Part shown: positions 1 through 64,000 of the stretch, piece by piece
How the letters are laid out: every line of letters begins with the position of its first letter
How positions within the stretch are numbered: the first letter of the stretch is position 1
NCBI RefSeq assembly: GCF_026210795.1
Contig: NC_089436.1
Coordinates: 4,898,001-4,962,000 of the forward strand
DNA length: 64,000 bases
Reading direction: 5' to 3'
DNA from: Rhizophagus irregularis
Taxonomy: Eukaryota > Glomeromycota > Glomeromycetes > Glomerales > Glomeraceae
Program-made: the position numbers and the translations under genes
Notes under the pieces: model-generated
The model's database searches: none
What the model saw: the letters and a program-made list of their open reading frames with translations, nothing else
What the model was told of the DNA's origin: nothing

Positions 1-1640
1 GCACGAGGCTGTGATGATTGTGAGTTTTATTTATATATTATTATTTTGTGGCAGGATGATTTTATCGGATTGGGCGTGGATGTGAGCTAGTTTAATTGAT
101 CTATGCTTTCTCTAAATACTATGTTCGCCTGTTCGAAGCTAAGCTCGGAAATCGGAATCAACAGCGTACGCGATTAAATTTGAAGGTTTCCCTTCTAGAT
201 CGTGAACGCTTCGTGTACCTGGACCGGCTAGAAATTTGAAATACATGGTTGAAAAAGACGTGATTCGCGTCCCGCGATGCAGTTTTTTTCGTGGATATTA
301 TATTATAATTCACTTTAGGAGCCTGACGAAATAAGACTTTTTTTAAAAAAAGTGTTCGATTACGTAGCCAATTGAAATGAATAAATTTGTTGTTAAGCAC
401 ATGCTCACTGGCTCAATCAATTCAAGTGAGGGAAATCGCGCTAATTGAAAAACGAAAATGTCTATGAATTTTATAGTGTTATACTGTTTATTTCAGTAAA
501 AAAATTAATAAAGATCAATTTTGGAATTTGTTGAACAATGTAGTTATAAAGAAAGAATTTGTATTGTAATTAAATTGAAAGAAAAAAATTCTTTATTTTT
601 TTTTATTTTTTTTTTCACTGTAACGCATCTTTATTATCGTAGAATATAAAACAAGTGGTATTTTTTTCCTATTCTGTAATCTGTGGGATGGGTTACAAAA
701 TTCCTTTTAAATTCTTTTTTGGTTGGATCTGCCTGAACGAAATAGGCAAAAAATAGGTTGAAAACTTATATTCTTAGATCTTAGAGTAGGTAATCGATTC
801 GGATTCGGATTCGGATTCCTATTCCTATTCCTTTTCGATTTCTATTTGGATTGGGTCCTAGATTAGTTCGCCCCACCTTCCCTCCATAGGAAAGCGTGTC
901 TTTAAATAATTTTTTTGTATCAATAAAATCCATTTTTATTTGTTTGTTATACGAGTAAAAAAAAAATTGGATTATCGTTTCCATCTTTGTTTTAATTTTT
1001 GTACATCTTGTGAACAATAGGCAGCTCTATTTTCGATGTTGTAGATTGAAAAAAAAAAAATAAAAAAAAATTTTCTTTCTTGCGGTTTGCGGTCAACGGG
1101 TTTTTTCCTTGTAAATTATACGGGTCTGGACCGTTTTAAGAAATAATTAAAATTCCCCCCTTCTTTCACGATCCTTTTTATTAAAAAAAAAAAATTATAT
1201 AACGTCTCTCCTATAAATTATTGGAAAAAATTTTTTTTTGTTTGTTTGTTTTTTTTTTGTAAAGATGTAAGATTTATCATCTATTTTTTTTAAGATGATG
1301 ATTTGTCAACCTTCATATATCTCTATAAGGAAGTATGATCTATAGGGATTTTGTGAAAAAAGTTATGAAAAATGTGAGAGATTCCTTTTCACTGTCATCT
1401 CCTTCTGATCATAGCGAAGCCACTTTTTTTTTCATGAGAAAAAATTCGTATTGCTTCGCAATCCCCCTTTTTTCTCTCTCGAAAAAATAAACAAATCGTG
1501 ATATTTAGAATTTGGGAAGTTTGAAAAAAAAGAAATAAAGCTATAAAAACTCCTAACATTTGATGATTCGTTTTTTGTTTCCATCCCTCCTGAATTTTAT
1601 TACATTTCACTAAACCCACTATAACTAAAAACAAAAAAAC
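1..1640. other. AT-rich stretch with no supported gene
   Basis: This stretch is dominated by homopolymer A and T runs. I see no open frame with a convincing start, splice sites or protein-like composition on either strand. It is interrupted only by a short hexamer repeat near position 800. Confidence 0.6.
795..836. repeat. Hexanucleotide microsatellite (GGATTC/CTATTC)
   Basis: Seven consecutive 6-bp units occur: CGATTC, three GGATTC, two CTATTC and CTTTTC. It is a simple degenerating microsatellite in non-coding sequence. Confidence 0.85.
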
Positions 1641-1649
1641 TTACATCAT

Positions 1650-2263
1650 CCCCGCAAAACTTTCAACCGTCTGCTACGTCCATGAGTCCACCGAACATCT
1701 TACTTAGGAATATACCATAAAGGAGGTTACGGTGGTAGTAAGATTAGACGATGCTGACCTGACGAAGGTGGTCTATCTTAAAGTAAAAATTTTCATACCC
1801 TCCCACTAAAACATACCAACACAGATTGAGGATTTTGAGAAATGTTCCTAAGAGGCAAATTCGTCACGTGTGCTGGCTGGTACAGCGTAAGTATCTATAT
1901 GTTTTTTTAGTAACTGATAGTTTTCCCATCCCTTCGCTGATTTCATCTCTTGACTACGCTAAGATAAATGCCACTTCCCTAAAGCTTATGGAAAACCTAG
2001 ACTTTGATACGATGCCGAGCATTGTTCTGGACATCATGGTCGTTGAAATTATGACAAAAATGGTCCAAAATGTTGACGATAAATCCATTTTAGACTTTTA
2101 CGTGGAGGAAAATCTTGGGGATCGTGAACCCCGTAATTTCTGGGTTGAAGTTAGGCACGACCCTAATGTAAGATACCTTTCAAACAAGATGACTATGGCT
2201 AATTCTACAAGTTCCGCCAGGGATAACCCGTTTCTCAAGAACAAACCGATTAATGATATCTAA
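1650..2263 (+). pseudogene. Unrecognised, probably decayed coding stretch
   Basis: The base composition is less AT-biased than the surroundings and several protein-like open segments follow each other. One segment reads SMSPPNILLRNIP and ends in a stop near 1719. Another (1726-1782) reads VTVVVRLDDADLTKVVYLK and is followed by a GT...AG pair only 42 nt apart. A longer open segment runs to the stop at 2261-2263. Within it the first ATG is near 1988 and would give about 91 residues, including DFYVEENLGDREPRNFWVE. AATAAA-like signals follow near 2330. The acidic beta-strand-like segment faintly recalls an RA-type domain of Ste11-like kinases, but I cannot support that identification. Stops between segments and very short introns suggest decay or that I have the exon structure wrong. 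Confidence 0.3.
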
Positions 2264-2887
2264 ATCTGATGAAACTTATCATCTTCAGTTCTATTTTGTT
2301 TTATTTTATTTTCTCCGTGTAAAAAAAAAAATCAATAAAAATTATCATGTTTCATACCATAATTTTAATAAGATATGTTCTCTTTATAATGTATTCACAT
2401 AATCACCTCTCTTATTCTTATATTTTTTGATGTTAGTCTCGTCTTCACCTCAATGATCCCATACATCGTTTTCGTTTACCCTCCCACATCGTAACACCTT
2501 GTTATAATGTTAAATTTACTGATCATGTTGCAAATGTTACATCTTTATCTTGTGATCTGCGTGATACACCAATCTATAAATAAACCCACTTCTGCTGTGT
2601 CACCTCATCCGTGTCCTATGTAAACTGTGGGTACTGGGAAAAAAGTACTGGCTAATTAGAAAAAAATTCTTTATTCATTTGTTATATAAATATTACTAGC
2701 CGTTGAACCCGTTGCTCCGCAATGTCAGATAAACATACACGTGATCGGTATGACGGTTAAATGTTATACGTGATTTTATACAGTCTTTCGGGTGCACAGG
2801 TATAAATTCGTAGTCTAAACGTTATGTATCAATTGTAGTCTAAATGTTACGGGAACACAGATATAAATATGTAATCTAAACGTGACT
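2264..2887. other. Non-coding; left part of an outer repeat
   Basis: No gene is seen. From about 2694 the sequence has the repeat-like start ACTAGCCGTTGAACCCGTTG and two diverged copies of a unit containing GTAGTCTAAACGTTA or TAATCTAAACGTGA (2811-2890). The matching right side, ending TTATTATATAGTAGAT near 3803, lies beyond the inserted element at 2888-3764. An older element has therefore probably been split by the younger one. Confidence 0.4.
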
Positions 2888-3764
2888 TAATGCTTCGATT
2901 CGGGTAGAAACCGTTATCCAGATAAATTAAATAAATTATCCGGGTTTTATCTGGATTATCCAGTTCGGATATAAATCTGGATATATCTGGATAGAAACCG
3001 AAACCCGGATAAGATTATATAAAAAATTTTTTTCATTGATCGATCTTAACAAATAATATCAGTGGCATTAACTTAATTAAATTTTGACTTGATATTTTTA
3101 ACGAAATTAGTGATATTTTATTAATTTTAAATAAAATAAAATTTTAATTTCGGCTGGCACTACGAATTTTGCCTGAATTATGTCAATTTTTTGAAAATTT
3201 GAGAACCGTAAAATTTTGCAATAAATGCATTATTATAAATATAAAAACACATTAAAATTGTAAAATAATGGAAGATTATGTATAAACTAATTATTTTTAT
3301 TAGATTTATATACTATTTTGTAATATAAATTAATCAATTCAACCTAATTATTAGAAAAAATCTTTTTTTTTTAAATTATAGATCAACAGTAATTTGGGCC
3401 AAACATATAATGGTGGCCAAAAATACAAAAATCCCAAATTTTGTTTAGCTGGGCTGCCTCTTTCTTGACAAATATCAATTTCGCAAAATTCGGGCTGGCA
3501 TTATAGATGGCCTGAATTACTACCGACCATTGAATATTCTACTAGTAATTTTAGTATGATTTAACAAATAGTAATTTAATAGATAATAATAAGTAATTTA
3601 AATGATTAAAAAAAATTTTTATAATTTTTTTTATCCAGATAACAGGTCAAACCGGATATTTTCTATCCAGATATTTTATCCAGATAAAACTGCAGTATCT
3701 GGATAGCTATTTTTTTTGGATATCTGGATACTGCAGTTTTATCTATGCACAGATCGAAGCACTA
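2888..3764. mobile_element. Non-autonomous hAT-like element with TATCCAGATA words
   Basis: The ends are inverted: TAATGCTTCGAT on the left and, read from the right end inward, TAGTGCTTCGAT. It is flanked by a perfect 8-bp direct repeat, ACGTGACT, at 2880-2887 and 3765-3772. An 8-bp duplication with such ends is typical of hAT transposition. The subterminal parts consist of iterations of TATCCAGATA and its complement; the centre is plain AT-rich sequence with no transposase frame. It is therefore a passenger element needing a transposase from elsewhere. It is inserted inside an older repeat. Confidence 0.85.
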
Positions 3765-3772
3765 ACGTGACT

Positions 3773-4550
3773 GTTATACAGGAAAACAATTATTATATAG
3801 TAGATATCCTTCGATCTCAATAATTTAAATTATATTTCATTGTACTGATATTGAAGATTATATAGTACTTTACTGTATAAAGTTTACATATTATTGTATG
3901 GGATAAAACGGCCATGCCGTTTTATCATATCATTAAATATCTTTAAGTATCACATATACACGTACAATAATTAATTTTACCGTATAGTTTGTAGATTTTC
4001 ATAATGAAATTTTATTGCAGACCATAAATCAAAAAAACTCTGCTACTGTAAAATTAAAGAATCTGGCAAAAAAAAAATACTTTATTTAAATTAAATTAAG
4101 GATATTAGTATAAAAGGTATCATATTACCAAAGTTGCGTAATAATCCACAAATAATAGGGTTGACTCCCTTGAACTTGACAAATTTGTGATAATTAATTG
4201 ACACTTTTACTACATAAAAAAACAAAAAATAAATATACTAACAAAATAGAAAAATAATCTAGGGAAATTTATAATTGTCATGCCATAGATCCAAATTACT
4301 CTTTCCATTTTCCCCTCTTAAATGTACAAAAAATTGAACTTATTACTTCTATCAAAGTTAATACTATAGACATTATTTGTCCAAAGTTCCAGTTCCAAAC
4401 TTCTGAAATTGAATTTTTTTGTACTGTCAATTCAATTATGACTATTAAACCTATTAGAAACCCAAAAATTTATGATTGATAATACACCATCCACATCATT
4501 CCCATCATTCCCATTATTTGCATTATTTGCATTATTCACCGCTTCTATCC
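3773..4550. other. AT-rich non-coding stretch
   Basis: I see no gene. It includes the short inverted pair AAAACGGCCATGCCGTTTTA near 3905 and, near 4385, a GTTCCAGTTCC word also found at 5225-5320. The rest is unremarkable. Confidence 0.5.
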
Positions 4551-5196
4551 AATTTTAAGAAAAAATGTGAAAATTGAAATAACTCTGCAACTAGCGATCG
4601 TATAAAGACGTACAATAGCTCATTAGAATCATCTCACTAAGGCATATCAAATGGTGGTAAGATCATGTCTCTAGTATTGATAGATACCTTTCTAATGCTG
4701 ATTTTCTAAAATTATTACCTAGCATGAATTATCTCATAATATACCGATACTAGAGACATGATCTTACCATCATTCAATTTGTCTCACTGAGACGGTACTA
4801 ATGAGCTATAGATTATTCTAATACAATCAGTAGATGATGGGTTATATCTTAGATCAGAATTTTTATTTTTTGATATTCAAAAATTTAAAAAAATGCGAAA
4901 ATTAAGATAACTCATTATGTAATGGTCATAAAAAAATGAAAAAAGACTCATTAGATTCGTCTTATTAAACCTATCGAATGATGCTAAGATCATTTTTCTG
5001 GGATCAATAGATACAATTCTATCGCTAGTTTCATAAATATTGTTTAGCGTTGATTATCTTGTGATATATCGAGGCTAGAGAGATATTCTTACCACCATTC
5101 AACGCGTCTTGGTGAAATGATTCTAATGAGCTATTATACATCTTTATATTATTACTGGTTGCCAAGTTATTTCGATTTTCACATTTTTTCTTAAAA
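4551..5196. repeat. Compound fold-back element (two foldbacks in tandem)
   Basis: The outer arms (about 4551-4640 and 5105-5196) are inverted copies sharing TTTTAAGAAAAAATGTGAAAA and an AATAGCTCATTAGAATCAT stretch. Within the element each half is itself an inverted repeat. In the first half, GTGGTAAGATCATGTCTCTAGTAT is mirrored by ATACTAGAGACATGATCTTACC. The second half is a more diverged version. The result could fold as a large cruciform or four-arm structure. No coding frame exists. It is probably a MITE or foldback element; I could not identify a target duplication. Confidence 0.7.
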
Positions 5197-5217
5197 TAAA
5201 ATAGAATTAAACTGAAC

Positions 5218-5322
5218 TGAATAGTTCCAGTTTCAAAACCAAACTGAGAACCGAACCGAATTTTTGGTCAGTTTTGGATTGGTTTCCGGTTCAAACTGGA
5301 ACTGTTTGAAGCTCTAATCCTA
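5218..5322. repeat. Iterated GGTTCCAGTTT-type words
   Basis: This is a short stretch of self-complementary repeats of AAACTGGAAC and GGTTTTGGA type, ending in GAAGCTCTA. That resembles the right ends of the TA-starting elements elsewhere in the window. I could not find a matching left end, so it is probably a remnant. Confidence 0.4.
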
Positions 5323-5329
5323 ATAACAG

Positions 5330-6029
5330 TACCTATTATAGAAGAGAAAAATCATATAATCAAGCAAATCCATTTAAACTTATTGACAAAAACTAATTGT
5401 ATAGATGGATTAGAAGGTTTGGAATAGGATCAGGAAATAGTTTATTAATTTTATTTTTTACTTATAAACATAAGCTTAAAAACTGTCAAAGCTAAAGTTA
5501 GTAATAAAAAAGTTTACTGTGTCCTAGAATCTTGATTCAAGAGGCTACCAATAAAATGCTCAAGAGCATTGATAGGAAAATTTCTAGACAAATAAGCACT
5601 AAGGACAGAAAGAGTAAATTCTTTAGGGAAATAATCAGCCATTTTTTTAGATGGGCTGTAGTTTTGCTTACTTTTACTACAAATATAAAGTTCAAAATTT
5701 CAACCTAATAAAAAGACTAAGACTATCACAATTCTAACTGAAGTGTTAATTGCAAAGCATGACTCCATGTTTTCTGATTATATTTTATTTGGCAATGATT
5801 GGTTTTATGGTCATAATAGTGATGGGAACCAGGGATATTTAGCAGAAATTGTAACAGATGCAAAAGATGTCTGATTAAGACGTCAGAGGAGTGGAAGCTA
5901 TGGCCCACAATAAGTAAATTCGATTTTTATTCGATAATCGATTTAAAATTGATTCTTATCAATTTTCGATAAATTTGATTATTGTAAAATCAATTCCAAT
6001 TCAATCCCTATTTAGCACATATTTCAGAT
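5330..6029. other. No gene recognised
   Basis: This is AT-rich sequence. Short open frames exist but lack recognisable domains or splice context. Confidence 0.4.
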
Positions 6030-6345
6030 GTGCAATGCATCACTAAAATGACAAGCAACATGGATTGTCAAAAACATTCATTCTGCGAAGGCAAATACAG
6101 TTGTAAGAATATTACAGAAAGTAGTGCATTTGCCAAAGAAATTGGAAAGCTTTCAAAAAGGATTGAAATACTAGAGGATGACAGCCAAATATTTAAGAAT
6201 GAATTTGCAGTTAGATAAAGTAGACATGTTAGAGAAAAAAATTGATGAATACTGCTTCTGTCTTAAATCATTTGATGATATTAATGAGGTTATTGACAAG
6301 GTTGAATTAATAATTGGCATAGTTCCCGCCAAAAGGTAAAACTGC
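6030..6345 (+). pseudogene. Coiled-coil gene fragment with frameshift
   Basis: An open segment with ATG at 6048 encodes a cysteine-containing start (MTSNMDCQKHSFCEGKYSC) and a heptad-like helix (AFAKEIGKLSKRIEILEDD) before a stop near 6216. The next frame continues the same character immediately (LDKVDMLEKKIDEYCFC, then INEVIDKVELIIGIVPAKR), so a single-base shift has broken one coiled-coil reading frame. It lies upstream of the U-box and coiled-coil fragments at 6.9-8.4 kb and may belong to the same dead gene. Function unknown. Confidence 0.45.
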
Positions 6346-6935
6346 AACCTATATTATCTCTGAACTACTACTAACTAGTCCAAAGCAATGATCATTGATC
6401 ATTTTTTGCTGAGCTACATGCATGTACTCCTATGAACTAATTTTCATATAAACTATGCCTCTGTCCTTTGGTCTTTTTTCCCATACAAAGTACAAACGCT
6501 CAAGGAATGTCTTTGGCTCAAAAATGCTTTATTACGACACAGAACTAACCTTATGGGCTGAGGACTTTGCAATTCTAAGATTGTTAGGCGTAAAGCTATT
6601 TTAAGAGGTTCCTAATGAGACTAAATCTTTCGAGAAAGATCACTAAACTAAAAGGAATCAAGATTCTGATTTTATGTACCTTCAAAACTTTCTTGGTATT
6701 ATGCGATAGTGATAATCATTTTCCTTGTCTTCAGTGTTCAGTCTTTTTATTTTTTCGTGATCTACAGTATGTAATGAGACATAAAGCGCCAAAAACTGGT
6801 AAAAGTTGAGGCAATTTTCTTCGCAAAAAATCAGAGTCCTGCGGATATGTCAGAAATAGGTCTCGGAGGGACTAGTTGTGCTTTCATGTGAAATTTCAGT
6901 TGTCACTATGGGCCTTATATTTATGAATTAAAATT
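6346..6935. other. No gene recognised
   Basis: Open frames here (for example 6615-6809) have no recognisable domain. The stretch separates two pieces of a broken coiled-coil locus and may contain degenerate exons. Confidence 0.35.
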
Positions 6936-7533
6936 ATGGCTAATGACCAAGAAAGGAAGCAAATTTTAAATATGGCTGATAGCATTGATAAAATCGAAGG
7001 TGCCAGAAAAATATCAATAGATGTTTTTCTTTGTGCAGGGTTTAATACTATTGGGGATCTGAAAAAAGAAGGTGCTTATGCACAATGTATTTAACAAGCA
7101 ATTGATGTACTTAAAGAAGAAAGACTAATAATTATTGGAATGCACTCGCTTGCCAATGTGTAGAATTATTGAACAAGTGAAAAATACCCAGGCATATCCT
7201 TTTATTCCAAGCCAATACATGTGTACTATAACTTTTGTTTGGATAGAAGATCTGGTTATAGCGCCCTCTAGAATCTCTTATGACAGAAAAGGACTTGAGA
7301 GATGGATTAATATTCATCATTCCGATCCCTATACACGTCCAATCTCTTGGGTTTATATGAATAAAAATCTTAAAGATGTTATCGAGCATTATAGAAATTA
7401 TTTTCTTCATTTTTCGATCCCATTCACAAATTATTTAGTACTGTCATATATTTTGCATTCATATCATATAGCAGTATATCGCATTTTTTATGTACTGAAA
7501 GCCGTATTCTGGTACAATGTATTTATTAAATAA
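6936..7533 (+). pseudogene. Degenerate U-box domain gene fragment
   Basis: The frame from ATG 6936 encodes a helical segment beginning MANDQERKQILNMADSID. It has an in-frame TAA after EGAYAQCI and a TAG near 7160. After a frame change it continues into a U-box-like stretch. That stretch contains YMCTITFVWIEDLVIAPS, SYDRKGLERWI, then DPYTRPISWVYMNKNLKDVIEHY. These match the order of U-box elements: C/P-I-T-x-(4)-D-P-V, S-x-x-SYDR-x-x-I-x-x-WI, DP-x-T, and an N-x-x-L-x-x-x-I helix. The usual Pro is Thr and the DP pair is DL, which weakens the E2-binding surface. U-box proteins are E3 ubiquitin ligases; here the stops and frame change argue for a pseudogene. Downstream of the domain the frame becomes hydrophobic and non-descript. 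Confidence 0.6.
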
Positions 7534-7626
7534 AGCAGTTTTAACATGATAATGTCATTTCAAATGCATGTAATCTTAAATCTTTTTTCTGCTTGGAAAA
7601 GTGATTGATGAGTTTAAGAGAAACAT

Positions 7627-8390
7627 TCTTGTTTTCATATGAAACAAGCGGTTGTGACTGATTCCGATAAAGACAATAAGACTGACTCTGAAGAAGATGA
7701 ATCTGATGAAGTCGATGAGTCTAGAATCCAATGAAGTTGATTAGTACATTAAACCTGGAGACTCGAATCCTTTAGACCAGTTAGACAATCCAAACACATA
7801 AACATTAAACATTTTTTTCTGTACATATGTCATTATTAACCATGTCCTTATAGTCTGTTTGTGAAAGCGAAATAGCAATCCCAACCGCTCAGTCTGAACT
7901 TAAGGCAAAGATTGCTGAACTTGATGTATTGAAACAGTATAACATGGAACTTGAGGCTGAGAATTTTGATCTTAAACATGAGGTAGTGAATCTCAGGAAG
8001 TGTAATAAGGAACATGAGAATAGAATTAAGGAGTTGAAGAAGAGTAGGAGAGGTACTGATACTGAAAATATTGTGTGATATTGAGATTTATGAGCTTAAA
8101 GCTGAAGTAGCAAAATTAAGGCGTGATATTGATGAACTTAAAAAAAAATTAAAATCTAAGAAAAATCGCAAATTCCAGACTAGATGCATTCAGATAGCTA
8201 AAGAAATTCTTAATAAGCCAATAATCAAATATCATCCACCTTGATGCCTTCTTTCAAAAATATCAAATCGCATTGGACAAGGGGTTTAGCGTCAGTTTCA
8301 TAGTACTAGCTGTGTTAAAAAAACTTGAGGTTACTGTTAATTGTGATCAGAAAAAGTTAAGATAGTGAAATCTTCAATATGATCTAAACC
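7627..8390 (+). pseudogene. Coiled-coil gene fragments with several stops
   Basis: Segments in succession encode an acidic stretch (DSDKDNKTDSEEDESDEVDES, ending in a stop) and then a strong coiled coil (AQSELKAKIAELDVLKQYN, continuing ELEAENFDLKHEVVNLRK). The coiled coil is broken by TGA near 8080. After a frame change, EIYELKAEVAKLRRDIDELK runs to another stop near 8241. A last piece reads DAFFQKYQIALDKGFSVSF. The order acidic linker / coiled coil / C-terminal helix fits a continuation of the U-box fragment upstream and leads toward the still-open exons at 8641-9753. The frame breaks make a functional product unlikely unless unusual splicing removes them. Confidence 0.5.
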
Positions 8391-8640
8391 CAGAAATTGA
8401 TATTTTGAAAAAAAAATTCATTATTAGATAAATATCACAAAGTTGTTCAGATTTATCACCTGATTCTCAGCTCACATTTATAGTAAGCTTATACATTGTG
8501 ATGTACAAATGTAACGTCATTCTGATTCGTATTTTTCATATGATACGCAAAATTTGATTATTAAGCAAGTTGATCCTATTATTCTGTTGCAGTAGTCTGT
8601 TTCAGTAGTCTGTTTATATTTATTTCTTTTTCTTTTAAAG

Positions 8641-9753
8641 TTCATACAGCTGGTTAAGCAATTTGAAAGAGAAATGGCAAATAAACTTCGTAGAACCCTA
8701 CAGGTAAGGAGAAAAAGAGCAGGAAAAAAAGTTTAAACGAATTCAAAATCATATTTTATATAGAAGGAGGGGAAATATAGTTCCTTTCAGTCCTATAGGG
8801 AAAACACTATTCCTAGACAAGTTTCGATCGATACTAATTATTACGATCTGAGATGCATTGAGTCTTCTTTGGAGTTTCGCCTATCGACCTTCAAAAAGGA
8901 TGACAGTACAGAAGCAAATAAATTATTTATACAGGAGTCAGGAACACTTAGTAAAGAAATTCTTGGAAATACAAACAGATATGGATTTGTGTCTGGTAGC
9001 GGTGAACCTCACATACTCGGATCAAGTGTCGAAGCGAAAAGAGAAGGATGTAAAATTCATAATGGGTTTATCGATTTATTGCCCAACATCACTGAACGAT
9101 CTGGCAGTAAAGTCAAGGAAGGAGAACTTGCTGGTAATACATTGAATAAGGAAGAAGGCCAATGCCCAAACATCAGAAAAATGGAAAAAATGCAGACATC
9201 CCTTGGAAAATTGCGCAGAGTTGGATCCTTGGGAGGCGATGATTGGAAAATGATCGTGCCTCAAAAAATGTGTCATCTTATATACCCGAACTTTTGCTGT
9301 ACTGAAGACGAGTTATCAAGTATTGCAAACTATTCAAACATGATCCAAATGCGATCTAGTGAAAGAGTGAATAAAAAAACATCGTATTGCAACGATTTAA
9401 TCTTAGTTGACATATTTGAAGATAAATCTCGAATTGCAACCTTGATTAATAATTATGAAGTACTTAATAATGATGGTATTGATCCGAAGGAATTAATTTA
9501 TTATATAAAAATTGTTGCTGAATTTGGCTTTGATCACATAATAATTATTGGGGAGATCGAATTTGGATTGCTCTTTTTAGATTGTTATGGTCGTGTTTTT
9601 CTGTGGGAAGATCAGGGCCAAATGTTATGGCCTCTTGGTAATTCTCCTGAGGATGTATCAAAATGTGAAATTAAAGGAGTAGATCAGGTGAGATGGTTTG
9701 TAGTGAATGGAATTGTATATAAGTATATTACAAAATGGGAAGATACCTTTTAA
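8641..9753 (+). CDS. Unrecognised protein, last two exons (3' part of gene)
   Basis: Exon 8641-8703 is preceded by an acceptor TTTTAAAG and read FIQLVKQFEREMANKLRR. An intron (8704-8763, GTAAGG...ATATAG, 60 nt) joins in phase 0 to an exon running to the stop at 9751-9753, giving about 350 residues. The N-terminal half is polar and Gly/Lys-rich. The C-terminal 170 residues look globular: alternating hydrophobic strands (DHIIIIGEIEFGLLFLDCYG, then RVFLWEDQGQMLWPLGN) and a conserved-looking end, VRWFVVNGIVYKYI. I do not recognise a named domain. The 5' exons are not identified; the preceding coiled-coil and U-box pieces are broken. This may therefore be the surviving end of a dying gene or a gene whose true start I cannot see. 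Confidence 0.55.
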
Positions 9754-10073
9754 TTGCTTATTTTAGTTTTATGGCTTTTTTTAAACTTCTTTTCAATTTT
9801 AATATTATGTACCAACATCCTAACTAGTGTGTTACTTGAATAAAGTAGGCAAAAGCCATATTTTATTAATTACTCCAAAACATACATAATAATTTAGGCT
9901 GAAATTATAATACATAATAGTTTATGGTATAAATAAACAATGACGTAATTGTTATTTTATTTATAGACAACCATCAAATGTAATCGACAAATTAGGATTT
10001 TGTATTACTTTGCACTATGTATGATTTAACGGATGCTAAATGCAACCAGATTATTGGTTTATTTAAAGGTGGC

Positions 10074-10317
10074 TAAGGTTACTTGTCTAAACCTCTTCAA
10101 AATCCTACGATTAGTTTCGTCAAAATTTTACTATAGATTTATTATAGTTTTGGCAGAGTTTCGGCAGTTTTGGCATTTATAATAAGTTTTGGCAGTTTCG
10201 CCTTTCTCCAAAGTTTCGCCAGTTTTTTAATATAACTTTAATATAATTTCGGCAGAATTTCGCTTTTCGGCGAAACGCCATCTTGCCTGAACCCCTAGGT
10301 TTCGGCAAGCAACCTTA
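10074..10317. mobile_element. 244-bp hAT MITE, TAAGGTT-end family, copy 1
   Basis: The ends TAAGGTTACTTG and CAAGCAACCTTA are inverted. A perfect 8-bp duplication, AAGGTGGC, flanks it (10066-10073 and 10318-10325). The body is iterated GGCAGTTTCG / CGAAACTG words. Removing the element and one duplication copy restores the Tc1 reading frame (GLFKGGTTRQ). The ends match the autonomous hAT at 23624-27396, the likely transposase source. Confidence 0.93.
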
Positions 10318-10411
10318 AAGGTGGCACTACCAGACAAAAAATTGTTAAAATGTTTGGCTTTTCTAAAACAGCAGTTTACCAAACTATTCAAATCTTTTGT
10401 AAAGGAAAAAC

Positions 10412-10965
10412 TGTAGAGCTCTGAATGGGTCAGGTCAGGTCAGGTTATATCAGGTTGTCTGTTTGACTTGACCTGACCTGAAACCTGAAAAATTTCAGGA
10501 CTATTTTTATTAAAGTATTGAAAAAAAATGGTACAAACCTTTTTTTTTTAATATAATATTATGAAAAAAAACGTTTTTGCAACGTTTTTTATTAAAATAT
10601 TGAAAAAAAATATTGCAAAACGTTTTTTTTAAATGTTTTCGCAACGTTATTATTGAAATATCAAAAAAAAATGTTACGAAACATTTTTTTAATATAATAT
10701 TATGAAAAAACGTTTTCGCAACGTTTTTTCTCGAAATATTGCGATTCAACATTTTTATATTAAAATCATATAAAAAAGTGAATCGCAATACTGCAACTCA
10801 CTTTTATTATATAGTAGAATCAATAGTTTCAGGTCATCAGGTCAATCAGGTCAGGTCAATCTTCATACCTGACCTGAATTTTTTTTAAAAATCTCATACC
10901 TGACCTGAATTTCAGGTCAGGTCAGGTCAGGTTACCTGAATTTGGCTGACCTGTTCAGAGCTCTA
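10412..10965. mobile_element. Non-autonomous hAT-like element with CAGGT words
   Basis: The inverted ends are TAGAGCTCTGAA and TTCAGAGCTCTA. Subterminal arrays of CAGGTCAGGT / ACCTGACCTG bracket an AT-rich core with palindromic AAACGTTTTTGCAACGTTTT words. Flanks GGAAAAAC (10404-10411) and GGAAAAAG (10966-10973) are an 8-bp duplication with one mismatch; two extra bases precede the left TAGAGC. Merging the flanks restores the Tc1 frame (CKGKSLETQ). No transposase is encoded. Confidence 0.82.
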
Positions 10966-10993
10966 GGAAAAAGTCTTGAAACTCAGCCACGAA

Positions 10994-11731
10994 TAGTGCT
11001 CCGAAAAAAATCTGATCTGATCAGATTTGATCTGAATCTGATCTGTCAGATTCAGATCAGATCAGATAAATTTAATCTGCAGTTCAGATTCAGATCAAAA
11101 AAATTTGATCTGAACAAATCAGATTAGCTTCAGATCAAATCAGATTAGATCAGATCAGATTCAGATTAGGCTTATTCAAAATCTGAATCTGATCAGATTG
11201 AATCTGACAGATTTGATTCAAATTTCAGATTTGATTTTACTAATAATTTCAGCCGAATTCATAATGCCGGCTGGAATTAATTCCTAAATTTTAACTCCAG
11301 CCAAAACGGATATGTCGATCATTTCCTTTTTTGGCGATAGCCGTTCCACAAAAATCAATTTTTATAGGAACCAAGTCGGAATTTTGTGTAACCTAAATTT
11401 CCTTTTTAGGAAATTCAATAATTCCTGCCAGAGTTAAGTGCATAATTCTGGCCGAATTACATATTTACAAATTATAGCTTTAGAATTTATAATATATTTA
11501 TTCAGATTCAAATCAGATTCAAATCAGATCAGATCAGATCCAGATCAGATCATATTTAATCAGTTTTGAATCAGATCAGATCAGATTTGAATCTAATTAA
11601 ATCTGATCTGATTCAGATTAAATTTAAACCGATCTGATTCAGATCAGATCAGATCAGATCAGATTTAATTAATTTCAGATCAGATTGAATCTAAGTAAAA
11701 TCTGATCTGATCTGATCTGTTAGGAGCACTA
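10994..11731. mobile_element. Non-autonomous hAT-like element with TCAGATC words
   Basis: The ends TAGTGCTCCG and GGAGCACTA are inverted. The 8-bp flanks GCCACGAA (10986-10993) and GCCATGAA (11732-11739) differ at one base. Both outer thirds are long runs of GATCTGATCAGATT-type words, so GATC occurs at extreme density. The centre is a plain AT-rich segment with AATTCCTGCC/GGCCGAATT words. Skipping the element restores ETQPRSGHPK in the host Tc1 transposase. Confidence 0.88.
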
Positions 11732-12695
11732 GCCATGAAGTGGTCATCCTAAACTTTTAAATTGTGAACACCAAAAAACATTAAAAAAAATTGTTAAAAA
11801 AAATAATCATCAATCAGCTGAACAAATAAAAAATAATTTTCAAGAGAAAACTGAACTGCAAGTTTCTACTAAGACTATAAGAAGAAATGCATAAACTATT
11901 TTTACGTATTCCAGCATTCAAACCTCTTCTTAACAATAAACAAAGAGAAAATCGTTTAAACTGGTGTATTGAAAGGAAAGGCTGGTCCATTAGAAAATGG
12001 AAGTCAGTTATTTGGAGTGATGAAAACCGCTTTACTATATTTAAAATGATGGTCCAGGTCATATTTGGAGAACTCCCAGAATAAGATTTAATATTCAAAA
12101 CATGGTTCCTTCAATTAAACATATATGGTGGTGGTGGAGTAATGATGTGGGGCTGTTTTTCAGAAAAAGGGATAGGACCACTTGTGAAAGTTAATGGGAA
12201 AATGAACTATCGTGACTATATTCAAATACTTGAAACACATTTGCTTCCTTTTATTGATAATAATTATAATGGACAAGAGTATACATGGCCTGGTAAATCT
12301 ATGGCCAAAAACGTAATTTGTAATTTGAAAATACATAATTCGTAATTAATTACGAAATTACCGTAAATATTATTAATTATTGTTGCAATCACATGATAAC
12401 TTTATTTTTAAGAGATTGATAATCTTTTTTTTAACGATTTTCTTTAAAAATATTATAAAGTATAAAGTACAAATAACTAGCGACAAGCAACAGCGCAGAA
12501 TTTAGGGAATATTAGTAAATTTTACTAATATTCCTTTTGGTTTTTTAAACGTCTAAAGCCTTGGACTTCAGAATGAAAGGCAGGTTTTTGAAATTGAGAG
12601 TCAAAGAACGTTAATGAAATTTTACTAACACTTCTTTATCTTTTTTTATTTGTAGGCATTTACCTGAATGTCTGGATGCAAATTTTAGCCTTAAA

Positions 12696-12939
12696 TAAGG
12701 TTGCTTGTCTAAACCTCTTCAAAATCCTATGATTAGTTTTGTCAAAATTTTAATATAGATTTATTATAGTTTTGGCAGAATTTCGGCAGTTTTGGCATTT
12801 ATAATAAGTTTCGGCAGTTTCGCCTTTTTCCAAAGTTTCGCCAGTTTTTTAATATAACTTTAATATAGTTTCGGCAGAATTTCGCTTTTCGGCGAAACGC
12901 CATCTTGCCTAAACCTCTAGGTTTCGGCAAGCAACCTTA
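12696..12939. mobile_element. 244-bp hAT MITE, TAAGGTT-end family, copy 2
   Basis: Same length, orientation and almost the same sequence as copy 1. The ends are TAAGGTTGCTTG and CAAGCAACCTTA, with a perfect 8-bp duplication GCCTTAAA (12688-12695, 12940-12947). It is inserted in the non-coding 3' part of the decayed hAT at 12282-17590, so it is younger than that element. Confidence 0.93.
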
Positions 12940-13634
12940 GCCTTAAACCTTTGAAATGAAAGGTTAAAGGTAGATGTTAGAAATTAGGACTTGGAAGTCA
13001 CTTGGGAGTCAGGAAGCATTAGTGAAATTTTGCTAATACTTCTTTTATCTTTTTTTTTGTAGGTGTCTAACTAAATAACTGGACATAAATTTTATTTAGC
13101 CTTAACGGAACTTCAAAATGGAAGGTAGGCATTATCACATTTGGAATTGAGAGTTAAGAAACATTAGTGACTGAGCCTTTACTGATATTTCTTTTGTTTT
13201 TTTAACTTTAGGCAGCTCAATTCTACCCGAAATTCTTGAAAGCTTGAACTATAAAAATTGGGATGAAAGAGCAAATCCAGAATTAAGGCAAATTTGAAAA
13301 TTTTGAGTATATTGTAATAGGAGATGTTGGTATTTATTTAAAGAAACAGTTCTTTTTTTTTAATTTTTAATGTAAAATAAAAAAATGTTTACTAAAAAAT
13401 TAACGTCTGAAATGTAGAAAATAATCAATATTATAAAATTATAATATAATTATGCAATTGAAATTTATAAACTTTCTTTATTATAACTACTATATCGTTT
13501 TGTTTTTACAATTATTATTATTCATTATCTACATTAAACTGTTTGTCTAATAGTTTATCCAAATCAAAATTCTTATTGCCATGATCAATGACATTATCAA
13601 TATTTACAAATTCAATAGTAATTACTTGTGGTTC

Positions 13635-16600
13635 TTAAAGTTTTAGTAATTCTATCAACTCATTTGATACAAAATTGAAATAATTTTCACTTTGTAAAAC
13701 ATTATCATTTTCAGAATTAAATTTTTCATACTTTTCTATATCAACAAGATCACTATCATTATTGTCATCTTCAATTTTCAACTCTTTCTCTTCAATTTCA
13801 TCATTGATATTTTGATATATACCATTTTGTAAGCATAGCGGACATGCTTTTATCACTTTGCCAATCATTTGTCGATCATATAATATATCATGTCACATTA
13901 ATTTTGAAGCTATGGTTAAAGCCATAAAATGCTTAGCCAAACTATACTAATGTCTTTTTAGTAGTATAATTTATGAAAAATAAAAAAAATTATATTGTCA
14001 AAGTTAACCTTAAACCAAAATTTTCAATAATTTGATATTTGCCTATATTTGCCGATCATCTGCTAATTTGACTTTAGAGCTTCGGGTGAAACCACAGATT
14101 TATGGGCGAAACTTGAAATTTTCAAAATATATTATTTAGGTATTCAAGAATCAATGGCCAAAATAATTATGTAGAATTTTAGGTAATCAAAAAGTTATCA
14201 TTGAGCAAATGTTTATGAATATTATTAAAATACACATATAGACAAAATTTGTAAAAATTTATTAACTGTTTAAAGAATTTTTTTTGGTAAATTTAGTATG
14301 CAGTAAATTTAAATGAATGTTAAATTTGTCTGTAAAATTATTATTATGTAGGATTTTCAACTGAAGTAATTATAACGAAGTGATAAAATTGAATAAATGA
14401 TCGACAAATGATTGATAAAATTGTGATAAAGTAAAGATGTTCACTATGCTCATTTCGTACCAATTGATAAAATTCTTCTTCATTTGTAACATTCAAATCT
14501 TTAGCAGTAAATTTTAATTCAGTTTTTGCATTTAAAACGTAATATGTGTGAAGTTTCGTAATATTTTGTAAGTGATCTACATTTAATCTAACAATCAATA
14601 TTAAAGAAAATTTAAGTTATGATTCGATAAAAATTAATTAATAAAAAACAATCATTACCATTCTTCTTTTGTTCATATATATACCACCCTATTACAGAAA
14701 ATATTCTTTCACATCCCGCATTATATGGGGTTATTGAAAATATTTTTAACGCGAGTTGTTGGATAAAATTTTCTTCTCCTTCATCTTGTTCTACATAACT
14801 CCACCAACATTCAACTGTATAATATTTAGAAATAAATTCATCATCATAAGGAGGGAGCTTATTATGAAAGGATGCAATTTATCCAATCAATGTTGAACTG
14901 GAATTTTCTCTACCGCCCATTTTTGTCTATATATTATCAATTGCCCAATATACTACTTTACGGCAAACTTGATTTCTAAATCCTTTACCTACAATATTAA
15001 TTAATTTATTAGGATTTTAAAAATTAATATGTAAATATATAATTACAGTGGCCTGCTAAAAGTGACCGACCACCTAAAAATTAATAAAATCAGTTATTTT
15101 CATTAATAATTTTTATATTTATTTTAAAATTAGAAATATAAAAACCTATTTTAAAAAGTATTTTTATACTTACTAATTAATAATAAAATTGTGTATAAAT
15201 ATCTAATTTTAATGTGAAAAAAAAAATTGACTTTTTAACTAGAGCAGCTAGAGCAAAACAGATGCCAAAAATCGATTTTTCAACTAAAAATTAGCTTATT
15301 TTCAAAAAATCAGAAAAATTTGATTAGTAATTGCTGAGAATCCCCTCCTAAAAATCGGCAAAATTGATGATCTACTGTACATATAAAAATTATAAAATTT
15401 TACCAAAATTCATGATTTAAAAGCAGATTTTTCCAAGAACTGCTGATTAAAATCTTCTGATTTTTTGAAAATAAGCTAATTTTTAGTTGAAAAATCGATT
15501 TTTGCTATCTATTTTGCTCTAGCTGCTCTGGTTAAAAAGTTAATTTTTTTTTTCACATTAAAATTAGATATTTATACATAATTTTATTATTAATTAAGTA
15601 TAAAAATACTTTAAAATAGGTTTTTATATTTCTAATTTTAAAATAAATATAAAAATTATTAATGAAAATAACTGATGTCATTAATTTTTAGGTGGTCGGT
15701 CACTTTTGGCAGGCCACTGTACATACATATCATGATACAATGGATGAAGTAAATAAGCTAACATGTATAATCTGAAATCAAACTGTTTCCATCTTTTATT
15801 AAATACTTCAATACATTGCTGTTAAAAAATAGTGTGTGATTCTGATATGTTTTTAATTAAATATGATAACTTTATTAATTGAAGAAAACAATCTGCCAAT
15901 ATTGTATTTTTCATTTCTAAATATTTAACAGCCTTCTTTATTGGTTTAAGAATGAATTGTAATTCTTCAACTTCCATAAAAAAACGTCTTGTAATAATAT
16001 CTTTAATATTTTTTTTTAGATAATCTGGATTATCAATTACGATTTAAAATTAAAAAATAAATTATTAGATAAATTTCAATTAAAAATTTAAATAATAAAA
16101 TAATTGAAGCTGACATTTTTTAAAGCATCTTCACACTTTAAAACTGAAGAAATACAATCAAAAGCAGTTGTCCATCTTGTTTGACAATATCCCTTCAGCC
16201 CTCCTCCTTTAATCATATTTTCTATTATTTCGTTTGTTAATATTGCATTTGCTTGGTGAGATGCTTTGAAAAAATAAACTAATTTCATACATTTTTTTAA
16301 TATTGATTGAGCGAATTCTAATTTATATATATCATTATTAGTTAGCAAATTAATATGATGTGCAATGCATCGAATTGGCATTATAAATCCATATTAATCA
16401 TTAACTAGTTTTTTTGCAAAAACTATTGCCGATGCATTATCTGATACTATTCCACCAAATTTGGTAGAACCAACATTCTCAATTATTTCAATCATTTTAT
16501 CTGCCAAAAAACGTCCAGTATGTGAATAATTTAACAGATTTTGAACTGAATGAACATATTCCTTTCTTTCTTTAGTAATGAGAATAAATGCATAAAGAGA

Positions 16601-17281
16601 CTGTCCACGAGCATTCGTCCAACCATCCACTCCTTGAATAAAAAAGTAAATTAATATAAATTATTAAATTATTAATTTATTATAAATATATAATATAATT
16701 ATTTAATATATACCTAATGTAATTAAGGTATTTTTTATTACTTAATTTAAGATTTATTTTGGTAATTACATGGAAATCTTTGCATTAAGCATATCATTTG
16801 AAAGTGTTTGTCTACATGGCAGAATATATCCAGAGCATAAAGTACGAAGAAGATCAATAAAAAATGGATTTTCAATGATATGAAAGGGAATGCCGCAGCA
16901 GCCAAAAAATTTTACAATAGCATGATTTACCATCTCAACTTTAACTTGATCAATTTTAGTTGATTCAAATTTTTCATTTATTTTTGGCTAATTAAGATCA
17001 ACTTTAATATTTTTATTTTTATATTCAAGATGTCCATTATTTTTTACTTTTTCTAAAAAAATTGTTTTTATTTCGTATGGTGCTTTTGAACAATTAATAG
17101 CTATATATCCTTGCATTTCAATAGGTTGACCTATTTGTTGTTTCCAACCACAAAAATTACACTCTGCTGAACAGTGACCTCTATTTCTTGGTCCTTCTTT
17201 AAAATATTCCCAAACATCAGTTTTTGGACGGCCACGTTTTTTTTTATTTAAATCAATATTTTCACTTTGACTATTACTCAT
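13635..17281 (-). pseudogene. hAT transposase, decayed and interrupted
   Basis: Reading the minus strand from ATG 17281: a BED-type zinc finger (CNFCGW, with RGRPKTDVWEYF before it), then DGWTNARGQSLYAF with the first catalytic Asp, GIVSDNASAIVFAKK with the second Asp, MPIRCIAHHINLL, CQTRWTTAFDCISS, and after the foldback insertion a dimerisation segment (ITPYNAGCERIFSVIGW). An acidic tail follows around 13640-13868. In-frame TAG codons in the C-terminal third, several breaks, and the insertion at 15046-15719 make it inactive. It resembles the intact transposase at 24097-26375 in every motif and is probably from the same clade. Confidence 0.88.
15046..15719. mobile_element. Long palindromic foldback MITE (Tc1/mariner type)
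   Basis: The element starts CAGTGGCCTGCTAAAAGTGA and ends with the inverted copy TCACTTTTGGCAGGCCACTG. It is flanked by TA on both sides (15044-15045, 15720-15721), as in Tc1/mariner insertions. The arms of about 280 bp are near-perfect inverted copies around a loop of about 110 bp. It encodes nothing. It interrupts the decayed hAT transposase. Confidence 0.9.
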
Positions 17282-17585
17282 ATTTAAAAAAAAATTGTAA
17301 AAAGCTAAAGTTTAATATTAGAAAAATTATTTTGATATTAAAAGAAATGGAGAGTTCAATAATTTTATTGTACGTATTAGTTAATTATCATTACTATTTT
17401 GTTATTTATTAATTTATATAAGATAATACTATATCAAATTGTATTATATTTTTTAACTAATAATATTTATACTAATTACGTATGATATAAATAATTACGT
17501 ATTTACGTATTTTTAAAAATAACTGGTAATTAATTACCAGGATTACGAATTACGTATTTACATAATTATACATAATTACCAGACC

Positions 17586-20500
17586 ATGTATACTTTGGAC
17601 CATTTATTTTGATCACCTTTTAACTGAGTTATCATCATCAGCAATTTCTCCTTACATATGGAGTTCTGGTATCCTTGCAGACATTCTTAACATCAACAAT
17701 AAGATGTTACTGTACCTATTACTCAATTTACTTATATGGAAGATTCCACTTTGATTGCCTTTTCTTTAAAAGGTTTAAAACAATTGCTTTCTATTGCCCA
17801 TGATTTTTATTTTTTAAATAATATTACAGTAAACTTCTCAAAATACGAGTTGGTCTCCTTTTCAGTTGGCAATAATTTAGTTATATTTGAGTTAAGCTCT
17901 GAAATTCTGAATCACCTTTCCTTAATGAGCTTTTCATTACAGGCTCTGAAGTTATCCTTGTCCTTTCAATTTTTGGGTGTTTAGTTCAATTTGCAAGGAT
18001 CCTTCAATTTTGTCCTCTCATAATTTAAAGACATTTATTCATCTTTTGTGACGTCTGTGCAGTTCAATGAAATTATCACCTGCTCAATTGGCTACCTTCA
18101 TTCTTCGGTTGTATTACTGAAAGTTCAATTTCGCTCTCAAGTTTTATACTTGTCAGAAACGCAGATTATACGAATCGCTAATAGTTATTATGGTTTTCAA
18201 CACAAAGCTTTATCTGTAGCTCGTACCTTTCCATTGGTAACTTTAACTAGCAGATTTTTTAGTAAAGATATCAACCCTTATGACTCTCTTTGTGAATGAC
18301 TTATATGTCATTTTTTATCTTGAATTTGCTTTTATCAATTGGCTCCAAACATGTAAACTGGGTTTTTATTATATTATGAACCTTACAGTTTACTTTAAAG
18401 TGGCCTTCTTCCTTAGATTTTTTAGTGGATTCTTCTCCATAGACTTCTAAATCCTGTTCTATTAGCTATAATTGGCTTTTTCAAGCCTTCAAACTACTTC
18501 GAGATACCAGACTTCAATTTGATTTTCCTGATCATACCTTCTTGGATTTGATATCCAATGAAGCGTGCCCTCTGATTTCGATTTCTTCTGGCTTGGCTAA
18601 TCTCGAAATGTGTTCTTGGCTCAATTCTGCTTTTTGGTGTTTATCCCAAGTCATAAATCCATTTTATAATTTTCATTTTGTATAGACTGACCTTAAAAGA
18701 ATGGGCTTTGTTGCCAATACTGGAAAAACTCCTTCTTGGTTTCGGCTTATTACTTCCTTTCCTAATTTAACCTTTTTTTTATCTTAACGAGTAGGTGCTA
18801 TTAATATCACTCCATCTCTTTCTTCTTTGGTTGAAAAATTTGTAAACATAATTGACACTTCTTCTCATATACATTTCTGGAACAAGTATTATTGAATTGT
18901 TGGTGTTGATTCTTCAAACTCTCTTAATTTTAGGGAAGTTTTTTACACTATTGATGATCACTCTGGAATTCGTGTAGTTTATTTTTCTTATTAGATTCCT
19001 ACTACACATGACCATATGCAAATCACTCCTTATCCTGGTTGTTCCCTTCATTGCCTTGCTAATGATGAAAGCCCTTTAGCTTTGAAATCTGTTAGAGAAA
19101 AATTACTTCATCGATCTTGTTTATCTGTTTTACCTTCTTACCGCTGTTTACAATTATTTTAAATGAATGCACATGTAGACATTTCACAACAATTTATTAA
19201 TTTAAAACTTTCTTCTTTCATTTTATCTTCTTATTTTAGATTTTTATTTAGGTTTTCAGAATTGTATATCCTGGAAAAGTTTTTAGCGATTGATAGATCT
19301 TTTTTAATGCAAGGTGACAGTTCTCCTACCCTTTCTCCAGATCTTCCCTCTGCAATGATTCCTACTTTTGCCCTGCATTCTGACACCTAATTTCACATCT
19401 TTGGGACTGTACACGCAATTGAATCATCAACTTCATACTTTATCTACGCTTGGGTACAAACCCCTAATTACTTCATACTCGATTCTAAAATTTTTTTCTG
19501 CCTGATGATTTCTCCATATAATGATGTTGCAGAATTGGCCTTTATACTATATGTGTTGAATTCCCTTCCTTTGGATTTCTCAGTTTCATTTGTCTTCTTG
19601 TTCAAATTTGACAGCTTGTATTCGTGATAGTGCGATGTTTTCCCTATAAGACGAACCTGATTGAAGAATAATCCTTTATGGTCTTATATTTCAGAATTGT
19701 TGAACTCTAGACATATCTCTTATAGATTTATTTGCTTCCTTAAAGACTCTGCTCCTCTTAATTCCATTTGTGCATAAGAACTTATCAAAGCACGTAATTG
19801 GCCTGAATTTTTACAACCTGTGCCATTGATGGACGTTATTTTTCCCTCTTCTCTGAACACCATGGGTCTCTTCACTAGGTATAATGAACTTTTAACTCAA
19901 GACCCGATCAAGTATTGGAGATCCTTATCAGATATTCGGCAGTTTTTCTCATTGTTAGGACTCTTCCAATTTCTTCCTATACAAACTTCTTTCTACGCTG
20001 TGGACTGGTTGCTTTCTTTTAACACTTTCAAACAGACTTTGTATCCACGTCTCGTAATTTTCAAATCTTTCACTTTTGCACAATTCTATCTTAAACTCTG
20101 GTTCAATGAGCTTCCTGTAATGTACAAACTGTCTCAAAGATATCCTAATTTATATGCTGATGACTCCTTATGTCCGATTTGTGGCATTTTTATGGAAACA
20201 TTAAAACACCTATTTGTTTGCTCGCCTAGCCATTTGGATGCCAAAGATGATATTTCTGAGCTTCTGAACCAAAGGATATTACCACAGAACTTATTGAACG
20301 TTTCCTGGTCAAACTTGTTACTAAAGCGTCTTTCTTACTCTGATGCAAACAAATATATGACGAACTCCTTTTCACTCTTCGTAACTTACCAACACTTGGC
20401 CTCCCAGAACTACTTTTGAGTAATAATTATTCTTTGTTTTCAGCTTCTTAGTTTCTCCAAGGCTTTATTCTACGTGATCTTCTGATGTGCCTTATATGAT

Positions 20501-20700
20501 ACTCTGGTTTGAGTTATCGATGCATATCCTCCATTATTTCTCGAACCTTTTTGAAACTTCAACATGAAATTTATCACGAACTTTAGCAACCGAGGTGCAA
20601 ATATAAAACTGAGAAGGACGCGGCAAAGGGTATTTTGCCAAGTGCTCTCTGATCGTACAAAGGACCTTCTGTTTAACCATTCCGCTTTTCTGCTCCTCAA
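17586..20700 (+). pseudogene. LINE-type retrotransposon fragment (reverse transcriptase to C-terminus)
   Basis: The remnant begins abruptly at LWTIYFDHLLTELSS, inside the reverse-transcriptase fingers/palm. After a frame change it gives TYMEDSTLIAFSLKGLKQLL, which corresponds to the catalytic Y-x-DD box with Glu for the first Asp, and then INFSKYELVSF-like residues (TVNFSKYELVSF). Long open pieces follow, with a zinc-binding stretch near 20160-20235 (CPICGIFMETLKHLFVCSPSH), typical of the region after RNase H in these elements. The end contains HEIYHELWQPRCK near 20570-20610. Many stops and frame changes separate the pieces. The 5' half is missing, either by 5' truncation or by the rearrangement at 17590. 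Confidence 0.8.
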
Positions 20701-20814
20701 GTAGCTTTATCTCAGGCCAATAGGTCTCTTTCCACTTCTGAATGGTTTACTCTTGGTATTAATTAGCTCTATTCCTCCTTAGCCCAACATTGCTTATAGT
20801 TTCATCACCATCAG

Positions 20815-21297
20815 GAAATTTTATAGCGTGAAAAATTGCGTAAGTTTACGATTTTGTAAGTTTACGAAAGTTTATGGCATAATATTTCGAAAAATTTCAA
20901 AATATTACGTAAGTTTACAATTTTGTAAGATTTATGTGATATTACGGTTAAAATATTACGTAAGTTTTCAATATCGTAAGATTTACGCAATATTACGGTC
21001 AAAATATTCTGCAAATTTATGAAACTGTAAACCTGCGTAATATTACGGTTGAAATATTTCGAAAATTTATGAAACTGTAAACCTGCGTAATATTACAGTT
21101 AAAATATTTCGAAAATTTACGAAACTGTAAACCTGCGTAATATTACAGTTGAAATATTTCGAAAATTTACGAAACTGTAAACCTGCGTAATATTACGGTT
21201 AAAATATTTCGAAAATTTACGAAACTGTAAACCTGCGTAATATTACGGTTGAAATATTTCGAAAATTTACGAGATTGTAAACTGCATATGCAGTAGA
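20815..21297. repeat. Iterated TTACG word region with a 50-bp tandem array
   Basis: From 21001 to about 21275 a 50-bp unit (starting RAAATATTTCGAAAATTTA, containing AAACTGTAAACCTGCG) repeats about five and a half times in perfect register. The first base alternates A,G,A,G,A,G from unit to unit. Upstream (20828-21000) are looser AATATTACG words. The left boundary TATAGCGTGAAAAATTGCG resembles the inverted right end of the related region ending near 36630, so it is probably a TA-ended element of the same type with a lost right end. Confidence 0.8.
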
Positions 21298-21299
21298 AC

Positions 21300-21654
21300 G
21301 TATACAAGGGGCATGTGATACTATTGAATAATCAAAAATAATATAAACACCTTTTCTTTTATATAAACACCTTTTTTTTTAAGTTTGGGAAAGCAAATTT
21401 ATTTTATTTACGAATTTTTTATTATTTACAATTTTTATGTTAAAAATTAAAGTAAATTCTAATTTTTATTATAACTTAATAAAAAAATACACATTTGATA
21501 CTTGTTCGCTATTATTTTATAAAATAGTACCCAGGCTGTACGGCGTGGACGTCAGTATCAGTCACAGCCCAAAAAAAACGTGAGTCTCCAGCCGATATTT
21601 GGTACGGACTGGGCCTAGCTACTCACTTAATAAATAATAAAAAAATAAAAATAA
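21300..21654. other. Intergenic, no gene recognised
   Basis: This is AT-rich sequence. The stretch 21530-21620 is less AT-rich and resembles neither a known repeat nor a coding exon. Confidence 0.4.
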
Positions 21655-22279
21655 TTATCTTCTTCTACGATATGTAGATAAGTTTCTCCTTGCCCTACGA
21701 TCATCACGCGTGACTAAAATTGATCAAATTTATCAAATTTAAAACATGAACGTAAATATTAATTATAAATTTTATTATAGTATAATTACCCGGCCTCTCC
21801 CAAAATCTTGTTCTAAATTTGTGATAATATCTTGCGCCAGTACGCGTCCACAGCCGCCACTCAGGGTTACCATTACGATAAAGGACATAGTTCTAAATAT
21901 CAAAATCAGTTTGAATATTCGGTAAATACATTTAATTTATATGAATGTAATTTTATTTATTTACTTACATGCTAATCCCTGACGAGGTTCCTCTACTTTT
22001 GGCTGCACTGTTGCCCGGAAACCCTCGTTTGAAATATTCTATTTATTCTGATTCAATTAAATGGATTGGTTAATTTGAATTTAAATTCTTTCTTAAAGAA
22101 ATTATAGATATTAGTCATATGAACCTATTGGCAACAGAGTCCCAAAAATCTTGGCGGCTTCTACCATTAATATTGTGGTAGGCGCGGTTTCTGTCTCGGC
22201 GTATGTCAACAAGTTCGTCCATCATAGCCCAGTTCCAATAGACGTTATAGTGGGAACGATGACGTGTGTGGCGAGGCAT
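21655..22279 (-). pseudogene. Myb/SANT-like DNA-binding protein with two nonsense codons
   Basis: Four exons can be joined on the minus strand: 22279-22125, 22038-21969, 21892-21790 and 21713-21655. All have GT-AG introns and total 387 nt, exactly 129 codons. The product starts MPRHTRHRSHYNVYWNWAMM, continues ELVDIRRDRNRAYHN and RSRQDFWDSVANR. Its second exon reads VSGQQCSQK, stop, RNLVRD, stop, H. The pattern W-x(n)-L-x-x-IR with a later QC-x-x-KW-x-x-L is that of Myb/SANT-like or MADF modules, used by transposon accessory proteins and regulators. One TAG (21993-21995) replaces the expected conserved Trp (KW). The other (21972-21974) follows RD. The end is Arg-rich (RDDRRARRNLSTYRRRR). Because everything else is in frame, decay is probably recent. 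The identity of the domain is inferred, not proven. Confidence 0.6.
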
Positions 22280-22566
22280 TATTAGATTAGATTTGATTTT
22301 TATAATTTGATTTTGAGATGAGTAAAAATTTGAAAGAAAGTCGTAAAATGTCACTTTAAATAAAATTTGAACAATACCTCTTTGGTTTGATTTTATTTCT
22401 CATTTCAATTAAAATTTAATTTATTAGACTTTTCATCATTAAACATATTAATTAAATCTCATGCGGATATGGATTATCTAAATATAAATATCATGATTCT
22501 AAATATAAATATAAATCACTTAATTTATTTTAATTTTTTTTTAAAAAAAAAAATCATCAATATATC

Positions 22567-22810
22567 TAAGGTTGCTTGCTGAAACCTAGGGGTTTAGGCA
22601 AGATGGCGTTTCGCCGAAAAGCGAAATTCTGCTGAAACTATATTAAAGTTATATTAAAAAACTGGCGAAACTTTGGAGAAAGGCGAAACTGCTGAAACTT
22701 ATTATAAATGCCGAAATTGCCAAAACTCTGCCGAAACTATAATAAATCTATAGTAAAATTTTGACTAAACTAATCGTAGGATTTTGAAGAGGTTTAGACA
22801 AGCAACCTTA
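22567..22810. mobile_element. 244-bp hAT MITE, TAAGGTT-end family, copy 3 (inverted)
   Basis: It begins TAAGGTTGCTTGCTGAAACC and ends GACAAGCAACCTTA, and is flanked by a perfect 8-bp duplication AATATATC (22559-22566, 22811-22818). The sequence is the reverse complement of the copies at 10074 and 12696 and has exactly the same length. It is full of GCGAAACT words. Confidence 0.93.
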
Positions 22811-22910
22811 AATATATCATATTTAAAAATAAAACAATTATATTCTGATTAAATATTTTGCGTACATTTCTTAAAAAAATCATAAAAAAAAATCTTGTAC
22901 GTCGTACATG

Positions 22911-23110
22911 CAATTACTAAATATCATCCCCTTGTGATAAATAAAAATTACGCAACACAAATTCAACACAAACTCAACACAAATTTAACAAATTTAACGA
23001 AATTTGGCCAAAATTAATAATTTTTTACCAGAATTATCAACACAAATTGAACACAAATTGAACACAAATTTCAGTCACGATTTATTTATGTCACACCCGT
23101 GTTGTTAATA
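22911..23110. repeat. Left terminal inverted repeat of the Plavaka element
   Basis: Inverted counterpart of 32605-32781. It contains CAATTACTAAATATCATCCC at the outside, tandem AACACAAATT words in the middle and the imperfect palindrome GTCACACCCGTGTTGTTAA at the inner end. Confidence 0.85.
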
Positions 23111-24096
23111 ATTAAATAAATAAATCTGCATTTTATTTATGATATGGGAAACGTGACCATAAATTCTTTAAGGATATAATTTTATTAAAATAAATCAAAA
23201 CTCCTATATCAAGTGACTAAAAAATATATTTATTTACGAAATATTCATTTTGTTTATCAAATCGGGGTACTATGTGAACGACACCATGTATAGACTCTAT
23301 AGCTACAAAGTTATATAATTCTATCAATTTTAAGTGAGGACATCCATATAAATATGGGTTCCTTTTAGATTTAAAATCGTACCATTGAATTAATGCGAAA
23401 TTTAGCGGTAAGTCTGTTAATACTTCTGCTAACAATAAGGCCTATAAATAATAAATATTTATTAATACTTTATAATAAATTATTACATAAATTGGAAAAA
23501 TACCTGTCCATAACAAAGTCCTTTGTCTGATATATAATCATTTGATTCTTCAGAATCCATTGAAATAGCTATGTCGCTAAACCATACTTTATTATGATAC
23601 CTGTTTGTGGCACGCATTATGGCTAAGGTTGCTTGCCGAAACTAAGGAGTTTCGGCATGCCGAAACTGCCGAAACTGCCGAAACTAGGTTTCGGCAAGCA
23701 ACTAAAAATGCCGAAATGCCGAAACTGCCGAAACTGCCGAAATGCCGAAACCATTTCGGCATTTCGGCATAATTTCGGCATAATGCATATTAATATTTAA
23801 TTATAGTTTCGGCATTGTTTCACTTTTTTAATAGCACAAGTCACCACATGATCACAACCAATCATATTTGAACACAACATTTTAATGATAATCTTATGAT
23901 CTTCAAAGGTTACCTTTCGTTTTTTTTATTTTTTATTCATTCATATTACCATTACCCAAGCTTTTAATCTAGGCCCTGAAATTGACTCATGTCATATGAT
24001 ATCCATTATGGATAGTTTAAATTATTTCGTGTTCGCGGTTCGCCCCACATTACTTTCTTTACTTAAATACATACAAAATAAAAAAAAAATTTCATT

Positions 24097-26375
24097 ATGA
24101 CCAGCACCTTCGACTCAGAAAAAAATAAAAATAGAGGAGGAAGGCCACTTAGTTCTATCTGGGAAGACATTACTAGAGGAAGCCACGTTGGTTCAGGAAA
24201 ATATCAGGCCACCTGTAAATATTGTAATTTTTCCTGGTCAAGAGGAGATGTTTCAAAACTTGAAGAGCACCTCGCCAATCACTGTTCAGAGGCCCCAGCG
24301 TCTGTTGTCAGAAGATATTTGAGTAAAGTATTAGAACGAGAAGATAAAACCAATAAAAAAAGAAAAATAGTTGCCAATAATCAACTAACTATGACGGATT
24401 ATCATGATTCTACGAAGATCCCTGATGCTAGAGTAACGAGAATTAATCGTGCTCTGGCTAAATTTTTCGTCGCATGCAGCATTTCGTTTCGGATAGTCGA
24501 ACATCCATTTTTTGTTAACTTCGTAAAGGAGCTCAATTCTGCATATGAGTTGCCAACCAGAGAATTCTTGTCAGATCAATTACTTGAAAGGGAGTTAGCA
24601 TTGGTAAATTCGACTGTAACGACTGTCATTGAAAATGGAGCCAATTTAACATTGGGTTTGTTAATATACTTTTTAAATAATATTTAAATGCATAATTTAA
24701 AAATAATATTGTTATAACTTATAATTCAGCTTTCGATGGTTGGACCTCTCCTACTCATCGTTCGATTTGGAACTTCGTTATCATGACTCCCACAAGGGAG
24801 GAGTATCTATACAAACTTGTTGATTTATCCGAAAACTCTCATACGGCTAATTACGTAGCGCAAGTGGTTGGAGAAATAATTGAAAAAATTGGATCAAATA
24901 AAATATCGGCGATTGTATCTGATAACGCCGCAAACGTACGAAACGCACGCGCGACACTTCAAGAAAAGTATCCTAATATCGAGAATGTTAGATGTATCGC
25001 GCATGCAGTAAATCTGATCGCATGCGATATTGTTAAAGAAAGTTTTGGCGATCGTTTATTGCGGAAGGTCAATATTTTAGGCTCATTTTTCAAAAGTTCT
25101 CACCAAGCTGGCGCAAAACTTACACAACTCATCAAAGAAAATAATATTCGCGGAGGAGGTATAAAGTTGTATTGCAAAACGCGGTGGACAACTGCCAGCG
25201 ATTCAGTGGATTCAATAATTAGATTGGAAACGGTACTAGAACAAATTATTACTAACGACAGTAATTTATTGAACGACAAAGTCAAACGTGTAATCCAAAC
25301 ACGAAATTTTTTTTCCGATTTGCGTATTCTTTCGTTCGTATTGAATCCATTGAGAAAAGCCGTCTTGGCTTTAGAATCCAAATCAGCAACGCTTGGAGAT
25401 TGTTTTTTAAGTTTGATACGACTATCAGCAGTTTTAAAAAAATTGCCCAGGTCTTTCAATCAAAACTTTCGTAACCATTGTTTCAACGTGATGAACGAAA
25501 GATTTAAGGAATTTGATGACGATAAATATATTACCTGCTTTTTCCTAGATCCACGATTTAGGAATAAACCTCTTAAAGATAAAGCTTATTCAAGAATCGT
25601 GAGATGTGCCACTACTATTGGGAAGAGGTTAGGATTTGATCTTAAGGAATCTAGAACTTTATGCGAGCAAATCAAAGATTACCGTGATGGTAAGTCACCC
25701 TTCGATCTCGACGAGTCTTGCTCTCTAGATGATCCTTTAAACTGGTGGAATTTGATTGATACTGACCCTCGACCGAACAGCCTCCCAAGAATTGCGCGCC
25801 ATTTATTAGCGATTTGTCCAAATTCAGCTAGCTGCGAAAGAGGATTTTCTACTCTCGGTTGGTTATTTAATGATCGACGTTTAAATTTAAATATAAGTCG
25901 ACTAGAATCCATGGGTAAAATGATCATGCATTGGAAGTCCAATGCCAAGACAGAGCTTGGGTTTTACGGTATAGAAAAAAATAATACTCGTATTAGCGAA
26001 ACTGAAATGAACATTCGAATTGCAGAAGCTCTGGCAGAAACAAATGATGATGATGATGATGAATGTGACGTTTTACCGAATGAAAGTTCATCCCATCAAA
26101 TTACAGTTCCTCCAGATAATTGTATTGTTCTAATAGAAGATATATGGATCGATAAATTTGTCGATTTATCACACGATTTAGTAATTAAAGAAATCGGGGA
26201 GATTCCGGACGATATTCTTGATGATTCTGATGACGAATACGAAAAAATTAATGATGATGATTATGATGATGATAATGATGAGAATGATGATGAGAATGAA
26301 AGTGAAGGGAGAGGAAATTTCGATTACGATGTAGAGGATTTATTGGACGAATTTATCGAAGAAGTTGTTGATTGA
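24097..26375 (+). CDS. hAT transposase, intact, 734 residues
   Basis: Exons 24097-24655 and 24730-26375 (intron 74 nt, GTTTGT...TTCAG) total 2205 nt in one frame. The BED zinc finger lies at about residues 10-65 (RGGRPLSSIWEDI, CKYCNFSW, then H-x-x-x-HC). The splice creates NLTLAFDGWTSP with the first catalytic Asp (residue 189). SAIVSDNAANVRNAR gives the second, followed by VRCIAHAVNL and CKTRWTTASDSVDS. NSASCERGFSTLGWLF is the C-terminal dimerisation motif with the conserved Glu. The last 100 residues are strongly acidic (runs of Asp, Glu and Asn). The enzyme excises and reinserts elements with TAAGGTT ends. The GCCGAAACT arrays at both ends are the likely BED targets. The spliced FDGW motif, an uninterrupted frame and flawless ends argue that it can be expressed. 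It probably also mobilises the three 244-bp MITEs in this window. Confidence 0.93.
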
Positions 26376-27190
26376 ATAAAATTTTAAAAATCTATTTTTT
26401 TTTATGTATATAATTTTAATTTTACATATAATTATAAAACTTACTTATCGTTTGAAATATTTTATGTATATATTGTTGATTGTTGTAGCAATAAATTAGT
26501 AAATTTAATAAAGTTGTTTTATTAACAAATTGAAATTCCGAGATAAAATCTCCATGTTGCAGATTATGTGACGCAAGTAGATGTAATTACTACAAGAAAA
26601 TGTTAACCAATCAGGCACCTACCCGATTGGTAATTTTTTTTGATCGGTCACCTGATTTATTTAATAATACCGATTGATAGTTTAATTTACCGATTGATTT
26701 CTGGCTAGGAAGAACAATATAAATTTTAACCTTATATAGAATACTGATCTACCGATGATTAATTCGCGATTAATATTTAATTATGCAGACTTCAATTTTT
26801 ACAATAGTTTTACAATTAAAATATATTATATGCAATTCTGTACGAAATACATTAACATTGTTAAATAACAATCATTGGTATCATACCACACCGATAATCG
26901 GTGTTGGCTTGACTTTTTTTTTATTTTATATTTCCAACTTTATCGTCTCCTTTTTATTCTTTTATTCCCCTTTAAATTTATTTTTCCAACTTCACTAATA
27001 AATTTACATATATTAAAAAACATTATTATATTTATTTTATTGTTTTATTGTAATATTTTTATTTTATCGAAATAACAATATTTTTGTTGAACATAAATTA
27101 AATCAATGATAATATATCTAAAGTTCGCGTCCTAAAAGTAAAAAAATATATATATACACAGTGTAGGATAGATCGTTTTTTGACCTGTGA
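26376..27190. other. 3' non-coding part of the intact hAT
   Basis: This is AT-rich with AATAAA-like signals just after the stop, and an ACCGATTG word iterated at 26620-26780. Hydrophobic open frames near 26783-27075 arise from T-rich sequence and are not supported as genes. Confidence 0.5.
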
Positions 27191-29738
27191 AATGCCGAAA
27201 CTTTAATTAAATCATTAAGAAATAGTGACGAAATGTCGAATGCCGAAACTATTTCGGCAGTTACGGCAGGTTACGGCAATTCGGCAAGTTTCGGCAGTTT
27301 CGGCAGTTTCGGCATTTTGGCATTTCGGCAGTTTCGGCATTAATAAACCAGTTTCGACTTTCGGCACCAGGTCAAATGAGTTTCGGCAGGCAACCTTAAT
27401 TATGGCACCATTTTCCAGTGTTACTGATCCGTATATGTTTATTCAGGTTTCACCAATAATTGTGAAACCATCAAGTAAATCTAGATATGAATCCAGACAA
27501 CTTATAATCTAGCAAAACCGGTCTGCATTTTATTGTCTACGGAATCTTTTTTTTCATTAAAAAATGTATTTGCATCTCATAAAGAGAAATCAAAGAGTCT
27601 TGCAGAAAATTTACAAGTGCGAGGTGTTTTTGCTGGATTCACTGAATGTTGAGACATTCTAATAGATATTGCTTGACGTTTTATCTATTAATTTAATTTC
27701 CATCTTAAGTTATATAATAAATATATACAATAAATAAATTTCCAAATACTTACAGTTCGTAAAAGCTGAGGTTCGACATCTTTTTTATTGCTAATTCGGT
27801 AGGGTATTTTAACGAAATATTTGTGAAGACTTTCGTAAGTTTCTGTGGTATAGCCATTTATTGCGCCATAAGATCGTATTGAGTCAATAATGTGATAAAC
27901 CCATGAATGCAATTTAGGCAACTTCAAATTGGAAGGAGAAACAAATTTAAAAGCCTTGACAAACATTCGCGCCCATCTATGTATTGCATCCTAAAATTTA
28001 AATGTTAATTTAATTTATTTAATTTAAATTTTCGATTTTACTAAAATTTTAATACATACATTAAATTTCTCTAAGTCACTTTCACTAAATTCTTCATATC
28101 TACTTAAAATATACATTTCATTCCAATATTCGTACAATTTCACAAGATCATCATTATTTACAAAATTATCTACTTTGTTATTATTTTCATCATATAAATT
28201 ATCAATAACAAATATCATGACTTTCATCAAACTTCGATATTCATTAGCAGTTAATCTTGCAATTGACTGCAGTCCATTGGAAAAAATTTTAATGGCGGAA
28301 AAACGTGGAATTGCTGCTAGACGGTGATCTACTTCTTCAACTAATTTATTACCATTAACATGTTGCAATTTTAAGATATCGCACGTGAAGATAATTTGAT
28401 AACGAAATAAACCCAAATCTAAATGATGCATTCTGTCAGGAACAGTAGCCAAATAGATATTTATATTCCTTGATAATATAAATATTTATAATTAATATAT
28501 ATATATATTATTATAATTATTTCTACTTTTGCATACTTATGGCAAATCCCAAAAAAAATTGGGTACAGATTCTATGCAAACAGATTTTTGTGTATCATTT
28601 TCAAAATATTTACGCATTTCATCATGAGTTCTTAGTATTACATCATTAACCGATAAGTTTATATTTGCAAGATTGTCCCTTTTAATTAAACAGGAGTGAC
28701 ATGGAAGGCTTGAATTGGAGGATTTATAAACTAAACAAAAACTTGCGGCTTCTGGCCAATCTGCAATAATAGTTGAAACTCTAGGATAAACCCAGGTATT
28801 TTCATTATTTATAAAAAGGTCTATACCATCTTTTAATAAAATAATTGGTTCTAGTAAATGACGTAAAGATTTATGAAAGGTATCACGAACCAGATCTTTA
28901 TTTGCAGCTTCTAAAATTGGTAAATATCCCAAAAGTTGCTTTGCATCCTATTTATTACGACGCCATATTGGGATATTGCCTAATGAAATATATATTGGAT
29001 GCAATTGACTTTTTCCTAATGTATCTGTAGTTGTTGCATCTGAATATAAAATAATTGATAATAATTTGGAACCAGTAGGTAAGGATTCTTGCGTAGTTTT
29101 CCACCATTTTCCAGTGTTTTGTTCACTGTAAATACTTTCTCTATTATACTATAAAATAATATAAATAAATTAAAATAATATTATTTAAATCATTGAATTA
29201 ACTAATATTTACTATTTACCTCATAGTTTTCGTAAGATAGCGCAAAATTTTGTGTTATGTCAGGAACAGTTAAGATATTTTTGATGCACTGTATTAAGTT
29301 TTGATAATAAAAAAAATAATTTTTATCCTTATGTTTTGTTATAAGAACTTTACTAAATTCTAAATTAGAAAACTTCATATTATTCATAAATGCTCGTCCC
29401 TGTTCAATATTTTTTGGTAATGGTGATTCTGTAAGATTTGAATGTTTATTAAAAAAACGTATTATTTCATTACCACCTTTATTGTTTATTTTATATTTTG
29501 TTACTAATAACATTAGATCTTTATAAGCATCATTAGGAAATTCTGTGCAAGTTTTGGTATTGAGATTTTTGGGTTCTTCAAAAATTTCAGGCTCTTCAGA
29601 TGAATCTAATATATTTTCAAAGTTACTATCTTCAAGGCTCATCTCTGATATTGCACTTCCAATACTGTCAAATGATATATTTTGTACATTATTATCATCA
29701 TTCACCTAAAATTATAAACCAAAATGAGTTAGTATAAT

Positions 29739-29826
29739 TTGAGCTTTTTCTTTAAAAAGAATAATCTGGAATAACATAATTATTGAGCTTTTTCTTTAAA
29801 AAGAATAATCTGGAATAACATAATTA
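29739..29826. repeat. 44-bp tandem duplication in a transposase intron
   Basis: The unit starting TTGAGCTTTTTCTTTAAAAA occurs twice in perfect tandem (29739-29782, 29783-29826). It lies in the intron after the zinc-finger exon of the Plavaka transposase and spans the region next to the donor site. Confidence 0.85.
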
Positions 29827-30285
29827 CCTCAACTTTATCATTTTCATATCCACTACTTAGATTACTTCTTGTATCCATTTCACTGCTATATTTTTCACTA
29901 TCATTATTATCATCATCATCTTCTACTTCTACTTCTACATTTTTTAAGCATTTTTGGGCGTGTTGAGTATATGCAAAGCGTTGACTGAATATTCGCATAC
30001 AAAGGGGGCATTTGAAACTCATGTTACTAAATTAACGCGTCAAATTTGATGAAAAGTATCAATTCACTATTTAATTTATATGAGATTATGTGTGCTAATA
30101 AAATTATATTGCAAATTCATTGTAAAAATTTAATGAATTAATTGAATGGATTACAATTGATTGAGTTATTTGAATAGACACGACTACGCAAATTTACGCA
30201 TTAATGAATGGAACTGGCTGTAAGAATCTGGTGGCTAATATCATGGAATCATTCGCAATTTTACGCATTATAGCAAAATTTAAAA

Positions 30286-30484
30286 TATGCGAAACACTCA
30301 GCAATTTTGCTGTCGGGAACTTGCCAAGTTCGTGGGTTGGCAAATCTAAAAATAAATGTAACAAGTCTATGATGTACCATATAAATATTGTTTATTATTT
30401 TATTTACTATTTCAATTTGCCGGCAACCTGCCAAGTGAATCTGACAGCAAAAGTGCTGAGTGTTTCGCATATTTTGAATTTGCT
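30286..30484. repeat. Imperfect inverted repeat inside the Plavaka element
   Basis: AAAATATGCGAAACACTCAG...TTTTGCTGTCGG on the left (from about 30286) is mirrored by CTGACAGCAAAAGTGCTGAG...CGCATATTTT on the right (to about 30480). Inner arms are GGAACTTGCCAAGTTCG and GGCAACCTGCCAAGTG, and the loop is about 100 nt. It lies between the two divergent genes of the element, where promoters should be. It could be a small MITE or a regulatory structure. Confidence 0.65.
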
Positions 30485-31102
30485 GTAACAGGCTGTAAGA
30501 ATTCGGATGGCTTATTCAATCGGCTAATCATCTGATAATCAGCCGCAAATTTATTGGCTTAACATGGCAAATCACTTTTACAATAATGGACGGATGATCA
30601 GCCACAAATTTATGCGATAATCAGGTTATAAGCGCTCAAGATCACTATCAATCTGATCAGCCAAATGAGTTCACTGGCTGCAACTTTTTTTTTCCATGCA
30701 TAAAAGCCCCAACATGTGTAACATGTTATTTTTTTATAAATTGGATTTGATTAATATTTCGATTGTACTATGTACTTTTACGAGAGTTTTTTTTTAAAGT
30801 TCTCTTATGAAAGTGTTACAATATTTTTTCGTAATATCACGATGCAAAATTTTTGCATTAGTACATTCATTTTTCATAATATTTCGCATTAGTTCATCCA
30901 TTTTTCGCAATATTTCGCAAGTTTTTTTTCTTTTTTAGTATAAAATAGCGGAAATTACCTTATGACAGCTTGCCTCCTTTTTCTGAATTTCTGATTCATG
31001 TATTTCCCACTTTTTCCTCATCCTTTTCGAATTTTCTAGTTCACCTTTTTCTCATATATTTCCTCCTTTTTCTCATATTTTCATTTCAAATTTATTATCA
31101 TA

Positions 31103-32519
31103 ATGGCTACAAAGCGTGGCGAGAAACGAAGAATTGACGATAATGAAAGATTTTCAAAACGTAGTACTGAGGGTAGCGAAGTTGAGAAGCGAGTGAGAAT
31201 ATCTGATGATAGCGTTGATGGTATATATGACATGATATGTATCATATTCTTTATAAAAGAAATTATATAATATATAGTTAAATTATATTTTATTGTTAAA
31301 GTTAATAAAAAAACAATAGAAAAACTATTAAGAACCAATTCGCAGATAATTTCTAAGCTTGAAGTTCTTATCACCGGACAAAAAAATCTCGAAATCCGTC
31401 TCTCGAGCATAGAAAAAAAGCTCAACGATAATAACAAAAATAATAATAATACAATAGATCCGGAGTATGTAAAGGTAATAAAGATGAATATTATTTAATG
31501 TAAACCTGAAATGCTAACCTCGTTTGATTAGGAGCTCGTTAAGAAGGTGTCGAAAATTTTATTTGAAAATTTTGTTTATCCTTCGCAAGACGAGTACAAA
31601 CTCGCTACTGAAAAATATTTAAAAGACGAAAATCTGGAATTTATGCGCCAGTTCAAAAAAAATTAATGGATTATTTTTTTCGAAAAAAAAATTGCCCCGA
31701 CTGTAAGTTAAAGCAATTATGAATTTTATTAAATTTCATACTAACATTTTTTTTAATAGTTAGTACAACAACATAGAAGCATACGAGGGACGTTCGCGTC
31801 TAGAGTTAAAGACGTTATGTATTCTGTTTTTGAAGCGACTGGGCATAAATTACCGTTTATTAACACTCAGGCTAGTCCGTCAAAGATTCAGGAATGGAAG
31901 AGTAAGGCGGAGGTGAAAAGATGTTACAACAACCTATTTAAAAAGGTTAAAGATGGGCAACCTACGACATATATGTCGCTGATAATTGATAAGTTGCGAA
32001 AAGAAAATAAAAATCCCTCAAAAACACAAATAGCGTATGCAATTAGCATATGTGAAACGTACTTAAATCCTAATAATCAAAACATTCAAATGAGCGAAAG
32101 TATAATGAAGTCAAAGATAATCAACAACTTAGTAAGTTTTTAATTTACAATTTGCAAAATGTGAATTATTTGAATTACAGTTTATTTATTTATTTATTGA
32201 TTTTTAGCAAAAGTTGGAAAATAGGGATAAATTTACACATTCGGACGATGATTCTCATGATGGTAATGATGTAGATGATGGTGGTGATAGAGCAGCTGAC
32301 GATAGAGCAGGTGCGGCTGATGATGGTGTGACTAACGATGGTAGGCCTAACGATGGTGCGGCTAACGATGATGCAGCCAACGATGGTGCGGCCAACGATG
32401 GTGCGGCCAATGATGACATAGCTGACGATGATATACTTTCTATTGACTCTTATAACACGGAGGAGGAAGGTCGGTATGTAAATAGTTTATTAGAGAATTA
32501 TGGGTTGCATAGGAAATAA
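31103..32519 (+). CDS. Second gene of the Plavaka element, unrecognised, one in-frame stop
   Basis: Five exons with GT-AG introns: 31103-31220, 31302-31474, 31532-31702, 31760-32131 and 32208-32519. They sum to 1146 nt (382 codons). The only defect is an in-frame TAA at 31664-31666, next to an A8 run. The start is basic and nuclear-signal-like (MATKRGEKRRIDDNERFSKR). A coiled coil follows (IEKLLRTNSQIISKLEVL), then a globular region with RSIRGTFASRVKDVMYSVF, PSKIQEWKSKAEVKRCYNNL and IAYAISICETYLNPN. The tail is acidic with repeated NDGAAND units (32330-32420). It lies inside the element's terminal repeats, divergent from the transposase. I recognise no named domain. A DNA-binding accessory factor is a guess from the basic start, coiled coil and acidic tail. 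Confidence 0.6.
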
Positions 32520-32604
32520 ATATTATTTTTTATATATATCACACGTAATAGCATTTTTTTTACCATAATTAATATAGTTTTAATAAATAAAATGGTTATT
32601 AATT

Positions 32605-32781
32605 CTTAACAACACGGGTGTGACATAAATAAATCGTGGCTGAAATTTGTGTTCAATTTGTGTTGATAATTCTGGTAAAAATTTGTTAATTTTGGCCAAA
32701 TGTCGTTAAATTTGTTAAATTTGTGTTGAATTTGTGTTGATAATTTTTAATTTATCACGAGGGGATGATATTTAGTAATTG
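32605..32781. repeat. Right terminal inverted repeat of the Plavaka element
   Basis: Inverted counterpart of 22911-23110. It contains TTAACAACACGGGTGTGAC at the inner end, AATTTGTGTT words, and GGGGATGATATTTAGTAATTG at the outside. Confidence 0.85.
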
Positions 32782-32830
32782 TGCATATACAATTTCTGTG
32801 ATTTTTTAAAATGCGGATTTCCGTAATTTT

Positions 32831-33663
32831 ACGATATCGTATTTTCTGGCCAATCAAAATTAGGCTGATCCTTGCATGTGATTTAATCATTTAATCATTT
32901 AATCATGCATGCGTTTTTGTCTTATTTATTTTTGTTTCTTATTTCTTTATTCTTTTGTTCAATATTTTTAATTTTTTTGTCTCTTCTTTCTATTATTTCT
33001 TTAATTATATACAATATATTTACATATATTTCATAATTTATTGCTTTGCAGGTATAGAAATATTTGTTTATTAATACTAATTATTTTCATTTTTTTTTAC
33101 CTCTTTGTTATTTTGTATCGTAATACTAACAATAATATCCATGTTTCCTTTATTCCTTTTTACTTGTACTTTAATACTAACGATACTAACAATACTAACA
33201 ACATGTTTATTTTTTCCTTTCTCTTTATTTCTTTATTCTTTTGTTCAATTACTTTGCAGGTATAGAAATATTTATTTATTAATACTAATTATTTTAATAT
33301 TAACGCGTTTTTTTTTTACCTCTTTGTTACTTTATGTCGTAATACTAACAATACTATCTACGTTTCCTTTATTTCTTTTTACTTGTACTTTAATACTAAC
33401 GATAATATTCATGTTTCTTTTACTCCTTTTACTGTTTCTTTAACTCTTTTTACCTTAATACTAACAATAATAACAATATTTCTTTTATCTTTATATCTAA
33501 TACTAACGTTACTATAGCTGTTTCTCTTCTTTTTACGTCTAATAATATTGTTACTCTACTCTTTCTTTTTTTTACTTTATGTATTCTGTATATATTAATA
33601 AATACTTGTAATTTTTTATGGTTTAATAAAATTATATCTAATAAAACATATATTATATAAACT
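32831..33663. other. T-rich non-coding stretch with a tandem duplication
   Basis: A block of about 165 bp beginning TTTGCAGGTATAGAAATATTT occurs at about 33045-33205 and again at about 33252-33412, spaced by about 207 bp. Both copies contain TAATACTAACRATA words. The apparent hydrophobic open frames here come from this T-rich repeat. TTTAATCA repeats three times near 32885. Confidence 0.7.
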
Positions 33664-33666
33664 TAT

Positions 33667-33776
33667 AGTACAGAAAATGAAGTATTATTTATCGAAATAT
33701 TTTGAAATATTACGAAATATTAAGTTGTGTAAAATCACAGAATATTACGAATCGTCAAATTATGGAACATTACGCA
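33667..33776. repeat. Left part of a word-repeat element interrupted by a hAT
   Basis: CGAAATATT / AATATTACGAA words continue on the other side of the hAT (36251 onward). The left boundary TAGTACAGAAAATGAAG resembles the inverted right end TAGTGCGAAAAGTTGCG near 36626. The hAT insertion split this older element. Confidence 0.65.
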
Positions 33777-36250
33777 TAGGGATGGGCAAAATGCGGAAAT
33801 TTCATTTTATCACGCGCATGATGCGCATGATGCGCATCATGCGCATCATGCACATGATACACATAGTACTGTTATACAGAAAAAAAAAAAATACGATTTC
33901 TTTACAAAAAAATAAAATTTTTTATTATTTATTTTACTGAATTATTAACAAGATACATCAGAGTCATCAGCTTCATTATCATTAAAACTCTCTTCGTTTT
34001 CACTACTACTATTTACATCTTCATCATAATCACTTTCTTCATTTTCGCCTGAACTTTGAATTTCGTCATCTACAACTCCCCCGTCTAACGAAGTATTTTT
34101 ATCAAACCCGTTTGTAAACCCTTTCCATTCTGGCGTTTCTCGTGGCATTTGTAATCTATAATTGCTATAAATATACACTAATTTAAAGACACGATCAGCT
34201 CTCAACCGGTTTCGTTTTTTATCATGAATGTATGCAAATGCTGACCAATTTCTTTCAGACGCAGCAGATGATGTTGGAATAGATAAAACCTTTTTTGCTA
34301 CTTGAGTAAGTTCAGGTGCAGAATCACTAAAATTTCCACTCCACCAAGTTATAGGATCAACATTATCAGAAGTTTCCCAAGCAAGTTTATTCGCAAAAAC
34401 TCCAGTTTTTCTCCTATAATTCAAGATTTGTGTCCAAATAATTACTGCATTATCCGAATAATATTTTTGGATAAACTGCGAAATTCTATCCATTGAATTA
34501 GAAGTAAGATGGCAACCATGGAATGATGGATCAAGCAGATGCGCAACTTCCATAACAGGGTGGTAAATACTTTCCCACCTTTTTTTGATAATATTTTTAA
34601 TACTCGTATTATTTCCGTTTATATCAAAAACATAAACTTGAGAAATTAAATTTGATTAGTAATAATTTAGATTATATTTACCAAAGAAAAAAATGATATT
34701 TTACCTGATGATTCTAATTGATTGTAATACCAATCTAATACTTTAGATAAAAAAGGTGTATCCGATTCAAACATAGAAATTCCAATAACAAGTTCGTTGA
34801 GAACTTTGAGTAAATTATCAACATCTTTCCAAAACCCATCATTTAATACAATACTTCTCATATCATCATCAATTCTAACAGTTTGATTACGTGATAATTC
34901 TGTTACCGTTAATTCAATAGCAAGCTGATTTACTTGAAGTGAATTAAGGCAAATAGCTGATGATCCCCAACGTGTTTTTACAGGTAATTTAAGTGAAATT
35001 TGCTTATCATAACTGGATCTTTGATATCGTTTCAGAACTGCAGCTGGAATTTGATGTGATTTGAAATATTTAACGATTTTCTTTCCATTTTTTATAGTAC
35101 TATCCGCCCAAGGGAGTTTCATAATATCACCAATTAGAAGATTTAAGGAATGAGCTACACAGCCAAGGAAAACTATGTTTGGATATTTAATAGCCAAAAG
35201 TTTCCATGCTTTCTTCATTGAAGATGCGTTATCAGTAATAATTGCTGAAAGTTTGGAATGATCAATCTGTGATATAACTTTATCAATGTCGGCTGCAATA
35301 TTTTCTCCTGTTTGTTTGATTTCACCAGTTTGATGAGCAGAGAAAAATACTGGTCTTGGCGTGGTAATTAAATAATTTGTCCAATGTTCTTGCAACATAT
35401 TTGACCTAAAAATATTTATACAAGATATTTATAATGAATATATAAATAATAGTTAAAAAAAATATATCACCTACCATCCATCAGAAATCAAACAAATATA
35501 ATCAGTTGATTTAATCAAATTATTTATTTCATCTTTTGTATCCTCATATACCGTGTCAAGTAATGTTGTTGATAAAGCTTTTCGTGAGGGCAATTTAAAA
35601 CAAGGACGAAGTTTTTGAAAAAGAATTTTAATTGGTTCTAGTTCAGATAATGATAAGAATAATCCACATCGGTAAACTGCTTGTGCAAATAATAGTTCAG
35701 CTTCATTTTGTTCTGCTGAAGTTATTTTGTCAACAAAATTATTTATTGATTTTTGCGGTTGTTTCTTAATAGTAACAATATTATTTTGCTCTGTTGGTAA
35801 ATGGGAATTAATACGTTGTTTTGCCTTAAGTTTAAAATCTGGCCCAAAAAATCCTTGGAGAACTGTTATACTTGCACTTGAACAGGTTTTTAAATGTGCA
35901 ATACATTTGTTAGCAGCAGCATTTAGTTCATGATTACAGTATTTGCATTGTGCACGGGCTTGCCGAAAACCAGCCACATGTCCAAGTTTATTAAAGTGAG
36001 CCCAAATAGGGCTAGTTGGAGGCATTTTTGAACTGATTGAACGAAGAAAAAAATTTTTTTTTGTGAAAGATCTAATGTAATACAAATTTATTATAAATTC
36101 CATTTTTGTTAATTTATAATTTTGGCCGGAGTTAGGGTGTAAAGTTTACCAGAATTACAACTTATAATTTATTACAAAATTTATCATGCGCATAATGCGC
36201 ATTATGCGCAATGCATAATAGCAACACATAATGCGCATGGCACATCTCTA
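33777..36250. mobile_element. Apparently intact hAT element with GCGCAT words
   Basis: The ends TAGGGATGGGCAAAATGCG and, from the right inward, TAGAGATGTGCCATGCGCAT are inverted. A perfect 8-bp duplication ATTACGCA flanks it (33769-33776, 36251-36258). Subterminal arrays of GCGCATGAT / GCGCATTAT words lie at 33820-33855 and 36182-36236. A complete spliced transposase gene fills the interior. It is inserted in an older CGAAATATT word element. Confidence 0.94.
33945..36025 (-). CDS. hAT transposase, intact, 647 residues
   Basis: Three exons on the minus strand: 36025-35475, 35405-34705 and 34636-33945 (introns 69 and 68 nt). They total 1944 nt in one frame. I chose the start MPPTSPIWAHFNKLG, which opens directly into the BED finger (CKYCNHELNAAANKC, H-x-x-x-C); an ATG 78 bases upstream is in frame. 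The first splice reconstructs ISDGWSNMLQEHW with the first catalytic Asp. SAIITDNASSMKKAW gives the second, and VFLGCVAHSLNLLIGD and VKTRWGSSAICLNSL follow. SAASERNWSAFAYIHDKKRN is the dimerisation segment with the conserved Glu. An acidic Ser/Asp/Glu tail ends the protein. With flawless ends this looks like a potentially active element. It belongs to a different hAT lineage from the transposase at 24097, judged by motif detail. Confidence 0.93.
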
Positions 36251-36626
36251 ATTACGCATCATAGAATTTCGAAATATTTTAAAAAGTTGCGAAGTATTAC
36301 GCAGTAAAATTACGGAATATTACGAATCGTAAAATTACGAAGCCTTGCATACAGTAATATTTCGAAATATTTTAAAAAGTTACAAAATATTACGCTTACG
36401 CAAACTTGCGGCGAGTCTGAAAACTTACGAAATATTATGTAAAATTACGAAATATTGCGAACCGCAAAATTACGGAATATTACAAATCGTAAAATTACGA
36501 AGCTTTGCATATCATAATATTTCAAAATATTTTAAAAAGTTACAAAATATTACGCTTACGCAAGCTTGCGGCGGGTCTGGAAGCTTACGAAATATTATGA
36601 TGTGTAAACTTGCGCAACTTTTCGCA
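36251..36626. repeat. Right part of the word-repeat element (AATATTACG words)
   Basis: Iterated AATTTCGAAATATTTTAAAA, AAAATTACGAA and GCGTAATATT words with an internal near-duplicate (36248-36440 against 36430-36600). It ends with TTGCGCAACTTTTCGCACTA. The end region, including an ATCAGGAAATT motif just outside, is shared in inverted form with the word region starting near 20813. Confidence 0.75.
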
Positions 36627-37799
36627 CTATATAATTTCCTGATGACCTGTTGAGTTTTCTGAAGAGTCGAACAGTTCTCATCTGGAATAATATCTTAGCA
36701 GTTCATTAGATCAGGTAGGATTTTCTGGATCTGGGTAGTTGATCTGAAACTTTACTTTTTAAGGTTTAAAGTTGTGATATACAAGTTTGGGATTTATAGT
36801 TTAGTTTACTTTTCTATATGTACAAATTTGTGTGACTATTTCCTTTTGTTTTAGTTTTATTTATTTTACTTTTCTTTTCATTGTATTTTGATCGAACGAA
36901 GTTATAAATAATTAATAAAATAACTGTTAGCCTTTCAAATGTGAGTTGTATCAGTATTGTTCAGGTTCTTATAGTTCAGTATAATCTTATTACACTCAAT
37001 TCGAAAAATCCAAAGCTGTTTTTAATACAAAAGAAAATATTATAAACAATTCAAACATAAATTAAACAAAAAATAAGTATCTAATTTACCTTTCAGTCCA
37101 TTTAAGTTCCAAGAAGTTGGTGGTATTATTGGTGTCCCTAAAAAGAAGAAAAGAAATGTTAAAGCTTAGAACATTATTTCTTATTTACATTTTTTAATCT
37201 ATACCTTTTCCCTTTTTAATTTACCTTAATATTAATTAAGTCCGTTCGTCAAAGTTGTTAGATATTCTCACAAATAGAAAAATATTTTTTTCAGGCTAAC
37301 TTAAAGGAGCATTGTAAAAAAGTGTCTTTAAAAAGGCCAAAATAAATGATTTTAACTTAAAAAAGGATGAAATAAATTTTTAAAAAAATTATAAAAAAAA
37401 AAAATTTTTTTGATATATCATACTATGTAATTTTGTACCGTAAAATTTATATTTGGGGGTGCTTAAATTTAGAGGTGTTAAATTTTAGTTTATATAGACA
37501 TTGCAACAAAAGTGACAGTGATGCTTAAATTCGGTAGGTACTTAAATTTGAGATTTTATGGTAGTTTAACCATTATATATGTATACAGTGTTACTATTAG
37601 GCTCAGGTAAAAAACATAAATTCAAAAAATCCAGTTAAGCATCCTTAACATCCTGTACACCTTTTTTTTAAATATGATTGGTGAGAAATAATATAGGTTA
37701 TGACTAATATAATGTATAGTTAGAAATTACTATATTTAGTAAATCTGACTCATTATCTGATAAATCATTATCTTTATAATCCAAAGTAAAACTACTTTA
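36627..37799. other. No gene recognised
   Basis: This is AT-rich sequence. Weak polyadenylation-like signals and a splice-like CTTACC...TTTCAG context occur, but there is no coherent coding frame. Confidence 0.45.
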
Positions 37800-38204
37800 C
37801 AGAAACTTTAAGTTTTCAAGTGTTATCATTTCGATATCATTTCAATATCATTTCAATATCGATTTAATATCGATACGATATCGAAATAAAGTATTATCAC
37901 TTCGATATCATTTTGATATTAAATCGATATCGAAATGATATCAAAATGATAATAGAAATGATATCGAAACAACATCTTTAAGTTTAATTTAAAGATATCA
38001 TTTCGATATCATTTTAATTATCATTTTGATATCATTTCGATATCGATTTAATATCAAAATGATATCGAAGTGATAATACTTTATTTCGATATCGTATCAA
38101 TATTAAATCGATATTGAAATGATATTGAAATGATATCGAAATGATATCGTTAAGATAAACTTAACGATATCGATTCTATATTGATTAAAAATGGTAAGTT
38201 TCTG
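37800..38204. mobile_element. Palindromic foldback MITE of GATATC words
   Basis: The ends CAGAAACTT and AAGTTTCTG are inverted, with TA directly outside on both sides (37798-37799, 38205-38206), as for Tc1/mariner MITEs. Both arms are runs of CGATATCATTT / AAATGATATCG, so arms are self-complementary within and between. The centre is near 37985. No coding potential. Confidence 0.85.
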
Positions 38205-38267
38205 TAAACTAGGAAACGGGAACCGTTGTAAGTCTGGAGTGAGGTATAATAATAAAGATGTCTACTA

Positions 38268-38336
38268 ATTAGCAGCATAACGCCTTGGAATTCCGGTAAT
38301 TTTCTGCTGATTAGCAGCATAACGCCTTGGAATTCC
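38268..38336. repeat. 42-bp direct duplication
   Basis: ATTAGCAGCATAACGCCTTG...GAATTCC occurs at 38268-38294 and 38310-38336. It lies just downstream of the MULE transposase end and may be part of that element's non-coding terminus. Confidence 0.75.
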
Positions 38337-39124
38337 TGGACAGAGAAACTCACGTGATTGAAAATTTACACGTTATTTCCATAGATCATCATAGTGCATA
38401 AACATATATAGTCCTTCGCTTCGCTCCGGACAACAATTAAAATCAAGCTAAAATGATAAATTATGTGCTATTCCTCTAAGGAAATCAATAACTTCTCTAT
38501 TATCCCAGTCATTATAAACTGTTTGAATTTGAATTTCTCGTTCTCGATCCTTTTTCTTTTGTAAAGGGCATGGGGCTCCTCATAAAATTGATTTGATATT
38601 ATTTTCAACTTGATTTTGTTCATACTGTATTTCTTTTATTATTTTGAAGATACCTATGTGTGCATGACCCACCAATGTATTCCATCTCCTATGCCATGCT
38701 TGGATGATGTTCTGAGTTCTAGGAAAAGTGTACTCAATATTGTCTGTGACCGACCAGATTGAGGGTGGGAATAATGGATCAGGGCGGATTATATTCCCAC
38801 TTCTTGTTGTTCGTCGTATCCTACCACAGATGTAATAGATTTCAAACCATTCCATGATGCTATTGGCTTCTTCTGGCATGATGGCTCTTAATTCATCAAA
38901 TGCTGAAGGTATATTGTTATGAGGTAAGAAAGCCAGAGCAGGAATGTGGCGAATGAGTAAACTGAAAGTTTCGTCAATTCCATACTGAACTGTAAGGCCA
39001 AATTCTTGCACTTTGCGATAAATATTCTGCAATAAATGAAAGTGGTAACCTTTATTTTGAACTTCTTGGAATTCAGCACGTATGGCATTAATCGCAGCAA
39101 TTTCAAAATCGGTTATAATAAACT

Positions 39125-39700
39125 TAGAGGTAGGCTCCGAATCTGGTCAATCCGGTCATCCTAGGATCAATCCGTCTAATAGGCGGATTCGGATTGATCA
39201 GATGAATCCGTCAAATAGACCGGATGGATGACCGGATATCCGATCAATCCTATACGGGATCGACAAAAAAATTCCTTTTTAGGAAATTTTATGTTACACG
39301 ACCGGAAACTAAATTTAGAAAAACTGGTTTTTTGTGGAATGGGTATCTCCAAAAATGGAAACGATCGACATACCCGTGCGTCACGTGACAACAATTAAAT
39401 ACCTAATCATAAATTCCGGCTGAAATTAAATGATCGGCGAGAAATTTCCTTTTTAGGATTCTTGTGAAACCCAAAATTTCATTTTTGCTGGGAAACAAAA
39501 TTTCCTTTTTTGGATTTGTGTAACGTTACTCATACCCTAAAAAGGATAATTCCATGCCGATTACTTAATTCCGGCCGGAATTATAATCAATCCGGTCAAT
39601 CCGCGGATAATCCGATGATCCGATTTTTTTAATCCGGATTGATCCGTCACGTGATCATCCGGATGACGGATTGACCAGATTCATCCGGAGCGCACCTCTA
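39125..39700. mobile_element. Non-autonomous hAT-like element with CCGGTCATC words
   Basis: The ends TAGAGGTAGGCTCCG and, from the right, TAGAGGTGCGCTCCGGAT are inverted. A perfect 8-bp duplication AATAAACT flanks it (39117-39124, 39701-39708). Both outer parts are runs of GGATTGATCCG / AATCCGGTCATCC; the centre has GGAAATTCCGGCCGGAA-like words. It interrupts the MULE gene exactly between Q-F-I and T-D-F-E, and removal with one duplication copy restores the frame. Confidence 0.92.
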
Positions 39701-40181
39701 AATAAACTGAGGCTGTAGATCAACATCATGTTCATAGCCGAAGTCAATTAATTCTTGAAATAAAGCTCTGTAAGCTACTTCAGATTTATTTGACATTAAA
39801 GCATATACCAGTGGCATTATTCGTGAATTTTCATTGCTTCTAATACTTCCATGTATTGTATACAATTATCTAAAAATTGTTGGAACCATTTTGAAAGTTC
39901 CATCTGCAAGCCAAAAGTTTGATTGTGCTAAATATTTAATATTAGAAGTAGTAGTAAAAATCAATACTTTTTCTTCACCTACGGTTAAATCCTTAATTAA
40001 GAAATCTGAACCATTTAAGGTTTTTCGCATATTTTCAGGTATGATAAGTTGATCTAATGATTGCGATTCTGTTGGATAATCAATGTGTCAAATTCGTTTA
40101 ACCATCTGACGAAGAGCATCACGTGATGGAAGATATGGGTAGACATCTTGCGAAGTGTCAGCTACAATAGATTGGATAACC

Positions 40182-41301
40182 AGGACCCCGGATAATTATA
40201 ATAGAGGTCACATCCGCAGTACTAATTAAAAATTCAATGAAATATACATAATTTTTGCCATTTTGATATACATTTTTATCATATGACCTTTATACGTATT
40301 AAAAATATCCTTTTTTATCATATGACTTTAATAATATTTTTTTTTTTACAATATTATATTTCATATTAAATTTATTCAGCATCATCATTTAATCGACTTT
40401 GTAACAATAATCAATGGTAATTTATCTATAATTGAATTAAAAAAATTATAGATTGCCATTTCTTTTTTTCCTACAATTAAAAATCCCATATTTTCAGTAA
40501 TATTTTCGCAATTTCCTAAATAATAATGATCAAATAACTAGGAATATGTAAAAACAAAACATATTTTGGTTCATCCATTGGAAAACATCCAAAAATATTT
40601 GGAATCTGTTCTATATAAACATGTACTGAAATATAAGAAAGTGAATCAATACAGCTAGTACTATCAATATAAGAATGATAATTTGTTAATTTATGATACA
40701 TAGCCAAAAATTGAACAAGTCAAATTTTTAATCCCAAAAGTGCAAATGCATAACCACCACGATTGGTGGAATTTTCCAAAGTAACATTTGCAACGCTAAT
40801 GCTTAGCAAAGCTAAATAAATTATAATATAAATTATAAATTAATATAAATTTGCAAACAATAACCAGTGAATTTTACCTGAGGTATTTTGATATCTTTCC
40901 AATACTTCTAAACATGTTCTATTTTGCCATCTTTTAGTTTTTAAATTTCCAGTTTTTGTGCCATCATTTTGAGCCAAAGCAACTAAGTAAATTTGATAAA
41001 TTATGATAAATTTATCTAATATAAAATGTATTTTTTTCATTTGCTATTTATATTGAAAATTGATGTAACATTGCATATGATATTTCCTAAATATACGCTT
41101 TTATTAGAAAAATCACATGTGACCTTAAAATTTTGTCTAAAATTATATACTTTTTTTACTGTGACCTAATTTGGCAGTACTCTATTTTGACATGTAACTT
41201 TTTTTTAAAATACCCATTTTTTCATATGACCTTTCCATTAAAAATGCAAAATTATATACTTTTTTTTGCATATGACCTTTATTATAATTATCCAGGGTCC
41301 T
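40182..41301. mobile_element. Element with AGGACC ends, CATATGACC words and an unknown ORF
   Basis: Inverted ends of about 33 bp start AGGACCCCGGATAATTATAA (left) and AGGACCCTGGATAATTATAA (right, inward). The 8-bp duplication GGATAACC is perfect (40174-40181, 41302-41309). TCATATGACCTTTAT words recur near both ends (40277, 40317, 41118, 41223, 41270). The interior encodes a spliced minus-strand frame of unknown family. Removal restores the MULE line NPVQVIQSIV. The superfamily is uncertain: the 8-bp duplication fits hAT or MULE, but the ends do not start with TA. Confidence 0.88.
40516..41040 (-). pseudogene. Unrecognised gene inside the AGGACC element
   Basis: A first exon (41040 down to about 40880) encodes IYQIYLVALAQNDGTKTGNL and WQNRTCLEVLERYQNTS. 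A GTAAAA...TTTAG intron of about 65 nt follows. A second exon reads ALLSISVANVTLENSTNRGG and YAFALLGLKI, then TAG. After the stop the same frame stays open: MYHKLTNYHSYIDSTSCIDS and IPNIFGCFPMDEPKYVLFLH. One nonsense codon and possibly a lost N-terminus make it a decaying gene. I recognise no transposase signature. It could be the catalytic remnant of a poorly known transposase, or cargo. Confidence 0.5.
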
Positions 41302-42021
41302 GGATAACCTGTACGGGATTGTCATTTGATTGTTGAGACCTCTCTTTTAATAATTTGATAGCTTTTATAACTTTAACTCAGTTAGCTTTAGCGGCATGAT
41401 TATGGTCAGTAGCTTTTACAAGATGATGCTGATCTTCAGTTAAAATTGTTGTTGCTCGTCCTTTGCAGTTTAATATATCTCGCTTTTCACAATACCAATA
41501 GTACATATAATTTCTATTTTTGTCTTTGACCATAATAAAGCCATGAACATTAATTTTATGTTTATTACGAATAGAAGGAATAATCTCGCAAATATCCATT
41601 TCTTTAATGAAAGAAAAAAATTTAGTGAAAATAAAAAAAATGGTTAATTTTATATTATACTTCCTAATAACAATAATAATTTTTCTTGATATTCTCATGG
41701 ATGATTTTTATTTAAAAAGATGGATAAAAAGTTTATTAATATTGGATAAAAGTCTACAGTAATAAAAAATTGTGGCTATGTACATATTAATAATTACCAA
41801 ATAAAGATAATATTAAAAAGTTTCCTTTGTTCGGGTTATTAATAGTAGCTTTTTTGTATTAAATCTAACAAAGAAACACATGTTACTAACAAAAAAAAAT
41901 TCCCCCTATTTCATACAAAAGTTATAAAGATATATGTAAACATTTATAAAATTTTATATTTAATTTTATATATACAGTATTTCGTTATTAACAAAAAGAA
42001 AAAAAAAAATTATATATATAT

Positions 42022-42096
42022 GTCAGTGAAATGTTTGTTAGTGAAACGTTTGTCAGTGAAATGATTGTCAGTGAAGTAATTGTCAGTGAGTTAAAT
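42022..42096. repeat. 15-bp tandem repeat (GTCAGTGAAATGTTT)
   Basis: Five units of 15 bp run in exact register; one frame would encode V-S-E-M/T-F/I pentapeptides. No upstream start lies in that frame before a TAA at 41989, so I treat it as a minisatellite, not a gene. Confidence 0.8.
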
Positions 42097-45054
42097 ACGA
42101 CCCCAGTGAGGCTTAGTTTTAGGAATATAGTAATTGTAGGGTAGTTTTATTGTCAACTTTATCCTTTATATTTTCATTTTGTTTTCTTTTTGTTATCCAT
42201 TTTATTTTTTTTTAGTGCAAGTGTCATTTAACACAAGTGTATCTATGCATAGCAGAAGTAGAGAATTTTCGTTATTTGTATCTTATACTGTTACATTATT
42301 TCTAAAAAATTCTGACCAGTTATATTATAAATAAAAAAAAAATATTTAGTATTAATTAAAAGAAATTTCTAAGGATTAAAAAGTAAAATTTTAGAAAAAT
42401 ATTATTAAAAAAAATGGTAAATTAGAATAAATTCTTTTTTTTTACATTAGTGATTTTATAAATAATATGCCTATTTACTAAAAAAGGAAATTATAATAAT
42501 ATATTTGCTGATCATTTATTGTTATAATTTTCTTTTTTGAATATGAGTGGCAAGTATAGTTATGATAAAATAATTAATATTTAAAATTTTATTTAGCAGA
42601 ATTATTAATATTAGATGTCAATTATATGTACTACTAGAATCCCAGACATATTTAAAACAGGTCATAAGTCACACTTTTAGTTTAATAAAGCTTGTACTTG
42701 AATTTATTAATTTTTGCCATCAGTTACTTTAGAGAATATCAGATATTCAAGAAAGGATCATAACAAAGTGCAGAACTAACTAATACAAGAACAAATAATC
42801 TTCTGAAAATATATAAAAAGAAATGCTAAGATTATAACTTAATACCCTTTCTATATAAATAACAACAGCTACTTTTCCAAGTTATATCTCAAACAAGGTA
42901 AAGTCAATTATGCTATACATACCCAGCGAAGCATACCATTACATTTAAAGATTGAAGCATCCCAAAGCCAAATACCATTAGCGCTATCAAAAATACACAA
43001 AATTCAATTTCTCCTATTTGACTACACACTATGGATAATAAACCTACTTCAAAAAGACCTCCAGGAACTTTTTAGTGTTGTGCAATCCAACCGCTAGGAG
43101 AACTTTTTAGTGTTGTGCAATCCCAACAGGGACACCTACCTCATTTCAAACAATTTCTAATGGAGAATACCCACCTCATTGTAAACGATTTATCAGCCTA
43201 AAAAGGACCCTGAACAATATTAATATAGGTAGGAACTGAAGAAGTGTCGTCATCTTAGTAGCTATCAATATGTTAGAATTTGGGAATACGTACAATCATC
43301 AAAAAATTTTGATAAGGTTAGAATTTAATTTTGCGTAATTTTAATTGGATTTTAGGATGGTAAGATGTTGGTTTTGCTTATTTTTTGGTACATTTTGAAA
43401 ATAAGTTTCCTTTTTTTGTAATAATTTTACATTTTTAATTTTATTTAACGATTATCTTAAAATAATTTTTTTTTTTGAAAAAAAATATTTTCTGTATTGC
43501 ATACATAATGTTTTATTGGAAATATGGTAAAGAGTGATTGGCTAAACATAAATACGTTACTCATTTTATTAATGCAAAAAAGTAGTATATATATGTGAGA
43601 AAGAAATCAAATTAAACCGTAGATATGAAGAAGATTATTTAAATAGACATGTAGTATGTTAAGGATGTAAAGCAGACAAAGACAGAGAACAATTTGATAC
43701 AACTAATAAAAGAGCCAATTAAAATTTTGAAAACTGACTTGAAGTTAGAGAATTAGAATATGTATTTTGTAAAAATTTCAGGGGTTAGGAGTTATAAATG
43801 CGTACTGATCATAGTCAAAAGTGCTGCGTACAGCTAATAGTAAAATTTTTTTTCTGGACCTTACCTATATTAGTATTGTTCAGGGTTCTGCCTAAGATCT
43901 ACCTAGATAAGTCAATCCAATGATAGTCTAATATATGACCACCATGATCAGTATACTACAAAAATTGTGATACCCAACTTATCACCCTTCTTATCACTTG
44001 AGTGATCATCAATTTTCAAATTAGTAACACTAAGCTACCATGACGATCAAATTTTCCAGTATCCCTCCATTCCCAAAGAAAATAAGGTTACACCAAAAAA
44101 AGTGACCAAAAAAAACAAAAAACAAAAAATAAAGATATAAACCTCAGAAAAACTTGAAGTGTAATGAGAAAAACCTGAATAAAAAACACCAAACATACAC
44201 CTTAACTCTATCTCCTTATTTTAAAAGACAAACTTCCCCATTGTTACCAATGTCTGGCACTTGTCAGTAAACAAGTTCTCTACCTTTTTTATATTTGTTC
44301 GCTACAATTCATTAGTAAGGCTGCTTTCCAAGCCAAGTTCTTTGTTTAACATAACATAGTGGTTCCCAATATTTAGGGGGGGGGGGGACAAAAAATAATA
44401 CATGATCAGAATTACCATTAATATTGGCCAAAATTTTGACCAAAAGAATGAGCAAAAATTTTGGATGATAATTCCGGCCAAGACTTAAAGATTTGTATAA
44501 TTCCGGCCTAAATTACATGTATTTTTTTTACATAAAAAATCCAAAAACAGGGGAGGGAGTTATGCTAAACGAAAACACAATTGGGTTACCTAACTTTCAA
44601 ACTGCAATAGCTTTTGCCATAATATTTCATCCATGTTTTTACTTCCAAAATACGATAATTCTCATGACGAAAGTGTATATTTATTTCATCTTATAATTTA
44701 TAATTAGTAAAGTAAACTGAACATTATAAAAGTTTAGGGCGTACCATATTACCTTTTAATAATATAAAACTTTATTAATATTAAAATTGAGTTACTCTGA
44801 ACTACAGAATCCCTATTGAATTCCACCTATATTTATACATTTTGATATTTAATTTTTACCACTCTAAAATTATAAAATACCCTAAAATAACTTGTTCTTT
44901 CTTTCTAATATACTTTCTTATTTTTTTTATCTTTCTTATTTCTTTTATTTAATATGTTTTCTTTCTATTTTATGCTATTTTTTATGTATTATCTTTTATG
45001 TGCTATCTTTTCTTTCACTTTCATCTTTCTATAAATAACATTTCTATAAATAAA
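42097..45054. other. Decayed AT-rich DNA, no gene recognised
   Basis: No supported coding frame. A short duplication, GAACTTTTTAGTGTTGTGCA, occurs twice near 43057 and 43103. A G13 run is followed by AATTCCGGCCAA words at 44374-44520. The motif AAGTCACACTTTTAG near 42668 recurs at 45839 and 46590. These look like old repeats. Confidence 0.45.
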
Positions 45055-45435
45055 TATCACATGACCTAAATTATTATTATATTATGTCATTTGACCTATC
45101 TATCATGTGACCTATTATCATTTTTATTTTTATTTTTATTTTTATTATCCATGTGAACAAGATTACAGAAAGATAGACAGGAACTAATTAAGTAAAAAAA
45201 CCAAACGCTATCTAAGCTATGCTATAATAAAACCACCTGAAGATAGCGCCACCTTAGTGCAAAATAAAAAGAACTGTGGGGGATCAACTGAAGCATTTCC
45301 ACCCATCTCGTGATTTATTATCACATGACTTACCATCTTCTCATTATATCACATAATTTTATCATATGACTTTCATGTGACCTAATCTATATTATTTATC
45401 TATATTACGTGATCATCACGTGATTACATTGATAT
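45055..45435. repeat. Iterated CACATGACCT / CACGTGAT words
   Basis: Words of the type TCACATGACCTA, GTCATTTGACC, TATCATGTGACC and ATCACGTGAT recur about ten times. They resemble the CATATGACC words of the element at 40182-41301. I found no clear terminal repeats, so the element boundaries are unknown. Confidence 0.55.
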
Positions 45436-46238
45436 CTATGGCTATACCATTAACAACATCAACTAGCAAGAAATACGTTGGTCAAAAACTTCTTTCAAGA
45501 AATAACGGTCTGGCCTGCAAACCATTTGGCCAGTTAGACTTTAAAGGCGTAAAAATTAAGACGCACTACTTTTCAACCTTTCAGAAAACCTAGAGATATG
45601 TTCGTATAGAACTGCCATTTTATATTATTGTTGGTAACTCCAGGACTCATAATAATGGTCCTAACTCAATATAAGCTGTAAGGAGTTCAGGCAAAATTAA
45701 AGATTTTGGTAATAACTTCATATAATGTTGAAAAGTCCTTTTACTATCACTCAAGGCAAAAAATTCTCATATTTTTCATCCATGTCTTCTTGGAAAAAAA
45801 TGGGCAGAACCTAACAGGAGAAAAAGTACGATGATCCCCAAGTCACACTTTGAGTAGTAGTAAATATGGCATAGTAGCCTTTATCTTTATTAATTTTATA
45901 AAATATCATTAAACAATAAACAAATATACAATTTAAAGAATAATAAAAAAAATAAACTAACTAAAAACAAAGCTAAATAGTCTCCTAAAAAGAAATTATA
46001 GTAAATAAAATTATAAAATAATTTGTTTGTACATTAACTCTTCTTAGATCATCTCCCGTGCTATATTCTAAATACAGTAGATGTAACTATGCTAATTAAA
46101 CAACGAATTGTGCACCCATTATTAAAATCGATATCCAATCCTGCAGAAACTGCTGTTATTTAATAGCACTGTTAGATGACCCATAAAACCTGAAAAGTGA
46201 TTAAACCAATTTAATCCTTACATGATCAAGTTCTTAAT

Positions 46239-46500
46239 TCAACTATCGTCAGCGTCACGTGACAGCTCATTTTGAGTCAGAGGTGGTAAAGTAGAGAAAG
46301 GCAAATACAATGTATTAGGCAAATTTGAAGGCCAAGGTTGGGATTTTTGAAGTAAAGTGATGTTGACAGATTGTTCCCAACTGCTTTTTTCATAAGTGTA
46401 GAAACACCAAATACATCTATAAAATTTATGGACAAAATTGTTGTGGATAGCGGATAAAACCTTAAGGGCAGAGACACGCGGAATATTCAATTTAAAGAAT
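46239..46500 (-). pseudogene. Possible LINE C-terminal fragment
   Basis: The minus-strand frame reads IHNNFVHKFYRCIWCFYTYE and KSSWEQSVNITLLQK before running to a stop at 46239. The spacing of aromatic and Cys/Trp residues resembles the C-terminal end of the LINE at 17.6-20.7 kb (HEIYHELWQPRCKYK). No other part of a LINE is visible nearby, so this is a weak call. Confidence 0.35.
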
Positions 46501-46628
46501 ATCTCTGAAAAGGATATAGGAATAAATCCACATATAAGAGAGTGAGCAGGCCAACTGGAAGATAAGAAGAACCAACAAGGGAGTCCTAAAAGTCACACTT
46601 TTAGCAAATTGGCCCATTTTTTAAGAGC

Positions 46629-46790
46629 TTAAAAAATCATTTTTGTAAATATCTTGGCATTCAGTGGTCCAATTTTAACAAGCATTTTTTTAAATTGTAG
46701 AGCTAAATGAGGGCTACAAAATAAAAAAAAGTTCATTAAAATTAAATTACTGGATGCTGAGATATTTACAAAAAAATGATTTTTTGAGTT
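46629..46790. repeat. Short inverted repeat
   Basis: TTAAAAAATCATTTTTGTAAATATCTT on the left is mirrored by GAGATATTTACAAAAAAATGATTTTTTGAG on the right around a loop of about 90 nt. It is probably a small MITE; AAGTCACACTTTTAG lies just to the left. Confidence 0.7.
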
Positions 46791-46799
46791 TTAGCGAAA

Positions 46800-47775
46800 A
46801 GTGGTGTTTTTGGCCAAAAGTCAGTTATGACCTTAATATTAGATGTCTGAGGTCCTATACTACTTATATAAAAAGTCTCTATATACTTATAGTAAAAAAA
46901 AATTATATATTTCTGGATTCTGTATTGCTTAAAAATCAGTTAAAAATCTATATAATGAATGTTTTATTATAAAGACTTTTACAATTATACTATTAAATCA
47001 GTTATGAGTTAATTTATAGTTTATTTAAGATTTTATTGTATGAAAATCTAATTTTATTAATGTATTTGTAATGATTTAAACAGTATTCTTTTATTATATA
47101 TATCATCAATAAAGCTATTTAATAAATGTAAAAAAAGTACAGTGTAATCCTATAAGGATATATTTTAATATTTTATTGATTTTTATATAATAATTAATTA
47201 ATATTTTTTATTTTAATATTTAAATTCAAAATTTTGTTTTTATTAAAAATTTTTATAATTATAAAAAATTTTGTAAAAATAAAATCTGGTATCATTTTAA
47301 TTATTATAGTTCTTAATATAAATTTACGGAATTTTCGATTTTAAAGATTTTAAAGTAAAATACCGCATCAGTGATATAATTTATACAAGTATCAAATTCA
47401 CTTTTGATTTAATATTTTTGTTATAGCGTTGTTAAAAACTGATTAATTTGAAATGGCCTTACTTGGCATAATATATTTATTATATTAAAATACTCAATTA
47501 TTGAAAATATAAGTTGATTATATTAAAACCAACTTTTTTTTTTACTAAACAGATATAGAAATTACACGCTGTTAATAAAAAGATTCTATATTCAAGTTAT
47601 TTGTTGATTAATAAAATAAAAGCTACAAGAGATGTTTACTTGTATAAACCAACTTTAATGAACATTACATACATAATAAGGATCAAAATAAGAATTTTAA
47701 AAACTAAACATAGATTTTTAGGTAGATAAATGAAATCAATAAACTCTCCTAAACATCTAAAGGCAATCAACTGAT
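46800..47775. other. AT-rich intergenic region downstream of SUB2
   Basis: No gene is seen. The stretch separates the repeat-rich left part of the window from the first intact housekeeping gene and includes the probable SUB2 3' untranslated region. Confidence 0.5.
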
Positions 47776-49701
47776 TCACGATGCCATATAGTCATTGATC
47801 TCTAGTTCAGTCGGTAGTTCAGTAATATTGACTTCAAATCGTTCTTGCACTTTATTTAGTGTATCGGCATCTTCTTGATTTGCTACGAATGTAATAGCGA
47901 GACCTTTGGTACCGAAACGACCCGCACGACCGACCTTTTTTAAATAAATAAATAAACAACTGAGTTTAATAAACATAATATAAAATCATTATTATATGAA
48001 ATAAAAAATTACCCTATGTAAATATGTATCTGGACCATCAGGCATATCATAATTGATAACTATATTCACACGCTCAATATCAATACCACGACCAAAGACA
48101 TCAGTAGCAACCATTATTCGCTTTTGGAAGTCTTTAAACGATTTATATTTGGCAATTCTACACACATTCATAAAAATTGTTAATCATTCAATGCCACAAA
48201 GAAACATCAAAAACACTTGTACTAACCTCTCCTCTTGTTTCATTGCTCCGTGAATACAAATACTCGGGAAGTTACAATCGCAAAGAAGTTTATTTAACTC
48301 ATTAGCTCGTTGAACTGATTTAACAAAGATGCATACTTGATTAAATTCAAGTGTATCAAGCAAATCATTTAATTTGCGATTCTTAGAGGTTTCAGGCAAT
48401 TTGATAAAATGTTGTTGAAGCCCGTGAAGAGTGAGTTTAGTTTCATCATCAACATAAATTTCTAACGGCTAGATTGATTAATTTAAAAATCAATAACTTT
48501 TTTTAAAAAGATATATATATATATAATGAAAAATCTTACGTTTTGCATGAACTTCTTACAGACAGGTCTAATTTCTTTGCTAAGTGTAGCACTAAACATC
48601 ATGACTTGTTTGTTATGAGGAGTCTTGCGGAAAATTGCCTGAACATCTCGTCTCATATCTGATAAATAAATATATATATATACGTAAATTTGTTAGACCA
48701 GTTCTATAAAGTGTAAGCTCGTTTACAATTAATTGCAAAATTCTTTATAAAAAAAATCTATTTTTCTTTAAAACCCTAATTTTCGTAATTAGGAAAACAA
48801 AGAATTTTGCAATCAATTGAATATAACTCGGCTTGATTAGTGAACTATTATTATTTTTTTCAGACTAAATTTTTTTTCTCATTAGGTTGTTAGACCTTAG
48901 ACGAGCTGGGTTAAAGAGTTTTCATCCTTAAAAAATAAAATAAAAATACAAAAAAAAACGAGAATGTATTGATCATATAAGCTTACCCAATTGATCCAAC
49001 ATTTTGTCACATTCATCAAGCACAAAATGTTTAACACTACCCACTTTCAATTGGCCATCGTTTACTAAAGCCAAAATCCTTCCGGGTGTTCCAACAACAA
49101 TGTGAGGCGTAGTCTCTTTGCTCGAAAATTTCTTATAATCATCTCTAATAGGAACACCGCCGTAAAACACATCTGTCTTTATTTCCGGCATGTACTTGCT
49201 GAAACGAGTATATTCGCTTCGAATTTGGAAGGCCAATTCACGAGTATGACATAGTACGATAACTGATACTTCGCCTGGAGCAGGCTCTACTTGTTGAAGC
49301 GTAGCTAAAACGAAGACGGCAGTCTTTCCCATACCGGATTTAGCTTGACAAAGAACATCCATACCAAGGATCGACTGAGGAATACACTCCTGTTGCACTA
49401 ATAATTTAATTAAAGATTAAAATTAACGAAAAAAAAAATATTATTATTATAAAATATAAAATTTAAAATATGAACCTTCTGACGGATGTTCAAACCCACA
49501 ATCTACAATAGCTCTAAGCAATTCAGGCTTCAACAAGAAATCCCTGAAGCCGGTTGAGTGAATACCAACGTAACTTCCCTTCTTATCTTTCGTATTGTCC
49601 TCGGATAATTCTTGTCCGTTACCAGTAGGTTGTTCTGCAGAGGGGGCATCGGTTTGCATGGACTCATCCTCTTCTTCATAGTCAATTAAATCGTCGGCCA
49701 T
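47776..49701 (-). CDS. SUB2: SUB2/UAP56 DECD-box RNA helicase
   Basis: Six exons: 49701-49476, 49397-48987, 48658-48540, 48468-48227, 48157-48013 and 47934-47776. They sum to 1302 nt, giving 433 residues, close to yeast Sub2 and human UAP56. The start [13 protein letters not shown] is typical. The Q-motif region ([15 protein letters not shown]) precedes Walker A AKSGMGKT (residues 94-101). Also visible are DECD (203-206), [17 protein letters not shown] and [10 protein letters not shown]. This nuclear ATPase acts in spliceosome assembly and, in the TREX complex, in mRNA export. An ATG 24 bases upstream (MLDSFQIK) is in frame, but the shorter start matches the family. Intron 2 is 328 nt, far longer than the others (69-78 nt), and contains a hairpin. 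Confidence 0.96.
48726..48819. repeat. Hairpin in SUB2 intron 2
   Basis: CAATTAATTGCAAAATTCTTT (48726-48746) is mirrored by AAAGAATTTTGCAATCAATTG (about 48799-48819), with an inner CCTAATTTTCGTAATTAGG stem. It is either a small inverted-repeat insertion or a structured intronic RNA. Confidence 0.75.
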
Positions 49702-51942
49702 TTTTATTTGAAAGCTGTCAAGCACCAGGTGAATGAAGAGATTTTGATGACAAAGTTTGGATTAATTTTTTTTCTTTCTTTTTTTTGGTAAATTTCGAAA
49801 ACCAAGACTGTCAGCCGCCAAATTCTGCTGCACTTTGATAAAGAAGTCAATAATTCTTCATAAAAACTCTTAAAGAGTTCAAGGAGTTCAAGAGAGTCGT
49901 CTCACACGCAACACTTTTATTCTTTCAAAATGACCATTATGATAATCATCTTCAAGATATGATGGTTTTAGAATATCTGTGAATTGATTGCTGTATATTC
50001 CATTGCTAATCATTACTGAACAGCATGCTGGTGGTATAGTAATCTCAAGGTCTTCGATGTATTAACAAAGTTTTATCAAAAAGATAAATTATTTTGTCTC
50101 ACTTGAAGACTTATTGATGCAGAATATAAAACCACCCATTGTAACTTCCCTCACATATTATTTAAAAAAGGAAACAGCCTTAGATCCTTTATTTCTTTTT
50201 TTCTTTTAATAGATAAACTACCACTAACGGTATAACCATAAAAGTGGGAATCCACATATTCTTGACTGAACACGAGAAAAGGCGGATCCGCCAGATTTAA
50301 AATTAACCATCTAAACATACGGAATAACATTTTCTCTCGTCTCTCGAATACTTTAGGCTGTTCAAGGTGTTGTCTGTATGTTTTTTTTTTACTTTCTAGT
50401 GGTATATTTACTTAGCCACCGATCCAGAGAGTGTGAAAACTTAAAAAGCGAGCAGAATCGGCGGTAAGGCAACTTCGGTTCTCCTCTCCGTTGTATAGAG
50501 ACGACATACCTTTGGATTAAACTTGGTTTTAACGTAAGACTTTGTTCTTAAAAGTTTTATCGAAAAAGGGTTGAATAAAATGATGTGGCTTTTTAATCAG
50601 AGGAAGGGAAGCTACCTTATATTAACGGATGGATAAACGAAGCAGTTATAAAGAGGTATAAAAGACAAAATGATGTTAAAAGACGGAGAATCAATGGAAG
50701 CAATATAATAGGTAAAAATTTGGTAATACAGGAAAATTGGTGTAATCAAACTATCGTCAATTAGTTTTTTTGAAAGGCACAATAACTCCGGTGAAACCAA
50801 AATGATCACGTGAACGATGCGGAAATTATCTGTTATCGTACAAATTGACCATCGACCAAGAAAGTTGAATTTTACGCGTTACGCGTTTTCGGTTTTCACT
50901 TGCCTATAAATAAATTTATTTATAATTATTCTTCATATTATAAATTATAATTTCGACGTTTTTGAATTCTTGGAGCTTGTTGTTTAGTAACTGCATACAT
51001 ATTCAGCATATAGATGTCTGGTAAAAATTAAAGCATGTTCACCATATTAGATATAAAAAATTTTATTTAGTTTCAAGAAATAATATCAAAATAAAATCCT
51101 ATTGCTAACAATAAATTAGAAAATCTATAGTTGAAGCGTTAAGAAAATTTTGTTACACAACAGATTACATGTACAATACTACTTTTTATGGAAAGATTTA
51201 CTATCTTTCCTTAGCCACAAAATATTTGTGGCTGGAAAATTATTTGATTTTTAAGAAATATTAATGTTGAAAAAAAATTTAAACAAATTAAATGATACAT
51301 ATCCATATTCCAATCTCGCGCGATATTTTTTTTTGTTCTAAATCAATCCTTTATGAATTATTTTTGTTGTTTAGGTAGCATAACCAGTAACGACGTCTTT
51401 AATACCTAATCTATTATTTTTTTTTACACAAGATCATGTGTAATTCAATTATTTAAAGAAAAAAGTCTCAATTTAAAATGTCACTGAAGAGAAAATCTAC
51501 AAGAAAGTTCAAGAATTTTTACCATAAAAGAAACAAAAATCGATCCATTTTACATCACATATAGTAAACATGAGTCATACAAAAAAAAAGAACTATAAAG
51601 TGTTTTTGAAAAAAAAATCGTACTGTTCAGGACCAATAACTAACTTTCTTTGAGGAATCATGAAGGGAAAAGTGAAAATAATGCACAGGGAAGAACGAAT
51701 GGAAGAGCATTGCACTAATTTCTAGGTATTTGAATTTTGGGGTGAAAATTAATTGATCATATCGAACGCAAGGAAAAAAAGTACTAAAAAACAAAATATA
51801 TTCATTTCAATACAAACATTAAATGACTCAATTAAAACACAAATAAAATCGAAAGATTGTTATTGGTAGAAAGAAGGAATAACTTGAATTTGAGCTTGGT
51901 TGACGCAGCCAATCCTGACAATATTTGTAGTGTACAAATTAT
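49702..51942. other. Intergenic region between SUB2 and the bHLH gene
   Basis: About 2.2 kb without a supported gene. It contains the SUB2 promoter side (both genes are on the minus strand) and the probable 3' region of the bHLH gene. I see no clear TATA box or repeat. The segment 50250-50900 is less AT-rich than the rest. Confidence 0.5.
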
Positions 51943-53158
51943 TTATAGTCCAATTGCATAAATTTTATCAAGGGTTTCTTGTTGTTGATACACAGCGTTT
52001 AATCTACAAAAGAAAAATTAACAAAAGTAATTGATTGTAATAAATAAACGCAACAATATAATGAAATTTAATTAACGCATTTAATCGTTTTTTTTTTAAA
52101 AAAAAAGGTAGGTTTAATAATTAAAAAAAGAGTAACGAATTACCTTTTCTCTCTTTCGAGTTCAGCGGCTAGATACGAGATATATTGGTGAAGACGATTA
52201 ACTTCTTCGATAAGGAAAGTCTCCTTGGATTTCATGTTCTTAAGATGAGCGACGGCTATTTAAAAATATGTATATATATATATAATTTATTTTTATTAGT
52301 GTTGTAAGAACATAAATTAAAACGAATTTTACGCGTAATTTACTTTAATTATACACATCACTCATTATTAAACCTAACAGAGTTAGATCCAACAAATAAA
52401 ATATATATATGGTAAAGAAAGACGCGAGAACTCACTTTTTTGGAGCAGAAGAGCTTTGCTCATTTTACGACCATTATTATTAATAGGAAGTTGTCGACGA
52501 AGTTCCTCAAAACCATCTTTGATTTCCGCCCGTCGTCTTTGCTCAGATTGAATGTGTATTTGGCGACGAAATTCAGCATGTGTCACAGAACTATTTTCGG
52601 CAATACATAAGAAAGCGCGTAAAATATTTTCTAGATTGATTAATTACATTATTCATGATAGCTATTAATCAAAATACAAGAAATCTCTGACCCATTGCCG
52701 TCTTCTCCATCATACCCATCCAAAGAAGAAGCAGTATCGCAATCTTCACGTGTAGTCTTGCGTCGTCTACGATTACCAGACTTTGAACTTTCATATATTT
52801 CTTTATTATATTGTTTGAACTCGGGAATGTCTAGTTCGTCAGATGCTACTAACAAAGATCGAAAGGTGAAGCCAAGGTAGAAAGAAATGAGGATGAACCG
52901 ACAGGGATTTCAACACAGAAACAAATGTTAACTTTTTATATTTTATTATTTTGAGATGCAAAAACCAAGCTTCAAAGCTCTTTTCTTTTAAATTTATTAC
53001 TCGGTCACGTCTATAGTTTATTTTTCACGTATATTTTCTCGCGTTTGTCGAGATCTTTACGAACACCTGACTAATTTTCACTTACCTGTATTGACTACAG
53101 GAGCTTGAGGAGAACCTGCTGGCATCACGAAACCTGCGTTAAATTGTTGGTGAAGCAT
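51943..53158 (-). CDS. bHLH-zip transcription factor (Mlx/Max-like)
   Basis: Five exons: 53158-53086, 52848-52692, 52590-52436, 52255-52144 and 52003-51943. They sum to 558 nt, giving 185 residues. After a short N-terminus (MLHQQFNAGFVMPAG) and an acidic/basic linker (SGNRRRRKTTRED), the basic region is RRQIHIQSEQRRRAEIKDGF. His89, Glu93 and Arg97 occupy the H-E-R positions that make class B bHLH proteins read CACGTG-type E-boxes. Helix 1 ends FEELRRQLP, the loop is INNNGRKMSK, and helix 2 is ALLLQKTVAHLKNM. A leucine-zipper-like helix follows (FLIEEVNRLHQYISYLAAEL). The K-M-S-K-A-x-x-L-Q-K-T segment resembles Mlx. It is probably a nuclear dimeric regulator; the partner is not in this window. 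Exon 2 uses the weak donor GTCAGA, so a splice alternative there is possible. Confidence 0.88.
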
Positions 53159-56100
53159 TTTGGTAGCTCTTTATAGGGATTGGTTGTTCGTAGAGCTTGA
53201 AGGTCGTGAGGAGTAAGAAAAAAATATATGTATTTTTCGGTTAGGTGTCAGGATTTTAATAAAGTAAAAAGTCAACCAAGATGTTGCTACAATATCTATC
53301 AATGTAAATTATCATAAAAAAGCTGTTAACTAATGGTCGTCAATTAAGGAGATGGAGTACTAATACTAGTTTAGGCAATGTCCACCTCTAAAATTCCAAA
53401 TGCCCGTATTTAGTACTAGCAGAAGTTAAGTTTTGAATTTTTTGATCGTGAGGTAAAAAGGAAGCTAACATATCGTGCGTAAGTACCAAATAGGGAATGC
53501 TTTCAGGATTCTAGTCCGAATAGGAAAAACTGATGATAACTTGAGGCTCAATCACGTCACACGAAGTAAGCATGCGTGGGTTCTCAACAGATTTGTACTA
53601 GGATAAGCAACAGCTTGAAGCAGGGGAGACAAATGAGTCGTGATTAAATTTAAAGCCTCACAACTATTTTTAGTATCGCACTAATAACTATTTTCGAAAG
53701 AGTTATAGCATTTATTTTTATAACTTAATAAATATTTTAGTTTTATTTTTTCTATTTCGGCTATTCCAGTAAATAATTACTTTATTGCTTACTAAAGATC
53801 CTGAGTTTTAAATTTAAAAAGTAAATTTTAAATTAATTCAGCCTATAATTAATTTTAACATAAATATAATTTTATTATTTTAAGTCTTTACATGAAATTT
53901 TTATATATATAATGTTTTTTCTTTAGTTTATTATTTATCAAATAAGTTTATATAATAATTATTAAGATACTTGTATACTAAAATTATGATTTATAAATAT
54001 TTATAAATATTATAATAAAATACAATTAAAAAAAGTTCATCATTATATTGTAATATATTTATTAATAATATAATTAAATTCATTTAATTTATAGCAATAA
54101 TTTAAAATGATTAATGAAATAATTTAGAATTTAACTATATATCTAAATTAATAAATAATATATATTAATATTTCTTTACTAAATGATAAATATAAAAGAA
54201 AATATTTTAATAATAGTATTTTTTATTATATAATTATATATATGTAGATAATTATATAATTATTTATATAAAAATTATAATAAAAATTAAAAAAAAACTT
54301 AAATATAATTTATATTAAAATCATTTAAAATTATATTTATAATATATAATAAATTTTTAATATAAAATATTTTTTATATTAAAGTATAAATTTTTTTATT
54401 TTTTCCAATCATCTAGTATATAAATAAATAGATAATTTATTACTATATAGCATATGAAATATAAAGAAAATCTATATATAATATATTCATTAGCTATTTA
54501 TTTTATTGATAATAATTAAATATAATTTGTTAGTAGAACATTTATTTATATGTATAAATTTGTATTGCTTATTATTTAATATAGTTTAAATAAAGTATAA
54601 ATTTAATAAATATGATATAATAAATAAATAATTTACCTTTAATTGGTATTATTAATTAAATAATAAAAATTAAAAATTATATTATAAAGTTATAATCTTA
54701 TTTATTTAACATTTTAAAAATTTGCAAAAGGTATAATATATATATAAAATATAATAAATTTAAATAATAATAATTAAATTTCTAATTTGTATAAGACTAA
54801 TTTTAATCTAGTATAATTTAATTTAAATGATTTAACCTACTAGTAAATTTTATATAATTATATAATTTTACTTAATTTCTAAAAAAAAATGTAAATTATA
54901 GTTACAATAAAAGATACGATTATTAAAAACTTAGAATAAATGTTTTTTTGAAAATTTTTTTAAAAAAAATAATTGGCAAAAAATATATTTAATCCAAATT
55001 ATTTGATTTAAAGAACAAGTTAAAAAAACTCTTTTAATTTATATAATTATTAATATAAAGTATTATAATATTTGCAAATTTATTTTAATAAATATCTTTT
55101 TTTTTATTATTATCCTTAAAGGTAACAGGTAATCTTTATTAAATTTATTAGTAGATTAAAATTACAAAATAAATCAGTCTTCTACCCATATTATGCAATG
55201 TCAGATATATTCTATAAGCATTAAACTTATACATATAATTTTTAATTTAGATTTTATATACTAAATTTTTAATATTAATATTTATTATAAAAATATTATA
55301 TAATAATTATATCTTTAGAAATAACAGATAAAGTATTTTTAATAATTTTAAAAATAATAAACATAGTATTAAATAAATATAATTAATATTGGTTATTAAT
55401 ATAACTAATAAAAATAATTATTTAGTAATTAATATATTAAATATATTTTTAGTTAGTATTATTTGTAATATAATATTAGTTAAACTTAAATAAATTACTA
55501 ATTATTTTATAGGAAAAAAATTGTTATTGATTGAAGTTCTATTATTTTCAGATATATATATTATATATAATTAAAATATTACATATAAAATATAAAGTAA
55601 TATAAATAAATTGAAAAATTATTAAAATATATAACTAAATCACACTTTTATATAATTAGATTTATTTTATAAAAATAATAAATTGAATAGTAGGTATTTA
55701 TTGAATTATTTAATAGATATAATATAATAATTTTGAAAAATTAATTTTGCGATGCAGTAATCAAATCCACAGATTCAGCATAGTAATGTAATATGTGTTG
55801 GGCAAAAGTAAAGTATTTTTGTAAAGACGAGAGATCCTTTAGATTGGTTGTAGCAAATGGGTAGAATAACGAGAAAAGTTAAAGTAGGATTAATATTTTG
55901 AGAATTATAATTAATAACTATAGAGAAAGTTATTTAAACAATTTATAACAAGAGTGATATGTAATTACAGGATTTTAGATAAGGAGAAGGTGCAATGTTA
56001 CTCAAAGGGTAGTAGGCACGTACTGACATATTTGCATGGGTTAATCAAAGTAGTACTGACGAGCTGTAACAGATTAGCAATAGCTTAGTTATGGATTTTC

Positions 56101-57278
56101 TTTTCTGTAAGACGTTTCGTTATTTAATAAGGCTACTTTAGATTCCTATCTAGCTTTGTTCTTGTAATTTTCAAACAAGATTCGATTGATAAATTATAAT
56201 AACGATTAAAATTTAAATAACAAATAAAATCTTGCTCTTTTAAGTATTACTTCATTGTTATCATTTGTAAAATTTAGAACCGTAGAAATATATAGTAATG
56301 ACAAAATGTAATTAGATATATATTTCCTGTAATAAAGTCGTCGATTTGACATATAAGCAGCCCAATTTCCTCTTATAAGTCGATTTAGCAGCATTTAATT
56401 GTCAATTCTGTTCCATCACTTAATGACACGTAAAAAACACCGTGCATTAAAGATTCGGGTATATTGCTATACCGGAATCTCATTGTATTTATATATGCGG
56501 ACACATGAGTTTCAACCAATTTTTTGTTCAAAAATTAATAATCCCTTTTCAACGAACAATCATTCCCAGAACAATAGGACAGGTAATTGTTTCATATACA
56601 CAAGTAGCACAAAAATAGTAAGTATTTTCTTGAGATCAGTGGTAATATGTTTAAGAATTGGGCTTGAAGTGCTGACGGTATGCTTTGGATGACAAAGACC
56701 GCTATTTTGTGTTTTGGTAACAAAAAAGATTTGTTAGCATTTAAAATGTCCGATATGTATTTTTGTGATATTAAGGATCATTTTTTTTAATAATAACCCA
56801 CCTTTGAACCAGACTAAAAAAGTTCTCACATGCAGATGCAGCGTGTTGCATCGGAAGTATACCACTGTCTCGATCTAATTTTGATCTCCAAAGATGCAAC
56901 TTAGTTTAGATCAAAAATCTTTGAAAGAAGAAAGTAAAATCGTAGTCCTCACTACTCGTATTAAATATATATCCTAGCTCTCTATCTAGTTATCATTTAT
57001 CAAAACAATTATAAATTTTTCGAAAGGGGCTTTTTTTTTCGTGGCTGAAATTATTTGCTGCGTATGAGATCATCCGTGCGTCATCGCTGACAAGGAAATA
57101 ATTTTCAGATATCACATGTTAATACAATATTACAGTTTCGAACTTAACTTTTTTTTTAATTAATTTTGAGGAGCTCGTTATTATTTAGCTACAAATCCTT
57201 GAAATTATAAAAAAAAATTAATAAATAAATAAAAAAAATACCGAAAGACTTTTTGTAATATAAATTAAATATTTAGAA
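53159..57278. other. Intergenic, containing a 2-kb extremely AT-rich block
   Basis: From about 53700 to 55740 the sequence is almost entirely A and T in short non-periodic runs, visibly poorer in G and C than the rest of this already AT-rich window. Coding frames, long direct repeats and terminal inverted repeats are all absent. The flanks (53160-53690 and 55740-57278) are of ordinary composition and hold the promoter sides of the divergent bHLH and SEY1 genes. Open frames near 56206-56692 lack any recognisable feature. Confidence 0.6.
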
Positions 57279-60200
57279 ATGAATGGTGTAGCAAATGATT
57301 CAAATGGGCAGGCCAATGGTGTTAAAAAGACTTCGACTCAACTACAGATAATTGACGAAAACCAGCATTTTACGTGTGTTTAGTTATATTTAATATAAAT
57401 TTCGTTCTGTATTCTTTCTATTTAACTTTTAAATTGTTACATTTTAATAGACAAGAATTGTCACAGTCTATGAAAGATGAATGGCATTTAGCTGATTCCG
57501 GATTTAATTATAATCTGGTAGCAGTCTTTGGTTCACAGAGTACTGGAAAGAGTAAGCCCAATATTTTTTTTGATGAAGAATTTGATACCTATTTTGATAT
57601 TAATTCTTCGATTTTTTTTAGGTACTTTGTTAAATCGACTTTTTGGTACTAATTTTGACGTAATGAGCGAATCTGCTCGCCGTCAAACTACAAAAGGTAC
57701 AATCTTCATAGTTATTCCTTTTTGAGTTACAATCTTCGTATTAAATATCTCTTTGATTAGGTATTTGGATGAGCCGTGGTAAGGACATGAATGTTTTGAT
57801 CATGGATGTCGAAGGTACAGATGGTCGTGAACGTGGCGAAGACCAGGTATGCTCTATATTTTTAATTAGCTTATAGTGTTGGTTAAAATCAAAGATGAAC
57901 GTTCTAATTAATTGTTTAATGCGTATTTGTTATCGTAATTATTGTTTACAGTTGTGCTAATGGTTATACTATATATATAGGATTTCGAAAGGAAAAGTGC
58001 ATTATTTTCAATGGCTACTTCCAATGTAATTATTGTAAATCTTTGGGAACATCAAGTTGGTCTATATCAAGGTGCGAATATGGGTCTATTGAAGACCGTT
58101 TTTGAGGTTAACTTACAATTATTCCAAGCAGCAAGAGGGTAGGTTTAATTCGATACTGATTTTTTTTTTCTCGCGTGAGTGTTATCATGTTAATTTTAAT
58201 TGTCAAAATTCTTCATTTATTATTAGCAAAGAGAAGACGTTGCTACTTTTTGTAATTAGAGACCATGTTGGAGCAACTCCATTAGCAAATTTGGCTAATA
58301 CATTAACAGCCGATCTTGACAGAATTTGGCAGAGCGTTTCTAAAGTAATTATCTTTAATTATCATTATCATTATTATTTGCATTTGCAGAATTTAACATG
58401 ATTGTTTTTGCCAATCAAATAGCCTGAGGGTTTGGAAAATTGTTCCATCAATGACTATTTCGATTTTATGTTTACAGCATTACCACATAAGCTGCTCTTA
58501 CCAGAGAAATTTGAAGAAGAAGTAATTAAATTGCGAGAACGGTATACTTTTATTCTATATAAAAAAATTTTAGTCATTATTATTTGAAAAAAATTCTTAT
58601 GATATACATACTTTATTAGATTTGTAAATCAGAATCATAAGGATTTTGTTTTCAAGCCAAACTATAGTAAACGAGTACCTGCTGATGGATTTCATGTTTA
58701 CGCAGAAGGAATTTGGGTATGATAATAAAATTAAATTATAACTTTTTTTGTATTTATTTTGATCATTATTACTCTTCCAATACAGGATCAAATTATGTCC
58801 AATAAGGATCTTGATTTACCGACGCAACAAGAACTTCTTGCACAATACCGCTGCGATGAAATAGCGACGGTAAATAATATCATTATTACCTTTTGCATTT
58901 TATGATAATCCATTTCTAATTCTTTCCTTTAAATTTTTTGCTTCAGGTTGCTTTTGAAGCATTTTTGGGAAAAATAAAAGGATTTCGACAACCCATTGAA
59001 GCTGGAAAAATCATAGAAGGTTTAGGCCCACAAATGGAAGAAATCCGAAATACGACAATAAGTAATTGATTATTTTCATATCATATTTACATATTTAAGG
59101 TAGTATTATGTAATTTTCTAATGTTTTCGCAATTGTTTTTTTTTTAATAGAGCAATTTGATAAAGATGCATCTCGATATCATTCGGATGTATATAAACGT
59201 AAACGTAATGAAATACTTAACAAAGCAAATTCACAATTACACGCATTTTATTTGGGTCAATTGAAGAATCTCAGCAAGAAAGCTATTACCATGTTCAACT
59301 CTCGTATTCAAGTAATATTATTTTTCATCTTTCATATTTTATTATTAAAAAAAAAAGAATTGGGTTCTAAATACGTTCTTATATCTTAGGAAAAATTAAA
59401 AGGTGAAGGATACGATTTTGCCGAGGTGGTACTTAATGCTCGTAATGAGGTTGAAGATTACTTTAAAAAGAATGCAGAATGTAATTAAGTTTCAATGGAA
59501 TTATTTCGCTTTTGAATTCAACTTATATTAGCTTATTTTTATTAATATTTATTCATTTATTAAGCAATTGTTTTGACTGAAACTGACTGGACTTATGACG
59601 AAGAAATTACTCAGTTACAAGAAGGCATCGATGAAATTGCTGCCAAATCAAGAATTGAAGAAACTAAGAAAATGATAAACGGGTTGGAAGTAAGATTAAT
59701 TCGTATTATATTTGTTGTATTTGAGTAATTGGATATAAATTAAAGTGAATTTTGTTTTTTTTAAAAAAAAATAATAATTATTATAGAAAGCATTCCAGGC
59801 ACAAATAAACGAGTTTGTTACTTTATATTTTAAATCGCCAACTCCGGATATGTGGACGAAAATTGTTAATAAATTTCAAGAAGTTCTTGATAAGACCGAA
59901 CAACAACTTTTAAAGAAAGCAAAGAGTAATAATTTGTCATTATTTAAAGCTAATTTAGGTTTTATTATTGTTAATAACCGGAAATTTCTTAAATTTGATT
60001 AGGCTTTAATTCTTCTGAGGAAGAGAATGCTAAATCTGTTGAGAATCTTCGAAAACGATCTTGGCAACAGTTACGAAAGAAAATAGATGATGAACTTGCT
60101 GATAATATGTTTTTACTTAAATTACGTGAAAGGTAGCGAAAATATTAAATTATTTGTGCATGAGCCATTGTTAAATCGGTTAATTAAACTTTTTTTTTTT

Positions 60201-61032
60201 TAGATTTGAAGAAAAATTCAGATACGATGATGAAGGGTTACCAAAAGTTTGGAAACCCGAAGATGATATCGATGCACATTTCAGAAAATCCAGAGATGAT
60301 GTAATTTAGTTATTTTATAAAAAATTGAAAATAACTTTATTGACCATATAAATATTGGTAATTTATTTATATCATTATTTTATTTTAGGCACTTAAACTG
60401 ATACCACTATTTGCAAAGATTCAAATTGAAGGTATAGAGTTAGATATTCCATCAGATGAAGTAAGTTTTTTTTTTATTGTGTATAATAAATTATAATATT
60501 TTAATTGTGTAAGCATAAATTAATTACTTTTTGCATAGGAATTTGATTTCAATGAATCTTTAATCATTCTTTCTGAAACAAGACAACATGATTTGACTGT
60601 TCGTTTCAAACGTGAGTCTGATGCCTTCTATCTTGAAGCTAAACGATCCGTTGTTGCAACGACAGCTCGTGTACCATATTGGGTATTACTTTTACTTGGT
60701 AAGTTTCTATCTACCAAAGACGTTAATGATATTTATAATTTTTTAAAATATTAATTTAATACTTAAATTCATCTTTAGTCGTGCTTGGTTGGAATGAATT
60801 CGTGACAATCATCACATCACCAGTTTATCTTGTACTTTTTTCATTTGTCGGATTCGTTGGTTATATAATCTGGTTATTAAATTTATTTGGACCTGTAGAA
60901 TCATTCTGTCGTATGATAGGTACAGAGATTGTTAAACTTGGTTCAGATAAAGTTCGTAGTAGTTTACAGGGAGGATCAACAGGCGAAAAGTTGAGTCAAT
61001 ATATCGGAGGAGAATCTAAGAAAGAACAATGA
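57279..61032 (+). CDS. SEY1: SEY1, dynamin-like GTPase for ER membrane fusion
   Basis: Nineteen exons with GT-AG introns; first exon 57279-57373 and last 60779-61032. The boundaries of all others are clear (57451-57551, 57622-57696, 57761-57846, 57981-58138, and so on). They sum to 2277 nt, giving 758 residues, near the family's usual length. The GTPase domain has the P-loop GSQSTGKS (residues 59-66), switch I RRQTTKGIW, G3 [14 protein letters not shown] and the G4-like IRDH. A long helical-bundle region follows ([26 protein letters not shown]). A hydrophobic hairpin at about residues 667-710 ([33 protein letters not shown]) anchors it in the ER membrane. The C-terminal tail contains an amphipathic-looking stretch. 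Sey1/RHD3/atlastin proteins tether and fuse ER tubules. The frame has no defect. It is convergent with the small secreted protein gene downstream. Confidence 0.97.
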
Positions 61033-61554
61033 TTGTAATTAGAATTTATAAAACATCATTTATTTCAAAAATTCGGTTTAAAATTTCGTGTGTAATTTTT
61101 ATTTATTTATTTATTTTTTTTTTTTTGTGCAAATATTTTTCAGTTACAAAGTTCCAACTCTTTTTTTCTTTTTTTGTAATTTTCAATTTTAAAAAATAAA
61201 TACTAGATGTTTTACAATATCAAAAATATTTCCGATGACCGGTATACACGTTGTATATAGAAAATCACATGACTCTAATAACATGATCTCTTGGAATATT
61301 TTATTGGTTACTTTATTAAAAATAATTAAAATAATAATTACATACAATTTCTAATAAATCTATGGTTAATTAAATACCAATATAATAATTACGCTAGAGA
61401 ACTCTTTTACAATTTTTTTTTTTTCTTTTTTTGATTTTTTAAAAAAAATTATTTACAATTTATTATCTCAGTAAAAAATGTTCATTAATTGATTTTTTTG
61501 CCTTGGTTGAACTTTACCAAGTTTCGACTTGGAATTGGGATAATTATTGGGGAT
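61033..61554. other. Convergent intergenic region
   Basis: This holds the 3' untranslated regions of SEY1 and the secreted barrel protein, 522 bp apart. Poly-T and poly-A runs and AATAAA-like motifs fit two convergent polyadenylation regions; no gene is seen. Confidence 0.6.
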
Positions 61555-61932
61555 CTAGGAAATAAACTCCCATGTGACTAAGATTCTACCTCTTTTTCGA
61601 TCTGCAAGTTTATCAAAGGCGGCAGGACTTAGGTCTATATCACCAGGTTTACAGCCAGCACAACGATCCACACATCTGACAATTACCGATTTACTACCGA
61701 ATTTAACTTTTGCTTTTCTTCCGCAGTTTTTATTTTTATTAGGATTACCACCAGGAGAAGGATCAAAATTTTTAGCAGGGAGAGCAAAAACGAGTTCTGA
61801 ATTCTTATTTGTAGTTCCACAGGCTCCAAGGCCTGTATAGTAGAATGTAGCATCACCTTTAAACGCATTAACGTTGATGAATACTAACATGATAGCCAAA
61901 AGAAACAATGTAATTTGAAGTAATCGGGTCAT
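61555..61932 (-). CDS. Small secreted double-psi beta-barrel (RlpA/expansin-like) protein
   Basis: A single exon encodes 125 residues. Residues 1-23 form a signal peptide with a Leu/Ile/Val-rich core, probably cut after VNA. The mature part has the double-psi beta-barrel pattern: GDATFYYTGLGACG at the start, then FALPAKNFD, CGRKAKVKFG, VRCVDRCAGCKPGDIDLS and AFDKLA, ending RILVTWEFI. Five cysteines (38, 70, 87, 91, 94) suggest two disulphides plus one free. Asp98/Asp100 in GDIDLS sit where barwin- and expansin-like folds place the catalytic or cell-wall-binding Asp. There is no C-terminal carbohydrate-binding domain, so it is not a full expansin. Such small secreted proteins loosen or bind walls, or act at host interfaces. 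The role here is inferred. Confidence 0.88.
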   Translation of the reverse strand: MTRLLQITLFLLAIMLVFINVNAFKGDATFYYTGLGACGTTNKNSELVFALPAKNFDPSPGGNPNKNKNCGRKAKVKFGSKSVIVRCVDRCAGCKPGDIDLSPAAFDKLADRKRGRILVTWEFIS

Positions 61933-62065
61933 ATTTCCTTTAAAGAAGTTTTTGAATTATCTGATAAAGAAGATTAAAGAAGATAAGAATTTCTTTTAAA
62001 CAATTAAAGAAGATATTTTCTTTTTTTCTTTTTTTTGTTGTTTTGCTGAAGGTATTTCAAAGAGG

Positions 62066-62075
62066 GTTTATATGT
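62066..62075 (-). promoter_or_regulatory. Possible TATA element of the secreted barrel gene
   Basis: On the minus strand, ATATAAACCC lies about 135 bases upstream of the ATG. A pyrimidine-rich stretch of CTTCTTT units (61930-62030) lies between them, common upstream of strongly expressed fungal genes. The position is plausible but unproven. Confidence 0.35.
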
Positions 62076-62099
62076 GAAAAAACAAAATGAAAAAAACCG

Positions 62100-64000
62100 G
62101 AATTGATTAAGGGTAACAGGTTACGGATCTTGATACCGGATAATTTTTATTTCCTTTTTTGTAATTCTATTTAAGGAAGACGTATCAAAAAAAAAAAAGA
62201 ATATTTATAAATAATCTGAAGAAATAAATAAATAAATAATAAAAACTATTCGATCGTTAAATCGGAACTAGCGGAGTTTTAAAGAATCTTTTGTTTCAAA
62301 ATTCTAATTTTGGTTAATAATATAAATGATCTTAAAGAAATATTTTATTATTGTAAATTATATAAACTGTCATTTTGGCTGTTTGGCTGATAATTTGCAT
62401 ATAGGAATGTAGGACAAAAAGGTTTTAAATAGTGGATTTAATAAGATTAGATTTTTTTGATTTTTTGTAAAGTTGTACACATTATAATACCCGAGATGCG
62501 TGTACTTTTTTTTTAATTTTCCAATTATATTTTTTTTTATTAAAATTTCCAAAGGAAGGTTTTTTTTTTTTACGTTTTAAAATTCTTTGTAATTCGATTG
62601 GAACAAAATAAATTTTTGAATGATAACAATTTTGACCACTATCGGTGATTCTTTTTCTGAAACAGTTTCATGGTTTTCATTTGAATTAAAAAAGGAAATT
62701 CATTGCGAAATTTTTACTTCCAAGATCGAACTTTTTTTTTTATAATATAGATAAATTTGAATTTTCATTTTTGTTTTTACACTAAACATTTTCAGAAAAA
62801 AAAAGAAATCAATTAACACGATATACTGCAGAACAATTACAATAATACGGTAAGTTGTAAATCTAAACTAATTTAGGTTAACTTTCTTAAATGTTAAATA
62901 TTCCACAAAAGAAAATTAACCAAATATGAATTATTCCGAATCTAAAAATAGAGATGATATTTAACCAAAATTTCCTTTTTAAGATTTAACCGAAAAAGTT
63001 ATTGATTTTCCTTGTTGTTTGTTTAAATAGTTTTGACATAAAATGTTGATCAACAATTCCATAGTTTTTTAGAAATCATTGTTTATCAGTTATATACCTA
63101 TTATATATACCATTGTAATTACTATATATATACATATAATATGTTTTACAGCGATAAAGTTATAATCAAAAAAAAAAAAATAATGTCAACCATTTTCCCC
63201 TGCGTAGTTTCGTAGTCTCGGCCTATCAAATGATCAAATGATGTAATGTTACGTTATTACAATTTTTTCATTGTTCTTAAAAGTAAATGGAAAGTAATGG
63301 AGAAAAATGAAATAAAAAAAAATCATAGAGTTTCATCATATCTTTTGTTTATTATGATTTATTATTTATTTATTTATTATTGTTGTTTTTTTTAAATTAT
63401 ATTACATACTGTATATATATATATTATTATTTGTTTAACATGATACAAAAAATAAACAATTTTAATACATTTAAGGGTTAAGTATTCGAGTAACAAAATT
63501 GTTAAAGGAAAAAAAATCATTGTAATTTATTAAAGAAAGAAAAACCATTTTGTAATTTGTTAAAAAAAAAAAATATCATTATAATTTGCTAAAAAAAAAG
63601 AAAAAAAGCGATAAAATGCAAATATTAAATGGTTGCATATGAATTTCAAATTCATTATGATTATACTATAAAAGTAAAATAAGGGATTTGTTTTTTTTAA
63701 AAAAAAAAGATCACTGAATTTTTTTTGCCTAAAATGGTAGACCGAATTATTTTACAACTTCATTATTTTTCATTGTTTTTTATTATTTTGATCAGAAATG
63801 GGAAAAATGGGAAATTCCCGTGAAAAATGAAACCTTTTTTTTTTTTCATAGTTATTTCGAAAATTAGAAATGGATCTTTTTTGAGAACGTTTTTTAAAAT
63901 AAGTAATATAAATAAAATATTAATAAAAAAAAATATAATATATATACATATAACTATTATTAGATGGAACTTTTTTTATCACTTTTGTTTAAAAAAAAAA
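62100..64000. other. AT-rich intergenic end of the window
   Basis: I see no gene on either strand. It contains long A and T runs, a TATATATATA run near 63413 and a GAAATGGGAAAAATGGGAAA stretch near 63796. AAAATCATTGTAATTT-like units recur loosely at 63515-63590. Confidence 0.5.

Follow-up and report, generated by a model that had tools for sequence, protein, structure and literature searches.

Subterminal word arrays at the ends of several hAT lineages and their probable internal-deletion derivatives in Rhizophagus irregularis

Ds-type internal-deletion derivatives and hAT MITEs are a known kind of element, and host regulators, CGGBP1 and ZBED proteins among them, have co-opted the BED domain. 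Hermes, Tol2, Tag1, Ac, and Kat1 share 8-bp target duplications, short terminal inverted repeats (TIRs), BED and dimerisation domains, and numerous short repeats within a few hundred base pairs of each end. For Hermes, the structural work gives 17 and 14 AAG(T/C) motifs at the two ends and has the BED domains binding subterminal repeats close to the left end; putative BED sites past the first 50 bp of this end are unneeded—about 70% of activity is kept when they are mutated—and the structure shows no BED domain touching the right-end repeats (PMC10368747). Hence, long arrays need not consist of working sites throughout. A further study has hAT-type BED proteins binding CGG, GCGC, or AT-rich motifs; for four hAT proteins, these motifs match the subterminal regions of the element to which each belongs (PMC8097297).

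A catalogue of R. irregularis names hAT-Ac, hAT-Tag1, hAT-19, and MITEs (PMC11075540); its accessible part does not mention subterminal word arrays, and a literature search, within the portions of text that it returned, found no description of such arrays in this fungus. Here, we describe nine named elements (Table 1) in a window of 64,000 nucleotides—the whole stretch of DNA that was analysed—together with relatives elsewhere in the genome. They represent known hAT biology in an array-rich form, in which each lineage bears a private word as subterminal repeats. Unlike Hermes, Tol2, Tag1, Ac, and Kat1, many lineages with different words are found in one genome, and some of the arrays are near-continuous tandem words. 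The CGG-binding hAT-19-type-derived proteins are alike in being BED proteins with CGG, GCGC, and AT-rich specificities whose motifs lie in the subterminal regions of their own hATs, but differ in that binding was measured there, whereas the present system is known from the DNA side alone (PMC8097297). We consider it probable that the window holds several hAT lineages and their internal-deletion derivatives, with the words as putative BED-finger sites at the ends.

Table 1. Elements and open reading frames (ORFs) of the window.
Feature	Position	Strand	Description
A, non-autonomous element	2888..3764	.	word ATCCAGAT; TSD ACGTGACT at 2880-2887 and 3765-3772
B, 244-bp MITE	10074..10317	.	GCCGAAAC family; TSD AAGGTGGC
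G, non-autonomous element	10414..10965	.	word CAGGTCA; ends TAGAGCTCTGAA; imperfect, shifted duplication
H, non-autonomous element	10994..11731	.	word TCAGATC; TSD GCCACGAA/GCCATGAA (one mismatch)
C, 244-bp MITE	12696..12939	.	GCCGAAAC family; TSD GCCTTAAA
D, 244-bp MITE	22567..22810	.	GCCGAAAC family; TSD AATATATC
E, hAT element	23624..27398	+	word TGCCGAAAC at both ends; TSD ATTATGGC
E N-terminal ORF	24097..24687	+	C-x2-C...H zinc-finger-like motif; no Pfam family at 1e-3
E transposase ORF	24783..26375	+	DUF659 PF04937 53.5 bits; hAT dimerisation PF05699 25 bits (cut-off 21.4)
F, hAT element	33777..36250	-	word ATGCGCAT; TSD ATTACGCA
F transposase C-terminal ORF	33945..34553	-	hAT dimerisation domain PF05699 62.1 bits
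F transposase middle ORF	34667..35398	-	DUF659 PF04937 68.5 bits
F N-terminal ORF	35471..36103	-	zinc-finger-like motif; no Pfam family at 1e-3
I, non-autonomous element	39125..39700	.	words ATCCGGTC/CGGATTGA; TSD AATAAACT

Eight of the nine elements bear inverted ends starting with TA and 8-bp target duplications, seven of them perfect and one with a single mismatch; such duplications are also found at loci outside the window, where the left end of the hAT L001 starts with CA instead of TA. The architecture that a first-pass annotation had proposed—TA ends, 8-bp duplication, word array—thus holds, including all seven duplications listed as perfect (2888, 10074, 12696, 22567, 23624, 33777, and 39125, all TA-ended). 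Of two further duplications listed with one mismatch, the one at 10994 stands, and the one at 10412 is an exception: the left end there reads TG, and element G matches a duplication (GGAAAAAC/GGAAAAAG, one mismatch) only after this 2-bp shift, the flanking 8-mers at its TA ends 10414/10965 differing at four of eight positions. Elsewhere, the same end type has perfect duplications directly at TA (L005, L006, L056, and L057, the last a CAGGT-type element that holds a nested MITE and no hAT).

With an exact 8-bp duplication, TA ends, and a TIR of at least 10/12 required, the window yields nine end pairs; 40 windows simulated with a Markov model gave 1.25 on average and at most 5. Of the nine, six are elements named here, two are AT-rich, and one arises artefactually from the arrays within the element at 23624; the elements at 33777 and 10994 fall outside this strict count because of a TIR of 9/12 and the mismatch, respectively. 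At a relaxed TIR threshold of 9/12, 23 pairs compare with a simulated mean of 5.75 (maximum 13). The word repetition of A, C, G, H, and I was matched by none of 200 dinucleotide shuffles, that of B by one, and that of D by three; for E and F, likewise, none of the 200 reached it, in agreement with the earlier statement that both full-length window hATs carry word arrays near their ends. Genome-wide, six end patterns occur 74, 550, 202, 69, 1242, and 15 times, their reversed controls 0, 0, 2, 1, 0, and 1 times in the same order. The 15 places belong to the pattern of F, of which L012 is a further copy (TSD GTCAGAAC).

Pfam finds the hAT dimerisation domain in both E and F, and the full-length elements give hAT-like_RNase-H or DUF659 matches; L048 matches Hermes at 4.6e-14 (phmmer). 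The Pfam zf-BED family exceeds its cut-off in L004 only, stays under it in L037 and L056, and gives no call for E or F at 1e-3. An in-house BED HMM took 11 of these sequences as seeds, including the N-terminal ORFs of E and F, and is hence circular for those ORFs.

The elements without a gene can largely be assigned to hATs with the same ends. Four of the nine (10074, 12696, 22567, and 23624) form a single family with a single word, the MITE B sharing the TIR TAAGGTTGCTTGC with the hAT E. For the remaining, orphan words, an autonomous hAT had been predicted for each; this was borne out for A, G, and H, and for CCGGTCATC none was found among the candidates scored. The partners of the orphan word TATCCAGATA are L037 and L038, near-identical two-ORF hATs of 3435 and 3456 bp that agree in 3431 of 3458 aligned columns, with ATCCGGAT words, perfect TSDs that differ from each other, and a dimerisation domain of 73.5 bits; L037 is 86% identical to the first 146 bp of A. 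For CAGGT, the partner is L056 (4892 bp, TIR 14/14, TSD GTCCTCAC), which has the same end type, mixed CGGGTCA/CAGGTCA words, and hAT exons among which the dimerisation domain is divided (16.3 bits, below the cut-off of 21.4); its resemblance to G is confined to about 50–70 bp. H is an internal-deletion derivative of a hAT, as its ends are homologous to those of L001 over about 240 bp each (90% and 83%). Against L001–L003, this homology begins exactly at the TIR and runs inward, the left flanks being unrelated. L001 (5245 bp, TSD CCAATAAG, dimerisation domain 82 bits) carries the identical word TCAGATC, and H, at 738 bp, keeps both ends and lacks the gene; like Ds-type derivatives, it retains both hAT ends, and nothing essential differs.

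These pairs bear on the earlier proposal that arrays grew in the non-autonomous elements, selected for ever greater length as more sites would draw more transposase. A, G, and H indeed hold 9 (ATCCAGAT), 14 (CAGGTCA), and 23 (TCAGATC) copies; however, their hAT relatives L037, L056, and L001 carry similar or larger numbers with 10 (ATCCGGAT), 11 (six CGGGTCA plus five CAGGTCA), and 22 (TCAGATC), and the 600 bp of E ends contain 25 copies of GCCGAAA compared with 3–5 in the 244-bp MITEs B, C, and D. The arrays of H, moreover, were inherited from its hAT. As MITEs hold no more words than hATs, growth within the MITE is unsupported, and we regard such selection as very improbable. The words themselves can differ between partners: A has no ATCCGGAT and L037 no ATCCAGAT, and G has no CGGGTCA. 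These counts do no more than hint at CpG loss as the source of the window words, since 29 of the 40 CpG cells in the alignment of A to L037 are unchanged (11 are transitions) and the TCAGATC of H is present in L001 as well.

Across hATs, arrays exceed shuffles in 12 of the 17 tested, with L004, L046, L051, L054, and L026 showing no array above chance. Universality of the arrays, as first assumed, therefore fails: L004 is a TA-ended, 8-bp-duplicating hAT with zf-BED over the Pfam cut-off. These five come close to the autonomous elements with the same ends and no array that the first-pass annotation had set against its own reading, but their TIRs differ from those of the window. In one set of 14 loci, L013–L025 had no credible end pair and enter no count, and L026 was retained; in another set of 13, L043, L049, L050, and L053 were left out as credible ends were absent. 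The apparent duplication of L050 falls within its own word. L046 is included in the word and CGG counts despite a one-mismatch duplication, and L037 and L001 stand in the counts without L002, L003, L038, and L039.

In all 12 hATs with significant arrays, the top word is present at both ends, and in 10 of them it is missing from the interior. CGG/CCG is concentrated at the ends, with medians of 31.5 per kb versus 3.4 in the interior (about ninefold, in 15/15 hATs), and is contained in the top words of 8 of the 12, or in 4 of the 8 distinct words. This density agrees with published work in which hAT BED proteins bind CGG. The excess is not confined strictly to hATs: in four copies of an element flanked by TTAA, whose ends are placed roughly, CGG amounts to 10.5–17.5 per kb at the ends versus 1.6–4.1, and two MULE copies show no excess at their ends. 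Alternatively, the words might reflect neutral, satellite-like growth by slippage in transposon ends and not binding sites. Many arrays are tandem, a TA-duplicating element at 37795–38209 in the same window also has word arrays, five of the 17 hATs do without a significant one, and distal repeats are dispensable in Hermes. Slippage, however, would have to account for a top word that occupies both ends in 12/12 hATs and the interior in 2/12, for a CGG excess common to the ends of different lineages, and for the same word kept at both ends by MITE and hAT of one family, and we hence judge it unlikely.

Most likely, the words are docking sites of the transposase. Its N-terminal BED-type zinc fingers would grip the words, many of which hold a CGG/CCG core, as the ends are brought together; the joined ends would be excised and then reinserted, producing an 8-bp duplication as Hermes does. 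MITEs keep the word-bearing ends without the gene and would depend on a relative's transposase for movement; we infer that such trans-mobilisation, and current activity, might apply here.

A stricter version is a true word-reader code, in which the word would be specified by a few residues in the recognition helix of the BED finger, making it predictable from the finger in different lineages. At the position of Hermes N67—aligned by eye except for L048—N is found in hATs including L037, L042, L044, L045, and L056 (ATCCGGAT and CGGGTCA words), T in others including L048 and L051 (CGGTCC and CGGTTC words), and K in E and F and G in the L001 family, with other words; L037/L042 and L044/L045 have ATCCGGAT in common at 32–43% BED identity. 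Yet L054 and L026 also have N, and L004 and L052 also T, and their words are either not above chance or not of the matching kind; the relatives L001 and L056 (dimerisation domains 52% identical) reach a word similarity of only 0.03. Similarity of the dimerisation domain is no worse a predictor of the words than BED similarity: the partial Mantel correlation of word and BED given the dimerisation domain is 0.29 (p=0.019) at n=13 and 0.17 (p=0.11) at n=14, L046 and L047 being outside these tests because no BED piece was found in them. Without L042, L044, and L045, word–BED falls to 0.15 (p=0.16), word–dimer is 0.29 (p=0.04), and the partial correlation is -0.01. The code first proposed is thus not recovered; word similarity tracks relatedness with no clear BED-specific part, and we find such a code doubtful.

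Going further, hAT lineages might have split into private end-word dialects, largely on a common CGG core, with words and zinc fingers co-diverging, each MITE family answering one lineage, and CpG loss in the word (CGG to CAG/TGG) progressively detaching old MITEs. We hold this as a speculative and rather unlikely reading; if true, the dialects would form a natural recognition code of BED fingers that is directly testable. Irrespective of this, the array-rich ends suggest, without experiment, which words about ten BED-type fingers of a single genome may bind, with the near-identical two-ORF copies L037 and L038 included. They offer a good test bed for the DNA choice of BED fingers, as well as for the divergence of transposase specificity among coexisting families.

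Element I, whose word CCGGTCATC has no hAT partner among the 40 of 502 and 150 of 836 candidates scored, has ends and a TSD that fit hAT. Elements with its end type are MITEs (full-length copies of I are 83–99% identical), partial copies, and copies holding a nested MULE. Some families might be moved by a different transposase: a DDE-like gene—so named from ORF motifs judged by eye—lies in long copies with CAGGT (L005) and TCAGATC-like (L027) ends, and a MULE domain in the CCGGTCATC-ended L040 and L041. However, the DDE-like element is homologous only up to its own TTAA-flanked boundaries, which lie inside the outer ends of L005 and L027, and the MULE is nested at the same internal position in both copies with its own inner inverted repeat. 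Both were rejected as partners, and a foreign transposase seems highly improbable. For L006, no link to I as a hAT partner was found, and L010 and L011 are one-ended fragments within another repeat. A 58-bp stretch within H is also present in I.

The word-array elements are genuine and well ordered, and most of what they show belongs to known hAT biology. Anatomy, copies, homology, and word statistics are direct observations on this DNA; what stands out is how many word dialects coexist and how dense the arrays are—features that together make BED recognition testable. The named window stretches were read, and each was then searched for TA ends and 8-bp duplications. Seven elements carry perfect duplications and the element at 10994 one with a single mismatch, as the first-pass annotation had it. 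The one-mismatch duplication proposed for the CAGGT element (10412/10414) appears only if the left end is moved by 2 bp; the 8-mers immediately flanking its TA ends differ at four of eight places. Exact duplication, TA ends, and TIRs matching at 10 or more of 12 positions coincide nine times, compared with a mean of 1.25 and a maximum of 5 in 40 simulated windows, and six of these nine pairs are claimed elements. The elements at 10074, 12696, 22567, and 23624 have the TIR TAAGGTTGCTTGC and one word in common. Hence, the window elements form six families.

Positions of elements and neighbouring repeats (window, or locus L elsewhere in the genome), and family ends counted genome-wide
Feature	Position	Ends	Mismatches	Reversed-pattern control
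TCAGATC family, MITE H	10994-11731	74	<=2	0
CAGGT family, non-autonomous G	10414-10965	550	<=2	0
TATCCAGATA family, MITE A	2888-3764	202	exact	2
CCGGTCATC family, MITE I	39125-39700	69	<=1	1
GCCGAAAC family, MITEs B, C, D; hAT E	10074-10317, 12696-12939, 22567-22810; 23624-27398	1242	<=1	0
GCGCAT family, hAT F	33777-36250	15	exact	1
CCGGTCATC element with MULE	L040:113-3825, L041:124-3581
Common internal stretch	H 11306-11363, I 39320-39377, L007:409-558
TCAGATC-like ends beside exon-like tandem array	L027:2535-7946
TTAA-flanked transposon	L005:756-5062, L030:749-4853
ORF of this transposon	L005:2111-2884, minus strand
Near-palindromic element	37795-38209
TTACG-type arrays	20831-21282, 33661-33776, 36250-36600

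The genome search covered the 146.7-Mb assembly (32 contigs), in which the window spans C8:4898001-4962000; individual places of CAGGT, TATCCAGATA, and GCCGAAAC ends are among the matches listed, the first 100 each. As the TIR patterns are short, part of the counted ends stem from related families. At L010, a TCAGATC-type end lies inside another repeat.

It had been predicted that each orphan word has an autonomous hAT elsewhere; this holds for three of four words (TCAGATC, TATCCAGATA, and CAGGT). TCAGATC ends lie 0.8 to 1.3 kb from hAT dimerisation matches on contigs C29, C22, and C11 (twice). Three such loci, L001 to L003, share homology that starts at the TIR and runs inward, and their left flanks are unlike; only L001 spans both ends (left end CA, TSD CCAATAAG). 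By Pfam, L001 and L002 have the dimerisation domain, and L002 also an RNase-H-like domain; reading frames in all three are intron-split or broken, and no active copy is claimed. MITE H aligns with L001 for about 240 bp from either end, at 90% and 83%, and is thus an internal-deletion derivative. At L027, L010, and L011, TCAGATC-like ends adjoin tandem copies of a short unit that, judged by eye, resembles an exon and has GT...AG-like borders.

For the TATCCAGATA word, 40 of 76 candidates were scored: positions 1-146 of MITE A match at 86% in three places, and 1-257 at 75 to 76% in two, with a hAT dimerisation match inward—about 3 kb away, in one case 5.5 kb with a nested hAT in between. On contig C9, a fourth place matches at 1-146, but no dimerisation match lies inward of it. 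Two full copies, L037 (3435 bp, TSD GAGATGTA) and L038 (3456 bp, TSD GTCTCAAG), have perfect TSDs, are identical in 3431 of 3458 aligned columns, and carry two long ORFs of 396 and 375 codons. For CAGGT, 99 ends retain CGGGTC, mostly of a different, TAAAGCTC type; one pair among them, 4.9 kb apart, delimits L056 (TIR 14/14, TSD GTCCTCAC), whose hAT exons match Pfam zf-BED (16.2 bits) and the dimerisation domain (16.3 bits), both below cut-offs. G and L056 are alike over the outer 50 to 70 bp only, and hence represent a common end type, not source and copy. For the CCGGTCATC word, no hAT partner was found among the 40 of 502 candidates scored; these are MITEs, partial copies, and copies interrupted by an insert near position 150. 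The insert in L040 and L041 bears a MULE domain (PF10551, 42 and 33 bits) and its own inner inverted repeat; the MULE sits at one internal site, the outer duplications are unlike, and element and MULE seem to have moved together.

The proposal that arrays grew in non-autonomous elements is not borne out, as MITE arrays are no larger than those of hATs. TCAGATC occurs 23 times in H versus 22 in the L001 ends, ATCCAGAT 9 times in A versus 10 copies of ATCCGGAT in the L037 ends, and GCCGAAA 3 to 5 times in each 244-bp MITE (B, C, D) versus 25 in the 600 bp of ends of E; G has 14 CAGGTCA versus 11 of both forms together in the L056 ends (6 CGGGTCA, 5 CAGGTCA). H, I, and L007, of different end families, have internal stretches of 58 to 155 bp in common (77–84% identical), as if a filler module were common to MITEs.

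To gauge arrays, 15 hATs with both ends present were scored for the most frequent 8-mer of their two 300-bp ends together, against 200 dinucleotide shuffles. In eight, the count lies above every shuffle (E, F, L001, L037, L042, L044, L047, L048), and L045 and L052 are reached in 2 of 200 each. No significant array was found in L046 (195 of 200 shuffles), L051 (19), L054 (29), L004 (26), and L026 (19). Once L056 and L055's inner hAT (0/200 each) are added, 12 of 17 hATs are significant; arrays are thus frequent without being universal. In L004, a zf-BED match above cut-off goes with no significant array, contrary to the view that all autonomous hATs carry one. The top word is at both ends in all 12 array-bearing hATs and in the interior of two (L044 three times, L056 twice). 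The middle 600 bp hold no array in 14 of 15 hATs (50 shuffles; L026 1/50), and two MULE copies and two TTAA-flanked copies show no significant array. Arrays are not confined to the 8-bp class either: a near-palindromic window element with ATATCATTTCGATATC-like words, TIR (C/G)TTTACAGAAACTT, and TA on each side falls outside it. A second copy lies in L013.

CGG/CCG is denser in ends than interiors in 15/15 hATs (medians 31.5 versus 3.4 per kb; L056, 24.5 versus 8.7). Among seven other trinucleotides, none has an end excess in more than 12/15, and CTC has one in 1/15. CGG or CCG occurs in 8 of 12 top words, the others being ATGCGCAT, ATCTGATC, TAGGATAA, and ACCTGACC; as four of the eight are ATCCGG words and two CGGTCCTA, they amount to four of the eight distinct words. 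Control MULE copies show 8.7 versus 10.4 and 8.7 versus 14.8; four TTAA element copies, with ends roughly placed, show 10.5–17.5 versus 1.6–4.1. Hence, an excess at the ends is not confined to hATs; in most hATs it is larger. The TTAA-flanked transposon itself is multicopy, about 4.3 kb long with ends that begin G(T/G)GA; its ORF looks DDE-like by eye with no Pfam match. It has 150 listed matches, some being pieces of one copy, and is nested in hAT-type MITEs at L005 and L027.

According to PMC8097297, CGG or CGC is the usual preference of hAT-derived BED proteins, GCGC or AT-rich motifs that of some (one R. irregularis protein prefers an AT-rich motif), and four hAT proteins have motifs matching their own subterminal regions; F's GCGCAT word and E's GCCGAAAC word lie within this range. 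For Hermes, PMC10368747 describes BED domains that bind subterminal repeats close to the left tip, a need in cells for about 220 bp of each end, about 70% activity remaining when repeats >50 bp into the left end are mutated, and right-end repeats free of BED contact. A Hermes-like reading fits the outermost words here. By analogy, these words might bind and help an oligomeric transposase hold the element ends; the ends would be cut at TA, and insertion would then duplicate 8 bp. The MITEs retain the ends, and may be mobilised in trans and currently active.

A word-reader code was assessed by comparing word similarity (6-mer enrichment) with BED and dimerisation-domain identity in 13, then 14 hATs. 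Words track BED similarity (0.66), and also the dimerisation domain (0.77; n=14); the BED-specific part shrinks to 0.17 (p=0.11) from 0.29 (p=0.019) at n=13. Leaving out L042, L044, and L045 gives 0.15 (p=0.16), 0.29 (p=0.04), and −0.01, respectively. Helix positions aligned to N67 and R70—Hermes contacts according to PMC10368747—sort with word type only roughly (L048 aligned to Hermes, the others by eye), a lead rather than a test.

TTACG-type word arrays occur at three window sites, and F is inserted in one. At L013, L019, L020, and L022–L024, relatives of the TCAGATC transposase lie within AAAAGATGC or AAAACGTT/TTGCGAAA word arrays, possibly further dialects.
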